From the NCBI GenBank assembly GCA_021737975.1, contig JAIPCZ010000006.1, positions 1-64,000 of the forward strand: a stretch of 64,000 bases of DNA, read 5' to 3'. The notes under the pieces are model-generated. The model saw only the letters and a program-made list of their open reading frames with translations. It made no database searches and was not told the DNA's origin. Of the stretch, positions 1 to 64,000 are shown in pieces. Source of the DNA: Polaromonas sp. (GTDB lineage Bacteria > Pseudomonadota > Gammaproteobacteria > Burkholderiales > Burkholderiaceae_C). The number at the start of each line of letters is the position of its first letter. The first letter of the stretch is position 1. Both the position numbers and the translations under genes were made by a program.

Positions 1-882
1 ATTGAGCAGAAAATTGACGAGAGAATAGATCGGCGCGGTATCGGAGCGGACTTGCGGTATTTCAAAGGCGGGTTGTCAGCCTCGGCGCAATTTGACTATG
101 ACCAGATCCTGAAAAAATTGAATGTGGCAGCGTTTCAGTCGACATGGCAAATGTCTGAGGTGACCTCGATCAACACCATGCTGGATCGTCGCGCGTCCCC
201 CATTTTGTCCTTGGGCAATGTGATTTTTTATCAATACACCGATGTCAACGGCGTGCCACTTCCGTTTGCCACTCGCCTGCAGGATCGTTTGGACGTGTTT
301 CCGATTGCAGCTTTGCGGCAACGGGTCATCGATGAGACGCCTTATCAGAGCCAGTTCCAGATTGGTGCAACAAGAATACTGACTGCCAATTGGCAAACCG
401 GCCTGAATTTCGGCGTGTCGAGTATGGATGCGATTCCGGATTTTGTTTTTGATGGGCAGACGATTACCGGCCAAGCCGCCACGGGAAACCAGTGGGGAGT
501 CAGCGCCCAATTGATCGGAACCAACCTCTACTCTGCACGCGACACACATGTGTTCAATGTCAGTTTCTCTGGCGGTTTGACCGATCGCAGCACCCAGTTG
601 TCATACAACAACCTCACGAGCCTTGGCGACAAGTGGCAGGTCGAGCCTTCCCTGAGATACAACACCATGAGCAGTTCCTTGTCGGGTGACAGCGATACCT
701 GGAGTGCCGGTGTGCGAGGCATTTATCGCGTACGCAGTCAGATCTCTCTGGAGACCGAGTTGACTTACGAAAGAAGGACCAATGTCGGTCTCCCTGCAAC
801 CGGTGCAGGTGGCAACGTCACAAGGTCTGACACGGTCACCAATGGTGTGACTTATTACCTTGGTGCACGCTACGAGTTTTGA
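1..882 (+). CDS. Outer-membrane beta-barrel protein, C-terminal part (5' end outside window)
   Basis: The reading frame is open from the first base, so the gene starts upstream and only about 293 residues are visible. They show alternating polar/hydrophobic strands separated by short turns, and the chain ends in Tyr-Glu-Phe. A C-terminal aromatic residue is the usual BAM recognition signal of outer-membrane barrels. An internal TTG at 52 is not a convincing start. A TPR protein and an Fe-S/FAD oxidoreductase follow on the same strand, which could fit an envelope electron-transfer or secretion locus. The family (for example MtrB/PioB-like or a TPR-barrel porin) cannot be decided from this fragment. 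Confidence 0.6.
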   Translation: MEQKIDERIDRRGIGADLRYFKGGLSASAQFDYDQILKKLNVAAFQSTWQMSEVTSINTMLDRRASPILSLGNVIFYQYTDVNGVPLPFATRLQDRLDVFPIAALRQRVIDETPYQSQFQIGATRILTANWQTGLNFGVSSMDAIPDFVFDGQTITGQAATGNQWGVSAQLIGTNLYSARDTHVFNVSFSGGLTDRSTQLSYNNLTSLGDKWQVEPSLRYNTMSSSLSGDSDTWSAGVRGIYRVRSQISLETELTYERRTNVGLPATGAGGNVTRSDTVTNGVTYYLGARYEF

Positions 883-925
883 GTCGGCGTTCATGCCCAG
901 GAAAAGGTACAAAAAATAACCACTT

Positions 926-1672
926 ATGGCCAATCCACTTGATGCCTTGAACGCAGATGTTTCAGCGATTAAATTCCAGCTGAATCAGCTCAAAAAATTG
1001 CACGAGACGGGCGCCTTGTCTGCGCAGGGCTACAACGAGACGCGTTGCGACCTGGAGCGGCGTTTGCTTGACTTGGTTTTGCGGGATGTACCGGATGAAT
1101 GTCTTGCGCAGTCTTCGGCTGGTGACGCTGTGCAAGCAGAATCTGAATCGGTGTTGCTGAGTTCAAAGGCCGGCAACGGGGCAGCGCCGGCAAAACCCTC
1201 TAGCAGGGCGTGGTTGGCTGTGGCTGGCGTGGCGGTTTTTGCGGCGTTGACTGGCGGGGCCTACTTTGTTGGGGGTCGTGTCTCCCCGGCAGCGTCAAGC
1301 CCGATGGCTGGCGCCGCCCTGTTGGCGCCGGTGGGTAATATGCCTGCATCTGAAAAAGTGCCGCCCAGCGCCAAAGTCGATGACCTTTCCGTCATGGCTG
1401 AAAAGCTGGCCATCAGGTTGAGGAGCCAGCCTGATGATGCACAGGGTTGGGCTCTTCTGGCGCGCTCCCATAGTGTGTTGGGCAACCCGCTTGAGGCGGT
1501 CAAGGCCTACGAAAAAGCAATCGCGTTAATACCTAACGATGCCGTGTTGATGGCCGACTATGCTAAAGCTGTGAAGTTGGCAAGCAAGACCGGCAACGTC
1601 AAAGTTTCAGGACTTGCGCCGAGATCGTTTGATCTGCGTGACTTCCTGCGTCCACAGCGGGTGCAACCGTGA
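926..1672 (+). CDS. Membrane-anchored TPR protein, CcmI/CcmH-like C-terminal region
   Basis: This 248-residue protein has a cytoplasmic-looking N-terminal helical region (about 1-60, charged and Leu-rich). One hydrophobic segment follows at about residues 93-116. The C-terminal region (about 155-225) carries TPR-type helices containing LRSQPDDAQGWALLARSHSV and the pattern LEAVKAYEKAIALIPND. That C-terminal arrangement resembles the TPR domain of cytochrome c maturation factor CcmI/CcmH, which holds apocytochromes. The N-terminus does not match CcmI, so a role in c-type cytochrome assembly is only a hypothesis. It lies 43 bp after the barrel gene. No strong ribosome-binding site precedes the ATG. 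Confidence 0.6.
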   Translation: MANPLDALNADVSAIKFQLNQLKKLHETGALSAQGYNETRCDLERRLLDLVLRDVPDECLAQSSAGDAVQAESESVLLSSKAGNGAAPAKPSSRAWLAVAGVAVFAALTGGAYFVGGRVSPAASSPMAGAALLAPVGNMPASEKVPPSAKVDDLSVMAEKLAIRLRSQPDDAQGWALLARSHSVLGNPLEAVKAYEKAIALIPNDAVLMADYAKAVKLASKTGNVKVSGLAPRSFDLRDFLRPQRVQP

Positions 1673-1740
1673 GCGGAGCAGTGGCGCTGGGTGGAACGCC
1701 TGCGCCAGGTTCGGTGGCAGAGAAAGGCGGGTTCATCGAG

Positions 1741-1777
1741 ATCACTGATCACATGAAGCGCTTGGTTTTTCAGTGAT
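1741..1777. repeat. 8-bp inverted repeat in intergenic region
   Basis: ATCACTGA at 1741-1748 is exactly complementary to TCAGTGAT at 1770-1777, with a 21-nt loop. It sits in the 154-bp gap between the TPR gene and the Fe-S/FAD oxidoreductase gene. There is no following T-run, so it is not a typical intrinsic terminator. It may be an operator half-site pair or chance. Confidence 0.25.
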
Positions 1778-1826
1778 ACGCTTGCCTCGACCTTAGGCGC
1801 ATTGGACGCGTTTCATTGTCTCTGAT

Positions 1827-3116
1827 ATGAACTATTTATACTTGTACATTGTGGTGATCGGGCTCGTGATGGTGCTCTACATCAAGCGCCAGCATCGTGT
1901 GCACGGGCAGCACCATGCGCGACTGCAGGAGGCCGTTGAATCCGGCATGCTTGAGCCGCCATCGTTGCACCCCGTGGTGGATCCTACCCTTTGCATCGGC
2001 TCCGGTGCCTGCGTAAAAGCCTGTCCTGAACAAGCTTTGGGCGTGGTGAATGGAAAAGCGGTGTTGATCAACGCCGCGCATTGCATAGGGCATGGAGCGT
2101 GCATGGCAGCCTGCCCAGTGGAATCCATCAAATTGGTGTTTGGCACGGAAAAGCGCGGGATAGAGATACCGCACATCAGTCCGGAGTTCGAGACCAACAT
2201 GAAGGGCATTTTTATTGCCGGTGAGTTGGGCGGCATGGGGTTGATCCGCAAGGCCGCCGAACAGGGTCGCCAGGCCATGGAAGCGATTCGCAAGCGGGTC
2301 GATTTGAGTGCGGAGTTTGATGTGATCATCGTGGGCTGTGGTCCGGCCGGAATTTCCGCCGGGTTGTCGGCCATGGAGCACAAGCTGCGATACAAAATAT
2401 TGGAGCAGGAAGAAGCCTTGGGTGGCACGGTGTACCACTATCCCCGTCAAAAAATTGCCATGACGGCACCGGTCGAACTGGCGATCATCGGCAAGGTCAA
2501 ATTTGCCGACGTACGGAAAGAGGAGTTGCTTGAATTTTGGCAAGATGTGGTGCAAAAGACCGGGTTGCAGATTAGTTTCAGAGAACGCATGGAGTCCATT
2601 GAAAAGCAGGACAAACACTTTGTGGTGAAAACTGCGCGGGGCAGCTACACCGCCAATTCGGTGCTGCTGTCGATGGGGCGCAGGGGCACACCGCGCAAGC
2701 TGGATGTGCCTGGGGAAGATCAGTCCAAGGTGATGTACCGACTGGCTGATCCTGCGCAGTTTGAGGGGCAGTCCGTGCTGGTGGTTGGTGGGGGCGACAG
2801 CGCGCTGGAAGCTGCCATTGCGCTGTCGGAACAAAAAGACACTGTGGTAATTTTGTCCTATCGCAGCGCGAACTTTTCCCGTGTCAAACAGAAGAACCGC
2901 ATGCTGCTGGCGCAACAGGAAAAATCGGGTCGTCTCAAGGTGATGCTGAATTCGACCGTGCAGGAGATTCAGAACGACTCTGTCGACCTTGATTGCGCTG
3001 GCCACATCAGCAGACATCCCAATGATGCCGTCATTGTGTGCGCGGGCGGCTTGTTGCCGACACCGTTGCTGCAAAAGATTGGTATTCGCTTCGATACCAA
3101 ATTTGGTAGCGCCTGA
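1827..3116 (+). CDS. Membrane-anchored ferredoxin-domain/FAD-NAD(P)-dependent oxidoreductase
   Basis: This 429-residue protein begins with a transmembrane anchor (about residues 3-20). Two ferredoxin-type motifs follow at residues 56-67 and 86-97. A pyridine-nucleotide-disulfide-oxidoreductase-like module comes next, with an FAD-binding VGCGPAG motif and a second dinucleotide fold, VVGGGDSALEAA. The product probably moves electrons between NAD(P)H, FAD and Fe-S clusters at the inner membrane. In both ferredoxin motifs the second Cys of the usual CxxCxxCxxxCP is replaced (Ser59 and His89), so cluster type and ligation are uncertain. No clear ribosome-binding site is seen. The partner is unknown; the upstream TPR and barrel genes are candidates. 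Confidence 0.75.
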   Translation: MNYLYLYIVVIGLVMVLYIKRQHRVHGQHHARLQEAVESGMLEPPSLHPVVDPTLCIGSGACVKACPEQALGVVNGKAVLINAAHCIGHGACMAACPVESIKLVFGTEKRGIEIPHISPEFETNMKGIFIAGELGGMGLIRKAAEQGRQAMEAIRKRVDLSAEFDVIIVGCGPAGISAGLSAMEHKLRYKILEQEEALGGTVYHYPRQKIAMTAPVELAIIGKVKFADVRKEELLEFWQDVVQKTGLQISFRERMESIEKQDKHFVVKTARGSYTANSVLLSMGRRGTPRKLDVPGEDQSKVMYRLADPAQFEGQSVLVVGGGDSALEAAIALSEQKDTVVILSYRSANFSRVKQKNRMLLAQQEKSGRLKVMLNSTVQEIQNDSVDLDCAGHISRHPNDAVIVCAGGLLPTPLLQKIGIRFDTKFGSA

Positions 3117-3141
3117 TATTTGGGTTGGGTTAGTCGCAGGA

Positions 3142-3999
3142 TTACCCTTGCGCAACGGGTCGGCTGGCGTCACTGCACCATTCGCTCCAACTGCCGGCGT
3201 AAAGTGCCGTTCGACCCAGGCCAGCCACTTCCATGGCGATGAGGTTGGGCAAGGCGCTGACGCCGCTGCCGCAGTGGTGCAGCACGCTGGCCGGTTCGCG
3301 ACCCGCCAGCAGGGCATCAAATTCCGCCCTGAGTTGGGCGGCCGGTTTAAAGCAACCGTCCGGGCCTATGTTGTCGGAAAAGAGGCGATTCAGGGCGCCG
3401 GGAATGTGACCGGCGACCGGGTCAAGCGGCTCGGTTTCTCCCCTGAATCGCGGCGCAGCGCGCGCGTCCAGAATGGTTTGGCCGGGTTGCCCCAAATGGC
3501 GAAAAACAGTGTCGGTGCTGGCCAGCACCGCCTTTGGCGCGCGCAAAGGGTAGGTGCAGGCGGGTCGTTGCCCACTTGATCCCGCCTCGACCGCGCCGCC
3601 CGCCGTGAGCCAGGCCTGCAGGCCGCCGTCGAGCACGGCAACGGCTTCATGCCCCAACCATTTCAGCATCCACCACAGGCGGCCGCAGTAGTTGGCGTTC
3701 TGGCGGTCATAGACCACCACCTGCATGTCGGGCGCAAGACCCACGCTGCCGAGCCAGGCGGCAAAATTTTCGCGCGAGGGCAGCGGGTGGCGGCCGCCAC
3801 TGGCGGCATCTGACGCGCCTTTGGCACTCAAATGGTGGTCCAGGTGGGCGCGCACGGCGCCGGCAATGTGGCTTTGCTGGTATTGGGTGTCGCCGCCCGC
3901 GGGCTGCATCAGCTCGAAACTGCAGTCGAAGACCAAGAGCGGCTGGCCGCTGGCCATCAGGGTTTGTAGCTGGGTGGCAGAAATCAGGGTGCTGTACAT
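3142..3999 (-). CDS. sseA: 3-mercaptopyruvate/thiosulfate sulfurtransferase (two rhodanese domains)
   Basis: The product has about 285 residues, the normal length of tandem-rhodanese sulfurtransferases. The N-terminal rhodanese domain (about 1-140) contains VVVYDRQNANYCGRLWWML. The C-terminal catalytic domain carries the active-site loop CGSGVSA (Cys about 243). That loop is closer to the CGSGVTA of 3-mercaptopyruvate sulfurtransferases than to the CRKGVTA of thiosulfate enzymes. It would transfer sulfane sulfur to cyanide or thiol acceptors in the cytoplasm. The start chosen at 3999 has AGGAG just upstream; the longer open frame beyond it runs antisense-like through the next gene. It lies 17 bp downstream of the EamA transporter gene and is probably cotranscribed. 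Confidence 0.9.
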   Translation of the reverse strand: MYSTLISATQLQTLMASGQPLLVFDCSFELMQPAGGDTQYQQSHIAGAVRAHLDHHLSAKGASDAASGGRHPLPSRENFAAWLGSVGLAPDMQVVVYDRQNANYCGRLWWMLKWLGHEAVAVLDGGLQAWLTAGGAVEAGSSGQRPACTYPLRAPKAVLASTDTVFRHLGQPGQTILDARAAPRFRGETEPLDPVAGHIPGALNRLFSDNIGPDGCFKPAAQLRAEFDALLAGREPASVLHHCGSGVSALPNLIAMEVAGLGRTALYAGSWSEWCSDASRPVAQG

Positions 4000-4016
4000 G
4001 GGTGCTCCTTTGCGTG

Positions 4017-4904
4017 TCAGTGTTCTTCTGCGGGAGTGTCGGGCAGGGCGCGGGTTCGCAGCACAGTGCCTGCAATGCCGCTGGCCACGATCAGCGCCAT
4101 GCCCGCCCAGCCCAGCGGGGTGATCCGGTCGCCAAACAGGAACAGGCTGTAGAAGGCGGCAAAAACAATGCCGGCGTATTGCAGGTTGGCCACCAGCAGG
4201 GTGGACCCGCGGCTGAAGGCGCGTGTCATGCACCACTGGCCCAGGGATGCCAGCACGCCGATCGGAATGAGCCAGGCCGTCGCCTGCCAGCTTACCTGGT
4301 CCCAGGGCGTGAAGCCGCCCCACAGCACCCCCACCAGCCCGGCCAGCGCGGAGCCCAGGGCAAAGTAAAACACCGTGCGGCCATCGGGCTCCCCGGCCTT
4401 TCCCAGGGCGGTGACCTGCATGTAGGCCATGGCCGCGCCCATGCCCGATAGCAGCCCCACAAGGCCGGCAAACAGCTGATTCTGGTCCGGGGTCGGGCGC
4501 AACATCATCACGACGCCGGCAAAACCCGCCAGCACGGTGGCCATTAGGGGTCCCTGGCGGCTGCTTTTTCCATACATCAGGGCGCCGCCCACGACGAAGG
4601 CCGCGATCCAGACCCCGCTCATGTAGTTGAGTGTCATGGCGGTGGCCAGTGGCAGGTGGGCGATGGCGTAAAACCAGGCGGCCAGGGAAAACACGCCGAC
4701 CACGGCGCGCCAGGCGTGCATCATGGGCACGGGGGTGGCAAGTGGCGTGCCGCGCGCGCGCATGACAAGGGCCATGAAGATCACGCTGATCAGGCCCCGG
4801 TAGCACACCAGCTCAGCCAGGCTGAAACTCACGGAGGCCACCTTGATGCCGACCGCCATGGTGGCAAAAAAGAAGGAGGCCAACACCATCCAGAGTGCTT
4901 GCAC
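4017..4904 (-). CDS. DMT-family (EamA) inner-membrane transporter
   Basis: This 295-residue protein is almost entirely hydrophobic, with about ten predicted transmembrane helices arranged as two EamA repeats (about 1-140 and 150-285). That is the standard drug/metabolite transporter layout. The first helix begins at the start codon, and PLATAMTLNYMSGVWIAAF in repeat one is typical of the family. Substrate specificity cannot be read from sequence; members export metabolites, amino acids or drugs. It lies between the Rieske oxygenase (2-bp gap) and the sulfurtransferase (17-bp gap), so all three minus-strand genes look like one operon. Confidence 0.85.
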   Translation of the reverse strand: MQALWMVLASFFFATMAVGIKVASVSFSLAELVCYRGLISVIFMALVMRARGTPLATPVPMMHAWRAVVGVFSLAAWFYAIAHLPLATAMTLNYMSGVWIAAFVVGGALMYGKSSRQGPLMATVLAGFAGVVMMLRPTPDQNQLFAGLVGLLSGMGAAMAYMQVTALGKAGEPDGRTVFYFALGSALAGLVGVLWGGFTPWDQVSWQATAWLIPIGVLASLGQWCMTRAFSRGSTLLVANLQYAGIVFAAFYSLFLFGDRITPLGWAGMALIVASGIAGTVLRTRALPDTPAEEH

Positions 4905-4906
4905 GG

Positions 4907-6049
4907 CTAGAGGCCTTCCGGTCCCATTTCGCGGCGGTACCAGGCATGAAAATGCTGCATGCCGTCTTCCATCGGGCTCTGGTAGGGGCCGACCTCGTTG
5001 TCGCCGCGCGCCAAAAGCGCCTTGCGCCCGGCGTCCATGCGCTCGCCAATTTCATCGTCCTCCAGGCAGGTTTCCATGTAGGCAGCCTGCTGGGCCTCGA
5101 CAAACTCGCGCTCAAACGCGGCAATTTCCTCGGGGTAAAAAAATTCAACCCGGTTCAGCGTCTTGGTCGGGCCCATCGGGTGCAAGGTGGAGACCGTGAG
5201 CACATGCGGGTACCACTCGACCATGATGTGCGGGTAGTAGGTGAGCCAGATGGCGCCGCGCTCAGGTGGCGCCCCGTTGCGGTATTTCAGAAGTGCATCG
5301 TGCCAGCGCCGGTACACCGGCGACCCCGGCTTGCCAAAGGCCTTGGAGACGCCCACAGTCTGCACTGAAAACTGTTCGCCAAACTGCCAGCTCAGGTCGT
5401 CACAGCTCACAAAGTGGCCCAGGCCCGGGTGGAACGGGCCCACGTGGTAGTCCTCCAGATAGACCTCGATGAAAGTCTTCCAGTTGTAGTTGCATTCATG
5501 TAGTTCGACCTTGTCGAGCACATAGCCGGAAAAATCCAGCGCAGCGTGTTCACCCAGATCGGCCAGGTCAGCCGCAATGTCGCGCCCGTTGTCTTCGAAG
5601 AGCAGGCCATTCCATTGGCGCAGCGGGTAGTTGCCCAGGTTCAGGCAGGGGTCTGTGGGAAAGTGAGGCGCTCCCATGAGCCTGCCTGCAGGCGTCTGGC
5701 CTGTGCTGTCGCCGGCGCTGTAGGTCCAGCGATGGATCGGGCAGACGATGTTGCCCGCCGATGCGTTTTGCAGCGCGCCCCGCCCCTTGAGCATGATGGC
5801 CTGGCGGTGGCGGCAGACGTTGGAGACCAACTCAATGCCGCTGGGCGTGTGCACCAGCACGCGGCCCTCGGCTTCGTGGGTCAGCGTGGCGTAGTCGCCG
5901 ACGTTGGGCACACTGGCGGCATGACCCACATAGCGTGGTCCCCGCTGGAACAGGGTTTGCAATTCGCGCTGGTGGAGCGCGGGATCAAAATAAGAACTAA
6001 CTGGTAGTTGGCCGGTGGCCTGCTGCAGTTGAAGACTTAAATCAGACAT
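4907..6049 (-). CDS. Rieske [2Fe-2S] aromatic ring-hydroxylating oxygenase, alpha subunit-like
   Basis: In this 380-residue protein the N-terminal Rieske domain carries the Cys-x-His (CRH) and Cys-x2-His (CPIH) cluster ligands at about residues 78-115. A catalytic domain follows, with the mononuclear-iron region NWKTFIEVYLEDYHVGPFHP, where the two His residues and an upstream acidic residue would bind iron. It would hydroxylate or demethylate an organic substrate in the cytoplasm using electrons from a separate reductase. No reductase or small subunit gene is adjacent, so electrons must come from elsewhere. It is the first gene of a three-gene minus-strand unit, divergent from xseB across about 180 bp. 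The substrate is unknown. Confidence 0.85.
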   Translation of the reverse strand: MSDLSLQLQQATGQLPVSSYFDPALHQRELQTLFQRGPRYVGHAASVPNVGDYATLTHEAEGRVLVHTPSGIELVSNVCRHRQAIMLKGRGALQNASAGNIVCPIHRWTYSAGDSTGQTPAGRLMGAPHFPTDPCLNLGNYPLRQWNGLLFEDNGRDIAADLADLGEHAALDFSGYVLDKVELHECNYNWKTFIEVYLEDYHVGPFHPGLGHFVSCDDLSWQFGEQFSVQTVGVSKAFGKPGSPVYRRWHDALLKYRNGAPPERGAIWLTYYPHIMVEWYPHVLTVSTLHPMGPTKTLNRVEFFYPEEIAAFEREFVEAQQAAYMETCLEDDEIGERMDAGRKALLARGDNEVGPYQSPMEDGMQHFHAWYRREMGPEGL

Positions 6050-6231
6050 GGGTGACCTGACCTAAAGACTCCCCACAGGGAGATGCGCGGTGACCTGGGT
6101 CGTGCGCTATACAAAAAAATCCAGCCAGGGCTGGCGCAATGAATGTCCATTGTACCTTTGGGGACTGGGTCGGCACACCGGCGGCCACAGGGCATAAAAT
6201 TGTGCTTTTGATACCGGGAGTGTTGCTTTCT

Positions 6232-6474
6232 ATGGTTACTGGCTCGAAACACGGACCTGCCGCGCCCGCGCATTACGAGGCGGCCTTGCAGGAGCTTGAG
6301 CAGCTGGTGGCGAGGCTCGAGTCCGGCGACATGCCCTTGGAGCAACTTCTGACCCAGTACCAGCGCGGGGCTGAGCTGCTGAAATTTTGCCGGGATCGTC
6401 TCGCCGCTGTCGAGGATCAAATCAAGGTGTTGGACCAGGGCACGCTCAAGGCCTGGAGCGGTGACGCAGCATGA
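6232..6474 (+). CDS. xseB: Exodeoxyribonuclease VII small subunit
   Basis: This 80-residue helical protein contains the characteristic [20 protein letters not shown] segment, followed by a second amphipathic helix with [15 protein letters not shown]. The length matches XseB. It pairs with the large subunit XseA, not in this window, to degrade single-stranded DNA. The ATG at 6232 was chosen because it gives the family length and has GGGAG upstream; the frame stays open to 6139 without conserved residues. Its stop overlaps the ispA start by four bases (ATGA), and the xseB-ispA-dxs order is common in proteobacteria. Confidence 0.92.
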
Positions 6475-7424
6475 CGGTCCACTTTGATTTGAATCACTGG
6501 TGCTCGCGCCACCTGCAGCGGGTCGAGCAGGCGCTGGACAACTGGGTCAGTGTGAATGCGTCTGGTGATCTGGATCACGCCGCGCCAGCCGATCTGATGG
6601 TGGCGATGCGTTATGCCGTGCTGGATGGCGGCAAGCGCTTGCGCCCCCTGCTGGTCATGGCGGCCTTCGAGGCGGTCGCGGGAGCCGGGTCCCAAGCCCA
6701 GCCGCCCGTCGCCGCATCCGACCAGGAGCTTGCCTTGCGCGCCGCTTGCGCTGTCGAGCTGATCCACGCCTACTCACTCGTCCACGATGACATGCCGTGT
6801 ATGGACAACGACGTGTTGCGCCGCGGGAAACCCACCGTACATGTGAAATTTGGCTCGGCCAGCGCCTTGCTGGCGGGTGATGCGCTGCAGGCGCTGGCTT
6901 TTGAATTGTTGACGCCTGATGACCCCACTGTGCCGGCCAACCGCCAGGCCAGTTTGTGCCGTTTGCTGGCGCGCGCGGCCGGCTGCGCCGGCATGGCCGG
7001 GGGGCAGGCCATTGACCTGGCCAGCGTCGGGCGGGCATTGACCGAAGACCAGTTGCGTGAAATGCACCAGCTCAAGACAGGCGCCCTGTTGCAGGCCAGC
7101 GTGCTGATGGGCGCGGCCTGTGGCGAAGCCACAGCGCAGGCTGTGCAAGCCTTGCAGGCCTATGGCGGCGCCATTGGCCTGGCGTTTCAGGTGGTCGACG
7201 ATATTCTGGATGTCACCGCAGATTCGGCCACGCTGGGCAAAACGGCAGGCAAGGACCAGGCCCAGGACAAGCCGACCTACGTGTCGCTGATGGGCCTGGA
7301 GCCCGCCCGCCACTACGCCGGGACTCTCTACAAGCAGGCGCTGGCCGCGCTGGCTTCCAGCGGTTTGCCCGACACACGCGCGCTACAGGGCCTGGCCAGC
7401 CTGATGGTGCAGCGATCGAGTTGA
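6471..7424 (+). CDS. ispA: Farnesyl (polyprenyl) diphosphate synthase
   Basis: This 317-residue trans-isoprenyl diphosphate synthase makes C15 farnesyl diphosphate from IPP and DMAPP. The first aspartate-rich motif is DDMPCMDND at residues 106-114, and the second is DDILD at 243-247. GGKRLRPLL near residue 50 is the IPP-binding signature. The start codon overlaps the xseB stop, giving translational coupling, and dxs follows after 30 bp. Isoprenoid supply therefore sits in one operon. No large aromatic residue is obvious immediately upstream of the first motif that would argue for a longer-chain enzyme; C15 product is inferred from genomic context and length. Confidence 0.93.
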
Positions 7425-7454
7425 CCCACTGCCCGTTGTCAAAAATCAGTACCT

Positions 7455-9329
7455 ATGTTGATGAATAACCCTTACCCCCTGTTGCAGACCATCCATGCGC
7501 CGGCTGACTTGCGGCATTTGCAGCGCGAGCAACTCGACACTGTGGCCACCGAACTGCGGGCCTTTCTGCTGGAGAGCGTGTCCAAGACCGGTGGCCACCT
7601 GAGCTCCAATCTGGGCACGGTCGAGCTCACGGTCGCGCTGCACTATGTCTTTAACACCCCCTATGACCGCGTGGTCTGGGACGTGGGTCACCAGACTTAC
7701 CCGCACAAGATTCTCACCGGCCGGCGTGAGCGCATGGCCACGTTGCGCCAGTTGGGCGGCTTGAGCGGTTTTCCGCAGCGTGCCGAGAGCGAATTCGATG
7801 CCTTTGGCACGGCGCACTCCAGCACCTCGATCTCAGCCGCGCTGGGCATGGCCATGGCCTCAAGGCTCAAGGGCGAAGACCGCCATGCCATTGCCGTCAT
7901 TGGCGACGGTGCCATGACCGCCGGCATGGCCTTCGAGGCCATGAACAACGCCGGTGTCTCGGACTGCAATCTGCTGGTGATCCTGAACGACAACGACATG
8001 TCGATCAGCCCGCCGGTGGGCGCGCTCAACCGTTATTTGGCCAAGCTGCTCAGCGGCCAGTTTTATGCCGCTGCAAAAAGCGCCAGCAAAAACGTGCTTC
8101 GCGGGGCGCCACCCCTGCTGGAGCTGGCGCGCCGGTTTGAGGAGTCGGCCAAGGGCATGGTCAGCCGCGTCACCCTGTTTGAAAAATTCGGTTTCAATTA
8201 CGTGGGGCCGATTGACGGCCACGATGTGCAGACGCTGGTGTCGGTGCTGGAAAACATCAAGCACCTCAAGGGCCCCCAGTTTTTGCACGTGGTCACCAAA
8301 AAAGGCCAGGGCTACAAGCTGGCCGAGGCCGACCCGGTGGCCTACCACGGCCCTGGCAAGTTTGACCCGGCGGTGGGTCTGCAGAAATCAGCCGCCGCGA
8401 GCAAACCCAGTTTTACCCAGGTCTTTGGCGACTGGTTGTGCGACATGGCCGCCGCCGACGACCGGCTTGTGGGCATCACGCCCGCGATGCGCGAGGGCTC
8501 CGGCATGGTGGCTTTTGAGCAGCGCTTTCCGCACCGCTATTTTGATGTCGGCATCGCCGAGCAGCATGCGGTCACCTTCGCCGCCGGTCTGGCCTGCGAA
8601 GGGCTCAAACCCGTGGTGGCGATCTATTCCACCTTCCTTCAGCGTGGTTATGACCAGTTGATCCACGACGTGGCCATCCAGAACCTGCCGGTGGTGTTTG
8701 CGCTCGACCGTGCGGGACTGGTCGGGGCCGACGGTGCCACCCACGCGGGCGCCTATGACATTGCCTACCTGCGTTGTATTCCGAACATCAGTGTGGCCTG
8801 CCCGGCTGATGAAAACGAGTGCCGCCAGTTGCTCAGCACGGCCTATGCCCAGAACAGCCCGGTGGCGGTGCGTTACCCGCGCGGCGCGGGTGCGGGGGTG
8901 CCGGTGACTTGCACACTTGACGCGCTGCCATTCGGCAAGGGCGAGATCCGCCGGACTGGCCAGCGTGTGGCCATTCTGGTTTTTGGCACGCTGCTTTACC
9001 CGGCGCTTGAGGCCGCGCAAGGCCTGGATGCCACGGTGGTCAACATGCGCTGGGCCAAGCCGATCGATGTTGACCTGCTGCTGCAGGTCGCCGCCAACCA
9101 CGAGGCCCTGGTCACTTTGGAGGAGGGCGCCGTGATGGGCGGGGCCGGCAGTGCCGTGCTCGAAGCCCTGGCTGCTGCCGGCATGGCACGCCCGGTATTG
9201 CAACTGGGTCTGCGCGACGCCTTCATCGAGCACGGTGACCCGGCCAAATTGCTGGCCATCGAAGGCCTCGACGCCCCCGGTATCGAGGCGGCTATTCGCA
9301 AACGCTTTGCGTTGGCGCAAAGTATGTGA
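7455..9329 (+). CDS. dxs: 1-deoxy-D-xylulose-5-phosphate synthase
   Basis: This 624-residue thiamine-diphosphate enzyme catalyses the first step of the MEP pathway (pyruvate plus glyceraldehyde 3-phosphate). Visible signatures include [19 protein letters not shown] near the N-terminus, the ThDP/Mg motif [18 protein letters not shown], and the transketolase-type [14 protein letters not shown] in the pyrimidine-binding domain. The C-terminal transketolase domain is complete. Two in-frame ATGs (7455 and 7461) could start translation. It follows ispA by 30 bp, in the common xseB-ispA-dxs operon. Confidence 0.96.
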
Positions 9330-9363
9330 AGAGGGCAAGCCGGTTTGAGGGTAAACCCGCCCA

Positions 9364-9392
9364 TTGACAGGCGGCGTGTTTCTTAGAATATC
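9364..9392 (+). promoter_or_regulatory. Candidate sigma-70 promoter for TRAP binding-protein genes
   Basis: A perfect -35 hexamer TTGACA at 9364-9369 is followed 17 bp later by AATATC (9387-9392), a weak -10 with three of six consensus bases. It lies in the 138-bp gap after dxs and would leave a leader of about 70 nt. An imperfect G+C hairpin (about 9333-9362) lies just before it without a T-run. Confidence 0.45.
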
Positions 9393-9467
9393 AGATGACA
9401 CTTAAGCGTCAGTGCCATGTCCCGTTGCATGGCTGCGAATTCAGTTTTCAACTCCAGGAGCAAATCA

Positions 9468-10553
9468 ATGGATCGTCGTTCACTTATTAAAAATGCCGGT
9501 ATCGCGGGTATTTTGGCCGCGGGTGCGGCACCCGCCGTACAAGCCCAGGGCGCCAATGTTCGCTGGCGTCTGGCGTCAAGCTTTCCCAAGTCATTACCCA
9601 CCATTTTTGGCAGTGCCGAGATGTTTGCCAAAACTGTCAAGGACCTGTCCGGCGGCAAGTTTGAAGTGTCGGTGCACGCCGGCGGCGAACTGATGCCCGC
9701 GTTCGGCGTGGTCGACGGCATCCAGAACGGCACCGTCGAGATGGCCCAGACCGCCTCTTACTATTTCACTGGCAAGGGCCCCATTTTTGCCTTTGGCTGC
9801 GCCGTGCCCTTCGGCCTGACCGCGCGCCAGATGGACGCCTGGATGGAACACGGCAATGGCCGCAAGCTGATGGACGAGTTTTACGCCAAGTACAACATCA
9901 AGAGCCGCAGCGCGGGCAATACCGGCACCCAGATGGGCGGCTGGTACCGCAAGGAAATCAAGTCCGTGAAAGACCTGAAAGGTCTGAAGATGCGCATGGG
10001 CGGCGGCCTGTTTGGCGAAGCCATGCAGAAGTTGGGTGTGGTGCCGCAGAACATGCCCGCCGGTGAGGTCTACCAGGCGCTTGAAAAAGGCACACTCGAC
10101 GCCACCGAATTTGTGGGTCCTTACGACGACCAGAAACTTGGCTTCAACAAGGTGGCACCGTTCTACTACTACCCCGGCTGGTGGGAAGGCGGCGCGGAAC
10201 TGGAGTTTTTCATCAACACCAAGGCCTATGCGGCCCTGCCGGCTGAATTCCAGGCCATGGTCGACGTGGCCACGGCCGTAGCGGCGCGCGACATGACGGC
10301 CAAGTATGACGCCTTCAACCCGATTGCCCTGAAGAAACTGGTGGCCGACGGCACCAAGCTCAAGCCTTTCCCCAAAGACCTCATGGATGCCGGTTTCAAG
10401 GCCTCCATGGAGGTCTTTGCCGCGCACGAAGCCAAGTCGCCAGAGTTCAAGAAGATCCACCAGGACATGCGTGCCTTCCAGCGCGACCAGTTGTTGTGGC
10501 TGCGTTTTTCTGAAATGCGTTTCGACAGCTACATGGCGGGTGTCAAGATTTGA
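9468..10553 (+). CDS. dctP: TRAP transporter substrate-binding protein (DctP family), paralogue 1
   Basis: This periplasmic solute receptor has about 361 residues. The start at 9468 was chosen because AGGAG lies 7 bp upstream and the protein then begins MDRRSLIKNAG, a twin-arginine signal with a hydrophobic stretch ending at AQA-type cleavage (about residue 27). The mature part has the DctP/TakP-like fold signatures RWRLASSFPKS, GKFEVSVHAGGE and the QALEKGTLDATEFVGPYDD segment. Related TakP proteins bind 2-oxo acids, so a carboxylate ligand is likely. A close paralogue follows 19 bp downstream, and the permease genes converge from the other strand. Confidence 0.9.
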   Translation: MDRRSLIKNAGIAGILAAGAAPAVQAQGANVRWRLASSFPKSLPTIFGSAEMFAKTVKDLSGGKFEVSVHAGGELMPAFGVVDGIQNGTVEMAQTASYYFTGKGPIFAFGCAVPFGLTARQMDAWMEHGNGRKLMDEFYAKYNIKSRSAGNTGTQMGGWYRKEIKSVKDLKGLKMRMGGGLFGEAMQKLGVVPQNMPAGEVYQALEKGTLDATEFVGPYDDQKLGFNKVAPFYYYPGWWEGGAELEFFINTKAYAALPAEFQAMVDVATAVAARDMTAKYDAFNPIALKKLVADGTKLKPFPKDLMDAGFKASMEVFAAHEAKSPEFKKIHQDMRAFQRDQLLWLRFSEMRFDSYMAGVKI

Positions 10554-10572
10554 CAAGTTCAGGAGCTTAGAC

Positions 10573-11652
10573 ATGGATCGTCGTTCCCTCATCAAACACG
10601 CCGGCATTGCCGGTGTTCTGGCCGCTGGAGCAGCGCCCGCTGTGCATGCGCAGGCCACGATCCGCTGGCGCCTGGCTTCCAGCTTTCCAAAATCCCTGGA
10701 TGTTCTTTTCGGCGGGACTGAAGAATTTGCCAAGGAAGTCAGCGCCATGTCGGGTGGCAAGTTCACCATTTCAGTGCACGCTGGCGGTGAGCTGATGCCC
10801 CCCTTCGGCGTCGTTGACGGTGTGCAAAACGGCACGGTGGAATGCGCCCACACCGCACCTTATTACTTCTTTGGTAAGGACGAGGCATTTGCGCTGGACT
10901 GCTCGATTCCATTTGGCCTGAATTCCCGCCAGATGTCCGCCTGGATGTTTGCCGGCAATGGTCTCAAGTTGATGCGCGAGTTTTACAAAAGCTACAACAT
11001 CGTCAATTTCCCGATGGGCAACTCGGGTGCCCAGATGGGTGGCTGGTACCGCAAGGAGATCAGGACGCTGGCCGACCTCAAGGGCATGAAAATGCGCATC
11101 GGCGGTTTTGGCGGCCGCATCCTGGAGCGCCTGGGTGGTGTGCCGCAAAACATCCCGGCGGGTGAAATCTACCAGGCACTGGAAAAAGGCACGGTGGACG
11201 CCGCTGAGTGGATCGGACCGCATGACGACCTGAAACTGGGCCTGTACAAAGTGGCGCCCCATTACTACTACCCTGGCTGGTGGGAGGGCAGCACCCAGTT
11301 CTCGCTGTACGTCAACCAGAAGGCCTTTGATGGCTTGTCGACTGAGAACAAGGCCATCATCCAGGCGGCTTCTTCGCGTGCCCATGTCTCGATCCAGGCC
11401 GACTACGACTACAAGAACCCAAGTGCCCTCAAGCAGCTGGTCGGCCAGGGTGCCAAGTTGCACCCGTTCTCCAATGACATCATGAAGGCAGCCTTCAAGG
11501 CCACCCAAGACGTGTACGCCGAACTGAGCGCCAAAAACCAGAACTGGAACAAGATCTATGCCGATCTGAAACCGTTCCGTGCTGACGCCAACCTGTGGGC
11601 GCGTTTTACCGAGGCGCGTTTTGACGGCTTCATGCAGACGCAAAAACTGTAA
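10573..11652 (+). CDS. dctP: TRAP transporter substrate-binding protein (DctP family), paralogue 2
   Basis: This 359-residue protein is a clear tandem duplicate of the preceding gene. It has the same twin-arginine signal (MDRRSLIKHAG), the same domain order and the same QALEKGTVDAAEWIGPHDD signature, but diverges in surface and ligand-pocket segments. AGGAG at 10561-10565 precedes the chosen ATG by 7 bp; the open frame extends further upstream only by overlapping the first paralogue. Two receptors could share the one permease encoded in convergent orientation, broadening or tuning substrate range. A very long perfect hairpin follows the stop. Confidence 0.9.
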   Translation: MDRRSLIKHAGIAGVLAAGAAPAVHAQATIRWRLASSFPKSLDVLFGGTEEFAKEVSAMSGGKFTISVHAGGELMPPFGVVDGVQNGTVECAHTAPYYFFGKDEAFALDCSIPFGLNSRQMSAWMFAGNGLKLMREFYKSYNIVNFPMGNSGAQMGGWYRKEIRTLADLKGMKMRIGGFGGRILERLGGVPQNIPAGEIYQALEKGTVDAAEWIGPHDDLKLGLYKVAPHYYYPGWWEGSTQFSLYVNQKAFDGLSTENKAIIQAASSRAHVSIQADYDYKNPSALKQLVGQGAKLHPFSNDIMKAAFKATQDVYAELSAKNQNWNKIYADLKPFRADANLWARFTEARFDGFMQTQKL

Positions 11653-11655
11653 GTT

Positions 11656-11705
11656 ATCCAAGCAAGAAAAAACCGCGCTGAGGCGCGGTTTTTTCTTGCT
11701 TGGAT
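11656..11705. terminator. Bidirectional intrinsic terminator, 23-bp perfect stem
   Basis: The arms 11656-11678 and 11683-11705 are exact reverse complements around the loop TGAG. The core is AAAAAACCGCGC/GCGCGGTTTTTT, so either strand gives a GC stem followed by a U-run. It lies between the convergent dctP and dctM genes, four bases after the dctP stop. Confidence 0.9.
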
Positions 11706-11723
11706 CAAGTGGCTTGATCCAAG
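11699..11723. repeat. 11-bp inverted repeat overlapping the terminator arm
   Basis: CTTGGATCAAG (11699-11709) and CTTGATCCAAG (11713-11723) form a perfect 11-bp stem with a TGG loop. The left arm shares bases with the terminator's right arm, so the two hairpins are mutually exclusive in one transcript. It ends 3 bp before the dctM stop codon region. Confidence 0.6.
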
Positions 11724-11726
11724 GCC

Positions 11727-13586
<1,860 letters not shown>

Positions 13587-14189
13587 TTATTTTTCCTCAG
13601 CCAGTTTGCGCACAACATTGGCCTCAAGTTCTTCAAGGTATTTTTCCTGATCGGATTTGGTGGCCTCGTGCGACAACACATCGACTCCCACGCCCCTCAG
13701 GAACGCAATGCGCTTGATCAGTTCTGACAGGCCCTGCAAGGCCAGCAGAGAGAACCCAAGAGGAATCAGGCCGTAGGCGGGCCAGCGGATCAGGCCGCCG
13801 GCGTTTTGCGACATTTCGCCGGTGGCCAGTGCGTTGGTGAACAGCGGCCAGCTCAAGCCGATGCAGAGCAGGCAGAACGGAAACAGCACGACGATGATGC
13901 CGATCACGTCAATCCAGTTGCGCGTGCGCGCCGCCAATTTGGTGGCGATAAAGTCAATGCGGACATGTGAATTTTTCAGGAAACCATAACCGGCGCCCAA
14001 CAGGAACACCGCGGCGAACAGGTACCACTGGATTTCGAGCAGGCCGTTGGAGCTGACGTTGAAGATTTTTCGCACGATGGCGTTGCCGGCGCTGATCAGG
14101 GTGGTGGCCAGGATCAGCCACATGCTGAGTTTGCCGACCCAGGTGGTGATCTGGTCGATCAGCCGGGACAGCGCGAGAAATGGGGTCAT
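13587..14189 (-). CDS. dctQ: TRAP transporter small permease subunit (DctQ)
   Basis: This 200-residue protein has four hydrophobic helices (about 20-42, 55-75, 100-122 and 140-160). It contains the DctQ hallmark region NGLLEIQWYLFAAVFLLGA followed by HVRIDF. DctQ stabilises the DctM channel and docks the binding protein. A charged helical C-terminus follows the last helix. It lies directly upstream of dctM (zero spacing), and its start overlaps the regulator gene stop by four bases, so regulator, dctQ and dctM may share a transcript. Confidence 0.9.
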   Translation of the reverse strand: MTPFLALSRLIDQITTWVGKLSMWLILATTLISAGNAIVRKIFNVSSNGLLEIQWYLFAAVFLLGAGYGFLKNSHVRIDFIATKLAARTRNWIDVIGIIVVLFPFCLLCIGLSWPLFTNALATGEMSQNAGGLIRWPAYGLIPLGFSLLALQGLSELIKRIAFLRGVGVDVLSHEATKSDQEKYLEELEANVVRKLAEEK

Positions 14190-15358
14190 GGTGTTTCCAT
14201 CGGGTTGAAGGCCTGCAAGCTGGCGCCTTCAATTTTAGGGTGTGATGCCGGGGTTTTGTCCTGCCGGTAGTCCCACCAGGGCAAAACCCGGCGCATGGAC
14301 AGCACCTGGCCACTTTGCTGCGCCGCATAGCCGGGAATTGTGGCGATCTGGTTGAGCCACTGGGGTGTCTGCAGCAGTTGCTGCAAGGCCGTGATGCCAG
14401 GTTGCGCCAGTGCCGACTTGAGGCAAACCAGGTGGTAGCGCTCCTGGGCCAGAGGAATAAAGTCGAGACCGGCCTGCTGCGCCGCGGCGGCGATGCCCAG
14501 TCCCGCGTCACATTGGCCCGCGGCCACCGCCTGCGCCACGGCGGCGTGCGACGGTTCAGTGTGCTCATAACCATTTACCTCGCTGGCCAGCAAATGTGCC
14601 TGCGCCAGCAACTCATCGAGCACCACACGGGTCCCGCTGCCCAGCGTGCGGTTGGCAAAACGGGCCCGGCGCAGCACGACGTCGGGCAAACTGTGCAAAT
14701 TCAGCGGGTTGCCGCGCGCCACCATCAGGCCCTGGGTGCGCCGGGCAAAACCGATGATCTTGTGCTGGCCTGGTTGCAGCAGCGGTTTGTAGCTGCGCCG
14801 GGTCAGCGGGCCGGTGTCGAGCAGGGTGTGAAAGCCGGCCATCACGCAGCGGCCTTCGTTGAGTGCACGAATGGCGTCGACGCTGCCGGTAAAACGAATG
14901 TCCAGGTGCAGCCGGTTGCGTTCGGTTGCCATGCTGTCTCCCTGCAGGGCATGCTCGCGCAGGCGCGAGAGCGCGTCGTCATGGCTGGCATAGAGTGTGA
15001 CCACATGCACGCTGTTGTCAAAAGCCAGCGCATAACTGCGCTCCAGTTCAGTGCGCAGAGCCTCGATCTGCGGCGAGAGTCGGGCCTGTGCCTGGCGCTC
15101 GGCCCACATCAGCTTGCTGCCAAACTCGGTGAGGTGGGCGCGCTGGCCTTTTTCCCAGATCACCAACTCGTTGCCGAGTTCGTTTTCCCAGCGTTTGAGC
15201 TCACCCCAGACATGGCGGTAGCTTAAGCCCAGCGCCCGCGCGCCGCCCGAGATCGAGCCCTGGCCGCTGACGGCCTGCAGCAAGTCGATCAGCGGGTTGC
15301 GCAGCAGCACCGGGCTGCTGTCCTTGGAGAGGGTGTAGTGGAGTTGAAGCCTATGCAC
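14186..15358 (-). CDS. ModE-type winged-helix regulator with periplasmic-binding-protein-like domain
   Basis: In this 390-residue protein residues 15-85 form a ModE/LysR-type winged helix-turn-helix (ISGGARALGLSYRHVWGELKRWENELG). Residues about 100-370 resemble the type-2 periplasmic-binding-protein domain found fused to ModE-N in oxyanion-related regulators (CVMAGFHTLLDTG, GSGTRVVLDELL, CDAGLGIAAAAQQAGLDFIPL). It is encoded divergently from tupBCA across 97 bp, so it probably senses tungstate or molybdate, or the cofactor state, and controls that transporter. It may also be cotranscribed with the downstream dctQM genes. The ligand is inferred from context only. Confidence 0.8.
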   Translation of the reverse strand: MHRLQLHYTLSKDSSPVLLRNPLIDLLQAVSGQGSISGGARALGLSYRHVWGELKRWENELGNELVIWEKGQRAHLTEFGSKLMWAERQAQARLSPQIEALRTELERSYALAFDNSVHVVTLYASHDDALSRLREHALQGDSMATERNRLHLDIRFTGSVDAIRALNEGRCVMAGFHTLLDTGPLTRRSYKPLLQPGQHKIIGFARRTQGLMVARGNPLNLHSLPDVVLRRARFANRTLGSGTRVVLDELLAQAHLLASEVNGYEHTEPSHAAVAQAVAAGQCDAGLGIAAAAQQAGLDFIPLAQERYHLVCLKSALAQPGITALQQLLQTPQWLNQIATIPGYAAQQSGQVLSMRRVLPWWDYRQDKTPASHPKIEGASLQAFNPMETP

Positions 15359-15389
15359 GGTGTTTCATATCGCCAGGTTTTAGATTGGT

Positions 15390-15402
15390 GGCTAGGATAG
15401 CC
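15390..15402. promoter_or_regulatory. Candidate operator in divergent regulator/tupB region
   Basis: GGCTA-GGA-TAGCC is a perfect 5-bp inverted repeat in the 97-bp region between the divergent regulator and tupB genes. It is the only clear dyad there and is a candidate site for the ModE-like regulator. It does not match the known ModE box. Confidence 0.35.
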
Positions 15403-15455
15403 TAAACAGGAAAGCGCAGCGACGCGCTGGCATCTGGCCGGCAAGAATTCACGAC

Positions 15456-16196
15456 ATGACCACTTTCACCGAGAGCGCTGCCACAGCGCTGCAACTTATC
15501 ACCACGCTGGACGCCGAACTGCTCACGATTGTGGGTCGGTCCCTGTCGGTGAGCGCCACCGCTTGCGCGCTGGCCTGCAGCCTGGGACTGGTGCTGGGTG
15601 CCTGGCTGGGGGTGGCACGTTTTGCCGGGCGCGGCGTGGTGCTGACGCTGCTCAACACGTTTCTGGCGGTGCCCTCGGTGGTGGTGGGGCTGGTGGTCTA
15701 CCTGCTGCTGTCTCGCACCGGGCCGCTGGGTTTTTTGGGCTGGTTGTTCAGTTTCAAGGCCATGGTGCTGGCGCAAGCGCTGTTGGTGCTTCCGGTGGTG
15801 GCCGCCCTGACGCGCCAGGTCGTGGAAGATGCGCAGAATTTGCACGGCGAGCAATTGCAATCGCTCGGCGCCCGTCCGCTGATGCGCAGCCTGCTGCTGG
15901 CCTGGGACGAGCGTTATGCCTTGCTCACCGTGCTGATTGCGTCCTTTGGCCGGGCCATCTCCGAAGTCGGCGCGGTGATGATTGTGGGCGGCAACATCGA
16001 CGGTTTTACCCGCGTGATGACCACCGCTATCGCGCTGGAGACCAGCAAGGGTGATTTGCCGCTGGCGCTGGGACTGGGGCTGATTTTGCTCAGCGTGGTG
16101 CTTTTGCTCAATACCCTGATTGGCTGGCTGCGGCGCTGGCGTGAAGGACAGGAGGGGGGCGCGGTGCCGGTGGCTCCCCTGGGAGTGTCAACTTGA
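15456..16196 (+). CDS. tupB: Tungstate ABC transporter permease
   Basis: This 246-residue inner-membrane permease has about six transmembrane helices. It contains an EAA-like loop in the region LGARPLMRSLLLAWDERYALLTVLIASFGRAISEVGAVMIVGGN, where ISEVGAV and GGN are typical of molybdate/tungstate permeases. The gene order permease-ATPase-binding protein and the TTTS-type binding protein downstream identify a TupABC rather than ModABC system. Its stop overlaps the tupC start. Confidence 0.88.
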   Translation: MTTFTESAATALQLITTLDAELLTIVGRSLSVSATACALACSLGLVLGAWLGVARFAGRGVVLTLLNTFLAVPSVVVGLVVYLLLSRTGPLGFLGWLFSFKAMVLAQALLVLPVVAALTRQVVEDAQNLHGEQLQSLGARPLMRSLLLAWDERYALLTVLIASFGRAISEVGAVMIVGGNIDGFTRVMTTAIALETSKGDLPLALGLGLILLSVVLLLNTLIGWLRRWREGQEGGAVPVAPLGVST

Positions 16197-16912
16197 CCCC
16201 GGTCTATGCGCTCGACAAGGCGAGCGTGCATTTTGGCCAGTCGACCCGCTCCGTGCGCGCGCTGTCCGATATCAGCTTGCAAATTCACGCGGGCGAGCGG
16301 GTGGCGCTGGTTGGGGCCAATGGCTGCGGCAAGAGCACCTTGCTGCGCCTGCTGCATGGTCTGACCCAACCCAGTTCAGGGCAGGTCCTGAGCGAACCAG
16401 GCATGCGCCAAGCCATGCTGTTTCAAAAACCCCACCTGATGCGCCTGTCGGTGCAGGCCAATATCGCACTGGGCTTGTGGTTGCGTGGATTGCCGTGGCG
16501 CCAGGCAAGGGGGCAGGCCCTGGAAGCGCTGGCACGCGTCGGACTGCTGGGTCTGGCCCAACGCAACGCGCGCCAACTCTCAGGCGGCCAGCAACAGCGT
16601 GTGGCCATGGCGCGGGCCTGGGCCTTGCAGCCGCAGGTGCTGCTGCTTGATGAGCCCACGGCCAGCCTGGACCCCCATGCCAAACGCGAGGTGGAGTCGC
16701 TGATCGAGGAGTTTGCCAGCGCCTCGGCGGCCATGACCCTGGTGTTTGCCAGCCACAACCTGGGCCAGGTCAAGCGCCTTGCCAGCCGGGTGATTTATCT
16801 GGAGCAGGGCCTTGTCCTGGCCGATTTGCCCGTCGCCGATTTTTTTAGCGGGTCCTTGCTGCAGAGGCAGTATCCGGCGGCCCAGTTGTTTGTCAAGGGA
16901 GAACTTGTATGA
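16193..16912 (+). CDS. tupC: Tungstate ABC transporter ATP-binding subunit
   Basis: This 239-residue ABC ATPase has Walker [10 protein letters not shown], signature [14 protein letters not shown] and Walker [14 protein letters not shown]. It energises TupB. The start is a TTG at 16193 overlapping the tupB stop (TTGA), with GGGAG 7 bp upstream; no in-frame ATG occurs nearby. There is no C-terminal TOBE/MOP domain, unlike the ModC encoded at 25.9 kb. It overlaps tupA by four bases (ATGA). Confidence 0.88.
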
Positions 16913-17745
16913 AAACCGCGAAATCTCGTGTGTCTTTTAATTCATTGGGCATGGTGAAACTGGCGCTGGTGGCCACGTCCCTGCTTGCGTCCATGGGGGT
17001 CCTGGCGCAGTCCATTGTGGTGGCGTCAACCACGTCGACCGAGCAGTCGGGGCTGTTTTCCGTGCTGCTGCCCGAGTTCAAAAAGGCCAGCGGCATCGAC
17101 GTGAAAGTCGTGGCCCTGGGCACTGGCCAGGCCATCGACATGGGGCGCCGAGGCGACGCCGATGTGCTGTTTGTGCATGACAAGGTGGCTGAGGAAAAAG
17201 TGGTGGCCGAGGGCTTTGCCGTCAAGCGCATCGAGGTCATGTACAACGACTTCGTGGTGGTCGGTCCGGCTGCCGATCCGGTCAAGGTTCAAGGAAAGGA
17301 TGTGGTCGAGGCGCTCAGGAAAATTGCCGCGGCGAATGCCGAGTTCATCTCGCGCGGTGACAAGAGCGGCACCCACGCCGCCGAACTGCGCTTTTGGAAA
17401 ATGGCGGATCTGGCCGACAAACAGGGCAGCGGCTACAAGTCCTGCGGCTGCGGCATGGGCCCGGCGCTCAACATGGCTTCAAGCAGCAACGCCTATGTGC
17501 TCGCCGACCGCGGCACCTGGCTCAACTTCAAGAACCGGGGCGACCTGAAAGTGCTGGTCGAAGGCGATCAGCGGCTCTTCAACCAGTACGGCGTCATGCT
17601 GGTGAATCCGGCCAAACACCCGCATGTCAAGGCGGCTGAGGGCCAGAAGTTCATCGACTGGGTCACCGGCAGCGCAGGGCAGGCGGTGATTGCCAGCTAC
17701 AAGATTGGCGGCGAGCAGCTGTTCTTTCCGAACGCAGCAAGGTGA
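16909..17745 (+). CDS. tupA: Tungstate-binding periplasmic protein
   Basis: The product has 278 residues with an N-terminal signal peptide (about 1-33, ending VLAQS). The mature start contains VVASTTSTEQSGLF. The TTS/TTTS-type motif is the oxyanion-binding hallmark separating TupA from ModA. SRGDKSGTHAAELRFW later in the protein is another TupA-conserved block. TupA proteins bind tungstate with high selectivity over molybdate. The translational overlaps with tupC indicate one operon, tupBCA. The tungsten supply fits the AOR operon at 35-39 kb. Confidence 0.92.
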   Translation: MKTAKSRVSFNSLGMVKLALVATSLLASMGVLAQSIVVASTTSTEQSGLFSVLLPEFKKASGIDVKVVALGTGQAIDMGRRGDADVLFVHDKVAEEKVVAEGFAVKRIEVMYNDFVVVGPAADPVKVQGKDVVEALRKIAAANAEFISRGDKSGTHAAELRFWKMADLADKQGSGYKSCGCGMGPALNMASSSNAYVLADRGTWLNFKNRGDLKVLVEGDQRLFNQYGVMLVNPAKHPHVKAAEGQKFIDWVTGSAGQAVIASYKIGGEQLFFPNAAR

Positions 17746-17778
17746 TTTTTGCACGGGCAGAGCCTGAATCTGATCTTG

Positions 17779-17804
17779 GCGCTTCAGCTTTGAGCGCGAT
17801 TTTT
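17779..17804 (+). terminator. Weak candidate terminator after tupA
   Basis: GCGCT (17779-17783) and AGCGC (17793-17797) form a 5-bp stem with a 9-nt loop, followed by GATTTTT. It lies between the convergent tupA and azlD genes. The stem is short, so function is uncertain. Confidence 0.3.
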
Positions 17805-17805
17805 G

Positions 17806-18129
17806 CTACCCCCAGTTGCGCAGCAACACATAAAGCGCCGTACCCGCCAGAATGCTCAGGAGAGGATGTTTTTGCCACCATTGCAAGGCCACGACGGTGG
17901 CCACTGCCACACCTTCGGCCCAGGGGCCGGATGGGTTGTCGCGGGCATGACCGACCAGCGTGTGCAAGAGCAGCAGCGTCATGATGGCCAGCGGCAAAAA
18001 GCGCCCCAGTCGCTGCACCAGCGGGCTGCTTTGCAGGAAGCGTGCCGCCAGGAATGGCAGCGCGCGCAGCCCGAAGGTGATCACGGCCATGGCCGCGATG
18101 GCGCCGACGGCGTAAGGCGTGTCGATCAT
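17806..18129 (-). CDS. azlD: AzlD-family branched-chain amino acid exporter subunit
   Basis: This 107-residue membrane protein has four hydrophobic segments and the family pattern ITFGLRALPFL near residue 20. AzlD is the small partner of AzlC in a two-component exporter of branched-chain amino acids. Its start codon overlaps the azlC stop by four bases, supporting a functional pair. Confidence 0.85.
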   Translation of the reverse strand: MIDTPYAVGAIAAMAVITFGLRALPFLAARFLQSSPLVQRLGRFLPLAIMTLLLLHTLVGHARDNPSGPWAEGVAVATVVALQWWQKHPLLSILAGTALYVLLRNWG

Positions 18130-18827
18130 GGCTGCACCTCGTTAGCACTTGACCTGCGCCAGAACAGCCCGGCCAGGACGCTGAGGCCGATGGCGGTCAA
18201 CAGGGCTTGCTGCGGCAGCAATGCCCAGGCTGCGGCATAACTCAGCACCGCCACCCAGAGTGGCGCGGCAGAGTGGGCATTGCGCCATTGCTCGACCGCC
18301 AGCACGGCAAACAGGGCAGCCAAGGCAAAGTCCAGCCCCACCAGTGAAATTTGCGCCTGCGCCCCGATCACTGCGCCCAGCACGGTGCCCAGCACCCACC
18401 AGCCCTGGTTGAGCAAGGCCACGGTGACCATCTGGCGGGTGCTGGTGCCGCTCGGCAGCGTGGTCAGCACCGAATAGGTTTCATCAGTCAGGGCAAACAC
18501 CAGATACCAGCGCGCCCAGGGTTTGGCGGGCAGCTTGTCGAGCAGCGACAAACCATAAAAGACGTGGCGCAAGTTCACCACCAGGGTGGCCACAGCAATG
18601 GACGCCCAGGGCAGTCCCGCTGCCAGCATCGGCACCATCATGAACTGGGCGGCACCGGCAAACACCAAAACGCTGGCAAAAACGGCCAGCCACCAGGGCG
18701 CGCCGGCCTGCACAAACAAAAATCCGAAGACCATGCCCAGCGGCACATAGCCCATGGCCACGGGCACCGAGAGGGAAAGGACTGAAATGCGGGGTGTGGG
18801 CGGTTGGAGTGAAGCTGGGGTGGGCAT
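18126..18827 (-). CDS. azlC: AzlC-family branched-chain amino acid exporter subunit
   Basis: This 233-residue protein has about seven hydrophobic helices. It includes the AzlC hallmarks VPVAMGYVPLGMVFGFL, GAAQFMMVPML and NLRHVFYGLSL, and DETYSVL in the middle. With AzlD it forms an exporter for branched-chain amino acids or analogues. It is transcribed divergently from the histidine phosphatase gene across about 113 bp. No regulator is adjacent. Confidence 0.9.
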   Translation of the reverse strand: MPTPASLQPPTPRISVLSLSVPVAMGYVPLGMVFGFLFVQAGAPWWLAVFASVLVFAGAAQFMMVPMLAAGLPWASIAVATLVVNLRHVFYGLSLLDKLPAKPWARWYLVFALTDETYSVLTTLPSGTSTRQMVTVALLNQGWWVLGTVLGAVIGAQAQISLVGLDFALAALFAVLAVEQWRNAHSAAPLWVAVLSYAAAWALLPQQALLTAIGLSVLAGLFWRRSSANEVQP

Positions 18828-18940
18828 GAAGCAGGGCCTGGCGTGGCTGGCGCAAAGCTGGGTATTGTGCCAGTCTGTATTTTGGCTGCCTCTGTGTGCT
18901 TGATGCAGTTTTCCTCGGGTTTTGGTGATAAATTTGAGCC

Positions 18941-19636
18941 ATGATGATTTTTCGCAACCCGCAAGCGGGATTTTTTTCCGCTTTTATGGTGTTGGTCGTT
19001 GGTTTTTTTGCAGTGCCAGCTTATTCTGCACAAGCCGATGCCTCGCCTCTCGCGTCGGCTGCACCCCAGTTTATTGAACGCGCCGCCACGTCCAAGACGC
19101 TGGCGCAATTGCGTCAAGGGGCTTATGCCCTGTACCTGCGGCACGCCCCCACCGACAACAGCAAGCCGGACCGCCTGCCTTCGGTAGATCTGAAGGACTG
19201 CGCCACGCAGCGGCCGCTCACCACCGAGGGACGTGCGCTGGCCGCCCGGGTGGGCAAAGCCATTCGGGCGGCGCGCATTCCCATCACAAGCATCCACATC
19301 AGCCCGCTGTGCCGTGTCAAGGACACGGCTGCCGCAGCGTTCCCCGGCCGCCAGGTCAAGATCGACATGGACCTGATGTACACCGGCAACCTGACGACGG
19401 CCCAGAAGGCACCTATTGTTGCCAACACGCGGCGTTTGTTGTCCAAGCCGGTGGCCGCAGGCGGCAACCGCCTGGTGATCGCCCACGCACCCAATTTGAT
19501 GGACTTGATGGGCTACTTTCCCAAAGAGGCCACATTGGTGATTTTTCGCCCCAAGGGGGCGGCCGGCTTTGATTATGTGGCGAGTATCCCCCCCGATTTG
19601 TGGGCTGAGCTGTTGCCGGCCGGGGCGCTCAAATGA
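18941..19636 (+). CDS. Secreted histidine-phosphatase-family protein
   Basis: This 231-residue protein has an N-terminal signal peptide (about 1-30, ending at AYSAQA). The catalytic RHA-type motif is in ALYLRHAPTDN (about 62-72), where His is the phospho-acceptor. The second catalytic His may be in VIAHAPNL. The family contains phosphomonoesterases; here it is probably periplasmic. It lies at the head of an operon whose next gene, the large hybrid kinase, overlaps its stop by four bases. A role in signalling with the kinase is possible but not shown. Two adjacent in-frame ATGs could serve as start. Confidence 0.75.
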   Translation: MMIFRNPQAGFFSAFMVLVVGFFAVPAYSAQADASPLASAAPQFIERAATSKTLAQLRQGAYALYLRHAPTDNSKPDRLPSVDLKDCATQRPLTTEGRALAARVGKAIRAARIPITSIHISPLCRVKDTAAAAFPGRQVKIDMDLMYTGNLTTAQKAPIVANTRRLLSKPVAAGGNRLVIAHAPNLMDLMGYFPKEATLVIFRPKGAAGFDYVASIPPDLWAELLPAGALK

Positions 19637-20814
19637 ATTCGAATGCAGGGGTTGAGCACCGCGGGGGCGGCCAACCCTCTGTGAGCAGCAAGGGCCGGGT
19701 GTCGCCTGTTTTCCTGTTGTTTGTGCTGCCCGTTCTGCTGGTCATGCTGGTCGCGGGGGCCATTGTTTTTTCGTCGGTCAGCAGCATCCAGCAGGAATAC
19801 CGGCAAGTGGCGGCTGCGCAGGCCGTCGAGACTGAACGCTTGGCCGCAGCCACCCGCTTCAATCAGGACTTGGCGTCCATCCAAAAGCTCGTGGCCCGGA
19901 CTCTGGAACAAGCCGCCAGCGGAAGCATCGACCAGGGCCAGGCCTACAGTGTTCACACGGCGGTGGTAAACACGCTGGCGGCGCTGGAGCCCAGGCTGCT
20001 CGATCTCGAGAACCTGCAGGAGGTCGATGGCGCTGCCATGGAGGCGCGAAAAGATTTTCTTGCTTACCGTGACCTGATCGTCACGGCCACAGATCTGGCG
20101 GCCATCGACCCGGTGAGTGCCATGCGGCGGGCGTTCAGTGCCGGGCAAAGCTACGTGGCCTTTAGCGAGCACACACACAACATCGCCACCCGGGCCACCG
20201 AGGCCATGGCCCGGCGTGCCGAGGCGCAGACCCGCTCGTTCGATCAGTATGTGACGAAACTGGTCGTGACCACTGGCTTGTTGCTGCTGGCCTTGTTGCT
20301 GTTGTGGGCCTGGGTTGCCCGAAGCATGGTGCGTCGGGTGTCCGTGCTGTCGCGGGCCATGCTCGGCATGACGCACCGTGAACTGTCGGCCGAAGCGTCG
20401 GAGGAGATTGCGCACATCAGCCAGGACAAGCGCAGCATGTTGCGCGACATGGCCAGCGCCGTGCTCGCGTTTCGCGATGCGGTCAATGAGCGTCAGAGCG
20501 CGCAGGCCGACCTTGGCGAGCGCATGAAGGAGTTGTCGTGCCTGTATGACGTCTCCAGCCTGATGGAGCGTGATGACTTGGCTGAATCGGATCTGCTGGC
20601 GGCCCTGGTCAGGCGCCTGCCGGCTTCCATGCGTTACCCCGAACTCGCGGCGGCGTGTATCCAGTCGGGGGATGCGCTGCAGGGTGACGCCATCGTGATG
20701 CAGCAAGCGCAATTTTTGTCGATCAACTTTGGTGGCGCCGACGGCGTGGCGCTGCACGAGCTGCGCGTGGCCTACCTTGGTGAGTTGCCGGCGGATGCCG
20801 GTGCGCCTTTTTAG
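19633..20814 (+). CDS. Hybrid sensor kinase, N-terminal part (ended by in-frame TAG)
   Basis: This is a 393-residue N-terminal piece. It holds a transmembrane helix (about 25-50), a periplasmic helical sensor region (about 50-205), and a second helix (about 210-235). A HAMP/coiled-coil-like linker and the start of a GAF-like domain beginning near ELSCLYDVSSLME follow. The chain stops at an amber codon at 20812-20814. The next codons continue in the same frame with [18 protein letters not shown], the usual last helix of such GAF domains. The gene is therefore best read as the front of one interrupted protein of about 1,684 residues. The ATG overlaps the previous stop. Confidence 0.7.
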   Translation: MNSNAGVEHRGGGQPSVSSKGRVSPVFLLFVLPVLLVMLVAGAIVFSSVSSIQQEYRQVAAAQAVETERLAAATRFNQDLASIQKLVARTLEQAASGSIDQGQAYSVHTAVVNTLAALEPRLLDLENLQEVDGAAMEARKDFLAYRDLIVTATDLAAIDPVSAMRRAFSAGQSYVAFSEHTHNIATRATEAMARRAEAQTRSFDQYVTKLVVTTGLLLLALLLLWAWVARSMVRRVSVLSRAMLGMTHRELSAEASEEIAHISQDKRSMLRDMASAVLAFRDAVNERQSAQADLGERMKELSCLYDVSSLMERDDLAESDLLAALVRRLPASMRYPELAAACIQSGDALQGDAIVMQQAQFLSINFGGADGVALHELRVAYLGELPADAGAPF

Positions 20815-23800
20815 GTGGAAGAGCAGGCTTTGCTTGATGCCATTCGTCTGAGATTGAACAAGGCTTTTGCCTTGCGCCGCTCGCGTGCCCGGGAAGCCGA
20901 GGCGAATGCCTTGATGAACGCCATCATTGAGCAGGCGGCCAACGCCATCAACCTGATCGAGGTGCAGACTTTGCGCATTGTGCAGGTCAATGCCGCCAGC
21001 ACGCGTATTTTGGGCTACAGCCGCGAGGAGTTGCTCCAGATGACACTTCGCGACTACCAGGCCGTGGATGATCCCGATGGCTTGCGGGAGCGGGTGAACC
21101 GCGTGTTGACTGCGGGCGGCGCCAGTTTTGAAAATCAGTACCGTCACAAGGATGGTCGCGTGGTTGATGTGCGTATCAATGCCAGTGTGATCCGGCAACA
21201 CGGGGTGGATTACATGGTGGCTTTGTGGGACGACATCACCGCGTCCAAAAAGGCCGAACTCACCCTGCGCAAGCTCAGCACGGCGGTGGAGCAAAGCCCG
21301 CATGCCGTGGTGATCACCGACACCGAGGCACGGATCGAATACGTCAACGATGCCTTTGTCAGGCATACCGGTTTCAGTCGTGAGGAGGCCATTGGCCACA
21401 ACCCCAGCTTGTTGAGCGCTGGCAAAACCCCTTTAGATACCTACCAGCTCATGTGGGAAACCCTGACCACTGGCCAGACCTGGAGTGGCAAATTTCTGAA
21501 CCGCACCAAGGATGGGCGCGAGCGCACCGAGGCCGCCATCATCACGCCCTTGCGCGATGCTGCGGGTCGCATCTGCAACTATGTGGCGGTCAAGGAAGAC
21601 ATCACGGAACGCCAGCGTGCGGAAGACCAGTTGCGCAAGCTTGTCCTGGCCGTCGAGCAAAGCCCGGAAAGCATCGTGATCACCAACACCGCGGGCGACA
21701 TTGAGTACGTCAATCAGGCGTTTACCAGAAGCACTGGCTTTAGCAGCGCGGAGGCTTTGGGAATGAACCCGCGGGTGCTCAAGTCCGGCAAGACTCCGCT
21801 GGCGACTTATGAGGACATGTGGGCAACCCTGACCCGGGGTGGCACTTGGAGTGGCATTTTGTTCAACCGGCGCAAAGACGGCAGCGAATTCGAAGAACAG
21901 GCCACCCTGGCGCCGGTGCGGCAAGCCGACGGCAGCGTCAGCCACTACCTGGCGATCAAGGAGGATGTCACCGAAAAGCGTCGCATGACCGATGAACTGG
22001 CCCAGTACCGCACCAACCTGGAGCAATTGGTCGTCACACGCACGGCTGAACTGACCCAGGTGTCTGATTCGCTGATCGTGGCAGGCGAGGAGCAGATGGC
22101 GATTTTCGAGACGGCAACCTCGGGCATGGCCTTGCTCAGGGACCGTGTCTTTGTCCGCACCAACAAGCGCCTGTGTCAATTGTTTGGGTGGATGGAGGGC
22201 TCCATGGTGGGGCAGACCACCTCTATCTGGTATGCCGATGCTGCAGCTGAAGAGGCGGGGGGAGCACAGGTCTACGCGCACATCTGGCAGGGTGAGGCCC
22301 ATCGCCGCGAACAGCAGCTGATGCGCAAGGACGGCAGCCTGTTCTGGGCCCGACTGACCGGCAGGGCCGTTGATGTGAATGACCACGACAAGGGCACCGT
22401 GTGGGTGGTTGACGATATTTCGGACGAACGCGCCGCAGCCGAAGCCATGCGCCAGGCCATGGAACTGGCTGAAGACGCGGCGCGCACCAAGGCCAATTTC
22501 CTGGCCAACATGAGTCATGAAATTCGCACGCCCATGAATGCCGTGATCGGCATGACGCATCTGATGCTCAAGACCGAGCTGCTGCCGCGCCAGCGCGATT
22601 ACATGAAAAAGATCATGGACTCGGGACAGCATCTGCTGGGCATCATCAACGACATCCTGGATGTGTCCAAGATCGAGGCGGGCAAGCTCAGCATTGAGCA
22701 CATCGCTTTTGACCTGGAAAAATTGCTGGCCAACGTGAGCAACCTGATTTCCGAGAAAGTGGCCGCCAAGGGCCTGGAACTCGTCATTGATGTGGATCGC
22801 AATGTGCCCACCAACCTGGTGGGCGACCCACTGCGTCTGAGCCAGGTGCTTATCAACTACGCCAACAATGCGGTCAAGTTCACCGCCAGTGGGGAGGTGG
22901 ATGTGCTGGTGCGTGTGCGCCAGTGCACCGGGCAGGACGTGCTGCTGTATTTTGCAGTGCGCGATACCGGCATTGGCTTGTCGCCAGAGCAGTGCAGCAA
23001 GCTGTTCCAGCCATTTCAGCAGGCCGACAGCTCCACCACGCGCCAGTTTGGCGGCTCCGGCCTGGGTTTGGCGATTTCAAAAAAGCTGGTCGACATGATG
23101 CAGGGAGAGGTGGGCGTGAACAGTGTGCCTGGGCAGGGCAGCACTTTCTGGTTTACCGCCCGCCTTGGCCTGGGCGTCGCCGCACAGCCGCAGCGTGTCC
23201 TGAGCGCTGATTTGCAGGGCCATCGGGCGCTGGTGGTGGATGACAATGAAAGTGCCAGAGTGGTGCTGCGCGACATGCTTGAGGGCATGGGCCTTGTGGT
23301 GGAAGAGGCAGACGGCGGCCCGGCGGCGATTCATGCGGTGGATCAGGCCGAGGTGCGTGAGCAGTCTTTTGACTTTGTCTTTCTGGACTGGCAGATGCCG
23401 GGCATGGACGGCATCGAGACCGCCCGGCGCTTGCGGACACGTCCGCTCAAGCACGCACCCAACATGGTCATGGTGACCGCTTTTGGCCGGGAAGAGGTGC
23501 TCAGGGAGGCCAGCGAAGCGGGGGTGAGGGATGTGCTGATCAAGCCGGTCAATGCGTCCATGCTGTTCGACTGCGTGATGAGCATGGTGGGTGAGGCGCC
23601 CGTGGGGCGGCGCAGCAGCACTGAGGCCCCGTCATTAAGTGCTGAAAACCTGGCCAGCATCAAGGGCGCGCGCATTTTGCTGGTGGAGGACAACGACCTG
23701 AACCAGGAAGTGGCCACCGAGCTGCTGCGCGACGCGGGCTTTATTGTGGATGTGGCCGAAAACGGCGAGATTGCCCTGCGCAAAGTGCAGCAAGTCAACT

Positions 23801-24690
23801 TCGACCTGGTGCTGATGGACATGCAAATGCCGGTGATGGATGGCCTGACGGCTACCCGTGAAATCCGCAAGCTGCCTGCGTTTGCGGTGCTGCCGATCAT
23901 TGCCATGACGGCCAATGTGCAAATGAGCGACCGCCAGCGCTGTGCCGACGCCGGCATGAACGACCATCTGGCCAAACCCATCGACCCCGAGCTGCTGTGG
24001 CAAACCCTGCTGCACTGGATCAAGCCGCTTGAAAGGCTGCAAAACGTGCCAGGCAAGGCAACTGCCGCCTCCGGGTCACCTCAAGATGCCGGGCAGGCCA
24101 TCCCCTTGGATATTGCCGGGCTCGACACCCAGCTCGGTCTGCGCCGGGTGCTGGGTAAAAAGTCCCTTTACCTGTCGATGCTGCGACGCTTTGTGGCGGG
24201 TCAGAAATCGGTGGTGGCCCAATTGCTGGCGGCGCTGGCGCAGGACGATCTGAACACGGCTGAGCGGTTGGCGCACACCACAAAAAGCACGGCGGGCAGC
24301 ATTGGTGCGCTCGAGATCCAGTCGCTGGCAGCAGCTGTCGAGCACGGGCTGGCGCATGGCGAGCCGCGTCACCTGCTGCTGACCCATGTGCAATCCCTGG
24401 AACAGCCTCTTGCGGCATTGATCAGCGCGCTGGAGAGTGGGCTCCCTGACGAGGCAGCGCATGCCAAAGTGAGCGTGGATCCCGTCAAGCTCAAGGTGGT
24501 CTGCGATCGTTTGGCGTCCTTGCTGGCTTATGACGATGCCGCGGCGGTTGATGTGGTCAGTGACCATGCCGATTTGCTCAACACCGCTTTTCCAAATCAT
24601 TACCCAGCGCTTGAGAGCGCGGTAAAAATGTTCGACTTTGAAGCGGCCTTGCAGGCGCTCAAAGCTGCCCTTGAAACCCGACCCACTTGA
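20815..24690 (+). CDS. Hybrid sensor kinase, C-terminal part (PAS x4, HisKA, HATPase, REC x2, Hpt)
   Basis: This 1,291-residue piece directly follows the amber codon in the same frame and starts with GTG without a Shine-Dalgarno sequence. In order it has three clear PAS domains (about 40-410), a fourth PAS-like domain (about 430-540), and HisKA with the phospho-acceptor block [16 protein letters not shown] (about 560). HATPase follows with [10 protein letters not shown] and GSGLGLAI, then two receiver domains (VVDDNES with [19 protein letters not shown] with [10 protein letters not shown]) and an Hpt domain ([13 protein letters not shown]). If the stop is real, this half lacks the sensor and membrane anchor. 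The HD-GYP regulator downstream is the likely output. Confidence 0.75.
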
Positions 24691-24698
24691 GCAAGCTT

Positions 24699-25865
24699 AT
24701 GGATCCACTCGACTTCACGCAAAAACCCACCGTCCTGGTGGTCGATGACACGCCCGACAACCTGTCCCTGGTCAGCAGCCTGCTGCGCGACGACTACATC
24801 GTCAGGGTCGCCAACAATGGTGAGAAAGCCCTGCGTATTGCAGTTTCAGAGCAGGCGCCCGACCTGATCCTGCTTGACATCATGATGCCGGGTATGGACG
24901 GCTACGAGGTCTGCAGGCGGCTCAAGGAAGACCCCAGGTCGCGTGACATCCGGGTCATTTTCCTGACAGCCAGGTCCGAGGTGGAGGATGAGCGCAAGGG
25001 TTTCAAATTGGGCGCTGTGGACTACATTACCAAGCCCATCAGTCCGCCCATCTTGCAGGAGCGCATCAAGACCCACCTGGCGCTCAAGGCCGCGGCCGAT
25101 TTCCTGCGCGACAAGAACCAGTACCTCGAACTGGAAGTGGCGCGGCGCACCCAGGAATTGGCCGCCATTCAGGACGTGACCATCCTGGCCATGGCCTCGC
25201 TGGCGGAAACCCGCGACAGCGACACCGGCAACCACATTCGCCGCACCCAGTTTTATGTGAAGGCGCTGGCGCAGCAATTGCAAAACCACCCCCGTTTCAA
25301 GCACTACCTGATTGATGCCAACATCGCGATGCTGTTCAAGTCGGCCCCTTTGCACGACATTGGCAAGGTGGGCATTCCCGACAGTATCTTGCTCAAGCCC
25401 GGTCGTTTTGAGCCCGAAGAGTTCGAGATCATGAAGCGCCACACCATCCTGGGGCGCGAAGCCATTGAGCACGCCGAAAAATCGCTCGGCATCGAGGTCG
25501 ATTTTCTGCGCACCGCGAAGGAAATTGCCATGTCGCACCAGGAGAAGTGGGATGGCAGTGGTTATCCCGAGGCGCTCAGGGGCGATGCGATTCCCATCAG
25601 CGCGCGCCTGATGGCGCTGGCAGATGTCTACGACGCCCTGATCAGCCGCCGCGTCTACAAGGAAGGCATGCCGCACGACAAGGCGGCGGCCATCATTGTG
25701 GACGGCAAGGGCAGCCATTTCGACCCCGACATCGTGGAAGCTTTCCTGGTCGTCCAGAAAGAATTTCAGGCCATCGCTGCCCGCTTTGTCGACAGCGACA
25801 ATGACTTGAAAAAGAAGGCGGAGAGCTTGGCGCTGTTGCAGCGCGACGGGCGGGTCACGGGCTGA
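24699..25865 (+). CDS. Response regulator with HD-GYP cyclic-di-GMP phosphodiesterase domain
   Basis: The product has about 388 residues. An N-terminal receiver domain (VLVVDDTPDN, acceptor Asp in LLDIMMPGMDG, conserved Lys in DYITKPIS) is joined by a coiled linker to an HD-GYP domain. The catalytic signatures are HDIGKVGIPD and SHQEKWDGSGYP. Such proteins hydrolyse cyclic di-GMP when phosphorylated. A TTG at 24687 overlapping the kinase stop is an alternative start; the ATG at 24699 was preferred. It immediately follows the hybrid kinase with the Hpt domain, which suggests a phosphorelay to second-messenger turnover. Confidence 0.9.
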   Translation: MDPLDFTQKPTVLVVDDTPDNLSLVSSLLRDDYIVRVANNGEKALRIAVSEQAPDLILLDIMMPGMDGYEVCRRLKEDPRSRDIRVIFLTARSEVEDERKGFKLGAVDYITKPISPPILQERIKTHLALKAAADFLRDKNQYLELEVARRTQELAAIQDVTILAMASLAETRDSDTGNHIRRTQFYVKALAQQLQNHPRFKHYLIDANIAMLFKSAPLHDIGKVGIPDSILLKPGRFEPEEFEIMKRHTILGREAIEHAEKSLGIEVDFLRTAKEIAMSHQEKWDGSGYPEALRGDAIPISARLMALADVYDALISRRVYKEGMPHDKAAAIIVDGKGSHFDPDIVEAFLVVQKEFQAIAARFVDSDNDLKKKAESLALLQRDGRVTG

Positions 25866-25914
25866 GGAGCGGTTGTGCTTGTCCCTCGCGCCCCCGGTTT
25901 GGCTGCGCCGGCCT

Positions 25915-27000
25915 TTAGCCTAAAACAGCCACGCCCTTGATTTGGGCAAACACCGCTTTGCCGGGCTCCAGCGCCAATGCATGGAATGAGCGAGCGGTGA
26001 TTCGGGCCAGCAGGGGGGTGCCGCCCGCCTGCAGCGCCACCATCACCTGACCGGGACCGTCCGGAGATACCGCCGTCACAGTGCAGGCGATGATGTTCAA
26101 AATGCTCGTCCCGGTTTGGTGTTGCAGTGTCAGACTCACGTCACGGGCTGCCGCTCGCACCCGCAGGCTTGTGCCTGGATCGGCATTTTGGCGGGCCACA
26201 ATGAGCTCACCACCCGCAAAACGTGTCAGTGAAAGCTGATCCCGGTTGTCATGGGACACCACCTTGCAGTGCAGCACGGCTCCTGCTGTGTCGCCGTGCG
26301 CCAGCGGCAGGTCGAGCCGCGTCAACAGGTCTGCGGTCGGACCTGACGCGGTGACCAAGCCCGCGTCGAGCAGCACCAGGTGGTCGGCCAGGCGGGCCAC
26401 CTCGTCGACCGCGTGCGTGACCAGGATGACCGGCAGCGCCAGTTGCTTTTGCAACTGCTCAAGGTAGGACAGGATGTCGGCTTTGCGAGCTTGGTCCAGC
26501 GCGGCGAGGGGCTCGTCCAGCAACAGCAAACGCGGGCTGGTGGCCAGCGCCCGGGCAATGGCCACGCGTTGGCGCTCACCGCCCGAGAGTTCGTGCGGCC
26601 GGCGTTTGAGCAGATGGTCAATGCCCAGCAGCGCCAGGGTCTCGGTCCAGCTTTGCTTGCGTTCCTTCGCCGGTGCGCGTCTGAAGCCGTACTGCAAATT
26701 GTCCTGCACGTTCAGATGCTCAAACAGGCTCGCCTCCTGGAACACGTAGCCCAGCGCGCGCTGGTGTACCGGTTTAAAAAAGCCCTGGGCGCTGTCTTGC
26801 CAAACCTCGCCCTGCACACAAATGCGCCCCTGTGTCGCGGGTTCCAGACCAGCCAGGATGCGCAGCACGGTGGTTTTACCCGCACCCGATGCGCCAAACA
26901 GCGCGGTGATCCCCTGACTGGGCAGGGACAGGTCAAGATTCAGTCTGAAGTCTGACCGTTCGAGCAGGACCTTGAGTTGCAGCCCAGATGCCGGGCTCAC
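25915..27000 (-). CDS. modC: Molybdate ABC transporter ATP-binding subunit
   Basis: This ATPase of about 361 residues has Walker [11 protein letters not shown], signature [15 protein letters not shown] and Walker [13 protein letters not shown]. The C-terminal part (about 230-361) is a TOBE/MOP-type oxyanion-binding region ending in [20 protein letters not shown], which allows feedback by cytoplasmic molybdate. The start is a GTG at 27000 overlapping the modB stop (GTGA); the longer open frame upstream has no ModC similarity. It completes the modABC operon on the minus strand, converging with the HD-GYP gene across about 50 bp. Confidence 0.92.
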
Positions 27001-27680
27001 GCGTTGGCCCCTTTGCGCCGCGCACCGTTGTACATGTGCAGTGCCAGCAGCACAACAAAACTGAAGCCCAGCATCACCGCCGCCAGCCGGTGCGCATCTG
27101 AATATTCCATGGCCTCCACGTGGTCGTAAATCTGCACCGACACCATGCGGGTCACGCCCGGAATGTTGCCCCCCACCATCAGCACCACGCCAAACTCGCC
27201 CACCGTGTGGGCAAAACACATGACCACGCCGGTAAAAAAGCCGGGCTTGCACAGTGGCACGACCACGCTGAAAAACGCATCCAGCGGCGAGGCGCGAAGC
27301 GTGGCTGCCACTTCCAGCGGACGCGTGCCCATGGTTTCAAATGCGTTTTGAATTGGTTGCACCATGAAGGGCAGCGAGTAAAAGCTCGAGGCCACCACCA
27401 GGCCGGCAAAGGTGAAGGGCAACAGGTCCAGCCCCAGGGCCTGCATCCATTGGCCCACCGTGCCGTGCGGACCCATGGCCACCAGCAGGTAAAACCCCAG
27501 CACCGAGGGCGGCAGCACCAGGGGCAAGGACACCAGCGCGCCCAGCGGTTTTTTGACCCAGGACCGGGTGCGCGCCAGCCACCACGCCAGCGGCGTGCCC
27601 AGCAGCAGCAAAATCACGGTGGTGAGCGCCGCCACTTGCAGCGTCAGGCCGATGGCTTGCAGGTCAGGGTCGGTCAGCAT
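26997..27680 (-). CDS. modB: Molybdate ABC transporter permease
   Basis: This 227-residue permease has five to six transmembrane helices. The typical ModB sequences are [19 protein letters not shown] and the EAA-type cytoplasmic loop ending [18 protein letters not shown]. It abuts modA with no gap and overlaps modC by four bases, so the three genes are translationally coupled. Confidence 0.93.
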
Positions 27681-28436
27681 TCAAATATCGTAGCCATAAG
27701 AGCGGATCAGGTCCTTGATGTTGGCGCTTTGCAGCAATTTCACCAGCGCCACTGCCGCCGGGTTGCTGGCGCCGCGATGGAGCAGCACGGCGTTTTGCTG
27801 GATCGGACTGTACAGTGCTTGCGGCACCACCCACATCGAGCCACTTTTCAGCCTGCCGCCCGCCATCACTTGCGACATCGCCACAAAGCCGATTTCCGCG
27901 TTGCCAGTGTGCACAAAATTGAACGCCTGGCCAATGCTTTCGCCTTGCACCAGTTTCGGGCTCAGCGTGGCGGTCAAACCCAGTTTGTCGATGGTCTGCA
28001 CCGCGGCTTCGCCGTAGGGCGCGGTCTTGGGATTGGCATAGGCCAGCTTGCGGAAACCAGCGCCTCTGAGCACGTTGCCACCGGCATCCACTTTTTTTGG
28101 GTCTGCAGACCACAACACCAGCTTGCCGTTGGCGTAGGCAAAGCTGCTGCCCGCTTGAGCCAGGCCGTCCTTTTCCAGCGCCGCCGTGGCAGCGGTATTG
28201 GCCGCCAGCAACACGTCAAAGGGCGCGCCGTTCTTGATCTGGGCGTAGAGCTTGCCGGTGGCACCCACCGTGACACTCAGGGTGTGGCCAGTGGTTTTTT
28301 CCAGCACGGCGGCGACGGCCTTGATGGGCTCGGTAAAATTGGCAGCGACGGCGACCTGCGCTTGCCCGGCCCATGTGGTGAAAGAAAACGCAAGTGCCAC
28401 CGCGCCGGGCAGAGGATGCTTGACAGAAAATTTCAT
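27681..28436 (-). CDS. modA: Molybdate-binding periplasmic protein
   Basis: The product has about 251 residues, with a signal peptide ending near GQAQVAVAANF. ModA-type signatures are VAANFTEPIKAVAAVLEKTTG, GATGKLYAQIKNGAPFDVLLAAN and NAEIGFVAMSQV. The ATG at 28436 was chosen because GGAG lies 7 bp upstream and it starts a standard signal peptide; an in-frame ATG at 28460 is possible. It captures molybdate, and probably tungstate, for ModBC. An AcoR-like regulator gene lies 58 bp upstream on the same strand. Confidence 0.93.
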   Translation of the reverse strand: MKFSVKHPLPGAVALAFSFTTWAGQAQVAVAANFTEPIKAVAAVLEKTTGHTLSVTVGATGKLYAQIKNGAPFDVLLAANTAATAALEKDGLAQAGSSFAYANGKLVLWSADPKKVDAGGNVLRGAGFRKLAYANPKTAPYGEAAVQTIDKLGLTATLSPKLVQGESIGQAFNFVHTGNAEIGFVAMSQVMAGGRLKSGSMWVVPQALYSPIQQNAVLLHRGASNPAAVALVKLLQSANIKDLIRSYGYDI

Positions 28437-28494
28437 CCAAAAACTCCGGTTGGGCGACACACAAATTGGTTTCCCGAGAGCAACCGGTTCGCCA

Positions 28495-29625
28495 TCAAGA
28501 CGACTTTTGCCCGAGTTTGCGGTACAAGGTGGCGCGGCTGATGCCCAGTGCGCGGGCGGCCTGGCCGACGTTTCCGCGGGCCTCGTCCACCGCCTTGCGG
28601 ATCATCGCGGCCTCGACTTCGCGCAGTGCCAGCGCGGGCCCGGCGCTGGCGCCAGCCTTCAGTGCATGGGCTTCATCGTCGCGGTGGATGGCCTGGGCCT
28701 GCAGGCGCAGACCGCTCCACAACGGCAATTCGATCAACTTGCCGGGTCGTTTGGCAGCGTCGAACAAAAGCTCGAACGGCATGCCAAAGGCATCGCTGAC
28801 ATGCATGGGCGGGTGGCCGGGCGCAGCCAGGCCCGGCACCATTTGGCGAGCCACCGGGTTGGCGCCGGTGATCCAGCCCTCGAAGTCCAGGCACAACATG
28901 CCGTCGGCGTCGCTGCCCAGGGCATGGCCGGGCCAGTTCAGGCGCAGCATCAAGGCGTGGGGCAGGGCGGTGATCAGGGCGTTCTCGATCTTGCTGGCCG
29001 ATTGCATGACCAGGTGCTTGAGTTCCGGGCGCTCTTGCGCATCGACCCCTGTCACATCGAGCATGCCCACGCAAGCACCATCGGGGCCAAAAAGCGGTGC
29101 GCCGGCGCAACTGTAGACCGAGGTCTGATCGAAAAAATGCTCGCCGCGGTGCAGCCAGACCGGCTGTAATTCGGACAACGCCGTGCCGATGGCGGTGGTG
29201 CCGATGCTGCGCTCGGACAAATCGGTGCCGACGCGGGTGATCAGGTGGGCGCGCGGGTCGGCGTGGTCAATGGCGCCACAGGCGTCGACCACCACCCCGT
29301 CGGCATTGGTCAGGATGGCAAAGTAGCGGGTGTTGACAATGGCGCGCGCCAGGTTTTTCAGCATGGGTTGCGCCGCCGCGATCAGGCTGTGATTGGCCTC
29401 CAGGGTGTATCGCAGCATGGGTGCGGTCACCTGGGCAAAACTCACATGGCTGCCAGGCTGCAGGCCTGAATTGAGACAGCGCTGCCAGGAGCGCTCGACC
29501 CAGGGGGCGACCCAGCCCGGCGTGATGGAGCGGCCGTCCAGCATGAGGCTTTGTCGCGCCTGCGCAATGCGGGCCAGGCGGCTCGATGACGCATTGGCGT
29601 TTGGGCTGGGGTGGGCGGCGTTCAT
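28495..29625 (-). CDS. AcoR-like transcriptional regulator lacking the AAA+ domain
   Basis: The N-terminal two thirds of this 376-residue protein resemble the sensor region of AcoR-type activators (SWQRCLNSGL near 48-57 and a GAF-like domain, FAILTNADGVVVDACGAID through YSCAGAPLFGPDGACVGMLD). The C-terminus is a Fis-type helix-turn-helix (EVEAAMIRKAVDEARGNVGQ then AARALGISRATLYRKLG). The central sigma-54 AAA+ ATPase with GAFTGA is absent; a short PAS-like segment occupies its place. It therefore cannot activate sigma-54 in the usual way and may act as a repressor or sigma-70 regulator. It is upstream of modABC on the same strand and divergent from the sensor kinase gene. Confidence 0.8.
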   Translation of the reverse strand: MNAAHPSPNANASSSRLARIAQARQSLMLDGRSITPGWVAPWVERSWQRCLNSGLQPGSHVSFAQVTAPMLRYTLEANHSLIAAAQPMLKNLARAIVNTRYFAILTNADGVVVDACGAIDHADPRAHLITRVGTDLSERSIGTTAIGTALSELQPVWLHRGEHFFDQTSVYSCAGAPLFGPDGACVGMLDVTGVDAQERPELKHLVMQSASKIENALITALPHALMLRLNWPGHALGSDADGMLCLDFEGWITGANPVARQMVPGLAAPGHPPMHVSDAFGMPFELLFDAAKRPGKLIELPLWSGLRLQAQAIHRDDEAHALKAGASAGPALALREVEAAMIRKAVDEARGNVGQAARALGISRATLYRKLGQKSS

Positions 29626-29673
29626 GGTCAGGTTGGCAGGTGTCTGAATCTAGCTCATTTTGGATGAATCCGA

Positions 29674-31485
29674 ATGTCCATGCTTGCAAGGGCGGTCAGA
29701 TGCAGGCACACTTTACACGTGAAATCCAATGTGACCATTTCCTCACCGCGCCGCGTCAAAGCCTCCTTCATGTGGCCGTTCGCTTTGGTGTTGACCTTCA
29801 TTTTGGCGGCATTCGTCACAACGGCCTATTTTTTGCAGGTCCGGGTACGTGATCGTGCCTTGATCGATCGGGTGGCGGCTGTGGCCAAGCTGATGGATCA
29901 GAAGCTTGAAAAAGACACCAACATGATCCGGGCGGTGCTTCACACTATGCAGGGTATTCCGGCAATTGCCCAGGCGTTTGCAGACCAGGACCGCAGCGCC
30001 TTGCTGCGCGAAGCCGGACCGTTGTTCGAGACCCTGCGCTCCGAGCACCGCATCACACATTTGTATTTCAATAATCAGGCCATGCGCAATTTGGTGCGTT
30101 TGCACAGTCCGGAGGAGTACGGTGATGAAATTCTGCGCGCCACCACGGTCCAGGCACGCAGCCAGAACAAGACCATACATGGCCTGGAGCTGGGTGCCCT
30201 GGGCACCTTGACACTGCGTGTGGTGACCCCCTGGCGCAGCGCCCCGGGTGTTCTGGGTTATGTCGAGATGGGCGAAGAAATTGGCCATTTGATAGAGGAA
30301 ATTCACGCCAGCCTGTCGGTCGATCTGCTGGTGCTGATGGACAAGCAGCGCTTGCCGGCACCGCAGTGGGAGCAGGGCTTGGCGATGCTCAAGCGCCAGG
30401 GGAGCTGGGACCGGTTTGCGCGGGAAGTCATGGTCGCTCAAACCATGGCGGAAATTCCTGTTGCCGTGACCGATTCAATTTTGGCTGCCTTGCGCGTGGG
30501 TGGCACCCGAATTTTGTCAGAAGACGGCCAAACCTTGCACTTGGCGATGTTGCCACTGACGGATGCCAACGGCCAGCGTCTCGGCGACATGGTCGTGATG
30601 CGGGACATTAGCGGTTTGCAGAGAACCTTTCAGCGCTCCATCGCCACGGTGACTGCTTTGAGCTTGTTGGTGGGCGCTTTTGTCCTGGGGCTTTTTTACT
30701 TTGCGCTGGACCGGGTCGAGCGCGACTACCAGCGTCAGCATGATCTGGAGCATCAGTTGCTGCGTCTGGATACCGAGCATGCCCGTATTCTGCAGATTGA
30801 AAAGCTCTCGGCGCTGGGCACCATGGTGGGCGAGATTGCCCACCAGCTCAACAACCCGCTCGTCGGTGTGGTGAACCTGGCCCAGTTGGCGCAGCGCGAG
30901 CCTGACAACCCGGTGCGGACAACGGAATTGCTGGCCGAGATTCGGCAAGCCGGCCAAGACTGTCATGCCTTCATTGCGTCGATGTTGCGCTTCGCCAAAG
31001 TGTCCAAGTTCGATTGCCATTCGACCGACATGGCACAAGTGGTCAGCGAGACCGTGTTGATGTTTCGCCAGACCCTAAGGCGGCAAATCCAGGTGGAAGT
31101 CCAACTCCCCGGTGAGCCCGTGATCCTGATGGCGGACCCCATTTTGTTGCGCCATGCCCTCTTCAATTTACTGGTGAACGCGGCACAGGCCACCGAGGGA
31201 GAGGGGCGAATCGTGATCGGGCTGAAAGCCCAATTGCATCCTGAGACGGGCGTCCCTGGCTGGATGCTTTCGGTGCGCGACCATGGCAAGGGTATCGCGC
31301 CGGAAATCATTGACAAGGTGTTTACACCCTTCTTCACCACCCGCCGCGAAGGCACGGGCCTGGGCTTGCCGGTGGTGCAGCATGTCGCCTTGTTGCACCA
31401 GGGTTTTGTCAGCGTTAAAAATTTGCCGGAAGGTGGCACACAATTTGCAGTTTGGTTGCCTCAGACCGAGCCCGCCCCTGTTTAA
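29674..31485 (+). CDS. Membrane sensor histidine kinase paired with NtrC-family regulator
   Basis: The product has up to 603 residues. There are two transmembrane helices (about 35-53 and 328-350) flanking a large periplasmic Cache-like sensor region of about 270 residues. A coiled coil and HisKA follow, with GTMVGEIAHQLNNPLVGVVN (phospho-acceptor His). The HATPase has N-box NLLVNAAQAT, DHGKGI and GTGLGLPVV. The kinase resembles the NtrB/ZraS/DctB group that partners sigma-54 activators. The N-terminus is uncertain: a GTG at 29719 or an ATG just before the first helix would also fit. The response regulator gene follows after 21 bp. Confidence 0.88.
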   Translation: MSMLARAVRCRHTLHVKSNVTISSPRRVKASFMWPFALVLTFILAAFVTTAYFLQVRVRDRALIDRVAAVAKLMDQKLEKDTNMIRAVLHTMQGIPAIAQAFADQDRSALLREAGPLFETLRSEHRITHLYFNNQAMRNLVRLHSPEEYGDEILRATTVQARSQNKTIHGLELGALGTLTLRVVTPWRSAPGVLGYVEMGEEIGHLIEEIHASLSVDLLVLMDKQRLPAPQWEQGLAMLKRQGSWDRFAREVMVAQTMAEIPVAVTDSILAALRVGGTRILSEDGQTLHLAMLPLTDANGQRLGDMVVMRDISGLQRTFQRSIATVTALSLLVGAFVLGLFYFALDRVERDYQRQHDLEHQLLRLDTEHARILQIEKLSALGTMVGEIAHQLNNPLVGVVNLAQLAQREPDNPVRTTELLAEIRQAGQDCHAFIASMLRFAKVSKFDCHSTDMAQVVSETVLMFRQTLRRQIQVEVQLPGEPVILMADPILLRHALFNLLVNAAQATEGEGRIVIGLKAQLHPETGVPGWMLSVRDHGKGIAPEIIDKVFTPFFTTRREGTGLGLPVVQHVALLHQGFVSVKNLPEGGTQFAVWLPQTEPAPV

Positions 31486-31506
31486 CCCACCACTTGAACC
31501 TTACGC

Positions 31507-32880
31507 ATGTTGCCCAAGATTCTGGTTGTCGATGACGACCGCTACACCCGAACGCTGATCGAGCAACTGCTTGGCACGCACGCGCAGGTGCATCTGGCGT
31601 CTGACGGTGACGCGGCGCAGGCGTTGTTTTCCGCGCATGACTTTAATCTGGTACTGATGGACCAGCGTTTGCCCCGACACCAGGGGCTGGATTTGTTGCG
31701 CGGGTTTCGTGCCCAGCGGCCGCGCATGGTGGCCATCCTGATGACCGGCTTTGCCGATGTGCGCGATGCCGTGGCGGCAGTGCGAGAGGGTTTGTTCGAT
31801 TATCTGACCAAGCCTTTTGAGGATCTTGAGGCGCTGGAAGCAGTGATAGGCAAAGCGCTTGAAATCGACGCCGCCTACCGAGAAATTGACTGCCTGCGTA
31901 GCCGTCTGGCGAAAGCCTCTGGTGCGCCCATGGTGGTCGGGCAGTCGGCCGCCATGGCACGCTTGCTGGGCCAGATTCAACAAGTGGCCGGGCTGGACAC
32001 CACGGTCTTGCTGGAGGGTGAAAGCGGCACTGGCAAAGATGTCATGGCCAAACTCATCCATGCCCACAGCCAGCGCGCCGACCAGGCTTATCTGGAGGTG
32101 AATTGTGGTGGTCTGCCCGAGTCTTTGCTGGAAAGTCTGCTGTTTGGCTATGAAAAGGGCGCGTTTACTGGCGCGGCCCAGGCGACCGCCGGCTATTTCG
32201 AAAAAGCCAACGGTGGCAATTTGTTTCTGGACGAAATTGCCGACATGAGCCCGAAACTGCAAAGCAGTCTGCTGCGTGTGCTGCAAGATCACAGCTTTTG
32301 CCGCATCGGCAGCACCCAACCGCGCTCCACGGATTTCCGCCTGATTTGCGCAACCAACCGTTCGCTGGCGGGTGAGGTCAAAGCGGGGCGCTTTCGTGAA
32401 GACTTGTATTACCGTATCAATGTGGTGGCCGTGCATGTGCCACCGCTGCGGGAGCGCGAGGGCGACGTGTTTCGTCTGGCGGTCCATTTTTTGGAACTTT
32501 TTAATGCGAAATTTGGCAAGCAATGCGGCCCCTTTACGCCTGCTGCGCTGGCCTCGCTGGAGGCACATTCCTGGCCAGGCAATGTGCGCGAATTGCAGCA
32601 CTGCATTGAACGCGTGGCCGCCATGCAGCCTGGCGGTGTGATTGACGCAATTCACCTCGGCCCCGTTGGCCTCATGCACGCCGAAGTCGACACCCCGCCT
32701 TTGACTGCACCGGCTTCTGAACTTGGCTACCAGGGGGCTCGTGCGAGCTTTGAAAAAGCCTACTTGAAGGAACTGCTCGAGGCCGCAAGCGGCAATGTCT
32801 CCGAGGCAGCACGTTTGAGCGGCATTCCCCGTCAGAACTTGTATGTGCGAATGAAGCGCTGGGGATTTGTCACTGAATAG
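31507..32880 (+). CDS. NtrC-family sigma-54-dependent response regulator
   Basis: The 457-residue product has the full NtrC layout. The receiver domain has acidic DDD near residue 10, acceptor Asp in LMDQRLP and Lys in YLTKPF. The AAA+ domain has Walker A GESGTGKD, the sigma-54 contact loop GAFTGA and Walker B LFLDEIAD. A Fis-type helix-turn-helix ends the protein (NVSEAARLSGIPRQNLYVRM). Phosphorylated hexamers of such proteins open sigma-54 promoters from upstream sites. It is followed by CGACA/TGTCG repeats and a canonical -24/-12 promoter that drives the multiheme cytochrome gene, the most obvious target. Confidence 0.93.
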   Translation: MLPKILVVDDDRYTRTLIEQLLGTHAQVHLASDGDAAQALFSAHDFNLVLMDQRLPRHQGLDLLRGFRAQRPRMVAILMTGFADVRDAVAAVREGLFDYLTKPFEDLEALEAVIGKALEIDAAYREIDCLRSRLAKASGAPMVVGQSAAMARLLGQIQQVAGLDTTVLLEGESGTGKDVMAKLIHAHSQRADQAYLEVNCGGLPESLLESLLFGYEKGAFTGAAQATAGYFEKANGGNLFLDEIADMSPKLQSSLLRVLQDHSFCRIGSTQPRSTDFRLICATNRSLAGEVKAGRFREDLYYRINVVAVHVPPLREREGDVFRLAVHFLELFNAKFGKQCGPFTPAALASLEAHSWPGNVRELQHCIERVAAMQPGGVIDAIHLGPVGLMHAEVDTPPLTAPASELGYQGARASFEKAYLKELLEAASGNVSEAARLSGIPRQNLYVRMKRWGFVTE

Positions 32881-32906
32881 CGACAACTGTCGTGATTAAT
32901 CGACAG
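32881..32906. promoter_or_regulatory. Candidate enhancer (upstream activator) sites
   Basis: Three copies of the half-site CGACA/TGTCG occur at 32881-32885, 32888-32892 and 32901-32905. They form two dyads: CGACA-AC-TGTCG and CTGTCG-N8-CGACAG. They lie about 180-200 bp upstream of the presumed start of transcription at about 33083, a normal enhancer distance for NtrC-type activators. They start immediately after the response regulator stop codon. Confidence 0.55.
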
Positions 32907-33056
32907 GTTTCTGCTCAGTCTGCAGTTATCAGCTGGCCTTATTGGCCGTGCAATTCGCGCCTTGACGATAAATTGCCTGATTCATGCCCATGTTAATCAA
33001 GACTTATTTCCAACGGGACCGATTTTTATGGGAGACGGCGTTCGGCAGCGTGTCGA

Positions 33057-33072
33057 TGGCACGAAGATTGCC
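33057..33072 (+). promoter_or_regulatory. Sigma-54 (-24/-12) promoter of the multiheme cytochrome gene
   Basis: TGGCACGAAGATTGCC matches the consensus TGGCACG-N4-TTGC exactly, with GG and GC separated by the required 10 bp. Transcription would start near 33083, leaving a leader of about 28 nt with AAGGAG before the ATG. Confidence 0.85.
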
Positions 33073-33110
33073 TTGATGAGAGGAGTAAACCTCACTTAAT
33101 CAAGGAGATC

Positions 33111-35033
33111 ATGATGCGAAAGACAGTTGTTGGGAGCCTGTTGGCCCTGGCCTCGACGTTTTTGATTTATGGCTGCACGCAGACCGAGATCAAAAGCGTC
33201 GCCAACGCGCCGGTAGCGGGTGTTGTTGAAGATGGCAGCAAGGAGACTTTCCAGAAAGTTCCCAATGCCACGGTGTGGCTGATCCCTTCATCAGATGTGG
33301 TGGCGATGGGCAAGACACCCGTCGAAATCAAGAAAGACGCGAAGAATGATGAGCCACTGGAAGATAGCCTGGCGGCTAACCGTGACCGTTACCTCGGGGC
33401 CAAGACAGACGCCAAAGGCGAGTTCAAATTTACCACCGTCCCGACGGGCAAGTATTTTGTGTACGTGGAACCTGCCAACAACAAGTATTTGCCTGGCGGC
33501 GACAAGTCTCGCGTGGCCCTGACCAGCGATGAATTGTCCAAGGCGCCGCTAAAGATCAAGGTCTCAGGCAACACGCCCGTCGGGGCGACGTACATCGGCA
33601 GTTCAGCCTGCATTGAATGCCACGAAGACCAGAAACACTTCACCAAAACACTGCACCGTCTGGGCATCACCGTGATCGGCAAGCCCGGCAAGTTGCAGGA
33701 TTTTTCAAACTTCCCCGACTTCAATAAGGGTCTGGACAAGCTGATGGCCGGCACCAAGTTCTGGTTCCACGGCTTTGACAAATCGCGGGGCTTCGACAAG
33801 TACCAGATCAGCACCAAGGCGCCAGCCGATGCCGCCAGCGTGAGTTTCACTGCCAGCTTCTTCAAAGACAAGGACGGCTCCCTGAAGTTCCGCGCAGAAA
33901 ACGTCAAAAATCCGCAGGATCCAGCCCGAATCTACCCGGTTGAAATGACCTATGGTGGTGGGGTCTACAAGCAGCGTTACCTGGTGCGTGTGGGTGCCAA
34001 CCTGTTCCCGTTTGTTCAGTTCAACCAGAATGGCGATGACAGCTTTGGCGACCGCAGCCGCAAACAATGGCGCGATTACCACGCCGACTGGTTCTACAAC
34101 GAGCAAACTGGCAAGCTGGCCGATCCGCCGCAAGCCAAATCGTTCGACAAGGAATGTGCCTCCTGCCATGCCAACGGTTACACGCTGACCAAGACAGCTG
34201 CCGGTGACTACAAGGCCGGCTCCAGCAACGACCGCAATGGCGAGATCGACACCGACGGCGACGGCAAACCCAACGAGATCAACATGGGTTGCGAAACCTG
34301 CCACGGCCCAGGCTCTGTTCATAACGCAGCCAAAGAGATTGACATGCCATCCACGATTGTGAGCCCCAACAAGCTCGCGGCCGAACGCTCCTCGATGATT
34401 TGCGGTCAATGCCATAGCCGGCCTCAAGGCAACCTGAAAAACGACCAGCCGGTCAACAAGGACAACAAGATGATGCTGCCGGGCACGTCCCGCAACGTGT
34501 ATTTGAACGAGTACACCACGCGTGAAGACGCAGCCAAGGGTGATTATTGGGCTGACGGACTGCACTCCAAGTCGCACCACCAGCAGTACACCGACTTCAT
34601 CAAGTCATCCAAGTACCGCAACGGCACGCAATTGGTTGCCTGCTCTGATTGCCACGACACCCATGGCACGGCCAAGTTCGAGCACCAGATGAAGACCGAC
34701 TCGAAGTCGGCCGAGTCCTGCACCAGTTGCCATGTCAATAGCACCGATATGAAGAAGCATCTGGCAGACAAGGCCAAATGCACGGTGGATCCAGCCAAAA
34801 TCAGCTGCGCCAGCTGCCACGTGACCAAGACCATGCAAACCGGTGCCGGCTTCGGCAAGGGCCTGTCTGCCGCGGATGGCAAGAACTACTGGACCAACGA
34901 CATCAGCTCACACATCTATGACGTGCCGCGCAAGGACAACGTGGGCGTGAAGGGTGTGGCGCCCGGCGCTGCCATGCCGATCCCGTACACCAATGCCTGC
35001 GGTGCCGCGTGCCATGACGTCAAAAAACTCTAA
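33111..35033 (+). CDS. Octaheme-type c-type cytochrome lipoprotein with N-terminal Ig-like domain
   Basis: This 640-residue protein has a signal peptide ending in the lipobox IYGC (Cys22). A carboxypeptidase-regulatory/Ig-like domain follows (about 38-150, containing FQKVPNATVWLIPSSD and GEFKFTTVPTGKYFVYVEP). The cytochrome region has seven CxxCH haem sites, at Cys 167, 349, 394, 431, 511, 537 and 566. There is also an eighth, unusual CxxxCH site at Cys630-His635 near the C-terminus. It is thus a membrane-tethered, periplasm- or surface-facing electron carrier or reductase. AAGGAG precedes the ATG pair at 33111/33114. Expression probably depends on sigma-54 and the adjacent NtrC-family regulator. 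The substrate is unknown. Confidence 0.9.
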   Translation: MMRKTVVGSLLALASTFLIYGCTQTEIKSVANAPVAGVVEDGSKETFQKVPNATVWLIPSSDVVAMGKTPVEIKKDAKNDEPLEDSLAANRDRYLGAKTDAKGEFKFTTVPTGKYFVYVEPANNKYLPGGDKSRVALTSDELSKAPLKIKVSGNTPVGATYIGSSACIECHEDQKHFTKTLHRLGITVIGKPGKLQDFSNFPDFNKGLDKLMAGTKFWFHGFDKSRGFDKYQISTKAPADAASVSFTASFFKDKDGSLKFRAENVKNPQDPARIYPVEMTYGGGVYKQRYLVRVGANLFPFVQFNQNGDDSFGDRSRKQWRDYHADWFYNEQTGKLADPPQAKSFDKECASCHANGYTLTKTAAGDYKAGSSNDRNGEIDTDGDGKPNEINMGCETCHGPGSVHNAAKEIDMPSTIVSPNKLAAERSSMICGQCHSRPQGNLKNDQPVNKDNKMMLPGTSRNVYLNEYTTREDAAKGDYWADGLHSKSHHQQYTDFIKSSKYRNGTQLVACSDCHDTHGTAKFEHQMKTDSKSAESCTSCHVNSTDMKKHLADKAKCTVDPAKISCASCHVTKTMQTGAGFGKGLSAADGKNYWTNDISSHIYDVPRKDNVGVKGVAPGAAMPIPYTNACGAACHDVKKL

Positions 35034-35054
35034 CTGAGTTGCCGAGTCATTGAA

Positions 35055-35084
35055 AACCGCCGGTCTCTCCGGCGGTTTTTTTTT
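35055..35084 (+). terminator. Intrinsic terminator after the cytochrome gene
   Basis: AACCGCCGG (35055-35063) pairs with CCGGCGGTT (35069-35077) around TCTCT, followed by a run of nine T (35076-35084). It separates the cytochrome transcript from the AOR operon. Confidence 0.92.
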
Positions 35085-35131
35085 GGATGAATTGTCTCAA
35101 TTTGAGAATTTGTGACCTTGACCCTTATTCC

Positions 35132-35148
35132 ACTAGGGATAACCCTAG
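35132..35148. promoter_or_regulatory. Palindromic operator candidate upstream of the AOR operon
   Basis: CTAGGG-ATAA-CCCTAG is a perfect palindrome at 35133-35148. The 16-bp core ACTAGGGATAACCCTA differs at only two central positions from ACTAGGGTTTACCCTA at 54898-54913 ahead of the acetate kinase operon. It lies about 105 bp before the aorA start. Confidence 0.6.
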
Positions 35149-35198
35149 CACTCATTTTTCGCCAAACTCTAACAATGTCTATGCAACTGATTTCATAG

Positions 35199-35218
35199 GA
35201 ACGGCAACGCGGCCGTTC
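35199..35218 (+). promoter_or_regulatory. Hairpin in the AOR operon leader
   Basis: GAACGGC (35199-35205) pairs perfectly with GCCGTTC (35212-35218) around a 6-nt loop, about 24 bp before the aorA ribosome-binding site. The leader between the palindrome and the start codon is about 105 nt, otherwise without a gene. The function is unknown. Confidence 0.4.
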
Positions 35219-35254
35219 ACCCAGTTTCACTTTCTACCCACAGGAGACATACAC

Positions 35255-35731
35255 ATGCAAAAGGTGTTGCACATCACGGCAGACAAATGCACCGGCTGTC
35301 TGCAGTGCGAAATGGCCTGTTCTTTCGAGAACTACGGCACGTTCGCTACCGCGAAATCACGTATCAAGGTGTTTAACTTTCACCATACCGGCAAGAAGGT
35401 GCCTTACACCTGCACCCAGTGCGACGAGGCTTGGTGCCTGCACGCGTGCCCGGTTGAAGCCATCACGGTGGACAAGGCGACAGGCGCCAAGGTGGTGAAC
35501 GAAGCCACCTGTGTCGGCTGCAAGGTCTGCACCATCGCCTGCCCGTTTGGCACCATCAACTACGTTCAGGAAACCGGCAAGGTGCAGAAGTGCGACCTCT
35601 GCGGGGGCGATCCGGCTTGCGCCGACGCCTGCCCCACCGGCGCCATCACCTTCATCGACGCCAACTGGACCGGTCTGGGCAAGATGGAACAGTGGGCTGA
35701 CAAGCTCGGCAATCAACCTACAGCAGCCTAA
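35255..35731 (+). CDS. aorA: AOR electron-transfer subunit, ferredoxin with four [4Fe-4S] motifs
   Basis: This 158-residue HycB/DmsB-type protein has sixteen motif cysteines in four groups: CTGCLQCEMAC, CTQCDEAWCLHACP, CVGCKVCTIACP and CDLCGGDPACADACP. It would wire the tungsten subunit to the FAD subunit in the cytoplasm. The ATG at 35255 was chosen because AGGAG lies 8 bp upstream and the first cysteine motif begins ten residues in. It is the first gene of aorA-aorB-aorC-aorD plus a small unknown gene, the composition known for bacterial AorABC complexes such as that of Aromatoleum. Confidence 0.9.
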   Translation: MQKVLHITADKCTGCLQCEMACSFENYGTFATAKSRIKVFNFHHTGKKVPYTCTQCDEAWCLHACPVEAITVDKATGAKVVNEATCVGCKVCTIACPFGTINYVQETGKVQKCDLCGGDPACADACPTGAITFIDANWTGLGKMEQWADKLGNQPTAA

Positions 35732-35743
35732 GGAGAAACAATC

Positions 35744-37597
35744 ATGTCATGGGCAGGAAAAATCCTCCGCGTTAACTTGACCGCGGGTACCGTCAAGTCA
35801 GAACCTCTCAACATGGAGTGGGCACAAGCCTATATCGGCTCGCGTGGCCTGGGGACCAAGTACCTGGTCGAGGAAGTCGATGCCACCGTGGATCCGCTCT
35901 CTGCAGAGAACAAGATCATCTGGGCCACCGGTCCGCTGACTGGCACCATGGCCTCCACGGGCGGCCGTTACACCGTCATCACCAAGGGCCCGCTGACCGG
36001 CGCGATTGCCTGCTCGAATTCGGGCGGCTACTGGGGCGCCGAGTTCAAGATGGCGGGCTGGGACATGGTCATCTTTGAAGGCAAGTCGGCCAAGCCGGTC
36101 TACCTCTACGTCAACGACGACCTGGCGGAACTGCGTGATGCCGGCCATCTGTGGGGCAAGAGCGTCTGGGAAACCGAAGAGATCATCAAGAAGGGTCTGC
36201 AGGACCCGCTGGCCCGCGTCTCGAGCATTGGCAAGGCCGGTGAAAACGGCGTGTTGTTTGCGGCCGTAGTCAACGACTTGCACCGCGCGGCGGGCCGTTC
36301 CGGCGTTGGGGCTGTCATGGGCAGCAAGAACCTCAAGGCCATCGCCGTGCGCGGCACCAAGGGCGTCGGCAACATCAAGGACCCGAAAGCCTTCATGGCC
36401 GCCACCAAGGCCGCCAAAAAAGTGCTCGCCGAGAACGGCGTCACCGGCACCGGCTTGCCCGCCATGGGCACCCAGGTGCTGATGAGTGTGATCAACGAGG
36501 TGGGTGGCCTGCCCACACGCAACCACCAGGACAACCAGTTTGAAGGCGCCAAGGACATCGGTGCTGAAGCCATGGCGACCCCGCGCAAGACCGACGGGAA
36601 GAAACACCTGGTGACGAACCAGGCCTGCTTTGGCTGCACCATTGCCTGCGGGCGCATCAGCAAGATGGACGAAGGCCACTTCACCATCGAGAACAAGCCG
36701 CAGTACCGCGGTGCCAATGGCGGTTTGGAGTACGAAGCCGCCTGGGCACTGGGTGCCGCCAATGGCGTCAACGACCTCGAATGCCTGCAATACGCCAACC
36801 TGTTGTGCAACGAGGAAGGCATCGACCCGATCAGCTTTGGCGCCACCGTGGGCGCGGTCATGGAACTCTACGGCATGGGTGTGCTGACCAAGGAACAAAT
36901 CGGCATCGAAGCGCCGTTTGGCTCGGCCCGTGCGCTGGCCTTTCTGGCCGAGGAAACGGTCAACGGCCGCGGTTTTGGCAAGGAAATTGGACAGGGCTCC
37001 AAACGCCTGACCGCCAAGTACGGCCACCCGGAACTCAGCATGTCATCGAAGGGCCAGGAATTCCCGGCCTACGACGGGCGTGCCATTCAGGGCATCGGCC
37101 TGGCCTATGCCACCAGCAACCGCGGCGGCTGCCATTTGCGCGGCTACACCATTGCCTCCGAGATTTTGGGCATTCCGGTCAAGACCGATCCGCTCGAATC
37201 ACAAGGCAAGCCTGAGCTGGTCAAGGCCTTCCAGGACGCCACCGCGGCCTTCGACTCGTCGGGCCTGTGTATCTTCACGACCTTTGCCTGGGGCCTGCAA
37301 GACCTCTCACCCCAGATGCAGGGCGCGTGTGGTGAGCAGTACACGATTGAAGAACTTGCCAAGATCGGTGAGCGGATCTGGAACATGGAGCGCGAGTTCA
37401 ACAACCGTGCCGGTTTCACCAAGGCAGACGACAGCCTGCCCGCGCGGCTGACCACGGCCGCCGAGGCCTGCAAAACTGGCCCGGCCAAGGGCAAGTTCAA
37501 CGAACTCGCCACCATGCTGCCGCTGTACTACGAGGCCCGTGGCTGGGACCCCGAGGGGCGCCCGACTGCGGCCACCAAAGAGCGGCTGAGCCTGTAA
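35744..37597 (+). CDS. aorB: Tungsten-dependent aldehyde:ferredoxin-type oxidoreductase, catalytic subunit
   Basis: This 617-residue AOR-family enzyme oxidises aldehydes to acids, or reduces acids, using a tungsten-bispterin cofactor and one [4Fe-4S] cluster. Cluster ligands are visible as C295-x2-C298-x3-C302 and C509 in DSSGLC, matching the four ligands of the archaeal AOR. The N-terminal domain begins with the typical GKILRVNLTAGTVKSEPL and GSRGLGTKYL, and contains GPLTGTMASTGGRYTV. AAGGAG lies 8 bp before the ATG, and aorA ends 12 bp upstream. The nearby tupBCA operon supplies a plausible tungstate source. The physiological substrate is unknown; aldehyde detoxification or acid reduction are both possible. 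Confidence 0.94.
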   Translation: MSWAGKILRVNLTAGTVKSEPLNMEWAQAYIGSRGLGTKYLVEEVDATVDPLSAENKIIWATGPLTGTMASTGGRYTVITKGPLTGAIACSNSGGYWGAEFKMAGWDMVIFEGKSAKPVYLYVNDDLAELRDAGHLWGKSVWETEEIIKKGLQDPLARVSSIGKAGENGVLFAAVVNDLHRAAGRSGVGAVMGSKNLKAIAVRGTKGVGNIKDPKAFMAATKAAKKVLAENGVTGTGLPAMGTQVLMSVINEVGGLPTRNHQDNQFEGAKDIGAEAMATPRKTDGKKHLVTNQACFGCTIACGRISKMDEGHFTIENKPQYRGANGGLEYEAAWALGAANGVNDLECLQYANLLCNEEGIDPISFGATVGAVMELYGMGVLTKEQIGIEAPFGSARALAFLAEETVNGRGFGKEIGQGSKRLTAKYGHPELSMSSKGQEFPAYDGRAIQGIGLAYATSNRGGCHLRGYTIASEILGIPVKTDPLESQGKPELVKAFQDATAAFDSSGLCIFTTFAWGLQDLSPQMQGACGEQYTIEELAKIGERIWNMEREFNNRAGFTKADDSLPARLTTAAEACKTGPAKGKFNELATMLPLYYEARGWDPEGRPTAATKERLSL

Positions 37598-37610
37598 GGT
37601 CCGCGTCACC

Positions 37611-37680
37611 GTCATCGCGAGGAGCCTAGCAAGGCGGCAATCCAGGAAGTCATGGATTGCCGCGCTTCGCTCGCAATGAC
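37611..37680. repeat. REP-like palindromic repeat within the AOR operon
   Basis: A 70-bp imperfect inverted repeat starts GTCATCGCGAGGAGC and ends GCTCGCAATGAC, with GGCAATCCA/TGGATTGCC inner arms around an 8-nt loop. This GTCATTGCGAGGAGC-type unit is a familiar dispersed intergenic repeat in many proteobacterial genomes. Here it sits between aorB and aorC. Confidence 0.75.
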
Positions 37681-37698
37681 GACGCCAAGCAACAAACG

Positions 37699-37723
37699 AG
37701 CGGCGTCAATAGCCGCTTTTTTT
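37699..37723 (+). terminator. Attenuator-like hairpin between aorB and aorC
   Basis: AGCGGC (37699-37704) pairs with GCCGCT (37712-37717) around a 7-nt loop and runs into seven T (37717-37723). The aorC ribosome-binding site TGGAGA follows immediately. It may cause partial termination and lower AorC output relative to AorAB. Confidence 0.4.
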
Positions 37724-37737
37724 CTGGAGAAATTACC

Positions 37738-39033
37738 ATGACCCACCACGTCATCCTCGGTGCCGGCCCGGCCGGCGTCATTGCCGCCGAGACCATTCGC
37801 AAGCTCAGCGCCCGCGACAGCATCACCCTCATTGGTGATGAGCCTGAGCCGTCTTATTCGCGCATGGCCATTCCCTACCTGCTGATGGGCAATATCGACG
37901 AAACCGGTACGTATCTGCGCAAAAGCCCGACCCACTTTGAAGATCTGGGTATCAAGCTGGTGCAGGACCGCGTGCGCTCGGTGCAAACGGACAGCAAATC
38001 CATCGTCCTTAAAAGCGGGGCCACGATCGGCTTTGACACCTTGCTGATCGCCACGGGTTCACACCCGGTGCGTCCACCCATTCCTGGTATCGATTTGGCA
38101 GGTGTGCACCCCTGCTGGACGCTGGCCGATGCGCGTGCCATTGCGGCGCTGGCCCAGCCCGGCGCCCGTGTGCTGCAACTCGGTGCCGGCTTCATCGGCT
38201 GCATCATCATGGAAGCCCTGGCGGCGCGTGGTGTGAAATTGAGCGTGGTCGAAATGGGCGACCGCATGGTGCCTCGCATGATGGGCCCAACGGCGGGCGG
38301 CATGATCCGCGACTGGTGCGAGACCAAGGGCGTTGAAGTGTTCACCAGCACCAAGGTCGAGTCGATCGAGGCGGGTACCCCCTTGAATGTGAAACTCTCC
38401 AATGGCAAGACCATGCAGGCCGACCTGGTGATCAGCGCCGCCGGCGTGCGACCTGCCATTGGGTACCTGGAGAACTCCGGCATCACCTGCCTGCTGGGTG
38501 TGCTGACCGACGAGCACCTGCAATCCAATGTGCCCGGTATCTATGCGGCAGGCGACTGCGCTGAAGCGCTGGACAAAGTGTCAGGCAAGATGATTGTCAG
38601 CGCCATCCAGCCCAACGCGGCCGAGCAGGCCCGTATTGCGGCCATGAACATGGTGGCATTCGCGCGCGGGCAGGCGCCACGCGCCCAACTCAAGGGTGTG
38701 ACACAAATCAACGTGCTCGACACGCTGGGGCTGATCTCGACCAGTTTTGGCGACTGGGAGGGCGTGCCGGGGGGTGAACATGTCGAGTTGACCGACAAGG
38801 CCCAGGGCCGCCATTTGAGCCTGCAGTTCAGGGACGATGTGCTGGTGGGCTGCAACAGCGTCGGCTGGACCGAGCATGTGGGCGTGATGCGCGGCCTGGT
38901 CGAAGGCCAGATCAGATTGGGCGACTGGGCCCATACCCTGAAGCAGGACCCCACCCGCCTGATGGAAGCCTACCTGGCCGCGGCGCAGGGACAAGGCGAC
39001 TGGTCGGGCGCAACGGATGCGCGCAGGCGCTAA
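37738..39033 (+). CDS. aorC: AOR FAD/NAD(P)H oxidoreductase subunit
   Basis: This 431-residue pyridine-nucleotide:disulfide-oxidoreductase-like flavoprotein has the FAD-binding GAGPAGVIAAE at the N-terminus and SRMAIPYLL. The NAD(P)H dinucleotide fold is LQLGAGFIGCIIMEALAARG, and the second FAD contact is GIYAAGDCAEA. In AorABC complexes this subunit lets NAD+ serve as electron acceptor. The start at 37738 has TGGAGA upstream; the frame is open further back only through the repeat element. A 140-bp gap with the repeat and hairpin separates it from aorB. Confidence 0.88.
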   Translation: MTHHVILGAGPAGVIAAETIRKLSARDSITLIGDEPEPSYSRMAIPYLLMGNIDETGTYLRKSPTHFEDLGIKLVQDRVRSVQTDSKSIVLKSGATIGFDTLLIATGSHPVRPPIPGIDLAGVHPCWTLADARAIAALAQPGARVLQLGAGFIGCIIMEALAARGVKLSVVEMGDRMVPRMMGPTAGGMIRDWCETKGVEVFTSTKVESIEAGTPLNVKLSNGKTMQADLVISAAGVRPAIGYLENSGITCLLGVLTDEHLQSNVPGIYAAGDCAEALDKVSGKMIVSAIQPNAAEQARIAAMNMVAFARGQAPRAQLKGVTQINVLDTLGLISTSFGDWEGVPGGEHVELTDKAQGRHLSLQFRDDVLVGCNSVGWTEHVGVMRGLVEGQIRLGDWAHTLKQDPTRLMEAYLAAAQGQGDWSGATDARRR

Positions 39034-39043
39034 AGTTCGCGGC

Positions 39044-39298
39044 ATGAAGATCACCCTTAAACTTTTTGCGTCGTTGACCGACTACCTGCCGCCCGAGTCC
39101 AAATACACCAATATCGTGGCCCTGGACATTGCCCCCGAAACCACCATCGGTCAACTTGTGGAGCAGTACCGTTTGCCGGAAAAACTGGTGCATCTGGTGC
39201 TGGTCAACGGCAGTTACGTGGCGCCTGAAAAACGCCCGGCGCAGACGCTTGCCGAGGGCGATGTGCTGGCCATCTGGCCACCGATTGCCGGCGGCTGA
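39044..39298 (+). CDS. aorD: MoaD-like ubiquitin-fold sulfur carrier of the AOR operon
   Basis: This 84-residue protein begins MKITLKLFASL and ends in Gly-Gly (PPIAGG), the activated C-terminus of MoaD/ThiS-type sulfur carriers. MoaD delivers the dithiolene sulfur to pterin cofactors, so a dedicated copy in an AOR operon points to tungsten-pterin cofactor assembly for AorB. The ATG at 39044 gives the normal family length and lies 10 bp after the aorC stop; no strong ribosome-binding site is present, suggesting translational coupling. Confidence 0.88.
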   Translation: MKITLKLFASLTDYLPPESKYTNIVALDIAPETTIGQLVEQYRLPEKLVHLVLVNGSYVAPEKRPAQTLAEGDVLAIWPPIAGG

Positions 39299-39311
39299 GG
39301 CTCATCAACAC

Positions 39312-39611
39312 ATGCAGGACTTTTACGCCGAGCGCTTTGAGCGCGAGATGGGTTGCACCGAGGCCGAGTGGCTGATGTGGCTGCCCAAGGCCATTGGTGA
39401 CCACCACTGGAAACAGCACGAGGGTACGGCCGGTGTGCGCCTCGGCGACGGTGCGCTCGGCCTGAAATGGCAGGTGGGTCCACCGCGGGTGATCGGGCTC
39501 ATCAGCATTCCGGTGCTCAAGGTGAGCTTTCGTTTTGCCGGTCTGGACGATCAGGCGCGTTATACGTTTATGAAGCGCTTTGATCTCTACATGCAGCGCG
39601 GCGGCGGCTAG
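39312..39611 (+). CDS. Small conserved-looking protein at the end of the AOR operon
   Basis: This 99-residue protein has no recognised domain. It has an acidic-aromatic N-terminus (DFYAERFEREMGCTEAEWLMWL), a central HHWKQHEG, a beta-rich middle (LGLKWQVGPPRVIGLISIPV) and a C-terminal FMKRFDLYMQRGGG. The Arg-Gly-Gly-Gly end and its position 13 bp after the MoaD-like gene suggest a maturation or accessory role for the tungsten enzyme. It could be the fifth aor gene reported in related operons, but that equivalence is unverified. Its stop lies inside a 25-bp inverted repeat. Confidence 0.65.
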   Translation: MQDFYAERFEREMGCTEAEWLMWLPKAIGDHHWKQHEGTAGVRLGDGALGLKWQVGPPRVIGLISIPVLKVSFRFAGLDDQARYTFMKRFDLYMQRGGG

Positions 39612-39704
39612 GAGCCTGGGCGGCAGAGCGTTATGCGCAGGTAAAATGAGGAGCCCGCAGGGCGGGGGACACGCAGCAGAACGCTCTGCCGTCCAGGCTC
39701 CTAG
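39608..39704. repeat. Long inverted repeat between the AOR operon and crcB
   Basis: A 25-nt arm at 39608-39632 pairs with 39680-39704 with one mismatch (a possible G-U pair in RNA). The 47-nt loop contains a smaller GCCC-GCA-GGGC hairpin. Neither side has a T-run, so it is not a standard intrinsic terminator. The left arm includes the stop codon of the last AOR-operon gene. Confidence 0.75.
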
Positions 39705-39708
39705 TGGG

Positions 39709-40098
39709 TCAGGCTGACGCCCTGATGAAAAACTCAGCCGTCCTGATGCCGGCCAGCGTCAGTAAGAGCGAGCCGAACAGGTGCAGTGCGGCCGTGCTAA
39801 AACCCAGCAGGTAGCGTTGTTGCCCCAGCATGCCGACCACTTCGGCTGAAAAGCTTGAGAAGGTGGTGAGTGCGCCCAAAAAGCCCGTGATGATGGCGAG
39901 ACGCCAGGCCGGGTCAAGATGCGGCATGGCCTGAAACACCGCCACGGCCAGGCCCACCAGGTAGCCTCCCACCAGATTGGCGGCCAGTGTGCCCAGGGGA
40001 ATGACGGCTCCGGGGTTGAGCCACAAACCCAGTCCCCAGCGGGCCAGGGCTCCGAGGCAGGCCCCAAGACAAATCGCCAGCACGGACAGCATGAGCAA
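39709..40098 (-). CDS. crcB: Fluoride efflux channel CrcB/Fluc
   Basis: This 129-residue protein has four transmembrane helices. Family hallmarks include GALARWGLG near the N-terminus, [13 protein letters not shown] and [12 protein letters not shown], the Phe-bearing pore segment of Fluc channels. It forms a dual-topology dimer exporting fluoride. It lies 14 bp downstream of comEA in the same orientation and probably shares its transcript. No fluoride riboswitch space exists between them. Confidence 0.92.
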
Positions 40099-40112
40099 GG
40101 GTCAGCTTTGGC

Positions 40113-40400
40113 TCATTTTTTGGCGGCGGGCGCTGCCTTGAAGACAGCGCCGTTGATGGTCACACCTTCACCGGAGAAGTTGGCCGCCTTGATTTCTGCG
40201 ACGCCCTGCACGCGGGTGATGAAGTCGTTCCAGTCCTTGAAGTTGCCTTTTTTGCGTTCCAGGAGAATCTTCGCGGAGGTGCCCGGTCCGATGCCCTTGA
40301 TGCTGTCGAGTTCGGCCTCGGAGGCTTTGTTGATGTCCAGCGCGGCATGACAGGACAGCGCGGACAAAAAAGCAATCAGGGTGAGGGATTTCTTGAGCAT
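40113..40400 (-). CDS. comEA: ComEA-like helix-hairpin-helix DNA-binding protein
   Basis: This 95-residue protein has a signal peptide (about 1-19, ending CHAAL). A helix-hairpin-helix pair follows (DINKASEAELDSIKGIGPG and ILLERKKGNFKDWNDFITRV). Small secreted ComEA proteins bind incoming DNA in the periplasm during transformation. The Lys/Ala-rich tail (FKAAPAAKK) may aid DNA binding. It follows hldD by 27 bp. Confidence 0.88.
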   Translation of the reverse strand: MLKKSLTLIAFLSALSCHAALDINKASEAELDSIKGIGPGTSAKILLERKKGNFKDWNDFITRVQGVAEIKAANFSGEGVTINGAVFKAAPAAKK

Positions 40401-40427
40401 GGCGGTCTCCTTGAATGTTGTTTGGGT

Positions 40428-41447
40428 TTAGCCTTGTTGTGCCAGCCACTGCACATACCTGGCGACCCCCGTTTGTACATCCGCAAAGGAATGGTCGCAA
40501 CCGGCGGCCCGCAGCGCGCCCAGATCGGCCTCGGTGTGGCACTGGTACTTGCCACGCAGTGCATCGGGGAAGGGGATGTATTCAAGCAAACCCCCAGCGG
40601 TCAGTCCCTCCAGTGTCAGCGGTGCCTGGCCTTGTGCCTGGCAAAGCGCATTGACGACCGAACTGGCCACGTCGTTGAAGGGCTGGGCGCGACCGCTGCC
40701 GAGGTTGAAAATGCCCGAGATTTCGGGGTGGTCGAAGAACCACAGGTTGACTGCGACCACGTCGTCAATAAAGACGAAGTCACGCATTTGTGCCCCCGCC
40801 GCATAACCACCGTAGTCGCCAAACAACTTGACCTTGCCCTCGGCCTTGAACTGGTTGAACTGATGGAAGGCGACGCTGGCCATGCGACCCTTGTGCTGTT
40901 CACGCGGGCCGTACACATTGAAGTAACGAAAGCCGACCACCTGCCGGGTGAGTCCGGCCAGGGCGTTCTCGAACGCCGGGCCGCACTCGATGCGCATGCG
41001 CTGGTCGAACAGCAATTTGGAGTAGCCGTAGACATTGAGCGGCTGCTCGAAGGCGGGGGCTTCGCGGAAGGTGTCAGAGCCGCCGTAGGTGGCCGCGCTG
41101 GACGCGTAGAGCAGGCGGGCGCTTCGCTTCTGGCAGGTCTGGTACAACTGCACCGAAGTGGTGTAGTTGTTTCGCATCATGTACTGGCCGTTGCTCTCCA
41201 TGGTGTCGCTGCAGGCGCCCTCGTGAAAAACGGCTTCGACCTTGCCATAGGCGTCGGCTGCAAAGGCGTCGTAAAAATCTGCGGCATCCACATAGTCGGC
41301 AATCTGCAAGTCGACCAGGTTGCGGAACTTGTCGCCCTGGGTCAGGTCATCGACGGCAATGATGTCGTTCAGGCCGCGTGTGTTGAGCCCCTTGATGAGG
41401 TTGGAGCCAATAAAACCGGCGGCACCGGTGACAACGATTCGGGTCAT
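40428..41447 (-). CDS. hldD: ADP-L-glycero-D-manno-heptose 6-epimerase
   Basis: This 339-residue short-chain dehydrogenase/epimerase makes the heptose precursor of the lipopolysaccharide core. Visible are the NAD(P)-binding [10 protein letters not shown], the HldD-specific [15 protein letters not shown], and the active-site [14 protein letters not shown] (Tyr-x3-Lys). It overlaps the preceding hldA gene by four bases, which places two steps of heptose synthesis together. Confidence 0.95.
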
Positions 41448-42373
41448 GCGAACAACTCCTCATAGGAAACGGTGGCGGTGCCAAATTTGCCAACAACCAG
41501 GCCGCCAGCCCGGTTGGCCCATGGCAGGGCTTCACGCAGGCTCATGCCCGCAGCCACCAGGGTCGCCAGGGTGGCAATCACGGTGTCGCCAGCACCGGTG
41601 ACATCGAACACTTCGCGCGCTTGCGCCTTGACGTCGGCGCGTCCCTGCGCATCGAACAGCGTCATGCCTTCTTCGCTGCGGGTCAACAACACCGCCTGCA
41701 GCCCGAGTTGCTGACGCAGGTTTTGCACCTTGGTCTGCAGATCGGACTCGTCTTGCCAGGCCCCGATGACTTGTTGCAATTCGACCCGGTTGGGGGTGAT
41801 CACGGTGGCCTGCTGGTAACGCGAATAATCCGAACCTTTGGGGTCGATCAGAATGGGTTTTCCGGCTTCGACGGCGCGCGCAATCATGTCGCTCACATGC
41901 GCCAGGCCCCCTTTGCCATAATCTGAAAACAGCACGGCCTGATGGCTGGGCAGCAGTTCCATGAAGGTGGCGGTCTGCGTCGCCAGCACCTCGTTTTTTG
42001 GGGTGTTTTCGAAGTCCAGTCGCAACAATTGCTGCTGGCGCCCGATGACCCGCAGTTTGACCGTGGTTTTGAGTTGCGCATCGCGGCCGAAATGGGTCTG
42101 GATGCCGGTGTCCGCCATCAGCGCTTCCAGTTTGTGACTGGCTTCGTCCTCGCCCACCACCGTGAGCAGCGAAGCCTGGCCGCCAAGTGTGACCACGTTG
42201 AACGCCACGTTCGCTGCGCCGCCGTTGCGCTCTTCTTCGCGCGTGACGCGCACTACCGGCACCGGGGCCTCCGGGCTGATGCGGTCCACGGCGCCGTACC
42301 AGTAGCGGTCCAGCATCACATCACCCACCACCAGCACGCGTGCTGCAGATATCTTTTCTTTGGAAATAGTCAT
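41444..42373 (-). CDS. hldA: D-glycero-beta-D-manno-heptose-7-phosphate kinase
   Basis: This PfkB-family kinase has about 309 residues and corresponds to the kinase half of HldE. It contains [11 protein letters not shown] at the N-terminus, [16 protein letters not shown], and the catalytic [14 protein letters not shown] near the C-terminus. The cytidylyl/adenylyltransferase half is absent, so the partner HldC must be elsewhere. The ATG at 42373 was chosen because the family sequence begins there; the open frame extends 20 codons further inside lapB. It overlaps both neighbours. Confidence 0.92.
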
Positions 42374-43527
42374 AATTCTTCCACCCGGCGAGCGGGGTAA
42401 CTGTCCCAGGTCTGGCAGCCAGGACATTGCCAAAAGTGTTGTGTGGCTTCAAAGCCGCAAGCCGCGCAGCGGTAACGCAGCAGGGGCTTGATGGCATGGT
42501 CCAGGGCGCGTTGCACCTGGGGGTGAAACTGCTCGTGCTCCAGTTTTTCGCCCGCTATCCAGCGTGTGGCGGCCACCAGCGAAGGCTCTTTTTCCAGATG
42601 ATGCGCGTACCATTCACGGGCACTGGTTTGTGCGGCGGGGTCTGCGTTGGAAAGTGTGACGATGGCTTCCAGCACGTCCAGCGAAGCCTGCTCGGCATAG
42701 AGCTGTTGCAGCCTTGCCAGGGTCACTGCGGCATGGCCACTGCGCAGTGCCAGGTCAGCCAGCGGGCGGACGATCAGGGGCACCGCGGTGGGGGCGCTGT
42801 CGAGCGCCAGCATCAGGGTCTCCCAAGCCTGGGCGACCTGGCCCATCCGGGCCTGCAATTGGGCCAAGTCAAGGCGCGAGCGCGCCGCCTGGGGGGCTTT
42901 GGTGATGGCGCGCTGCAACAGCGCCAGCGCCGCCTCAAGCTGGCCCTGGGCCTCCTGGGTCACGGCCTGCTCGCAGAGGTAATGGGCCAGCCTCGGCGTG
43001 AAGCTCCCCTGTGCGTCGTGTTCAAGTTTTTCCGCCATGGCGGCAGCCTGCGGCCAGTCCCGGCTGCGCTCGTAGTTGGCCAGCAGGGCAAGTCGTGCCT
43101 GGGCCTCGAAGGCAGTGCCTTCGAGCTTGAGCAAGGCGGTCTCGGCGTGGTCCAGCAAACCGGCCTTGAGGTAGTCGAGCGCCAGGGCGTGCTGCGCCCG
43201 GTGCCGGTCCGCCTGGTTGATATCAGCGCGCGACAGCAGGTGCTGATGCACACGAACCGCACGTTCGTACTCGCCGCGACGGCGAAACAGGTTGCCCAGG
43301 GCAAAGTGGAGCTCGGAAGTGTCGGGGTCGCTCTGAACGGCCTCGATGAAGGCGTCGATGGCCTGGTCCTGCTGCTCATTGAGCAAAAAATTGAGGCCCT
43401 TGAAATAGGCTTTGGGTGCCTGGCGGTTTTCCAGCCTGATCTGGCGCAGGTCCAGGCGTGATGCCAGCCAACCCAGCACAAAGGCCAGGGGCAGGCCCAG
43501 CAAGACCCAACTCAGGTCAAAGTCCAT
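42370..43527 (-). CDS. lapB: Lipopolysaccharide assembly protein LapB (TPR plus rubredoxin-type domain)
   Basis: This protein of about 385 residues has an N-terminal membrane anchor (about 4-20). Tandem TPR motifs span about 35-340, including LHFALGNLFRRRGEYERAVRVH. The C-terminal metal-binding rubredoxin-like domain has CAACGF and CPGCQTWDSYP. LapB adjusts LpxC proteolysis by FtsH and coordinates LPS synthesis. The ATG at 43527 overlaps the lapA end by 11 bases. The downstream hldA-hldD genes make LPS core sugar, so the cluster is devoted to the outer leaflet. Confidence 0.94.
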   Translation of the reverse strand: MDFDLSWVLLGLPLAFVLGWLASRLDLRQIRLENRQAPKAYFKGLNFLLNEQQDQAIDAFIEAVQSDPDTSELHFALGNLFRRRGEYERAVRVHQHLLSRADINQADRHRAQHALALDYLKAGLLDHAETALLKLEGTAFEAQARLALLANYERSRDWPQAAAMAEKLEHDAQGSFTPRLAHYLCEQAVTQEAQGQLEAALALLQRAITKAPQAARSRLDLAQLQARMGQVAQAWETLMLALDSAPTAVPLIVRPLADLALRSGHAAVTLARLQQLYAEQASLDVLEAIVTLSNADPAAQTSAREWYAHHLEKEPSLVAATRWIAGEKLEHEQFHPQVQRALDHAIKPLLRYRCAACGFEATQHFWQCPGCQTWDSYPARRVEEL

Positions 43528-43819
43528 CGGCGTAAACAGGCGGCGTGCCTGGCGCAGTGGGCTCGGCGTCGGCTTTCGATGCGGCGGGGCTCTGCTTGGC
43601 CTGGCGGTGTCGCCACCACCAGGGGGCCATGCCCAGCACCCCGACCACCACTCCGGCGGAAAAGGCGCCAAGCACCACCAGAACCATGGGCGCAAGCCAG
43701 TAGTTGCCAAAGAAGAAGTGGACCGTCGCGACTTGCTGGTTGTTCAGCGCAAACGCGAACAAGGTGAAAAATATGGCGATCTTGAGGATCCACCTTAGCA
43801 ACCACAGGATGTGTTTCAT
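43517..43819 (-). CDS. lapA: Lipopolysaccharide assembly protein LapA-like membrane protein
   Basis: This 100-residue DUF1049/LapA-type protein has two transmembrane helices (about 6-26 and 42-66), the pattern FALNNQQVATVHFFFG between them, and a polar Pro/Ala-rich cytoplasmic tail. LapA partners LapB. It overlaps lapB and follows ihfB by 70 bp. Confidence 0.88.
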   Translation of the reverse strand: MKHILWLLRWILKIAIFFTLFAFALNNQQVATVHFFFGNYWLAPMVLVVLGAFSAGVVVGVLGMAPWWWRHRQAKQSPAASKADAEPTAPGTPPVYADGL

Positions 43820-43889
43820 GGACGATTCCCAGAGACTGCGACGATTCTAGCGTTTGACTTTGCCGGGGTCGGCTTGGGCTGCAGCAGCG

Positions 43890-44195
43890 TCAGGGCGACG
43901 GCAGCAGTTCGTGGGTGCGCTGGTCCACGGCCAGGCGCAGGGCTTTGCCCGGCTTGAAGTGGGGCACCTGCTTTTCAGGGATGGCGACGCTTTCACCGCT
44001 GCGCGGATTGCGTCCCATGCGGGGCGGGCGGTAGTTCACGGAAAAACTGCCGAAGCCGCGTATTTCAATGCGATGTCCCCGCGCCAGGGCATCGTTCATG
44101 GCCTCCAGAATCGCCTTCACCGCAAATTCGGCATCGCGCTGGGTGATCTGGCCAAATCTTGCTGCAAGTTCTTCTACGAGGTCGGAGCGGGTCAT
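43890..44195 (-). CDS. ihfB: Integration host factor beta subunit
   Basis: This 101-residue member of the HU/IHF family starts [11 protein letters not shown]. It has the DNA-intercalating arm [27 protein letters not shown] with the conserved Pro. IHF bends DNA at sites such as sigma-54 promoters, which are present in this window. It is encoded after rpsA, the usual order in proteobacteria, behind a likely terminator and its own short upstream region. Confidence 0.96.
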
Positions 44196-44250
44196 AAACT
44201 AATACCTTTGCGGGACAGACCTTTGGCTCTGCCCCCAACTGACTGGTAAG

Positions 44251-44284
44251 AAAAAAACGACCGGTGCACCAAGGCAACCGGCCG
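44251..44284 (-). terminator. Intrinsic terminator after rpsA
   Basis: On the minus strand CGGCCGGT (44284-44277) pairs with ACCGGTCG (44265-44258) with one G-U pair, followed by seven T (44257-44251). It lies between rpsA and ihfB and may be only partly efficient. Confidence 0.75.
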
Positions 44285-44308
44285 TCAGTTCAGTTCAGCA
44301 ATATCGAC

Positions 44309-45988
<1,680 letters not shown>

Positions 45989-46122
45989 GTTTTGATGCGG
46001 TGTTAAGCGCAGGTTATTTCGCGGTTTTAAGCGCGGGGTTAAGTTTTTTTGAACCTCATTCGAAGTGCGCCAGTGCAGCGCGAGGGGGCGGATGAGGGCC
46101 GGTTTTTACCCTTGAGACAGGA

Positions 46123-48120
46123 TCAAAAGGGTTGTTTGCCTTGCCACCAATCCAACACCAACTTGACCGATTCTTCAATCGATAAATGGGAGTTGTCCAG
46201 CAACTTGGCATCTGCGGCTGGCTTCAAAGGCGCAACGCTACGGGACGAATCCCGGGCATCACGTGCTTCCAAGTCAGCGCGAAGAGTGTCGAGTGTAGTT
46301 GATTTCTCTTTTGAAATCAACTGGTTGAACCGTCTTTGTGCGCGCTGCTCAGTGCTGGCCGTCAGAAATACCTTGAGCGGCGCCTCGGGGAAGATCACGG
46401 TGCCCATGTCCCGGCCGTCGGCCACCAGGCCGGGCAGGCGGCGAAAGCCATGCTGCAAGTCCACCAAGGCGGCTCGTACTTTGGGCAGCACCGACACTTT
46501 GGAGGCATTCATGCCGGCTTCTTCAGTGCGGATGGCCTCGGACACATCCTCGCCATCGAGCAGCACCCGGTCCCCCCTGAATTCAATCTGCAGGCCTTGG
46601 GCCAGCGTGGCGATCGGCGCTTCACCAGCGGCGTCGAGCGGCAGATGCGCCCGCCCGGCAGCCAGTGCGGTGATGCGGTAGAGCGCGCCCGAGTCCAGCA
46701 GGTGGTAGCCCAGTTGGCTGGCCAATTGCGCGGCCAGCGTGCCCTTGCCCGACGCGGTGGGTCCATCGACGCATATGACGGGAATGTGCGCCGGGTCGGC
46801 CTGCACCAGCGAGAACAGCGCTTCAAAGTAGTCGGGGAAGGTCTTGGCGACACACTTGGGGTCTTCGATGCGCACCGGCAGGCCCGCCGGGTTGAACGTG
46901 GCCAGCGCAAAACACATGGCAACGCGGTGGTCGTCATAGGTGTGAATGCTGGCGGCTTTCCATTGCGCGGGGCCGGTCGGCGGTGTCACCTGGATGAAGT
47001 CGGCTCCTTCGACCACGGTGGCGCCGAGCTTGCGCAACTCACACGCCATGGCCGCAATGCGGTCGGTTTCCTTGACACGCCAACTGGCAATATTGCGCAG
47101 CGTGGTGGTGCCGTTGGCATACAAGGCCATCACGGCCAGGGTCATGGCGGCATCGGGGATGTGGTTGCAGTCGAGGTCAATGGGCTTGAGCGGCCAGGTG
47201 CCACGCGAGACCTCCAGCGAGTTAGGGCCGCTGACAACCCGGGCACCCATCATTTGGGCAGCTTCGATGAAACGGATGTCGCCCTGAATCGAATCCGCTC
47301 CGATTCCTTCGATGCGGGTGCTGCTGGTCCCAATTCGCGCGGGCGCGATGGCACCCAAGGCGATGAAGTAGCTCGCCGAAGAGGCGTCGGCTTCGACAAA
47401 CAGGGAGCCCGGCGACTGGTACCGGCTGCCCGCAGGAATCGTGAAGCGCTGCCAGCCCTCGCGTTGGACCGCAATGCCAAAGCGCGCCAGGAGGTTCAAC
47501 GTGATCTCGATGTAGGGCCGGGAGATCAGCTCGCCGACGACGTCGATCACGATGTCCTTGCGCGCCACCAGGGGCAGCGCCATCAGCAGGGCGGTCAGGA
47601 ACTGGCTCGACACATCGCCGCGCACCCGGATCGGGGCGTCGAGCTTGAGTTCGGGCTGGCCAACGTGCAGCGGCGGGAAGCCGTCATTGCCGGTGTAGTC
47701 GATCTGGCAGCCCAGTTGGCGAAGTGCGTCCACGAGGTCGCCAATCGGTCGCTCGTGCATGCGCGGCACACCGCTCAAATCGAAGCTGCCACCCATCAGC
47801 GCCAGCGCGGCGGTGAGCGGCCGGATGGCGGTACCGGCATTACCCATGAAGAGCTTGGCTTGCCTGTGCTTGGGCTGGCCCCCGAGGCCGTCGATGACCA
47901 CGGTGTTGCCAGTTTGTGCGATGTCACAGCCCAGAGCGCGCAAGGCCGCCAGCATGACGCGGGTGTCGTCGGAGTCCAGCACATCGTGCAGGGTGGTGCG
48001 GCCCAGGGTCAGGGCGGCCAGCAGCAGCACCCGGTTCGAGATGCTCTTGGAGCCGGGCAAGGTCACAGTGCCGCCAGCGGACAGCAAAGGCGGCAGGTCG
48101 ACGAAGGGGGTGTTCAGCAT
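46123..48120 (-). CDS. aroA-cmk: Fused 3-phosphoshikimate 1-carboxyvinyltransferase / cytidylate kinase
   Basis: One 665-residue reading frame joins two enzymes. Residues 1 to about 437 are EPSP synthase ([32 protein letters not shown], and [19 protein letters not shown] near the end). Residues about 447-665 are CMP kinase ([18 protein letters not shown]-loop, [11 protein letters not shown]). The first makes the chorismate precursor, the second phosphorylates CMP/dCMP. Elsewhere aroA and cmk are adjacent separate genes, so this is a fusion; similar fusions are annotated in some Burkholderiales. No internal stop or frameshift is seen at the junction. It overlaps tyrA by seven bases. Confidence 0.96.
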
Positions 48121-49001
48121 GCAGGTTTAGGGTGATGGTGTTGTTTGAGATGCCATTGGCTGCGCGCCGAGCTAGCCCGCGCAATCAGTGCCTCGAGCGC
48201 TGCACCATCGCCTTGCACCATCAGCGCCTCGAACGCCTGCAACTGGGTTTGAAGGTGTTGACTTTGGACCAGCAACTGCTGGCAGTTGGAGAGAAGGATG
48301 TCACGCCAAACCTTGGGGTCGCTGGCAGCAATGCGGGTGAAGTCGCGAAATCCGGGGCCAGCCAGCGACAAGAATTCCTGCCCCTGGGGCTGGCCAGTCA
48401 CGGCGTTCATCAGGGCAAACGCCAGCAGATGAGGGAAGTGGCTGACAGCGGCAAAGGCAGCGTCATGCGCCTCGGGGGACATCTGCACCACCTTGCAGCC
48501 CAGCGCCTGCCAGACCGTGAGCGCTTGCTGGCGCTGCGGGTCGAGGGTTTCGGCCGTGGGGGTCAGAATGACCTGGCAGCCCTGGTACAGCTTGGTATCG
48601 GCATGTTCCACGCCGGCTTTTTCCTTCCCGCCAATCGGGTGGGCAGGCACAAACGAGCCAATCCGCTCCCCCAAGGCACGCTGCCCCGCCGCCAGCACGT
48701 CCGCCTTGGTCGAACCCACGTCCATGATCAGCATCTGCTTTGTGACTGCGGGCGCAATCCATTGAAGGGTGGCCTCGGTGGCTGAAACCGGCACTGCCAC
48801 CAGCACGATGTCGGCGCCGCAGGCCGCCTGTTCAGGCGAGGCTGCTGGCGCGTCGATGACGCCGAGTTGCAGAGCTTTCTGTAGGGTGGCAGCGGACGGG
48901 CTGAAACCGACCACGCGTTGCACCAGGCCGGCATTTTTTAGGGCCAGCGCAAAGGAGCCGCCCATCAGGCCGCAGCCGATCAATCCGAGTTGCTCAAACA
49001 T
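48114..49001 (-). CDS. tyrA: Prephenate/arogenate dehydrogenase
   Basis: This 295-residue NAD-dependent enzyme of tyrosine synthesis starts [21 protein letters not shown] (dinucleotide-binding Gly motif). It contains VGSTKADV and [16 protein letters not shown], and [11 protein letters not shown] in the helical C-terminal domain. It is a monofunctional TyrA without a chorismate mutase domain. The ATG at 49001 is preferred; the frame is open further upstream inside pheA. It lies 2 bp from pheA and overlaps aroA/cmk. Confidence 0.94.
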
Positions 49002-49003
49002 GG

Positions 49004-50086
49004 CTACTCGCTGACGGGGTAGGTGCCCAGCACTTTGTAAAACGCGCACAGGCCGCGCAATTCCTCCAGCGCGGCGGCCACATGGGGCTGGCTCGGGTGG
49101 CCTTGCAGGTCGATGTAAAAGTAGTATTCCCACTGGCCCGACCGCGCGGGTCGTGACTCGAAACGGGTCATGGAAACACCGTGTTTCTTCAGCGGCACCA
49201 GCAGGTCGTGAACGGCCCCCGGGCGGTTCGTGACCGACACAATCAGGCTGACGCAGTCATTACCTGTGGCCTGCGGCGCTGCCAGCGTTTGAGGCAGGCA
49301 AATGATGGCAAAGCGGGTGCGGTTGAAGGCGTCATCCTGGATCGCGTAGGACGCAATGTGCAGGCCGAATTCACTGCCGGCGCGCTCGCTCGCGATGGCC
49401 GCCCAGGCCGTGTTGGTGGCGGCCAGGCGGGCGCCCTCGGCGTTGCTGGCGGCAGGGCGTCGCTCGGCATGGGGCAGGTGGGTGGTGAGCCAGTCCTGGC
49501 ACTGCGCCAGCGCCTGCGGGTGGGCGTAAACGGCCTCGATGTCGTGCAGCGAGGGCTCCAGGCGCAGCAAGTTGTGCCGCACCAGAAAGCTGGTTTCGCC
49601 AATGATGTGCAGGGGCGAGTTGAGCAGGAGGTCGAGTGAACGCGAGATCACGCCTTCGGATGAGTTCTCGATCGGCACCACGCCAAACTCAGCGCTGCCC
49701 GCCGCCGTGGCGCGAAATACCTCGTCTATGCTGACACACAGCACACGTGACATGCTGCCGCCAAAAAACTGGATTGCCGCCTGCTCGCTGAAGGTGCCCG
49801 CCGGGCCCAGGTAGGCCACCCGTTGCGGTGCCTCGAGCGCACGGCAGGCCGACATGATTTCCCGCCAGATCAGGCTCAGGCTGTGGTCTTTGAGAGGGCC
49901 GCCGTTGTGCGCCTGCAAATTGGCAATGACCTGCGCCTCGCGGTCGGGGCGGAACACGGCCGAGCCGTCCAGCTTTTTGATTTCACCCACTTCATGGGCC
50001 AGGCTGGCGCGCTGGTTCAGCAGCTTGAGCAGTTCCCGGTCAAGGGTGTCTATCTGGGTGCGCAATTCAGGAAGGGTTTTGGCCAT
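49004..50086 (-). CDS. pheA: Chorismate mutase / prephenate dehydratase (P-protein)
   Basis: This 360-residue bifunctional enzyme of phenylalanine synthesis has three parts. The N-terminal AroQ-type chorismate mutase spans about 1-85 (LRTQIDTLDRELLKLLNQRA). The prephenate dehydratase spans about 95-270 (VAYLGPAGTFSEQAA, GVVPIENSSEGVI). The C-terminal ACT regulatory domain spans about 280-355 (NRPGAVHDLLVPL, and ESRP for feedback by phenylalanine). The ATG at 50086 fits the family start. It follows serC by 60 bp. Confidence 0.96.
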   Translation of the reverse strand: MAKTLPELRTQIDTLDRELLKLLNQRASLAHEVGEIKKLDGSAVFRPDREAQVIANLQAHNGGPLKDHSLSLIWREIMSACRALEAPQRVAYLGPAGTFSEQAAIQFFGGSMSRVLCVSIDEVFRATAAGSAEFGVVPIENSSEGVISRSLDLLLNSPLHIIGETSFLVRHNLLRLEPSLHDIEAVYAHPQALAQCQDWLTTHLPHAERRPAASNAEGARLAATNTAWAAIASERAGSEFGLHIASYAIQDDAFNRTRFAIICLPQTLAAPQATGNDCVSLIVSVTNRPGAVHDLLVPLKKHGVSMTRFESRPARSGQWEYYFYIDLQGHPSQPHVAAALEELRGLCAFYKVLGTYPVSE

Positions 50087-50146
50087 GGGCTGGTTCAAGT
50101 GAAAGAGGGGTCGTCGTTGCGGGCGCAAGCGTGGCAAGCCGTGGCT

Positions 50147-51244
50147 TCAGCCGTGCCGGCCTTCGAAGTCACGCAGGTAGTCCACCAGAGCCTGCACACC
50201 GTCGAGGGGCATGGCGTTGTAAATGCTGGCGCGCATGCCGCCCACCGACTTGTGGCCCTTGAGTTGCAGCAGGCCGCGCTCGCGAGCGCCGCTGAGGAAG
50301 GCGTCGTTGAGGCTTTCGTCGCGCAGGTAAAACGGCACATTCATGCGCGAGCGGCAAGCTCTGGCCACCCGGTTCAGGTACAGGCTGGAGTGGTCGATGG
50401 CGTTGTAAAGCAGTTCGGCCTTGGCGATGTTACGGGCTTCGATCGCGGCGATGCCACCCTGGGTTTTGAGCCACTTGAACACCAGCCCGGCGATGTAGAT
50501 CGAATAGGTCGGCGGCGTGTTGAACATCGAGTCGTTGTCGGCCACGGTGCGGTAGTTGAAGGCACTCGGACAAATCGGCAGCGCGCGGTCGAGCAGGTCT
50601 TCGCGCACCACCACCAGCGTCAAACCGGCCGGCCCCAGGTTTTTCTGGGCACCGCCAAAGGCCAGTCCGACACGCGACCATTCAACCGGGCGGGAGGCCA
50701 CATGCGAGGAAAAGTCCACAACCAGGGGGGCATCGCAGCCCAGGGCCTTCAGGTCGGGCAACTCGTGGTATTCGACGCCGTTGATGGTCTCGTTGCTGCA
50801 GATGTGCACATAGGCCGGCTTGCCGCTGAGTTGCCAACCGGCGGGGTCAGCCAGCGTGGTGTGGCCGTTGCCCTTGGTGTTGGCCGCCTCTGCGGCGTTG
50901 CAGTACTTGCGCGCTTCGCCCAGGGACTTTTGGCTCCAACTGCCGGTCACGACAAAGTCAGCCGTTTGTCCCCGTGACAGGTTCAGCGGCACGATGGCGT
51001 TTTCAGCCAGGCCACCGCCCTGCATGAAGAGCAACTTGAAGTTTTTTGGCACTGCCAGCAGTTCACGCAAATCAGCCTGGGCTTGTTCGTGAATCACACC
51101 GAATTCCTTGCCCCGGTGGCTCATTTCCATGACGCCCATGCCGCTGCCATGCCAGTCGAGCATTTCGGCGGCCGCTTCGGCCAGCACCGCGTCGGGCATG
51201 ACGGCGGGGCCGGCAGAAAAGTTATACGGTCGCATCGCTGTCAT
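50147..51244 (-). CDS. serC: Phosphoserine aminotransferase
   Basis: The product has about 365 residues and belongs to the class-V aminotransferase fold. It makes phosphoserine and also 4-phosphohydroxythreonine for pyridoxal phosphate. It starts [14 protein letters not shown] with the pyridoxal-phosphate lysine in [12 protein letters not shown], and ends [20 protein letters not shown]. Two starts are possible (51244 and 51235); both lie within the 3' end of gyrA, so the genes overlap by 14 to 23 bases. The coding overlap suggests coupling to gyrA. Confidence 0.95.
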
Positions 51245-53855
51245 CGTCAGTGGCGTCTTCTGTGGGGGTAATGGCATCGTTTTCCACAATGCGCTGCAGG
51301 CCGCTCAATTGCGAGCCGTCGTCCAGGCCAATCAGGGTCACACCCTGGGTGGCGCGACCCAATTCGCGGATTTCAGAGACGCGGGTGCGCACCAGCACAC
51401 CCTTGTCGGTGATCAGCATGATTTCATCGTCGGCGTGCACCAGCGTGGCAGCCACCACTTTGCCGTTGCGCTCGCTTTGCTGAATGGCAATCATGCCCTT
51501 GGTGCCACGGCCATGGCGGGTGTATTCGGCAATGCTGGTGCGCTTGCCATAACCATGCTGGGTGGCCGTCAGCACGCTTTGTGTCTCGTCTCCGGCGACC
51601 AGCATGGCAATCACGCTTTGGCTTTCTTCGAGCATCATGCCGCGCACGCCGCGCGCCTGGCGGCCCATCGGGCGCACATCGTTTTCATCAAAACGCACCG
51701 CTTTGCCGCCGTCGCTGAACAGCATCACGTCGTGCTGGCCGTCGGTCAGGGCGGCACCGATCAGGTAGTCGCCTTCGTCCAGGTCAACGGCGATGATGCC
51801 GGCCTTTCGCGGATTGGAAAACTCGACCAACGCGGTTTTCTTGACCGTGCCCATGCTGGTTGCCATGAAGACGTACTGGTCGACAGGGAACGTGCGTTTT
51901 TCGCCGGTCAGGGCCAGCACCACGGTGATCTTTTCGCCGTCCTGCAGCGGGAACATGTTGACGATGGGGCGCCCGCGCGAGCCGCGCGAGCCCTGCGGCA
52001 CTTCCCACACCTTGAGCCAGTACATGCGACCGCGATTGCTGAAGCACAGGATGTAGTCGTGCGTGTTCGCAATGAACAACTGGTCGACCCAGTCGTCTTC
52101 CTTGGTGGCTGTGGCCTGCTTGCCGCGTCCGCCACGCTTTTGCGCCCGGTACTCGCTCAAAGGCTGGCTCTTGATGTACCCGCTGTGGCTCAGGGTGACC
52201 ACCATATCGGTCGGGGTGATCAGGTCTTCGGTCGACAAGTCGTAGGAACTGTGCTCCACCAGCGAGCGGCGTGCGCCCAGCTTGGTCAGGCCAAACTCGG
52301 TCTTGATGGCCGTGAGCTCGTCGCCGATGATGACGGAGACACGCTCGGGGCGGGACAGGATGTCGAGCAGGTCATCGATCTCGGCCATGACTTCCTTGTA
52401 TTCGGCCACGATCTTGTCTTGCTCGAGGCCGGTCAGGCGTTGCAGGCGCATCTGCAAGATTTCCTGCGCTTGCGTGTCGGACAGGCGGTACAGGCCATCC
52501 TTGCCCATGCCGTACTGCATCTCAAGGCCGTTCGGACGGTAATCGTCGGCATTGACGACACCCCCGTCGGCGCGCGTGCGGGTGAGCATTTCGCGCACCA
52601 GTTTGCTGTCCCAGGGGCGGTTCATCAGTTCGATCTTGGCCACGGGCGGCGTGGGCGACTCGCGGATGATACGAATGAACTCGTCGATGTTGGCCAGCGC
52701 CACAGCCAGGCCCTCTAGCACATGGCCGCGCTCGCGCGCCTTGCGCAAGTTGAACACGGTGCGCCGTGTCACCACCTCGCGGCGGTGCTGCAAGAAGACC
52801 TCGACCAGGTCTTTCAGGTTGCACAACTTGGGTTGGCCGTTGATCAGGGCCACCATGTTCATGCCGAAGGTGTCCTGCAACTGGGTCTGTTTGTAAAGGT
52901 TGTTCAGCACGACCTCGGGCACCTCGCCGCGCTTGAGCTCGATGACCAGGCGCATCCCGGACTTGTCCGACTCGTCCTGGATATGGCTGATGCCTTCTAT
53001 TTTCTTTTCATGGACCAGCTCGGCCATGCGCTCCTGCAGTGTCTTCTTGTTGACCTGGTAGGGCAGTTCGTCGACGATGATGGACTGACGCTGCCCCTTG
53101 TCAATGTCTTCGAAGTGGCACTTGGCACGCATCACGACGCGACCGCGGCCGGTGCGGTAGCCGTCCTTGACGCCGTTGATGCCGTAGATGATGCCGGCAG
53201 TGGGGAAGTCCGGCGCCGGAATGATTTCCATCAATTCGTCAATCGAGGCTTCCGGGTTGCGCAGCAGGTGCAGGCAGGCATCGACCACTTCATTCAAGTT
53301 GTGCGGCGGGATGTTGGTGGCCATGCCGACCGCAATGCCGCCCGAGCCATTGATCAGCAGGTTCGGCAGGCGCGCGGGCAGCACCAGGGGCTCCTTTTCA
53401 GAGCCGTCGTAGTTGGGGCCGAAGTCGACGGTTTCCTTGTCCAGGTCAGCCAGCAGTTCGTGGGCGATCTTGGCCAGCCGAATCTCGGTGTAACGCATGG
53501 CGGCAGCGTTGTCGCCATCGACGGAGCCGAAGTTGCCCTGGCCGTCCACCAGCATGTGCCGCATGGAAAAATCCTGCGCCATTCGCACGATGGTGTCATA
53601 GACCGACTGGTCGCCGTGGGGGTGGTATTTGCCAATGACATCGCCAACGATACGGGCTGATTTCTTGTAGGCCTTGTTCCAGTCGTTGTTGAGCTCGTGC
53701 ATGGCAAACAGCACACGCCGGTGAACCGGTTTCAAGCCGTCACGCGCATCGGGCAACGCCCGCCCGACGATCACGCTCATGGCGTAATCCAGGTAACTGC
53801 GGCGCATCTCGTCAGCAAGACTGGTGGGCAGGGTTTCTTTGGCGAACTGGGTCAT
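51222..53855 (-). CDS. gyrA: DNA gyrase subunit A
   Basis: This 877-residue type II topoisomerase subunit has the catalytic tyrosine in [10 protein letters not shown] and the quinolone-determining region [17 protein letters not shown] at residues 78-94. The C-terminal beta-pinwheel carries the GyrA box QKRGGRG near residue 573. The residue equivalent to E. coli Ser83 is Gln83, while Asp87 is kept. An acidic tail (EDATDDDSD) ends the protein. It is the first gene of the minus-strand housekeeping series; the 249-bp region upstream is shared with the divergent OmpA-like gene. Confidence 0.97.
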
Positions 53856-54033
53856 GGGGTGGACTTGAGGCTAGGCAAGATCTAAGTTAGCGCCACATTT
53901 TAAGCTGTGTGCCTGTGGCTGCTTTGCAACGCCTGCTCCAAATAGTGATTGCTGACGCCGCGAAAGTGGGCGCCCGTTGATTTCCCGCACGCCAGCCAAA
54001 GCTTGCTGTGGCACAATGAACCGAACGCCCAAC

Positions 54034-54062
54034 TTGATAGGCATCTTGGGTGTCCCTATACC
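54034..54062 (+). promoter_or_regulatory. Sigma-70 promoter of the OmpA-like gene
   Basis: TTGATA at 54034-54039 and TATACC at 54057-54062 are separated by exactly 17 bp, giving transcription from about 54069 and a leader of about 36 nt with AAGGAG before the ATG. Confidence 0.65.
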
Positions 54063-54104
54063 TACGCGGCTTTGCTGCGGATTTTTCCCTTAAGGAGAAC
54101 CCTG

Positions 54105-54758
54105 ATGAAATTGAACAAATTAGCCATGCTTATCGCTACTGCGGCGCTTGCAACTGCTGCCGGCGCGCAGTCCATTGACAACTGGCGCAGCTCCGATGGC
54201 ACGGTCTGGAAAAATGGCAGCAACGAAATGTGCTGGCGTGATGCCAACTGGACTCCCGCTACTGCGGCGGTCGGCTGTGATGGCGCCATTGTGGCTCCCA
54301 AGCCCGCTCCCGCACCTGCGCCCAAGGCGGCACCTGCACCCGCACCAGTCGCCGCACCTGCTCCGGCACCCGCACCTGCACCCAAGCCGGCACCCGTTGC
54401 CGCGGCCAAGGTCACTTATGCCGCTGACGCATTCTTTGATTTCGACAAGTCGGTGCTCAAGCCTGAAGGCAAAGCCAAGCTCGACGATCTGGTCGCCAAG
54501 GTCAAGGACATCAGCCTTGAAGTGGTGATCGCCGTCGGTCACGCCGATGCCACCGGTCCGGACACTTACAACCAGAAACTGTCGGTCCGTCGCTCGGAGG
54601 CTGTGAAGGCTTATCTGGTGTCCAAGGGCATCGAAAAGAACCGTATCTACACTGAAGGCAAGGGTGAGGCCCAGCCTGTGGCTGACAACAAGACCAAAGA
54701 AGGTCGCGCCAAGAACCGCCGCGTTGAAGTCGAAGTGGTGGGTACACGCGCCAAGTAA
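54105..54758 (+). CDS. OmpA-family peptidoglycan-binding outer-membrane protein
   Basis: This 217-residue protein has a signal peptide (about 1-21, ending AGAQS). A short Cys-containing domain follows (about 22-62, Cys pair around CWRD and GCDG). An Ala-Pro-rich linker of about 40 residues leads to an OmpA-C domain (about 105-210). Key OmpA residues are visible: FFDFDKSVLKPEGKAKLDDL, GHADATGPDTYNQKLSVRRS and NRRVEVEV. It probably tethers the outer membrane to peptidoglycan, without a full N-terminal barrel. AAGGAG lies 7 bp upstream of the ATG at 54105. A strong terminator follows, so it is monocistronic. Confidence 0.92.
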   Translation: MKLNKLAMLIATAALATAAGAQSIDNWRSSDGTVWKNGSNEMCWRDANWTPATAAVGCDGAIVAPKPAPAPAPKAAPAPAPVAAPAPAPAPAPKPAPVAAAKVTYAADAFFDFDKSVLKPEGKAKLDDLVAKVKDISLEVVIAVGHADATGPDTYNQKLSVRRSEAVKAYLVSKGIEKNRIYTEGKGEAQPVADNKTKEGRAKNRRVEVEVVGTRAK

Positions 54759-54785
54759 TGGGTCCATGCCCTAGCGATTGACGCT

Positions 54786-54819
54786 CAACAAAAAACCCGC
54801 TTCGGCGGGTTTTTTGTTG
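54786..54819. terminator. Intrinsic terminator with UUCG tetraloop
   Basis: Arms 54786-54800 and 54805-54819 are exact reverse complements (core AAAAAACCCGC/GCGGGTTTTTT) around TTCG. It follows the OmpA-like gene. Confidence 0.93.
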
Positions 54820-54897
54820 TCTGTGCACAGCCAGGTCACTCTATTGGTATTCTCATGATCAGGAGGGACAAAGCGATTCAGCTTCATTATTCAAAAT

Positions 54898-54930
54898 ACT
54901 AGGGTTTACCCTAAAATACTACTCTATGAT
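54898..54930 (+). promoter_or_regulatory. Palindromic operator and -10 element of the acetate kinase operon
   Basis: ACTAGGGTTTACCCTA (54898-54913) shares 14 of 16 bases with the site before the AOR operon. A good -10 hexamer, TATGAT, lies at 54925-54930, 11 bp after it, so the palindrome would cover the -35 position (GGGTTT at the 17-bp spacing) and could bind an activator or repressor there. Confidence 0.55.
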
Positions 54931-54958
54931 TTTCTTGATGCGGACATGAGGCATAACA

Positions 54959-55366
54959 ATGCAGGATAGACGAGCATTGATAAAGCGCCTGAGTTCCTCA
55001 TTGGAAACGCTCAACGCGCGGATTGCCCGTCTGGCCTCTGCATTGCATGTGCCCCTCAATGATCCAATGGCCATTGCGGCGCTGATGGCGACCCATCCGG
55101 TGCAGGCCGTCTTCAAGGAGCGCCGCAAAGCCGCGCTTGACATGGCGCACGTGAATGTCGACCCTGACCGCCGTGAGGCGCATCAGCACGAGGAATTGCG
55201 TGGCTTGCTGGTCCTGCGTTATCACATGGAGACCACCAGCCTCAATGACAACGGCCTGCTTGTCACCTGGGAGGCGATGGCACAGGCCGAAGAAATTCTG
55301 GTGCGCCAGGGATTCAAACCTGGGGCCGATGGTGTGGGTCTGGATAGTTTTTTTAATGTTGCCTAA
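54959..55366 (+). CDS. Uncharacterised protein at the head of the phosphotransacylase/acetate kinase operon
   Basis: This 135-residue soluble, mostly helical protein has no recognised domain. The N-terminal half is Arg/Ala/Leu-rich (RRALIKRLSSSLETLNARIA, then ATHPVQAVFKERRKAALDMA). The middle has a His-rich stretch (REAHQHEEL). The C-terminus contains TWEAMAQAEEILVRQGF. It ends one base before the next start codon, so it is cotranscribed with the MaoC-phosphotransacylase fusion. A regulatory or adaptor role for that enzyme is a guess from position alone. Confidence 0.6.
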   Translation: MQDRRALIKRLSSSLETLNARIARLASALHVPLNDPMAIAALMATHPVQAVFKERRKAALDMAHVNVDPDRREAHQHEELRGLLVLRYHMETTSLNDNGLLVTWEAMAQAEEILVRQGFKPGADGVGLDSFFNVA

Positions 55367-56803
55367 ATGTTTTGGATTGATATGAACCTGCCTTCTGATG
55401 CTGAACTGATCGAAAACTTCACTTTTTCCGAGATCAAGCTCGGGCAGAGTGCCCGCCTGTTGCGCACTTTGACGCTCGAGGACATCCAGGCTTTTGCTGC
55501 CGTGTCAGGCGACACCAATCCGGCGCACCTCGACTCCGTCTATGCCAGCGACAGTCTGTTCCATGGCGTGATTGCCCACGGCATGTGGAGTGGCGCATTG
55601 ATTTCAGCCTTGCTGGGAACCCAGTTTCCTGGTCCGGGAACCATTTACCAGGACCAGGCGCTGCATTTTGTAAAACCTGTTCGGGTTGGTGACACGCTCA
55701 CGGTCACCGTGACCGTCACGGTCCTGCATCCGGAAAACAAGAGCGTGGAGCTTGACTGCCGGGTTTTAAACCAGCGCGGTGAATTGGTTTTGAGCGGTGT
55801 GGCCAAGGTCCTGGCGCCGACCAACAAGGTGCGCCTGCCTCGCGTGGTGGCGCCGCAGATTCAATTGTTCGACCCGATGGCACGTTTTAACAGCCTGCTG
55901 GCGCTTGGGCAGAATCTTGAGGCGGTGCGCTGTGCCGTGGTGCACCCTTGTGACGAGGGCTCGCTCAGCGGCGCCATGGACGCAGCCCGTTATGGGCTGA
56001 TCGTGCCGGTGCTGATCGGCCCAGACACGCGCATCCGTCATGTGGCAACCGAAGCCGGAATCGACCTCACCGGGGTGGAGATTGTGTCGGTGCCGCACAG
56101 CCATGCGGCGGCCGAAAAGGCGGCTGAGATGGCTGCCGCCTGGGAGGTCGAGATGCTCATGAAGGGCAGCCTGCACACAGACGAACTGATTCACGCGGTG
56201 CTGGCCAAGCCCGCCTTGCGCACGGGGCGGCGCATGTCCCATGTGTTTCGTTTTGATGTGCCGCTGTACCACAAGCCGCTGCTGATCACCGACGCCGCGC
56301 TCAACATCCATCCCACTCTGAAAGAGAAAGTCGACATCATCCAGAACGCCATCGACTTCGCGCGCATCCTTGGGGTGGCGGAGCCTAAAGTCGCCATTTT
56401 GTCGGCTGTGGAAATGGTGAACTCCAATATCCCGTCCACGCTGGATGCCGCCGCCCTGTGCAAAATGGCCGAGCGCGGCCAGATCACCGGCGGTATGCTC
56501 GACGGGCCGCTGGCTTTTGACAATGCCATCTCCATGCAAGCCGCGCAAATCAAGAACATCGAATCAGCGGTGGCCGGCCATGCCGACATCCTGGCCGTGC
56601 CTGACCTGGAGAGTGGCAATATGCTGGCCAAGCAGCTGGAATACCTGGCCGGTGCCAGCGGTTCCGGCATTGTGCTCGGTGCCCGGGTTCCCATTGCGCT
56701 GACCAGCCGGGCTGATGGGCCGTCAAATCGGGTGGCCTCGGCCTTGCTCGCCCTTCTGGTGGCGCACAACGCGCGCCGCGATCATCCCCGCCCCGTTTGG
56801 TAA
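55367..56803 (+). CDS. Fused MaoC-type enoyl-CoA hydratase / phosphate acyltransferase
   Basis: In this 478-residue protein residues 20-155 form a MaoC/PhaJ hot-dog domain with the hydratase signature FAAVSGDTNPAHLD and FHGVIAHGM. Residues about 165-475 form a phosphate acetyl/butyryltransferase domain (PCDEGSLSGAMDAARYGLIVPVLIGP, KGSLHTDELIHAVL, GMLDGPLAFDNAIS). The fused protein may hydrate enoyl-CoA and convert acyl-CoA to acyl-phosphate for the acetate kinase encoded next. The start at 55367 directly abuts the previous stop; ATG 55382 is an alternative. Acyl specificity is not evident. Confidence 0.9.
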   Translation: MFWIDMNLPSDAELIENFTFSEIKLGQSARLLRTLTLEDIQAFAAVSGDTNPAHLDSVYASDSLFHGVIAHGMWSGALISALLGTQFPGPGTIYQDQALHFVKPVRVGDTLTVTVTVTVLHPENKSVELDCRVLNQRGELVLSGVAKVLAPTNKVRLPRVVAPQIQLFDPMARFNSLLALGQNLEAVRCAVVHPCDEGSLSGAMDAARYGLIVPVLIGPDTRIRHVATEAGIDLTGVEIVSVPHSHAAAEKAAEMAAAWEVEMLMKGSLHTDELIHAVLAKPALRTGRRMSHVFRFDVPLYHKPLLITDAALNIHPTLKEKVDIIQNAIDFARILGVAEPKVAILSAVEMVNSNIPSTLDAAALCKMAERGQITGGMLDGPLAFDNAISMQAAQIKNIESAVAGHADILAVPDLESGNMLAKQLEYLAGASGSGIVLGARVPIALTSRADGPSNRVASALLALLVAHNARRDHPRPVW

Positions 56804-56813
56804 AGGCGCAGCC

Positions 56814-57998
56814 ATGTCTGTTTTGTCGGTCAATGCGGGCTCCTCGAGCCTGAAGTTTTCCTTGTATCCACTGGTGCAGCGACAGGTGACACCTCAGATA
56901 CTCACGGGCAATATCGAGGGGCTTGAGCCGGGCGGCTCGCCTGAAATGCGCTGGACCTTTCAAGGTCAAAGCCACCGTCGCCAGCTGAATTTTGGCGCTG
57001 AGCCGGTCTTTGCCCAGGCGCTGTCAAGTTTGCGCAAACTGCTCGCGAGTCTGCCGGACACCCCTGCCATGCAGGCGGTGGCGCATCGGGTCGTGCATGG
57101 TGGCGCGCAATACCGGGCCAGTGTGCTGGTCACCGAGGCCGTGCTCGCTGACCTGATGCAACTTAACGCCTTGGCGCCCCTGCATCAGCCGCACAACCTG
57201 GCCGGTGTCCGGGCCTTTGCCAAGGCGTTTCCCGACGTGCCACAAGTGGCGTGTTTTGACACGGCTTTTCATGCCAGCTTGCCCGAGCTGGATTACCGCT
57301 TTGCCTTGCCCGATGCGCTGTACCAGCAGGGCTTGCGCCGTTACGGCTTTCATGGCCTGTCGTACCAGTATGTCATGGGCGAGTTGCTCGCCCAAAGCAG
57401 CCGCGCCAAAGGCCGCGTGCTGATGGCCCATTTGGGCAACGGGGCCAGCCTGTGCGCCGCGCGCGAGGGCAGGAGTTGTGCGACCACCATGGGTTTTTCC
57501 GCGCTGGACGGTTTGATGATGGGCACGCGCACGGGCGCGCTCGACCCCGGTGTCCTGCTTTTTTTGCTCGCGCAAGGCTGGGACCATGACCGGCTGCAAA
57601 CCTTGCTCTACAAACAAAGTGGCCTGCTCGGAGTGTCGGGGATTTCGGCCGACATGCGTCGCCTGCGCGCTGACAACTCGACCAGCGCCAAATTGGCGGT
57701 GGACATGTTCACTTACCGGGTATTGCGCGAAAGTGGCGCCCTCGTCGCCTGCTTGCAGGGCCTTGATGTGCTGGCCTTCAGCGGCGGCATTGGTGAGCAC
57801 GACGTGGCGCTGCGCAGCGAGGTCTGCCAGCGGCTGGCCTGGTTGGGCGTGGTGATCGATCCGGTGCTTAACCTGCAGGCCACGGGTGAGCAGATCATGG
57901 CCATTCACGCGCCCGAAAGCGCCATTGAAGTGTGGGTCGTGCCGACTGACGAGGGCGTGGTGGCGGCGCGCGAAGCCGCGCAATTGATCGCCGCCTGA
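56814..57998 (+). CDS. ackA: Acetate/propionate kinase
   Basis: This 394-residue ASKHA-fold kinase starts MSVLSVNAGSSSLKFSLYP, the ackA N-terminal signature. It contains ACFDTAFHASLPELDYRFALP, RRYGFHGLSYQYV, HLGNGASLCAAR and DGLMMGTRTGALDPGV. It interconverts acyl-phosphate and carboxylate with ATP. The ATG at 56814 follows the fusion gene by 10 bp. Together with the phosphotransacylase it yields ATP from acyl-CoA or activates acetate, matching a carboxylate link to the AOR system. Confidence 0.95.
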   Translation: MSVLSVNAGSSSLKFSLYPLVQRQVTPQILTGNIEGLEPGGSPEMRWTFQGQSHRRQLNFGAEPVFAQALSSLRKLLASLPDTPAMQAVAHRVVHGGAQYRASVLVTEAVLADLMQLNALAPLHQPHNLAGVRAFAKAFPDVPQVACFDTAFHASLPELDYRFALPDALYQQGLRRYGFHGLSYQYVMGELLAQSSRAKGRVLMAHLGNGASLCAAREGRSCATTMGFSALDGLMMGTRTGALDPGVLLFLLAQGWDHDRLQTLLYKQSGLLGVSGISADMRRLRADNSTSAKLAVDMFTYRVLRESGALVACLQGLDVLAFSGGIGEHDVALRSEVCQRLAWLGVVIDPVLNLQATGEQIMAIHAPESAIEVWVVPTDEGVVAAREAAQLIAA

Positions 57999-58040
57999 GC
58001 CGGCTTTCCCGTCTGCGCCTGGCTTTGCGATACTCGGCGC

Positions 58041-58811
58041 ATGCAACTCCAAGATATTCTTTATTCCCAGGGCTTTGGCACCCGGCGTGTTTGCGCCGGT
58101 TTGATTCAGCAGGGTTTGGTTCAGGTCTATGAAGCGGGTCAGTCAGCAGCCCCCGTCAGGTGCCTTCAGGCCGCCGCTGAATTTGTTGCCGAGGGCCTGC
58201 GCTTTCAGGTTCAGGGGGTGGACTGGCCGTATGCCGAGAAGGCCTACATCATGCTGAACAAGCCGGTTGCCACCGAGTGCTCGCAAAAGCCGTCGACCTA
58301 CCCCAGCATCTACACCCTGCTGCCGTCGCCGCTGCGGCTGCGCCCGCAAAAGGGCGCCGTGCAGGGAGTCCAGGCCGTCGGCAGGCTCGACCAGGACACC
58401 ACGGGCCTGCTGTTGCTCACCGACGACGGCAAGTTCATCCACCGCATGAGTTCACCGCGCCACCATGTGCCCAAAGTCTATGAAGTGACGGTCAAACACC
58501 CGCTCGATGCGCGCCAGGTCGACCAGTTGCTGGCAGGTGTGGTGCTTGACGACGACCCCAAGCCGGTGCGCGCGGCAGTTTGCGAGGCAGTCTCTGAATT
58601 TCATTTGCGCTTGACGCTCACCGAGGGCAAATACCACCAGGTCAAACGCATGGTCGCCGCCGTGAGCAACCGGGTTGAGGCGTTGCACCGCTCACAAATC
58701 GGCGGTCTGCGTTTGCCCGAAGACCTGGCGGCGGGTCATTGGCGCTGGCTCAGTGCCGCCGACCTGGCCAGCATTGCCGGCGTGCCTGCCGCGGTATGCT
58801 CCACAGCATGA
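58041..58811 (+). CDS. rsuA: 16S rRNA pseudouridine(516) synthase
   Basis: This 256-residue RsuA/RluB-family enzyme has an S4-like N-terminal domain (about 1-60) and the catalytic GRLDQDTTGLLLLTDDG loop, where the Asp after RL is the nucleophile. KVYEVTVKHPL and LTEGKYHQVKRM follow, all standard for RsuA. It modifies U516 in 16S rRNA. The stop overlaps the next start (ATGA). Confidence 0.92.
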   Translation: MQLQDILYSQGFGTRRVCAGLIQQGLVQVYEAGQSAAPVRCLQAAAEFVAEGLRFQVQGVDWPYAEKAYIMLNKPVATECSQKPSTYPSIYTLLPSPLRLRPQKGAVQGVQAVGRLDQDTTGLLLLTDDGKFIHRMSSPRHHVPKVYEVTVKHPLDARQVDQLLAGVVLDDDPKPVRAAVCEAVSEFHLRLTLTEGKYHQVKRMVAAVSNRVEALHRSQIGGLRLPEDLAAGHWRWLSAADLASIAGVPAAVCSTA

Positions 58812-59713
58812 GCCTGCTGTTTGACTCCTTCTGGCGTGCGCTGGCCTATGGCTTGAAGCCCAGGGTCGTCGCGCTGTCTTTTTTGCCGCTGCTGCTGATG
58901 ACTGGGCTGGCCCTCGGCCTGGGTCATTTCTATTGGGACGGCTTGCTGACATCCGTGCGACTGTGGCTCGAGTCGTCGACATTGGTGGGCAGCATGACCG
59001 GTTGGTTGCAGAGTTTTGGCATGGGTGACCTGAAGGCCGTGCTGGCACCGCTGATCGTGATTTTTGCGGTGACACCGGTCATTGTGGTCTTCTCCCTGAT
59101 GGTGGTGGCGCTCATGATGGCGCCCGCGCTGACCGCGCTGGTGGCCAAAAACAGATTTCCGACACTGGAGCGCAAGCGCGGCGGCTCATTGCTTGCCAGC
59201 CTGTGGTGGTCGCTGGTCTCCACGCTGCTGGCGCTGGTGGCGCTGATCGTGTCGGTACCGCTGTGGCTTATTCCCCCCCTGATTTTTATTTTGCCGCCGC
59301 TGATCTGGGGTTGGCTCACCTACCGCGTGATGGCTTTCGATGCGATGGCCGAGCACGCCAGCAGCGAGGAGCGGCGCGAGATTTTTCGTCGCCATCGGAT
59401 CAGCCTTCTTGGCATCGGCCTGTTTTGCGGCTACCTCGGGGCGGCCCCAAGCCTGATCTGGGCATCGGGTGTTTTGCTGGTCGCGGCGTTCGTGGTTCTG
59501 GTGCCCCTTGCGATCTGGCTTTACACGATGGTGTTTGCCTTTGCATCGCTTTGGTTTGCACACTTTTGCCTGGCGGCACTGCAATTGCTGCGCGAGGAGC
59601 GTGCCCGCGCCGCCGCCGCGCCAACACCTCCCGACGTGTTGAACCTCGATTCTTTGACCCCGTCCCTCAGCCATGAACCCGACCGACCCAATCCCCCCCC
59701 ATCGCCATCCTGA
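58808..59713 (+). CDS. EI24/CysZ-like inner-membrane protein
   Basis: This 301-residue protein has about five to six transmembrane helices and the EI24 domain pattern. It begins SLLFDSFWRALAYGLKPRV and contains LWLIPPLIFILPPLIWGWL followed by TYRVMAFDAMAEHAS. The C-terminal tail is Pro/Ala-rich. Related CysZ proteins import sulfate, but most betaproteobacterial members are uncharacterised. The ATG at 58808 overlaps the rsuA stop, and the 3' end overlaps the next gene by 41 bases. Confidence 0.82.
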   Translation: MSLLFDSFWRALAYGLKPRVVALSFLPLLLMTGLALGLGHFYWDGLLTSVRLWLESSTLVGSMTGWLQSFGMGDLKAVLAPLIVIFAVTPVIVVFSLMVVALMMAPALTALVAKNRFPTLERKRGGSLLASLWWSLVSTLLALVALIVSVPLWLIPPLIFILPPLIWGWLTYRVMAFDAMAEHASSEERREIFRRHRISLLGIGLFCGYLGAAPSLIWASGVLLVAAFVVLVPLAIWLYTMVFAFASLWFAHFCLAALQLLREERARAAAAPTPPDVLNLDSLTPSLSHEPDRPNPPPSPS

Positions 59714-60518
59714 CAAGGCGCCCAACTTCGGCTTGATCATCATTGGCGACGAAATTTTGTCTGGCAAGCGCACTGACAAGCATTTGCCCAAGGTGATCGA
59801 CTTGCTCAAGGCGCGCGGCCTGTCACTGGCCTACGCCGATTACGTGGGCGACGACCCTGATCGCATCACCGCTGCCTTGCGGCGCGCCTTTGCGTCGGGT
59901 GACGTCGTGTTCTCCACGGGTGGCATTGGGGCCACGCCCGACGACCACACCCGCCAGTGCGCAGCGCGCGCGCTGGGCTCGGGCCTTGTGTTGCACCCGC
60001 AGGCCAGGGTTCTTATCGAGCAACGCATGCGGGACGTCGCGCTGGAGCAGGGCAAGCCCTACGACCCCAGCCAGGCCGACAACCTGCACCGACTCAATAT
60101 GGGGGTATTTCCGCAGGGGGCTGAAATTATTCCCAATCCGTACAACAAGATCCCTGGCTTCAGTTGCGGCGCTGTTCACTTTGTCCCAGGATTTCCTGTC
60201 ATGGCCTGGCCCATGATCGAGTGGGTGCTTGACACCCATTACGCTTCGTTCTTTGCCCGGGACACCTGGCTGGAGCGTTCAGTGATTGTTTTTGGTGCAA
60301 TGGAAGCCACCTTGACCCCCCTGATGGAGTCCATCGAACGCGATTTCGCCGGCATCAAGGTCTTCAGCCTGCCCAGTGTCGACCACCCCGAGTACGGGCG
60401 ACACATAGAACTCGGAGTCAAGGGGGCGCCCGATGCCGTATCTGCAGCGTTTCCAGCGCTGCGCGACGGGCTCCTGGCATTTCAGGTCCAATTGGGCCCC
60501 GAAATGGTGCGCTCCTGA
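59673..60518 (+). CDS. Molybdopterin-binding-domain (MoaB/CinA-N type) protein
   Basis: This 281-residue protein starts after a Pro/His-rich leader with FGLIIIGDEILSGKRTDKHL. It includes VFSTGGIGATPDDHTRQCAA, the molybdopterin-binding MoaB/MogA/CinA signature (TGGIG and DDHT). It lacks the CinA deamidase C-terminal domain and instead has about 100 unassigned residues. Annotated relatives are called competence/damage-inducible protein A-like. A role in pterin cofactor handling is possible but unproven. It overlaps the EI24 gene by 41 bases in another frame. Confidence 0.82.
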   Translation: MNPTDPIPPHRHPDKAPNFGLIIIGDEILSGKRTDKHLPKVIDLLKARGLSLAYADYVGDDPDRITAALRRAFASGDVVFSTGGIGATPDDHTRQCAARALGSGLVLHPQARVLIEQRMRDVALEQGKPYDPSQADNLHRLNMGVFPQGAEIIPNPYNKIPGFSCGAVHFVPGFPVMAWPMIEWVLDTHYASFFARDTWLERSVIVFGAMEATLTPLMESIERDFAGIKVFSLPSVDHPEYGRHIELGVKGAPDAVSAAFPALRDGLLAFQVQLGPEMVRS

Positions 60519-60539
60519 GGTTTTCTCGGATATTTCGAA

Positions 60540-60566
60540 TCAATTGCACTAATGTGGTGCAATTGA
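60540..60566. promoter_or_regulatory. NtrC binding site upstream of glnA
   Basis: TCAATTGCAC and GTGCAATTGA form a perfect 10-bp inverted repeat with a 7-bp spacer. It includes the NtrC consensus TGCAC-N7-GTGCA (60545-60561). Its centre is about 160 bp before the predicted sigma-54 start at about 60714. Confidence 0.85.
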
Positions 60567-60687
60567 TCCAAGGCAACCGCCTCTGAATCGCCGTCATTCA
60601 AATTCTCTCGTCGCCGGCTTATTTTAAAGAGTTGAAACACAAGGCAAAATACGTCCCTGGACCGATCCCGTCAAAACTTGCGGGGTC

Positions 60688-60703
60688 TGGCACAAAACCT
60701 GCA
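60688..60703 (+). promoter_or_regulatory. Sigma-54 promoter of glnA
   Basis: TGGCACAAAACCTGCA matches the -24/-12 consensus with one main deviation (C for T before TGC) and the correct GG-N10-GC spacing. The start would be near 60714 and the leader about 37 nt. Confidence 0.85.
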
Positions 60704-60750
60704 TTCCCAATCCACAACCCCTTTTAACAACTGTTCCTCTGGAGTAACTC

Positions 60751-62166
60751 ATGGCCAAGACCGTCGCAGACGTGATGAAGATGGTGAAAGACAACGAAGT
60801 CAAATTTGTTGACTTCCGTTTCACCGATACCCGTGGCAAAGAGCAGCACGTCACCGTGCCTGTGTCCCACTTTGACGAAGACAAGTTCACTTCCGGTCAC
60901 GCCTTTGACGGCTCTTCCGTGGCAGGCTGGAAGGGCATCGAAGCCTCGGACATGCAACTCATGCCCGACCCCAATACCGCCAATATCGATCCTTTCTTTG
61001 AAGAAACCACCATCTTCATGAGCTGCGACGTGATCGAACCCAGCGATGGCAAGGCCTATGAGCGTGACCCACGCTCGGTGGCACATCGTGCAGAAGCCTA
61101 TCTCAAGGCCTCCGGCATGGGCGACACGGCCTACTTTGGTCCGGAGCCAGAATTCTTCTTGTTTGATGACGTGCGTTGGAACACCGATGCATCCGGCTGT
61201 TTCTTCAAGGTTGACGACTACGAAGCACCCTGGAACTCCGGCAAGAAAATCGAAGGCGGTAACCGCGGCCACCGTCCCACCACCAAGGGTGGTTATTTTC
61301 CCGTGCCCCCGGTCGACAGCACCCAAGACATGCGCTCTGAGATGTCTTTGATTCTTGAATCCTTGGGCATCCCGGTTGAAGTGCACCACCACGAAGTGGC
61401 AGCCCCCGGCCAATGCGAATTGGGCACCAAGTTCAGCACGCTGGTCGAGCGCGCCGACTGGACCCAGGTCTTGAAATACGTGGTGCAAAACGTGGCCAAC
61501 GCCTACGGCAAAACCGCCACCTTCATGCCCAAGCCCATCGTGGGTGACAACGGCAGCGGCATGCACGTGCACCAGTCGATCTGGAAAGATGGCAAAAACC
61601 TGTTTGCTGGCGACGGTTATGCTGGTTTGAGCGACTTTGCCCTGTACTACATTGGCGGCATCATCAAGCACGCCCGTGCCTTGAACGCCATCACCAACCC
61701 AGGCACCAACAGCTACAAGCGCCTGGTGCCCGGTTTTGAAGCACCGGTCAAGCTGGCCTACTCGGCCAAGAACCGCTCAGCTTCGATTCGTATTCCCTAT
61801 GTGGCCAACCCCAAGGGTCGCCGCATCGAAGCACGTTTCCCTGATCCGCTGATGAACCCCTACCTCGGCTTTTCCGCCTTGATGATGGCCGGTCTCGACG
61901 GCGTGGAAAACAAGATCCATCCGGGCGAAGCCGCCACCAAGGATCTGTACCATCTGCCACCCGAAGAAAACGCGCTGATCCCCACCGTCTGCCACAGCCT
62001 GGACCAGGCGCTGGAATGCCTGGATGCAGACCGTGCTTTCCTGACCAAGGGTGGGGTCTTCACCGACGGCCTGCTGGATGCCTACATTGAACTCAAGATG
62101 GGTGAAGTCACGCGCTTGCGCATGGCGACGCATCCGATTGAATTTGACATGTACTACTCGCTGTAA
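60751..62166 (+). CDS. glnA: Glutamine synthetase type I
   Basis: This 471-residue GSI-beta enzyme assimilates ammonium into glutamine. Visible are [20 protein letters not shown] near the N-terminus, [19 protein letters not shown], the catalytic [19 protein letters not shown], and the adenylylation-region pattern LYHLPPEE with Tyr near residue 400. Activity is probably controlled by GlnE adenylylation, and transcription by NtrC and sigma-54. A terminator follows, so a second promoter is likely needed for the downstream glnL region. Confidence 0.98.
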
Positions 62167-62211
62167 GTGGCCGCTCCGGGTTGTGCTTGGCAACCCTGGG
62201 GTCAAAAATGG

Positions 62212-62235
62212 GGACGGCTCTGGCCGTCCTTTTTT
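62212..62235 (+). terminator. Intrinsic terminator after glnA
   Basis: GGACGGC (62212-62218) pairs with GCCGTCC (62223-62229) around TCTG, followed by six T (62230-62235). It lies 45 bp after the glnA stop. Confidence 0.88.
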
Positions 62236-62310
62236 ATTGTGGGAAACTCTGAGCCCATACCGTGGCGATGGATGCCATGGCTTTGCTGATGAGAGAGGGC
62301 TTGAATTTTT

Positions 62311-62805
62311 ATGACACAAATCACTTGGACGGGCTTGCTGCTGTTGCTGCTATGTGCCAATGCACAGGCTCAGGAGAAAATTTACCGTTGCGGTAATGCC
62401 TACACCAACACCGTCACGGAAGCGCAGGCAAAAAACTGCAAGTTGGTGGAGGGTGCCAACGTGACGGTGGTGCAAGGCACCCGTCCGGCACAGCAGCCTG
62501 CGCCAGTGCAAGCCGGCGCTGCCAGCGCCGGTCCGCGTGTGAATACGCAGGAGCAAAAATCGCGTGACTCCGATGCCCGTCTGATTTTGCAATCGGAGCT
62601 GCAAAAAGCCGAGGCCCGGCAAGCCGAGTTGCTCAAGGAGTACAACAACGGCGAGCCTGAAAAGCGCGGGGATGAGGCGCGTAATCACCAGCGCTACCTG
62701 GACCGGGTGGCTGAACTCAAAGCCAGCCTGGCGCGAAACGAAAGTGACATTGCCGGTATTCGCCGCGAACTCGGGCGCCTGCCCGTCAGTCCGGCGGCTC
62801 GTTAG
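62311..62805 (+). CDS. Small secreted DUF4124-like protein between glnA and glnL
   Basis: This 164-residue protein has a signal peptide (about 1-20, ending NAQAQ). A short N-terminal motif EKIYRCGNAYTNTVTEAQAKNC follows, with two Cys as in DUF4124-type domains. Then come a Pro/Ala-rich linker and a charged coiled-coil region (about 90-155) with heptad-like Leu spacing. The function is unknown. Its location between glnA and glnL, 17 bp before glnL, suggests cotranscription with the nitrogen sensor rather than a proven functional link. Confidence 0.75.
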   Translation: MTQITWTGLLLLLLCANAQAQEKIYRCGNAYTNTVTEAQAKNCKLVEGANVTVVQGTRPAQQPAPVQAGAASAGPRVNTQEQKSRDSDARLILQSELQKAEARQAELLKEYNNGEPEKRGDEARNHQRYLDRVAELKASLARNESDIAGIRRELGRLPVSPAAR

Positions 62806-62822
62806 TTGTCCCAGGCTCGACC

Positions 62823-63917
62823 TTGAAACTGGCTTTTCCCAAATATCGTGCCCCGCCGGGCAGCATGGTGACCCAGCGTTTCGGCGCCTTTGATTTGTTG
62901 GCCACGCTGGTGGCCGTGGTGCAAAGTGACGGCACCGTCACGTTTGCCAACGCCGCCCTGGAAGATGCGCTGGGCGTCTCGAGGCGCACCATTGTGGGCT
63001 CGCATTTACCAGATTCCTTCACTGAGCCCGCCCATTTGCAGACCGCGCTGCAGGGCGCGGGCAGCAACGAGTTTGCGGCGCTGCGCTACGACGCCAAGTT
63101 GCTGCGACTGGGGCGCGAACTGTTGCCGGTGCATGTGATCGTGACCCAAACCGAAAGTGCCGACATCATCGTTGAACTGCTGCCGCTGGAGCAGCAGGCG
63201 CGCCAGGACCGTGAAGAGCGCCTGGCCGAGCAGGCACAAGCCAACAAGGAACTGATTCGCAACCTGGCCCATGAAATCAAGAACCCGCTGGGGGGCATTC
63301 GTGGCGCAGCGCAGCTGCTGGAGCTGGAATTGGATCAGCCCGAGCTCTCTGAATACACCCAGGTCATCATCCATGAGGCTGACCGTCTGCAGTCGCTGGT
63401 GGACCGTTTGCTGGCGCCCCACCGCCGGCCCCATGTGGTGGGGGATGTCAACATTCACGAAGTTTGTGAGCGGGTGCGCTCGCTGATTCTGGCGGAGTTC
63501 CCCAAGGGACTGGAGCTGGTGCGGGACTACGACACCTCGATCCCCGAGTTCCGTGGCGACCGCGAGCAACTCATCCAGGCCCTCATCAACATTGCCCACA
63601 ACGCGGCGCATGCGCTGGTCGATCGGATCGCGCGGGGTGACGGGCAGATCATTTTTCGTACCCGGGTGGCGCGGCAAAGCACTTTTGGCAAACAACGCTA
63701 CCGGTTGGCATTGGAATTGCATGTGATTGACAACGGGCCTGGTGTGCCAGACTCGATCAAAGACCGTATTTTTTACCCGCTGGTGTCGGGGCGGGAGGGT
63801 GGCTCGGGGCTGGGTCTGACATTGGCGCAAACCTTTGTCCAGCAGCACCATGGCCTGATCGAGTGTGACAGTGTGCCAGGTGCCACGGATTTCAAGATTC
63901 TGATTCCCCTGCCCTGA
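62823..63917 (+). CDS. glnL: Nitrogen regulation sensor histidine kinase NtrB
   Basis: This 364-residue soluble kinase has an N-terminal PAS domain (about 20-125) with DLLATLVAVVQSDGTVTFANAALE. The HisKA phospho-acceptor is in IRNLAHEIKNPLGGIRGAAQ. The HATPase has NIAHNAAHAL, DNGPGVPDSI and GGSGLGLTLAQTF. It phosphorylates NtrC under nitrogen limitation, under PII control. The start is uncertain: TTG at 62823 (used here) or ATG at 62865, which removes 14 residues. ntrC probably begins just beyond the window; the last 83 bases contain no gene I can identify. Confidence 0.93.
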   Translation: MKLAFPKYRAPPGSMVTQRFGAFDLLATLVAVVQSDGTVTFANAALEDALGVSRRTIVGSHLPDSFTEPAHLQTALQGAGSNEFAALRYDAKLLRLGRELLPVHVIVTQTESADIIVELLPLEQQARQDREERLAEQAQANKELIRNLAHEIKNPLGGIRGAAQLLELELDQPELSEYTQVIIHEADRLQSLVDRLLAPHRRPHVVGDVNIHEVCERVRSLILAEFPKGLELVRDYDTSIPEFRGDREQLIQALINIAHNAAHALVDRIARGDGQIIFRTRVARQSTFGKQRYRLALELHVIDNGPGVPDSIKDRIFYPLVSGREGGSGLGLTLAQTFVQQHHGLIECDSVPGATDFKILIPLP

Positions 63918-64000
63918 TCGCAAGGGAGGCTGCAGCGCACCGCAAGGTGACTGCAGGCTGTTGCGGCGAGGGCCCAACCTATAAGGCAAGACAAGCTGAT

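What the first reader, a model, noticed from the sequence alone, without database searches (positions are those of the whole stretch)
35132..54913. One 16-bp palindrome shared by the AOR operon and the phosphotransacylase/acetate kinase operon
ACTAGGGATAACCCTA (35132-35147) and ACTAGGGTTTACCCTA (54898-54913) differ at only two central bases, and reading the window I found no third copy. Both precede operons of carboxylate/aldehyde and acyl-phosphate metabolism. The second lies directly upstream of a good -10 box (TATGAT, 54925-54930). This looks like the operator of one unidentified regulator joining tungsten aldehyde oxidation to acetate/acyl-phosphate metabolism. I do not recognise the motif as a known site such as FNR, NtrC or ModE.
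Basis: partly seen in the sequence, partly recalled or inferred. Interest (0 to 1): 0.7.

Follow-up and report, generated by a model that had tools for sequence, protein, structure and literature searches.

The report
Conserved operator linking aldehyde and acetate genes
Two near-identical 14-letter mirror-image DNA sites in front of the tungsten aldehyde-oxidoreductase genes and the phosphotransacylase/acetate-kinase genes are kept in most related bacteria examined and recur before a C4-dicarboxylate transporter gene, so they are probably docking sites of one still unidentified gene regulator.

Summary
TAGGG-N4-CCCTA occurs exactly twice in the window and twice in the 2.61 Mb draft genome (69.5% complete), at the stated places. 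The count alone proves nothing (mirrored control: 1); conservation does. The AOR site is present in 54 of 59 same-family loci with enough upstream DNA and in 0 of 6 from other families, in fixed register with an AACAAT-like element: about -42, an activator position. The PTA-AckA site is present in 38 of 44 orthologous regions, abutting a -10-like hexamer, and moves with the operon start. A third target exists: the palindrome precedes dcuB in 24 of 30 relatives (mirrored control 2), mostly 34 bp from an FNR box. Relaxed AGGGNWWNCCCT has 18 copies in this genome against 4 mirrored, so the regulon looks wider than two operons. Best reading: one unidentified regulator, activator at AOR, repressor at dcuB and PTA. 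The geometry suits a LuxR/NarL-type response regulator; identity with the staphylococcal NreC box is recalled, not tested. The protein is not identified.

The parts
35134..35147 (.). Operator-like palindrome TAGGGATAACCCTA upstream of the AOR operon (16-mer 35132-35147), centred about -42 if AACAAT is the -10 element
   Evidence: conserved in 54 of 59 same-family loci with enough upstream DNA
35095..35107 (.). Second conserved dyad TCTCAATTTGAGA, centre 39.5 bp upstream of the palindrome centre (about -82); likely site of a local regulator (inferred)
   Evidence: TGAGA-to-GGG distance 32 or 33 in 39 of the 44 loci where TGAGA was found; one copy in the window, which is not beyond chance by count
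35171..35176 (+). AACAAT, probable -10 element of the AOR promoter
   Evidence: AACAAT in 52 and AAGAAT in 2 of 54 loci; GGG to this element 35 or 36 in 52 of 54; 3' half-site CTA to it 26 in 47 of 54
35255..35731 (+). 4Fe-4S protein, first gene of the AOR operon
   Evidence: Fer4_11 and related
35744..37597 (+). Aldehyde oxidoreductase (AOR); tungsten inferred from the family
   Evidence: AFOR_N, AFOR_C
37657..39033 (+). FAD/NAD(P) oxidoreductase subunit of the AOR operon
   Evidence: Pyr_redox_2
54900..54913 (.). Operator-like palindrome TAGGGTTTACCCTA upstream of the PTA-AckA operon (16-mer 54898-54913), centred about -17 if TAAAAT is the -10 element
   Evidence: conserved in 38 of 44 orthologous regions
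54912..54917 (+). TAAAAT, probable -10 element abutting the palindrome
   Evidence: TAAAAT 0-1 nt after CCC in 27 of 38 sites; CATAAT (4), CATACT (4) or TAGAAT (1) within 3 nt in 9; unclear in 2
54959..55363 (+). Small protein of unknown family (135 aa), first gene of the PTA operon
   Evidence: no Pfam or NCBIfam match; relatives in 44 of 148 genomes
55367..56803 (+). Bifunctional MaoC-type hydratase / phosphotransacylase
   Evidence: MaoC_dehydratas, PTA_PTB; NF006045 above cut-off
56715..57998 (+). Acetate/propionate-family kinase (true start probably near 56800, inferred)
   Evidence: Acetate_kinase; TIGR00016 above cut-off
28495..29625 (-). GAF + Fis-type HTH regulator; homologues lie in the fetched stretch beside AOR in 26 of 70 loci; candidate for the TCTCAAWTTGAGA site (inferred)

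Best explanation
The two palindromes are operators of one sequence-specific, dimeric DNA-binding regulator, not yet identified, that serves a wider organic-acid/anaerobic-metabolism regulon in Rhodoferax and relatives (shown: conserved operators; inferred: one protein). At the AOR promoter it sits at about -42, in fixed register with a -10-like element and with no recognisable -35, as an activator would (inferred from geometry). At the dcuB-type transporter promoter it covers the -35 region (about -27) downstream of an FNR box at about -61.5, and at the PTA-AckA promoter it abuts the -10 element (about -17); in both places it should block RNA polymerase, so it is most likely a repressor there. 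The active regulator would thus switch aldehyde oxidation on and C4-dicarboxylate transport and acetyl-phosphate metabolism off, or the reverse. The class best fitting a short inverted repeat with a 4-bp A/T-rich core is a LuxR/NarL/FixJ-type response regulator (probability about 0.35; inference).
For: AOR: 54 of 59 same-family loci keep the site, with the 3' half-site 26 bp from the -10-like element in 47 of 54. PTA: 38 of 44 regions keep it, also where a PhaC-like gene comes first and the site moves with the operon start; the mirrored rule hits 8 of 261 570-bp windows; MaoC-PTA follows in 29 of the 30 first-gene loci checked. dcuB: 24 of 30 upstream regions against 2 of 30 mirrored; FNR box with at most 2 mismatches at exactly 34 bp in 20 of 26 sites. 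Motif similarity AOR vs PTA: 0, 3 and 0 of 5000 in three permutation nulls. Lineage enrichment: own family 137 against 64 mirrored in 200 genomes; other families of the order 51 against 109 in 194. Nine GerE/LuxR-type domain matches in the own genome, several in response regulators. LuxR-family CrbR uses an inverted repeat at -52 to -36, and the matched sequences in its Table 4 show GAC-N4-GTC-like sites (passages of PMC5715377).
Against: No protein is linked to the site. The three placements could mean two or three related regulators. The searches for PTA and dcuB sites required GGG-N4-CCC, which inflates motif similarity. The PTA promoters show no obvious -35, unexpected for a simply repressed promoter. 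6 of 44 PTA regions and 6 of 30 dcuB regions have no site by the rule used (for two PTA misses, G121 and G221, only 400 bp upstream was held). Transcription starts are inferred. The genomes are related and not independent. The window genome's own count of strict copies is not above its control.
Confidence: 0.5

Rival explanations
1. Two different regulators with similar recognition (for example paralogous response regulators): an activator specific for AOR and a repressor specific for the PTA and dcuB promoters.
For: The AOR sites lean to TAGGGTTA..CCTAGG, with 5-bp cores in some genomes, whereas the PTA and dcuB sites lean to GGGTTTACCC; placements differ (-42, -27, -17). Nine GerE-domain matches in the genome.
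Against: Shared arms, flanking TA and A/T-rich 4-bp core; permutation tests. In the window genome both sites fit ACTAGGGWTWACCCTA exactly.
Confidence: 0.25
2. The palindrome at PTA is an activator element that substitutes for a missing -35, not a repressor site.
For: By eye I saw no conserved -35 upstream of the palindrome in the PTA promoters; -10-like hexamers directly follow the palindrome at several other places in relatives too.
Against: A dimer centred near -17 would occupy DNA that polymerase needs; I recall no common activator class that binds there (MerR-type sites lie nearer -22 between spaced hexamers; recalled). The dcuB site, with an FNR box at about -61.5, is in a typical repressor position.
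Confidence: 0.25
3. Chance or a dispersed repeat element.
For: Genome-wide strict count is only 2 against 1 mirrored; 1 of the 10 all-A/T relaxed copies lies inside secA; in the genus the strict pattern has 198 copies against 103 mirrored in 89 genomes, so many single sites are background.
Against: Orthologous positions keep the 14-bp core while flanks diverge; lineage-specific enrichment.
Confidence: 0.03

Closest known systems
NreC box of staphylococci (TAGGG-N4-CCCTA as I recall it; NreC is the response regulator of the oxygen/nitrate sensor kinase NreB)
   Same: GC-rich palindrome of an anaerobic regulator; the recalled letters are identical in both arms and spacing. Passages of PMC8139620 and PMC5694512 confirm only a GC-rich palindromic target.
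   Different: Firmicutes, nitrate genes. The exact letters could not be checked: the primary papers are not held. No nreABC system was searched for here.
ACTU motif of CrbR/ErdR (LuxR-type regulator of acetate use in Pseudomonas and Vibrio)
   Same: Imperfect inverted repeat with a short core, located between -52 and -36, acetate-linked targets (passages).
   Different: Arms resemble GAC/GTC, not GGG/CCC; targets are acs and actP.
FNR box TTGAT-N4-ATCAA
   Same: 5-4-5 symmetry; FNR boxes lie beside this palindrome at dcuB.
   Different: Half-sites TAGGG and TTGAT are unrelated; both elements occur as separate elements in one promoter.
E. coli NarL sites (TACYYMT heptamers; recalled)
   Same: A NarL-family repressor acts on FNR-activated dcuB in E. 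coli (recalled), like the layout seen here.
   Different: Heptamers face each other across 2 bp (recalled); here the half-sites are arranged the other way with 4 bp.

Membership tests
NreC/NarL/LuxR-type response-regulator operator | Short inverted repeat with 4-bp core | tested here: met
   GGG-N4-CCC, core 85% A/T in 42 AOR sites and 97% in 38 PTA sites. A 5-bp core occurs in some AOR sites.
NreC/NarL/LuxR-type response-regulator operator | Letters identical to the NreC consensus | not testable with these tools
   Consensus recalled; primary papers not held.
NreC/NarL/LuxR-type response-regulator operator | Cognate LuxR/NarL-type protein binds the site | not testable with these tools
   Nine GerE-domain matches in the genome; none tied to the site. 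A response regulator lies near the site before dctPQM in the own genome but has no homologue in the stretches around that site in two relatives (L407, L408).
FNR box | TTGAT-N4-ATCAA | tested here: not met
   Both window sites are TAGGG-N4-CCCTA; FNR boxes are separate elements at dcuB.
Sigma-54 promoter (GG-N10-GC) | -24/-12 elements in the AOR upstream region | tested here: inconclusive
   By eye only, on the upstream regions: I saw no conserved GG-N10-GC; the constant element is AACAAT.
Dispersed repeat | Copies with extended flank similarity at unrelated places | tested here: not met
   Flanks of the two window sites differ; copies sit at orthologous promoters.
One shared regulon operator | Orthologous promoters keep the site | tested here: met
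   54 of 59 (AOR), 38 of 44 (PTA), 24 of 30 (dcuB).

The most novel reading that the evidence does not exclude
An undescribed regulon of Rhodoferax and relatives in which one NreC/NarL-like response regulator acts through TAGGG-N4-CCCTA, turning on the tungsten aldehyde oxidoreductase and turning off FNR-activated C4-dicarboxylate transport and MaoC-phosphotransacylase/acetate kinase, so that cells choose between aldehyde oxidation and acyl-phosphate or fumarate metabolism. It may extend to putA, dctP, a multihaem cytochrome and PHB-granule genes.
Probability: 0.3. Interest if true: 0.65.

Novelty: new member of a known kind. Interest (0 to 1): 0.5.

Why it matters
I found no description of this site, or of AOR regulation through it, in the held open-access library (searches; most subscription papers are not held). 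A conserved operator that ties AOR to acyl-phosphate metabolism and to FNR-linked dcuB gives a directly testable handle on when these bacteria use AOR, and a DNA bait for finding the regulator.

Tried and rejected
Set aside: a CRP/FNR-type binder. The 5-4-5 symmetry fits, but the two PF00325 proteins found have, read by eye, FNR-like and CRP-like recognition helices; proteins absent from the incomplete genome are not excluded. Set aside: local regulators as binder. Regulator genes next to sites in relatives include LacI, GntR, IclR, GlpR, ROK, LysR and TetR types (named by eye); the only regulator cluster is LacI-type, 3 loci, two of them near copies. Set aside: the LuxR-type regulator beside dctPQM as universal binder, because two relatives with the site have no tblastn match to it in the stretches held (13.5 kb and 6.0 kb); my first ORF listing could not show this, as it had missed the gene in the own genome. 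Set aside: an FNR box at PTA as a rule; no offset stands out among 38 sites, though single operons have one (G231, G278). Led nowhere: the Rfam scan of the AOR leader gave no match at gathering score; the viral-contig scan found no relative of PTA; the plasmid DNA search with the Fe-S gene gave no match; literature searches for the motif letters gave no relevant paper. Weak: strict-pattern hits in relatives are partly background (genus: 198 motif, 103 mirrored, 89 genomes), so single sites should not be read as targets.
Full report
Observation. In the whole draft genome (2.61 Mb, 66 contigs, 69.5% complete) TAGGGNNNNCCCTA occurs at these two places only; the mirrored control occurs once. By count alone this is not more than chance, so I tested conservation. 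Named relatives place the window in or near Rhodoferax (inferred).

AOR promoter. Relatives of the AOR protein were found in 85 of 198 genomes. I examined 70 loci: 30 returned with the search and 40 fetched. Sixty-two belong to the same family; three of these are cut too short upstream (L112, L253, L271). Of the remaining 59, 54 carry a GGG-type palindrome followed by AACAAT (52) or AAGAAT (2). In two of the 54 (L122, L252) the script caught a neighbouring GGG, but the site stands in the usual register. The misses are L099 (site with two mismatches, no AACAAT), L273, L274, L276 and L277. None of the six loci from other families with enough upstream DNA has it; two more are truncated. The distance from the 3' half-site CTA to this element is 26 in 47 of 54. 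If it is the -10 element, the palindrome is centred at about -42. A second dyad, TCTCAAWTTGAGA, lies about 40 bp further upstream (32 or 33 from TGAGA to GGG in 39 of the 44 loci where TGAGA was found). A GAF + Fis-HTH regulator homologous to window 28495-29625 (minus) lies beside AOR in 26 of 70 fetched stretches of 1.5-3.5 kb or less. It is my candidate for that upstream dyad, by inference only.

PTA-AckA promoter. Relatives of the operon's first gene were found in 44 of 148 genomes; MaoC-PTA follows in 29 of the 30 loci checked. I searched 0-330 and 1840-2080 bp upstream of that gene. In 38 of the 44 a GGG-N4-CCC palindrome lies there; a 39th automatic hit (G225) was judged chance and dropped, and five have none, two of these with only 400 bp held. 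Where a PhaC-like gene precedes the small gene, the site lies upstream of phaC instead. TAAAAT follows CCC after 0-1 nt in 27 sites; CATAAT (4), CATACT (4) or TAGAAT (1) within 3 nt in 9; 2 are unclear. The varying 0-3 nt offset says that the hexamer is not part of the operator. The same rule read as a mirror image hits 8 of 261 570-bp windows in these loci; the unmirrored rule hits 56 of 261, but those windows include the real sites.

Are the motifs the same? Matrices from 42 AOR sites (of 54, those with an in-register 4-bp core) and 38 PTA sites are more alike than 5000 of 5000 column permutations, 4997 of 5000 palindrome-preserving permutations and 5000 of 5000 palindromic relabelled motifs. 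Caveat: PTA sites were picked by requiring GGG-N4-CCC, which inflates this figure.

Third target. AGGGNWWNCCCT has 18 forward copies in the genome against 4 mirrored. Ten have an all-A/T core: the two window sites; places near dcuB, putA, dctP, a multihaem cytochrome gene and a DUF3563/phasin-like gene pair (names by eye except dcuB); two less clear places; and one inside secA. I tested dcuB (PF03605). Matches were found in 39 of 148 genomes; I examined the 30 returned loci, and 24 have the palindrome within 220 bp, mirrored control 2 of 30. With a slightly looser rule (26 sites, one of them, L428, clearly spurious) an FNR box with at most 2 mismatches lies at exactly 34 bp in 20 of 26. A TA[CA]A[GAT]T hexamer follows the palindrome after 8 nt (16), 9 nt (2) or 11 nt (2) in the 20 loci where the script found one. 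With that as -10, FNR is at about -61.5 and the palindrome at about -27, over the -35 region: a repressor position at an FNR-activated promoter (inferred).

Range. TAGGGNWWNCCCTA: 137 motif against 64 mirrored in 200 family genomes; 51 against 109 in 194 genomes of other families of the order. A longer form, AGGGWTTACCCTAAAAT, gave 93 stretches in named genomes; of the 80 returned, 19 have PTA-operon genes by tblastn. Several others are from unrelated phyla and look like chance. The 8 Variovorax loci I inspected, plus one Polaromonas and two unnamed proteobacteria, have a major-facilitator transporter downstream (identified by eye).

Mechanism. Shown: conserved operators, positions relative to conserved hexamers, a third target with an FNR box. 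Inferred: one regulator; activation at AOR; repression at dcuB and PTA; a LuxR/NarL-type protein. Nine GerE-domain matches exist in the genome, one in a kinase-regulator-FNR-Usp cluster (names by eye, where neither the regulator nor the FNR-like protein passes a curated cut-off among the models shown). None can be assigned.

Literature. Passages of PMC8139620, PMC5694512 and PMC10620731 and of PMC5715377, PMC8402216 and PMC9100948 were seen; the other hits only as listings. The identity with the NreC box is from memory.

Noticed in passing
window 35180-35240 and 47 further AOR loci: The AOR leader carries a short hairpin (5-bp stem, 83-94% of leaders paired per position, with some compensatory changes, among 48 leaders). 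No Rfam family at gathering score.
   Followed up: partly
L124, L133, L134, L149, L156, L180, L196 (Variovorax), also L123, L178: The longer motif AGGGTTTACCCTAAAAT lies between a urea-type ABC transporter gene (UrtE-like, by eye) and a major-facilitator transporter gene.
   Followed up: partly
L315, L331, L365 (relatives): Two palindromes about 24 bp apart upstream of secreted proteins that look like glycoside hydrolases (distances and names by eye).
   Followed up: no
L307, L348, L350, L357, L058: The palindrome adjoins TGCACTGCA-type boxes, which I recall as PhaR-like, near small phasin-like genes.
   Followed up: no
window 26997-28460 (minus): Solute-binding protein and permease that could be a molybdate/tungstate transporter (inferred), close to the GAF-Fis regulator upstream of AOR.
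   Followed up: no
window 29674-35033: dCache histidine kinase, NtrC-type regulator and multihaem cytochrome lie between the GAF-Fis regulator and AOR; among 40 fetched relatives 4 have a match to the NtrC-type regulator, 1 to the kinase and 1 to the cytochrome in the stretch held.
   Followed up: partly
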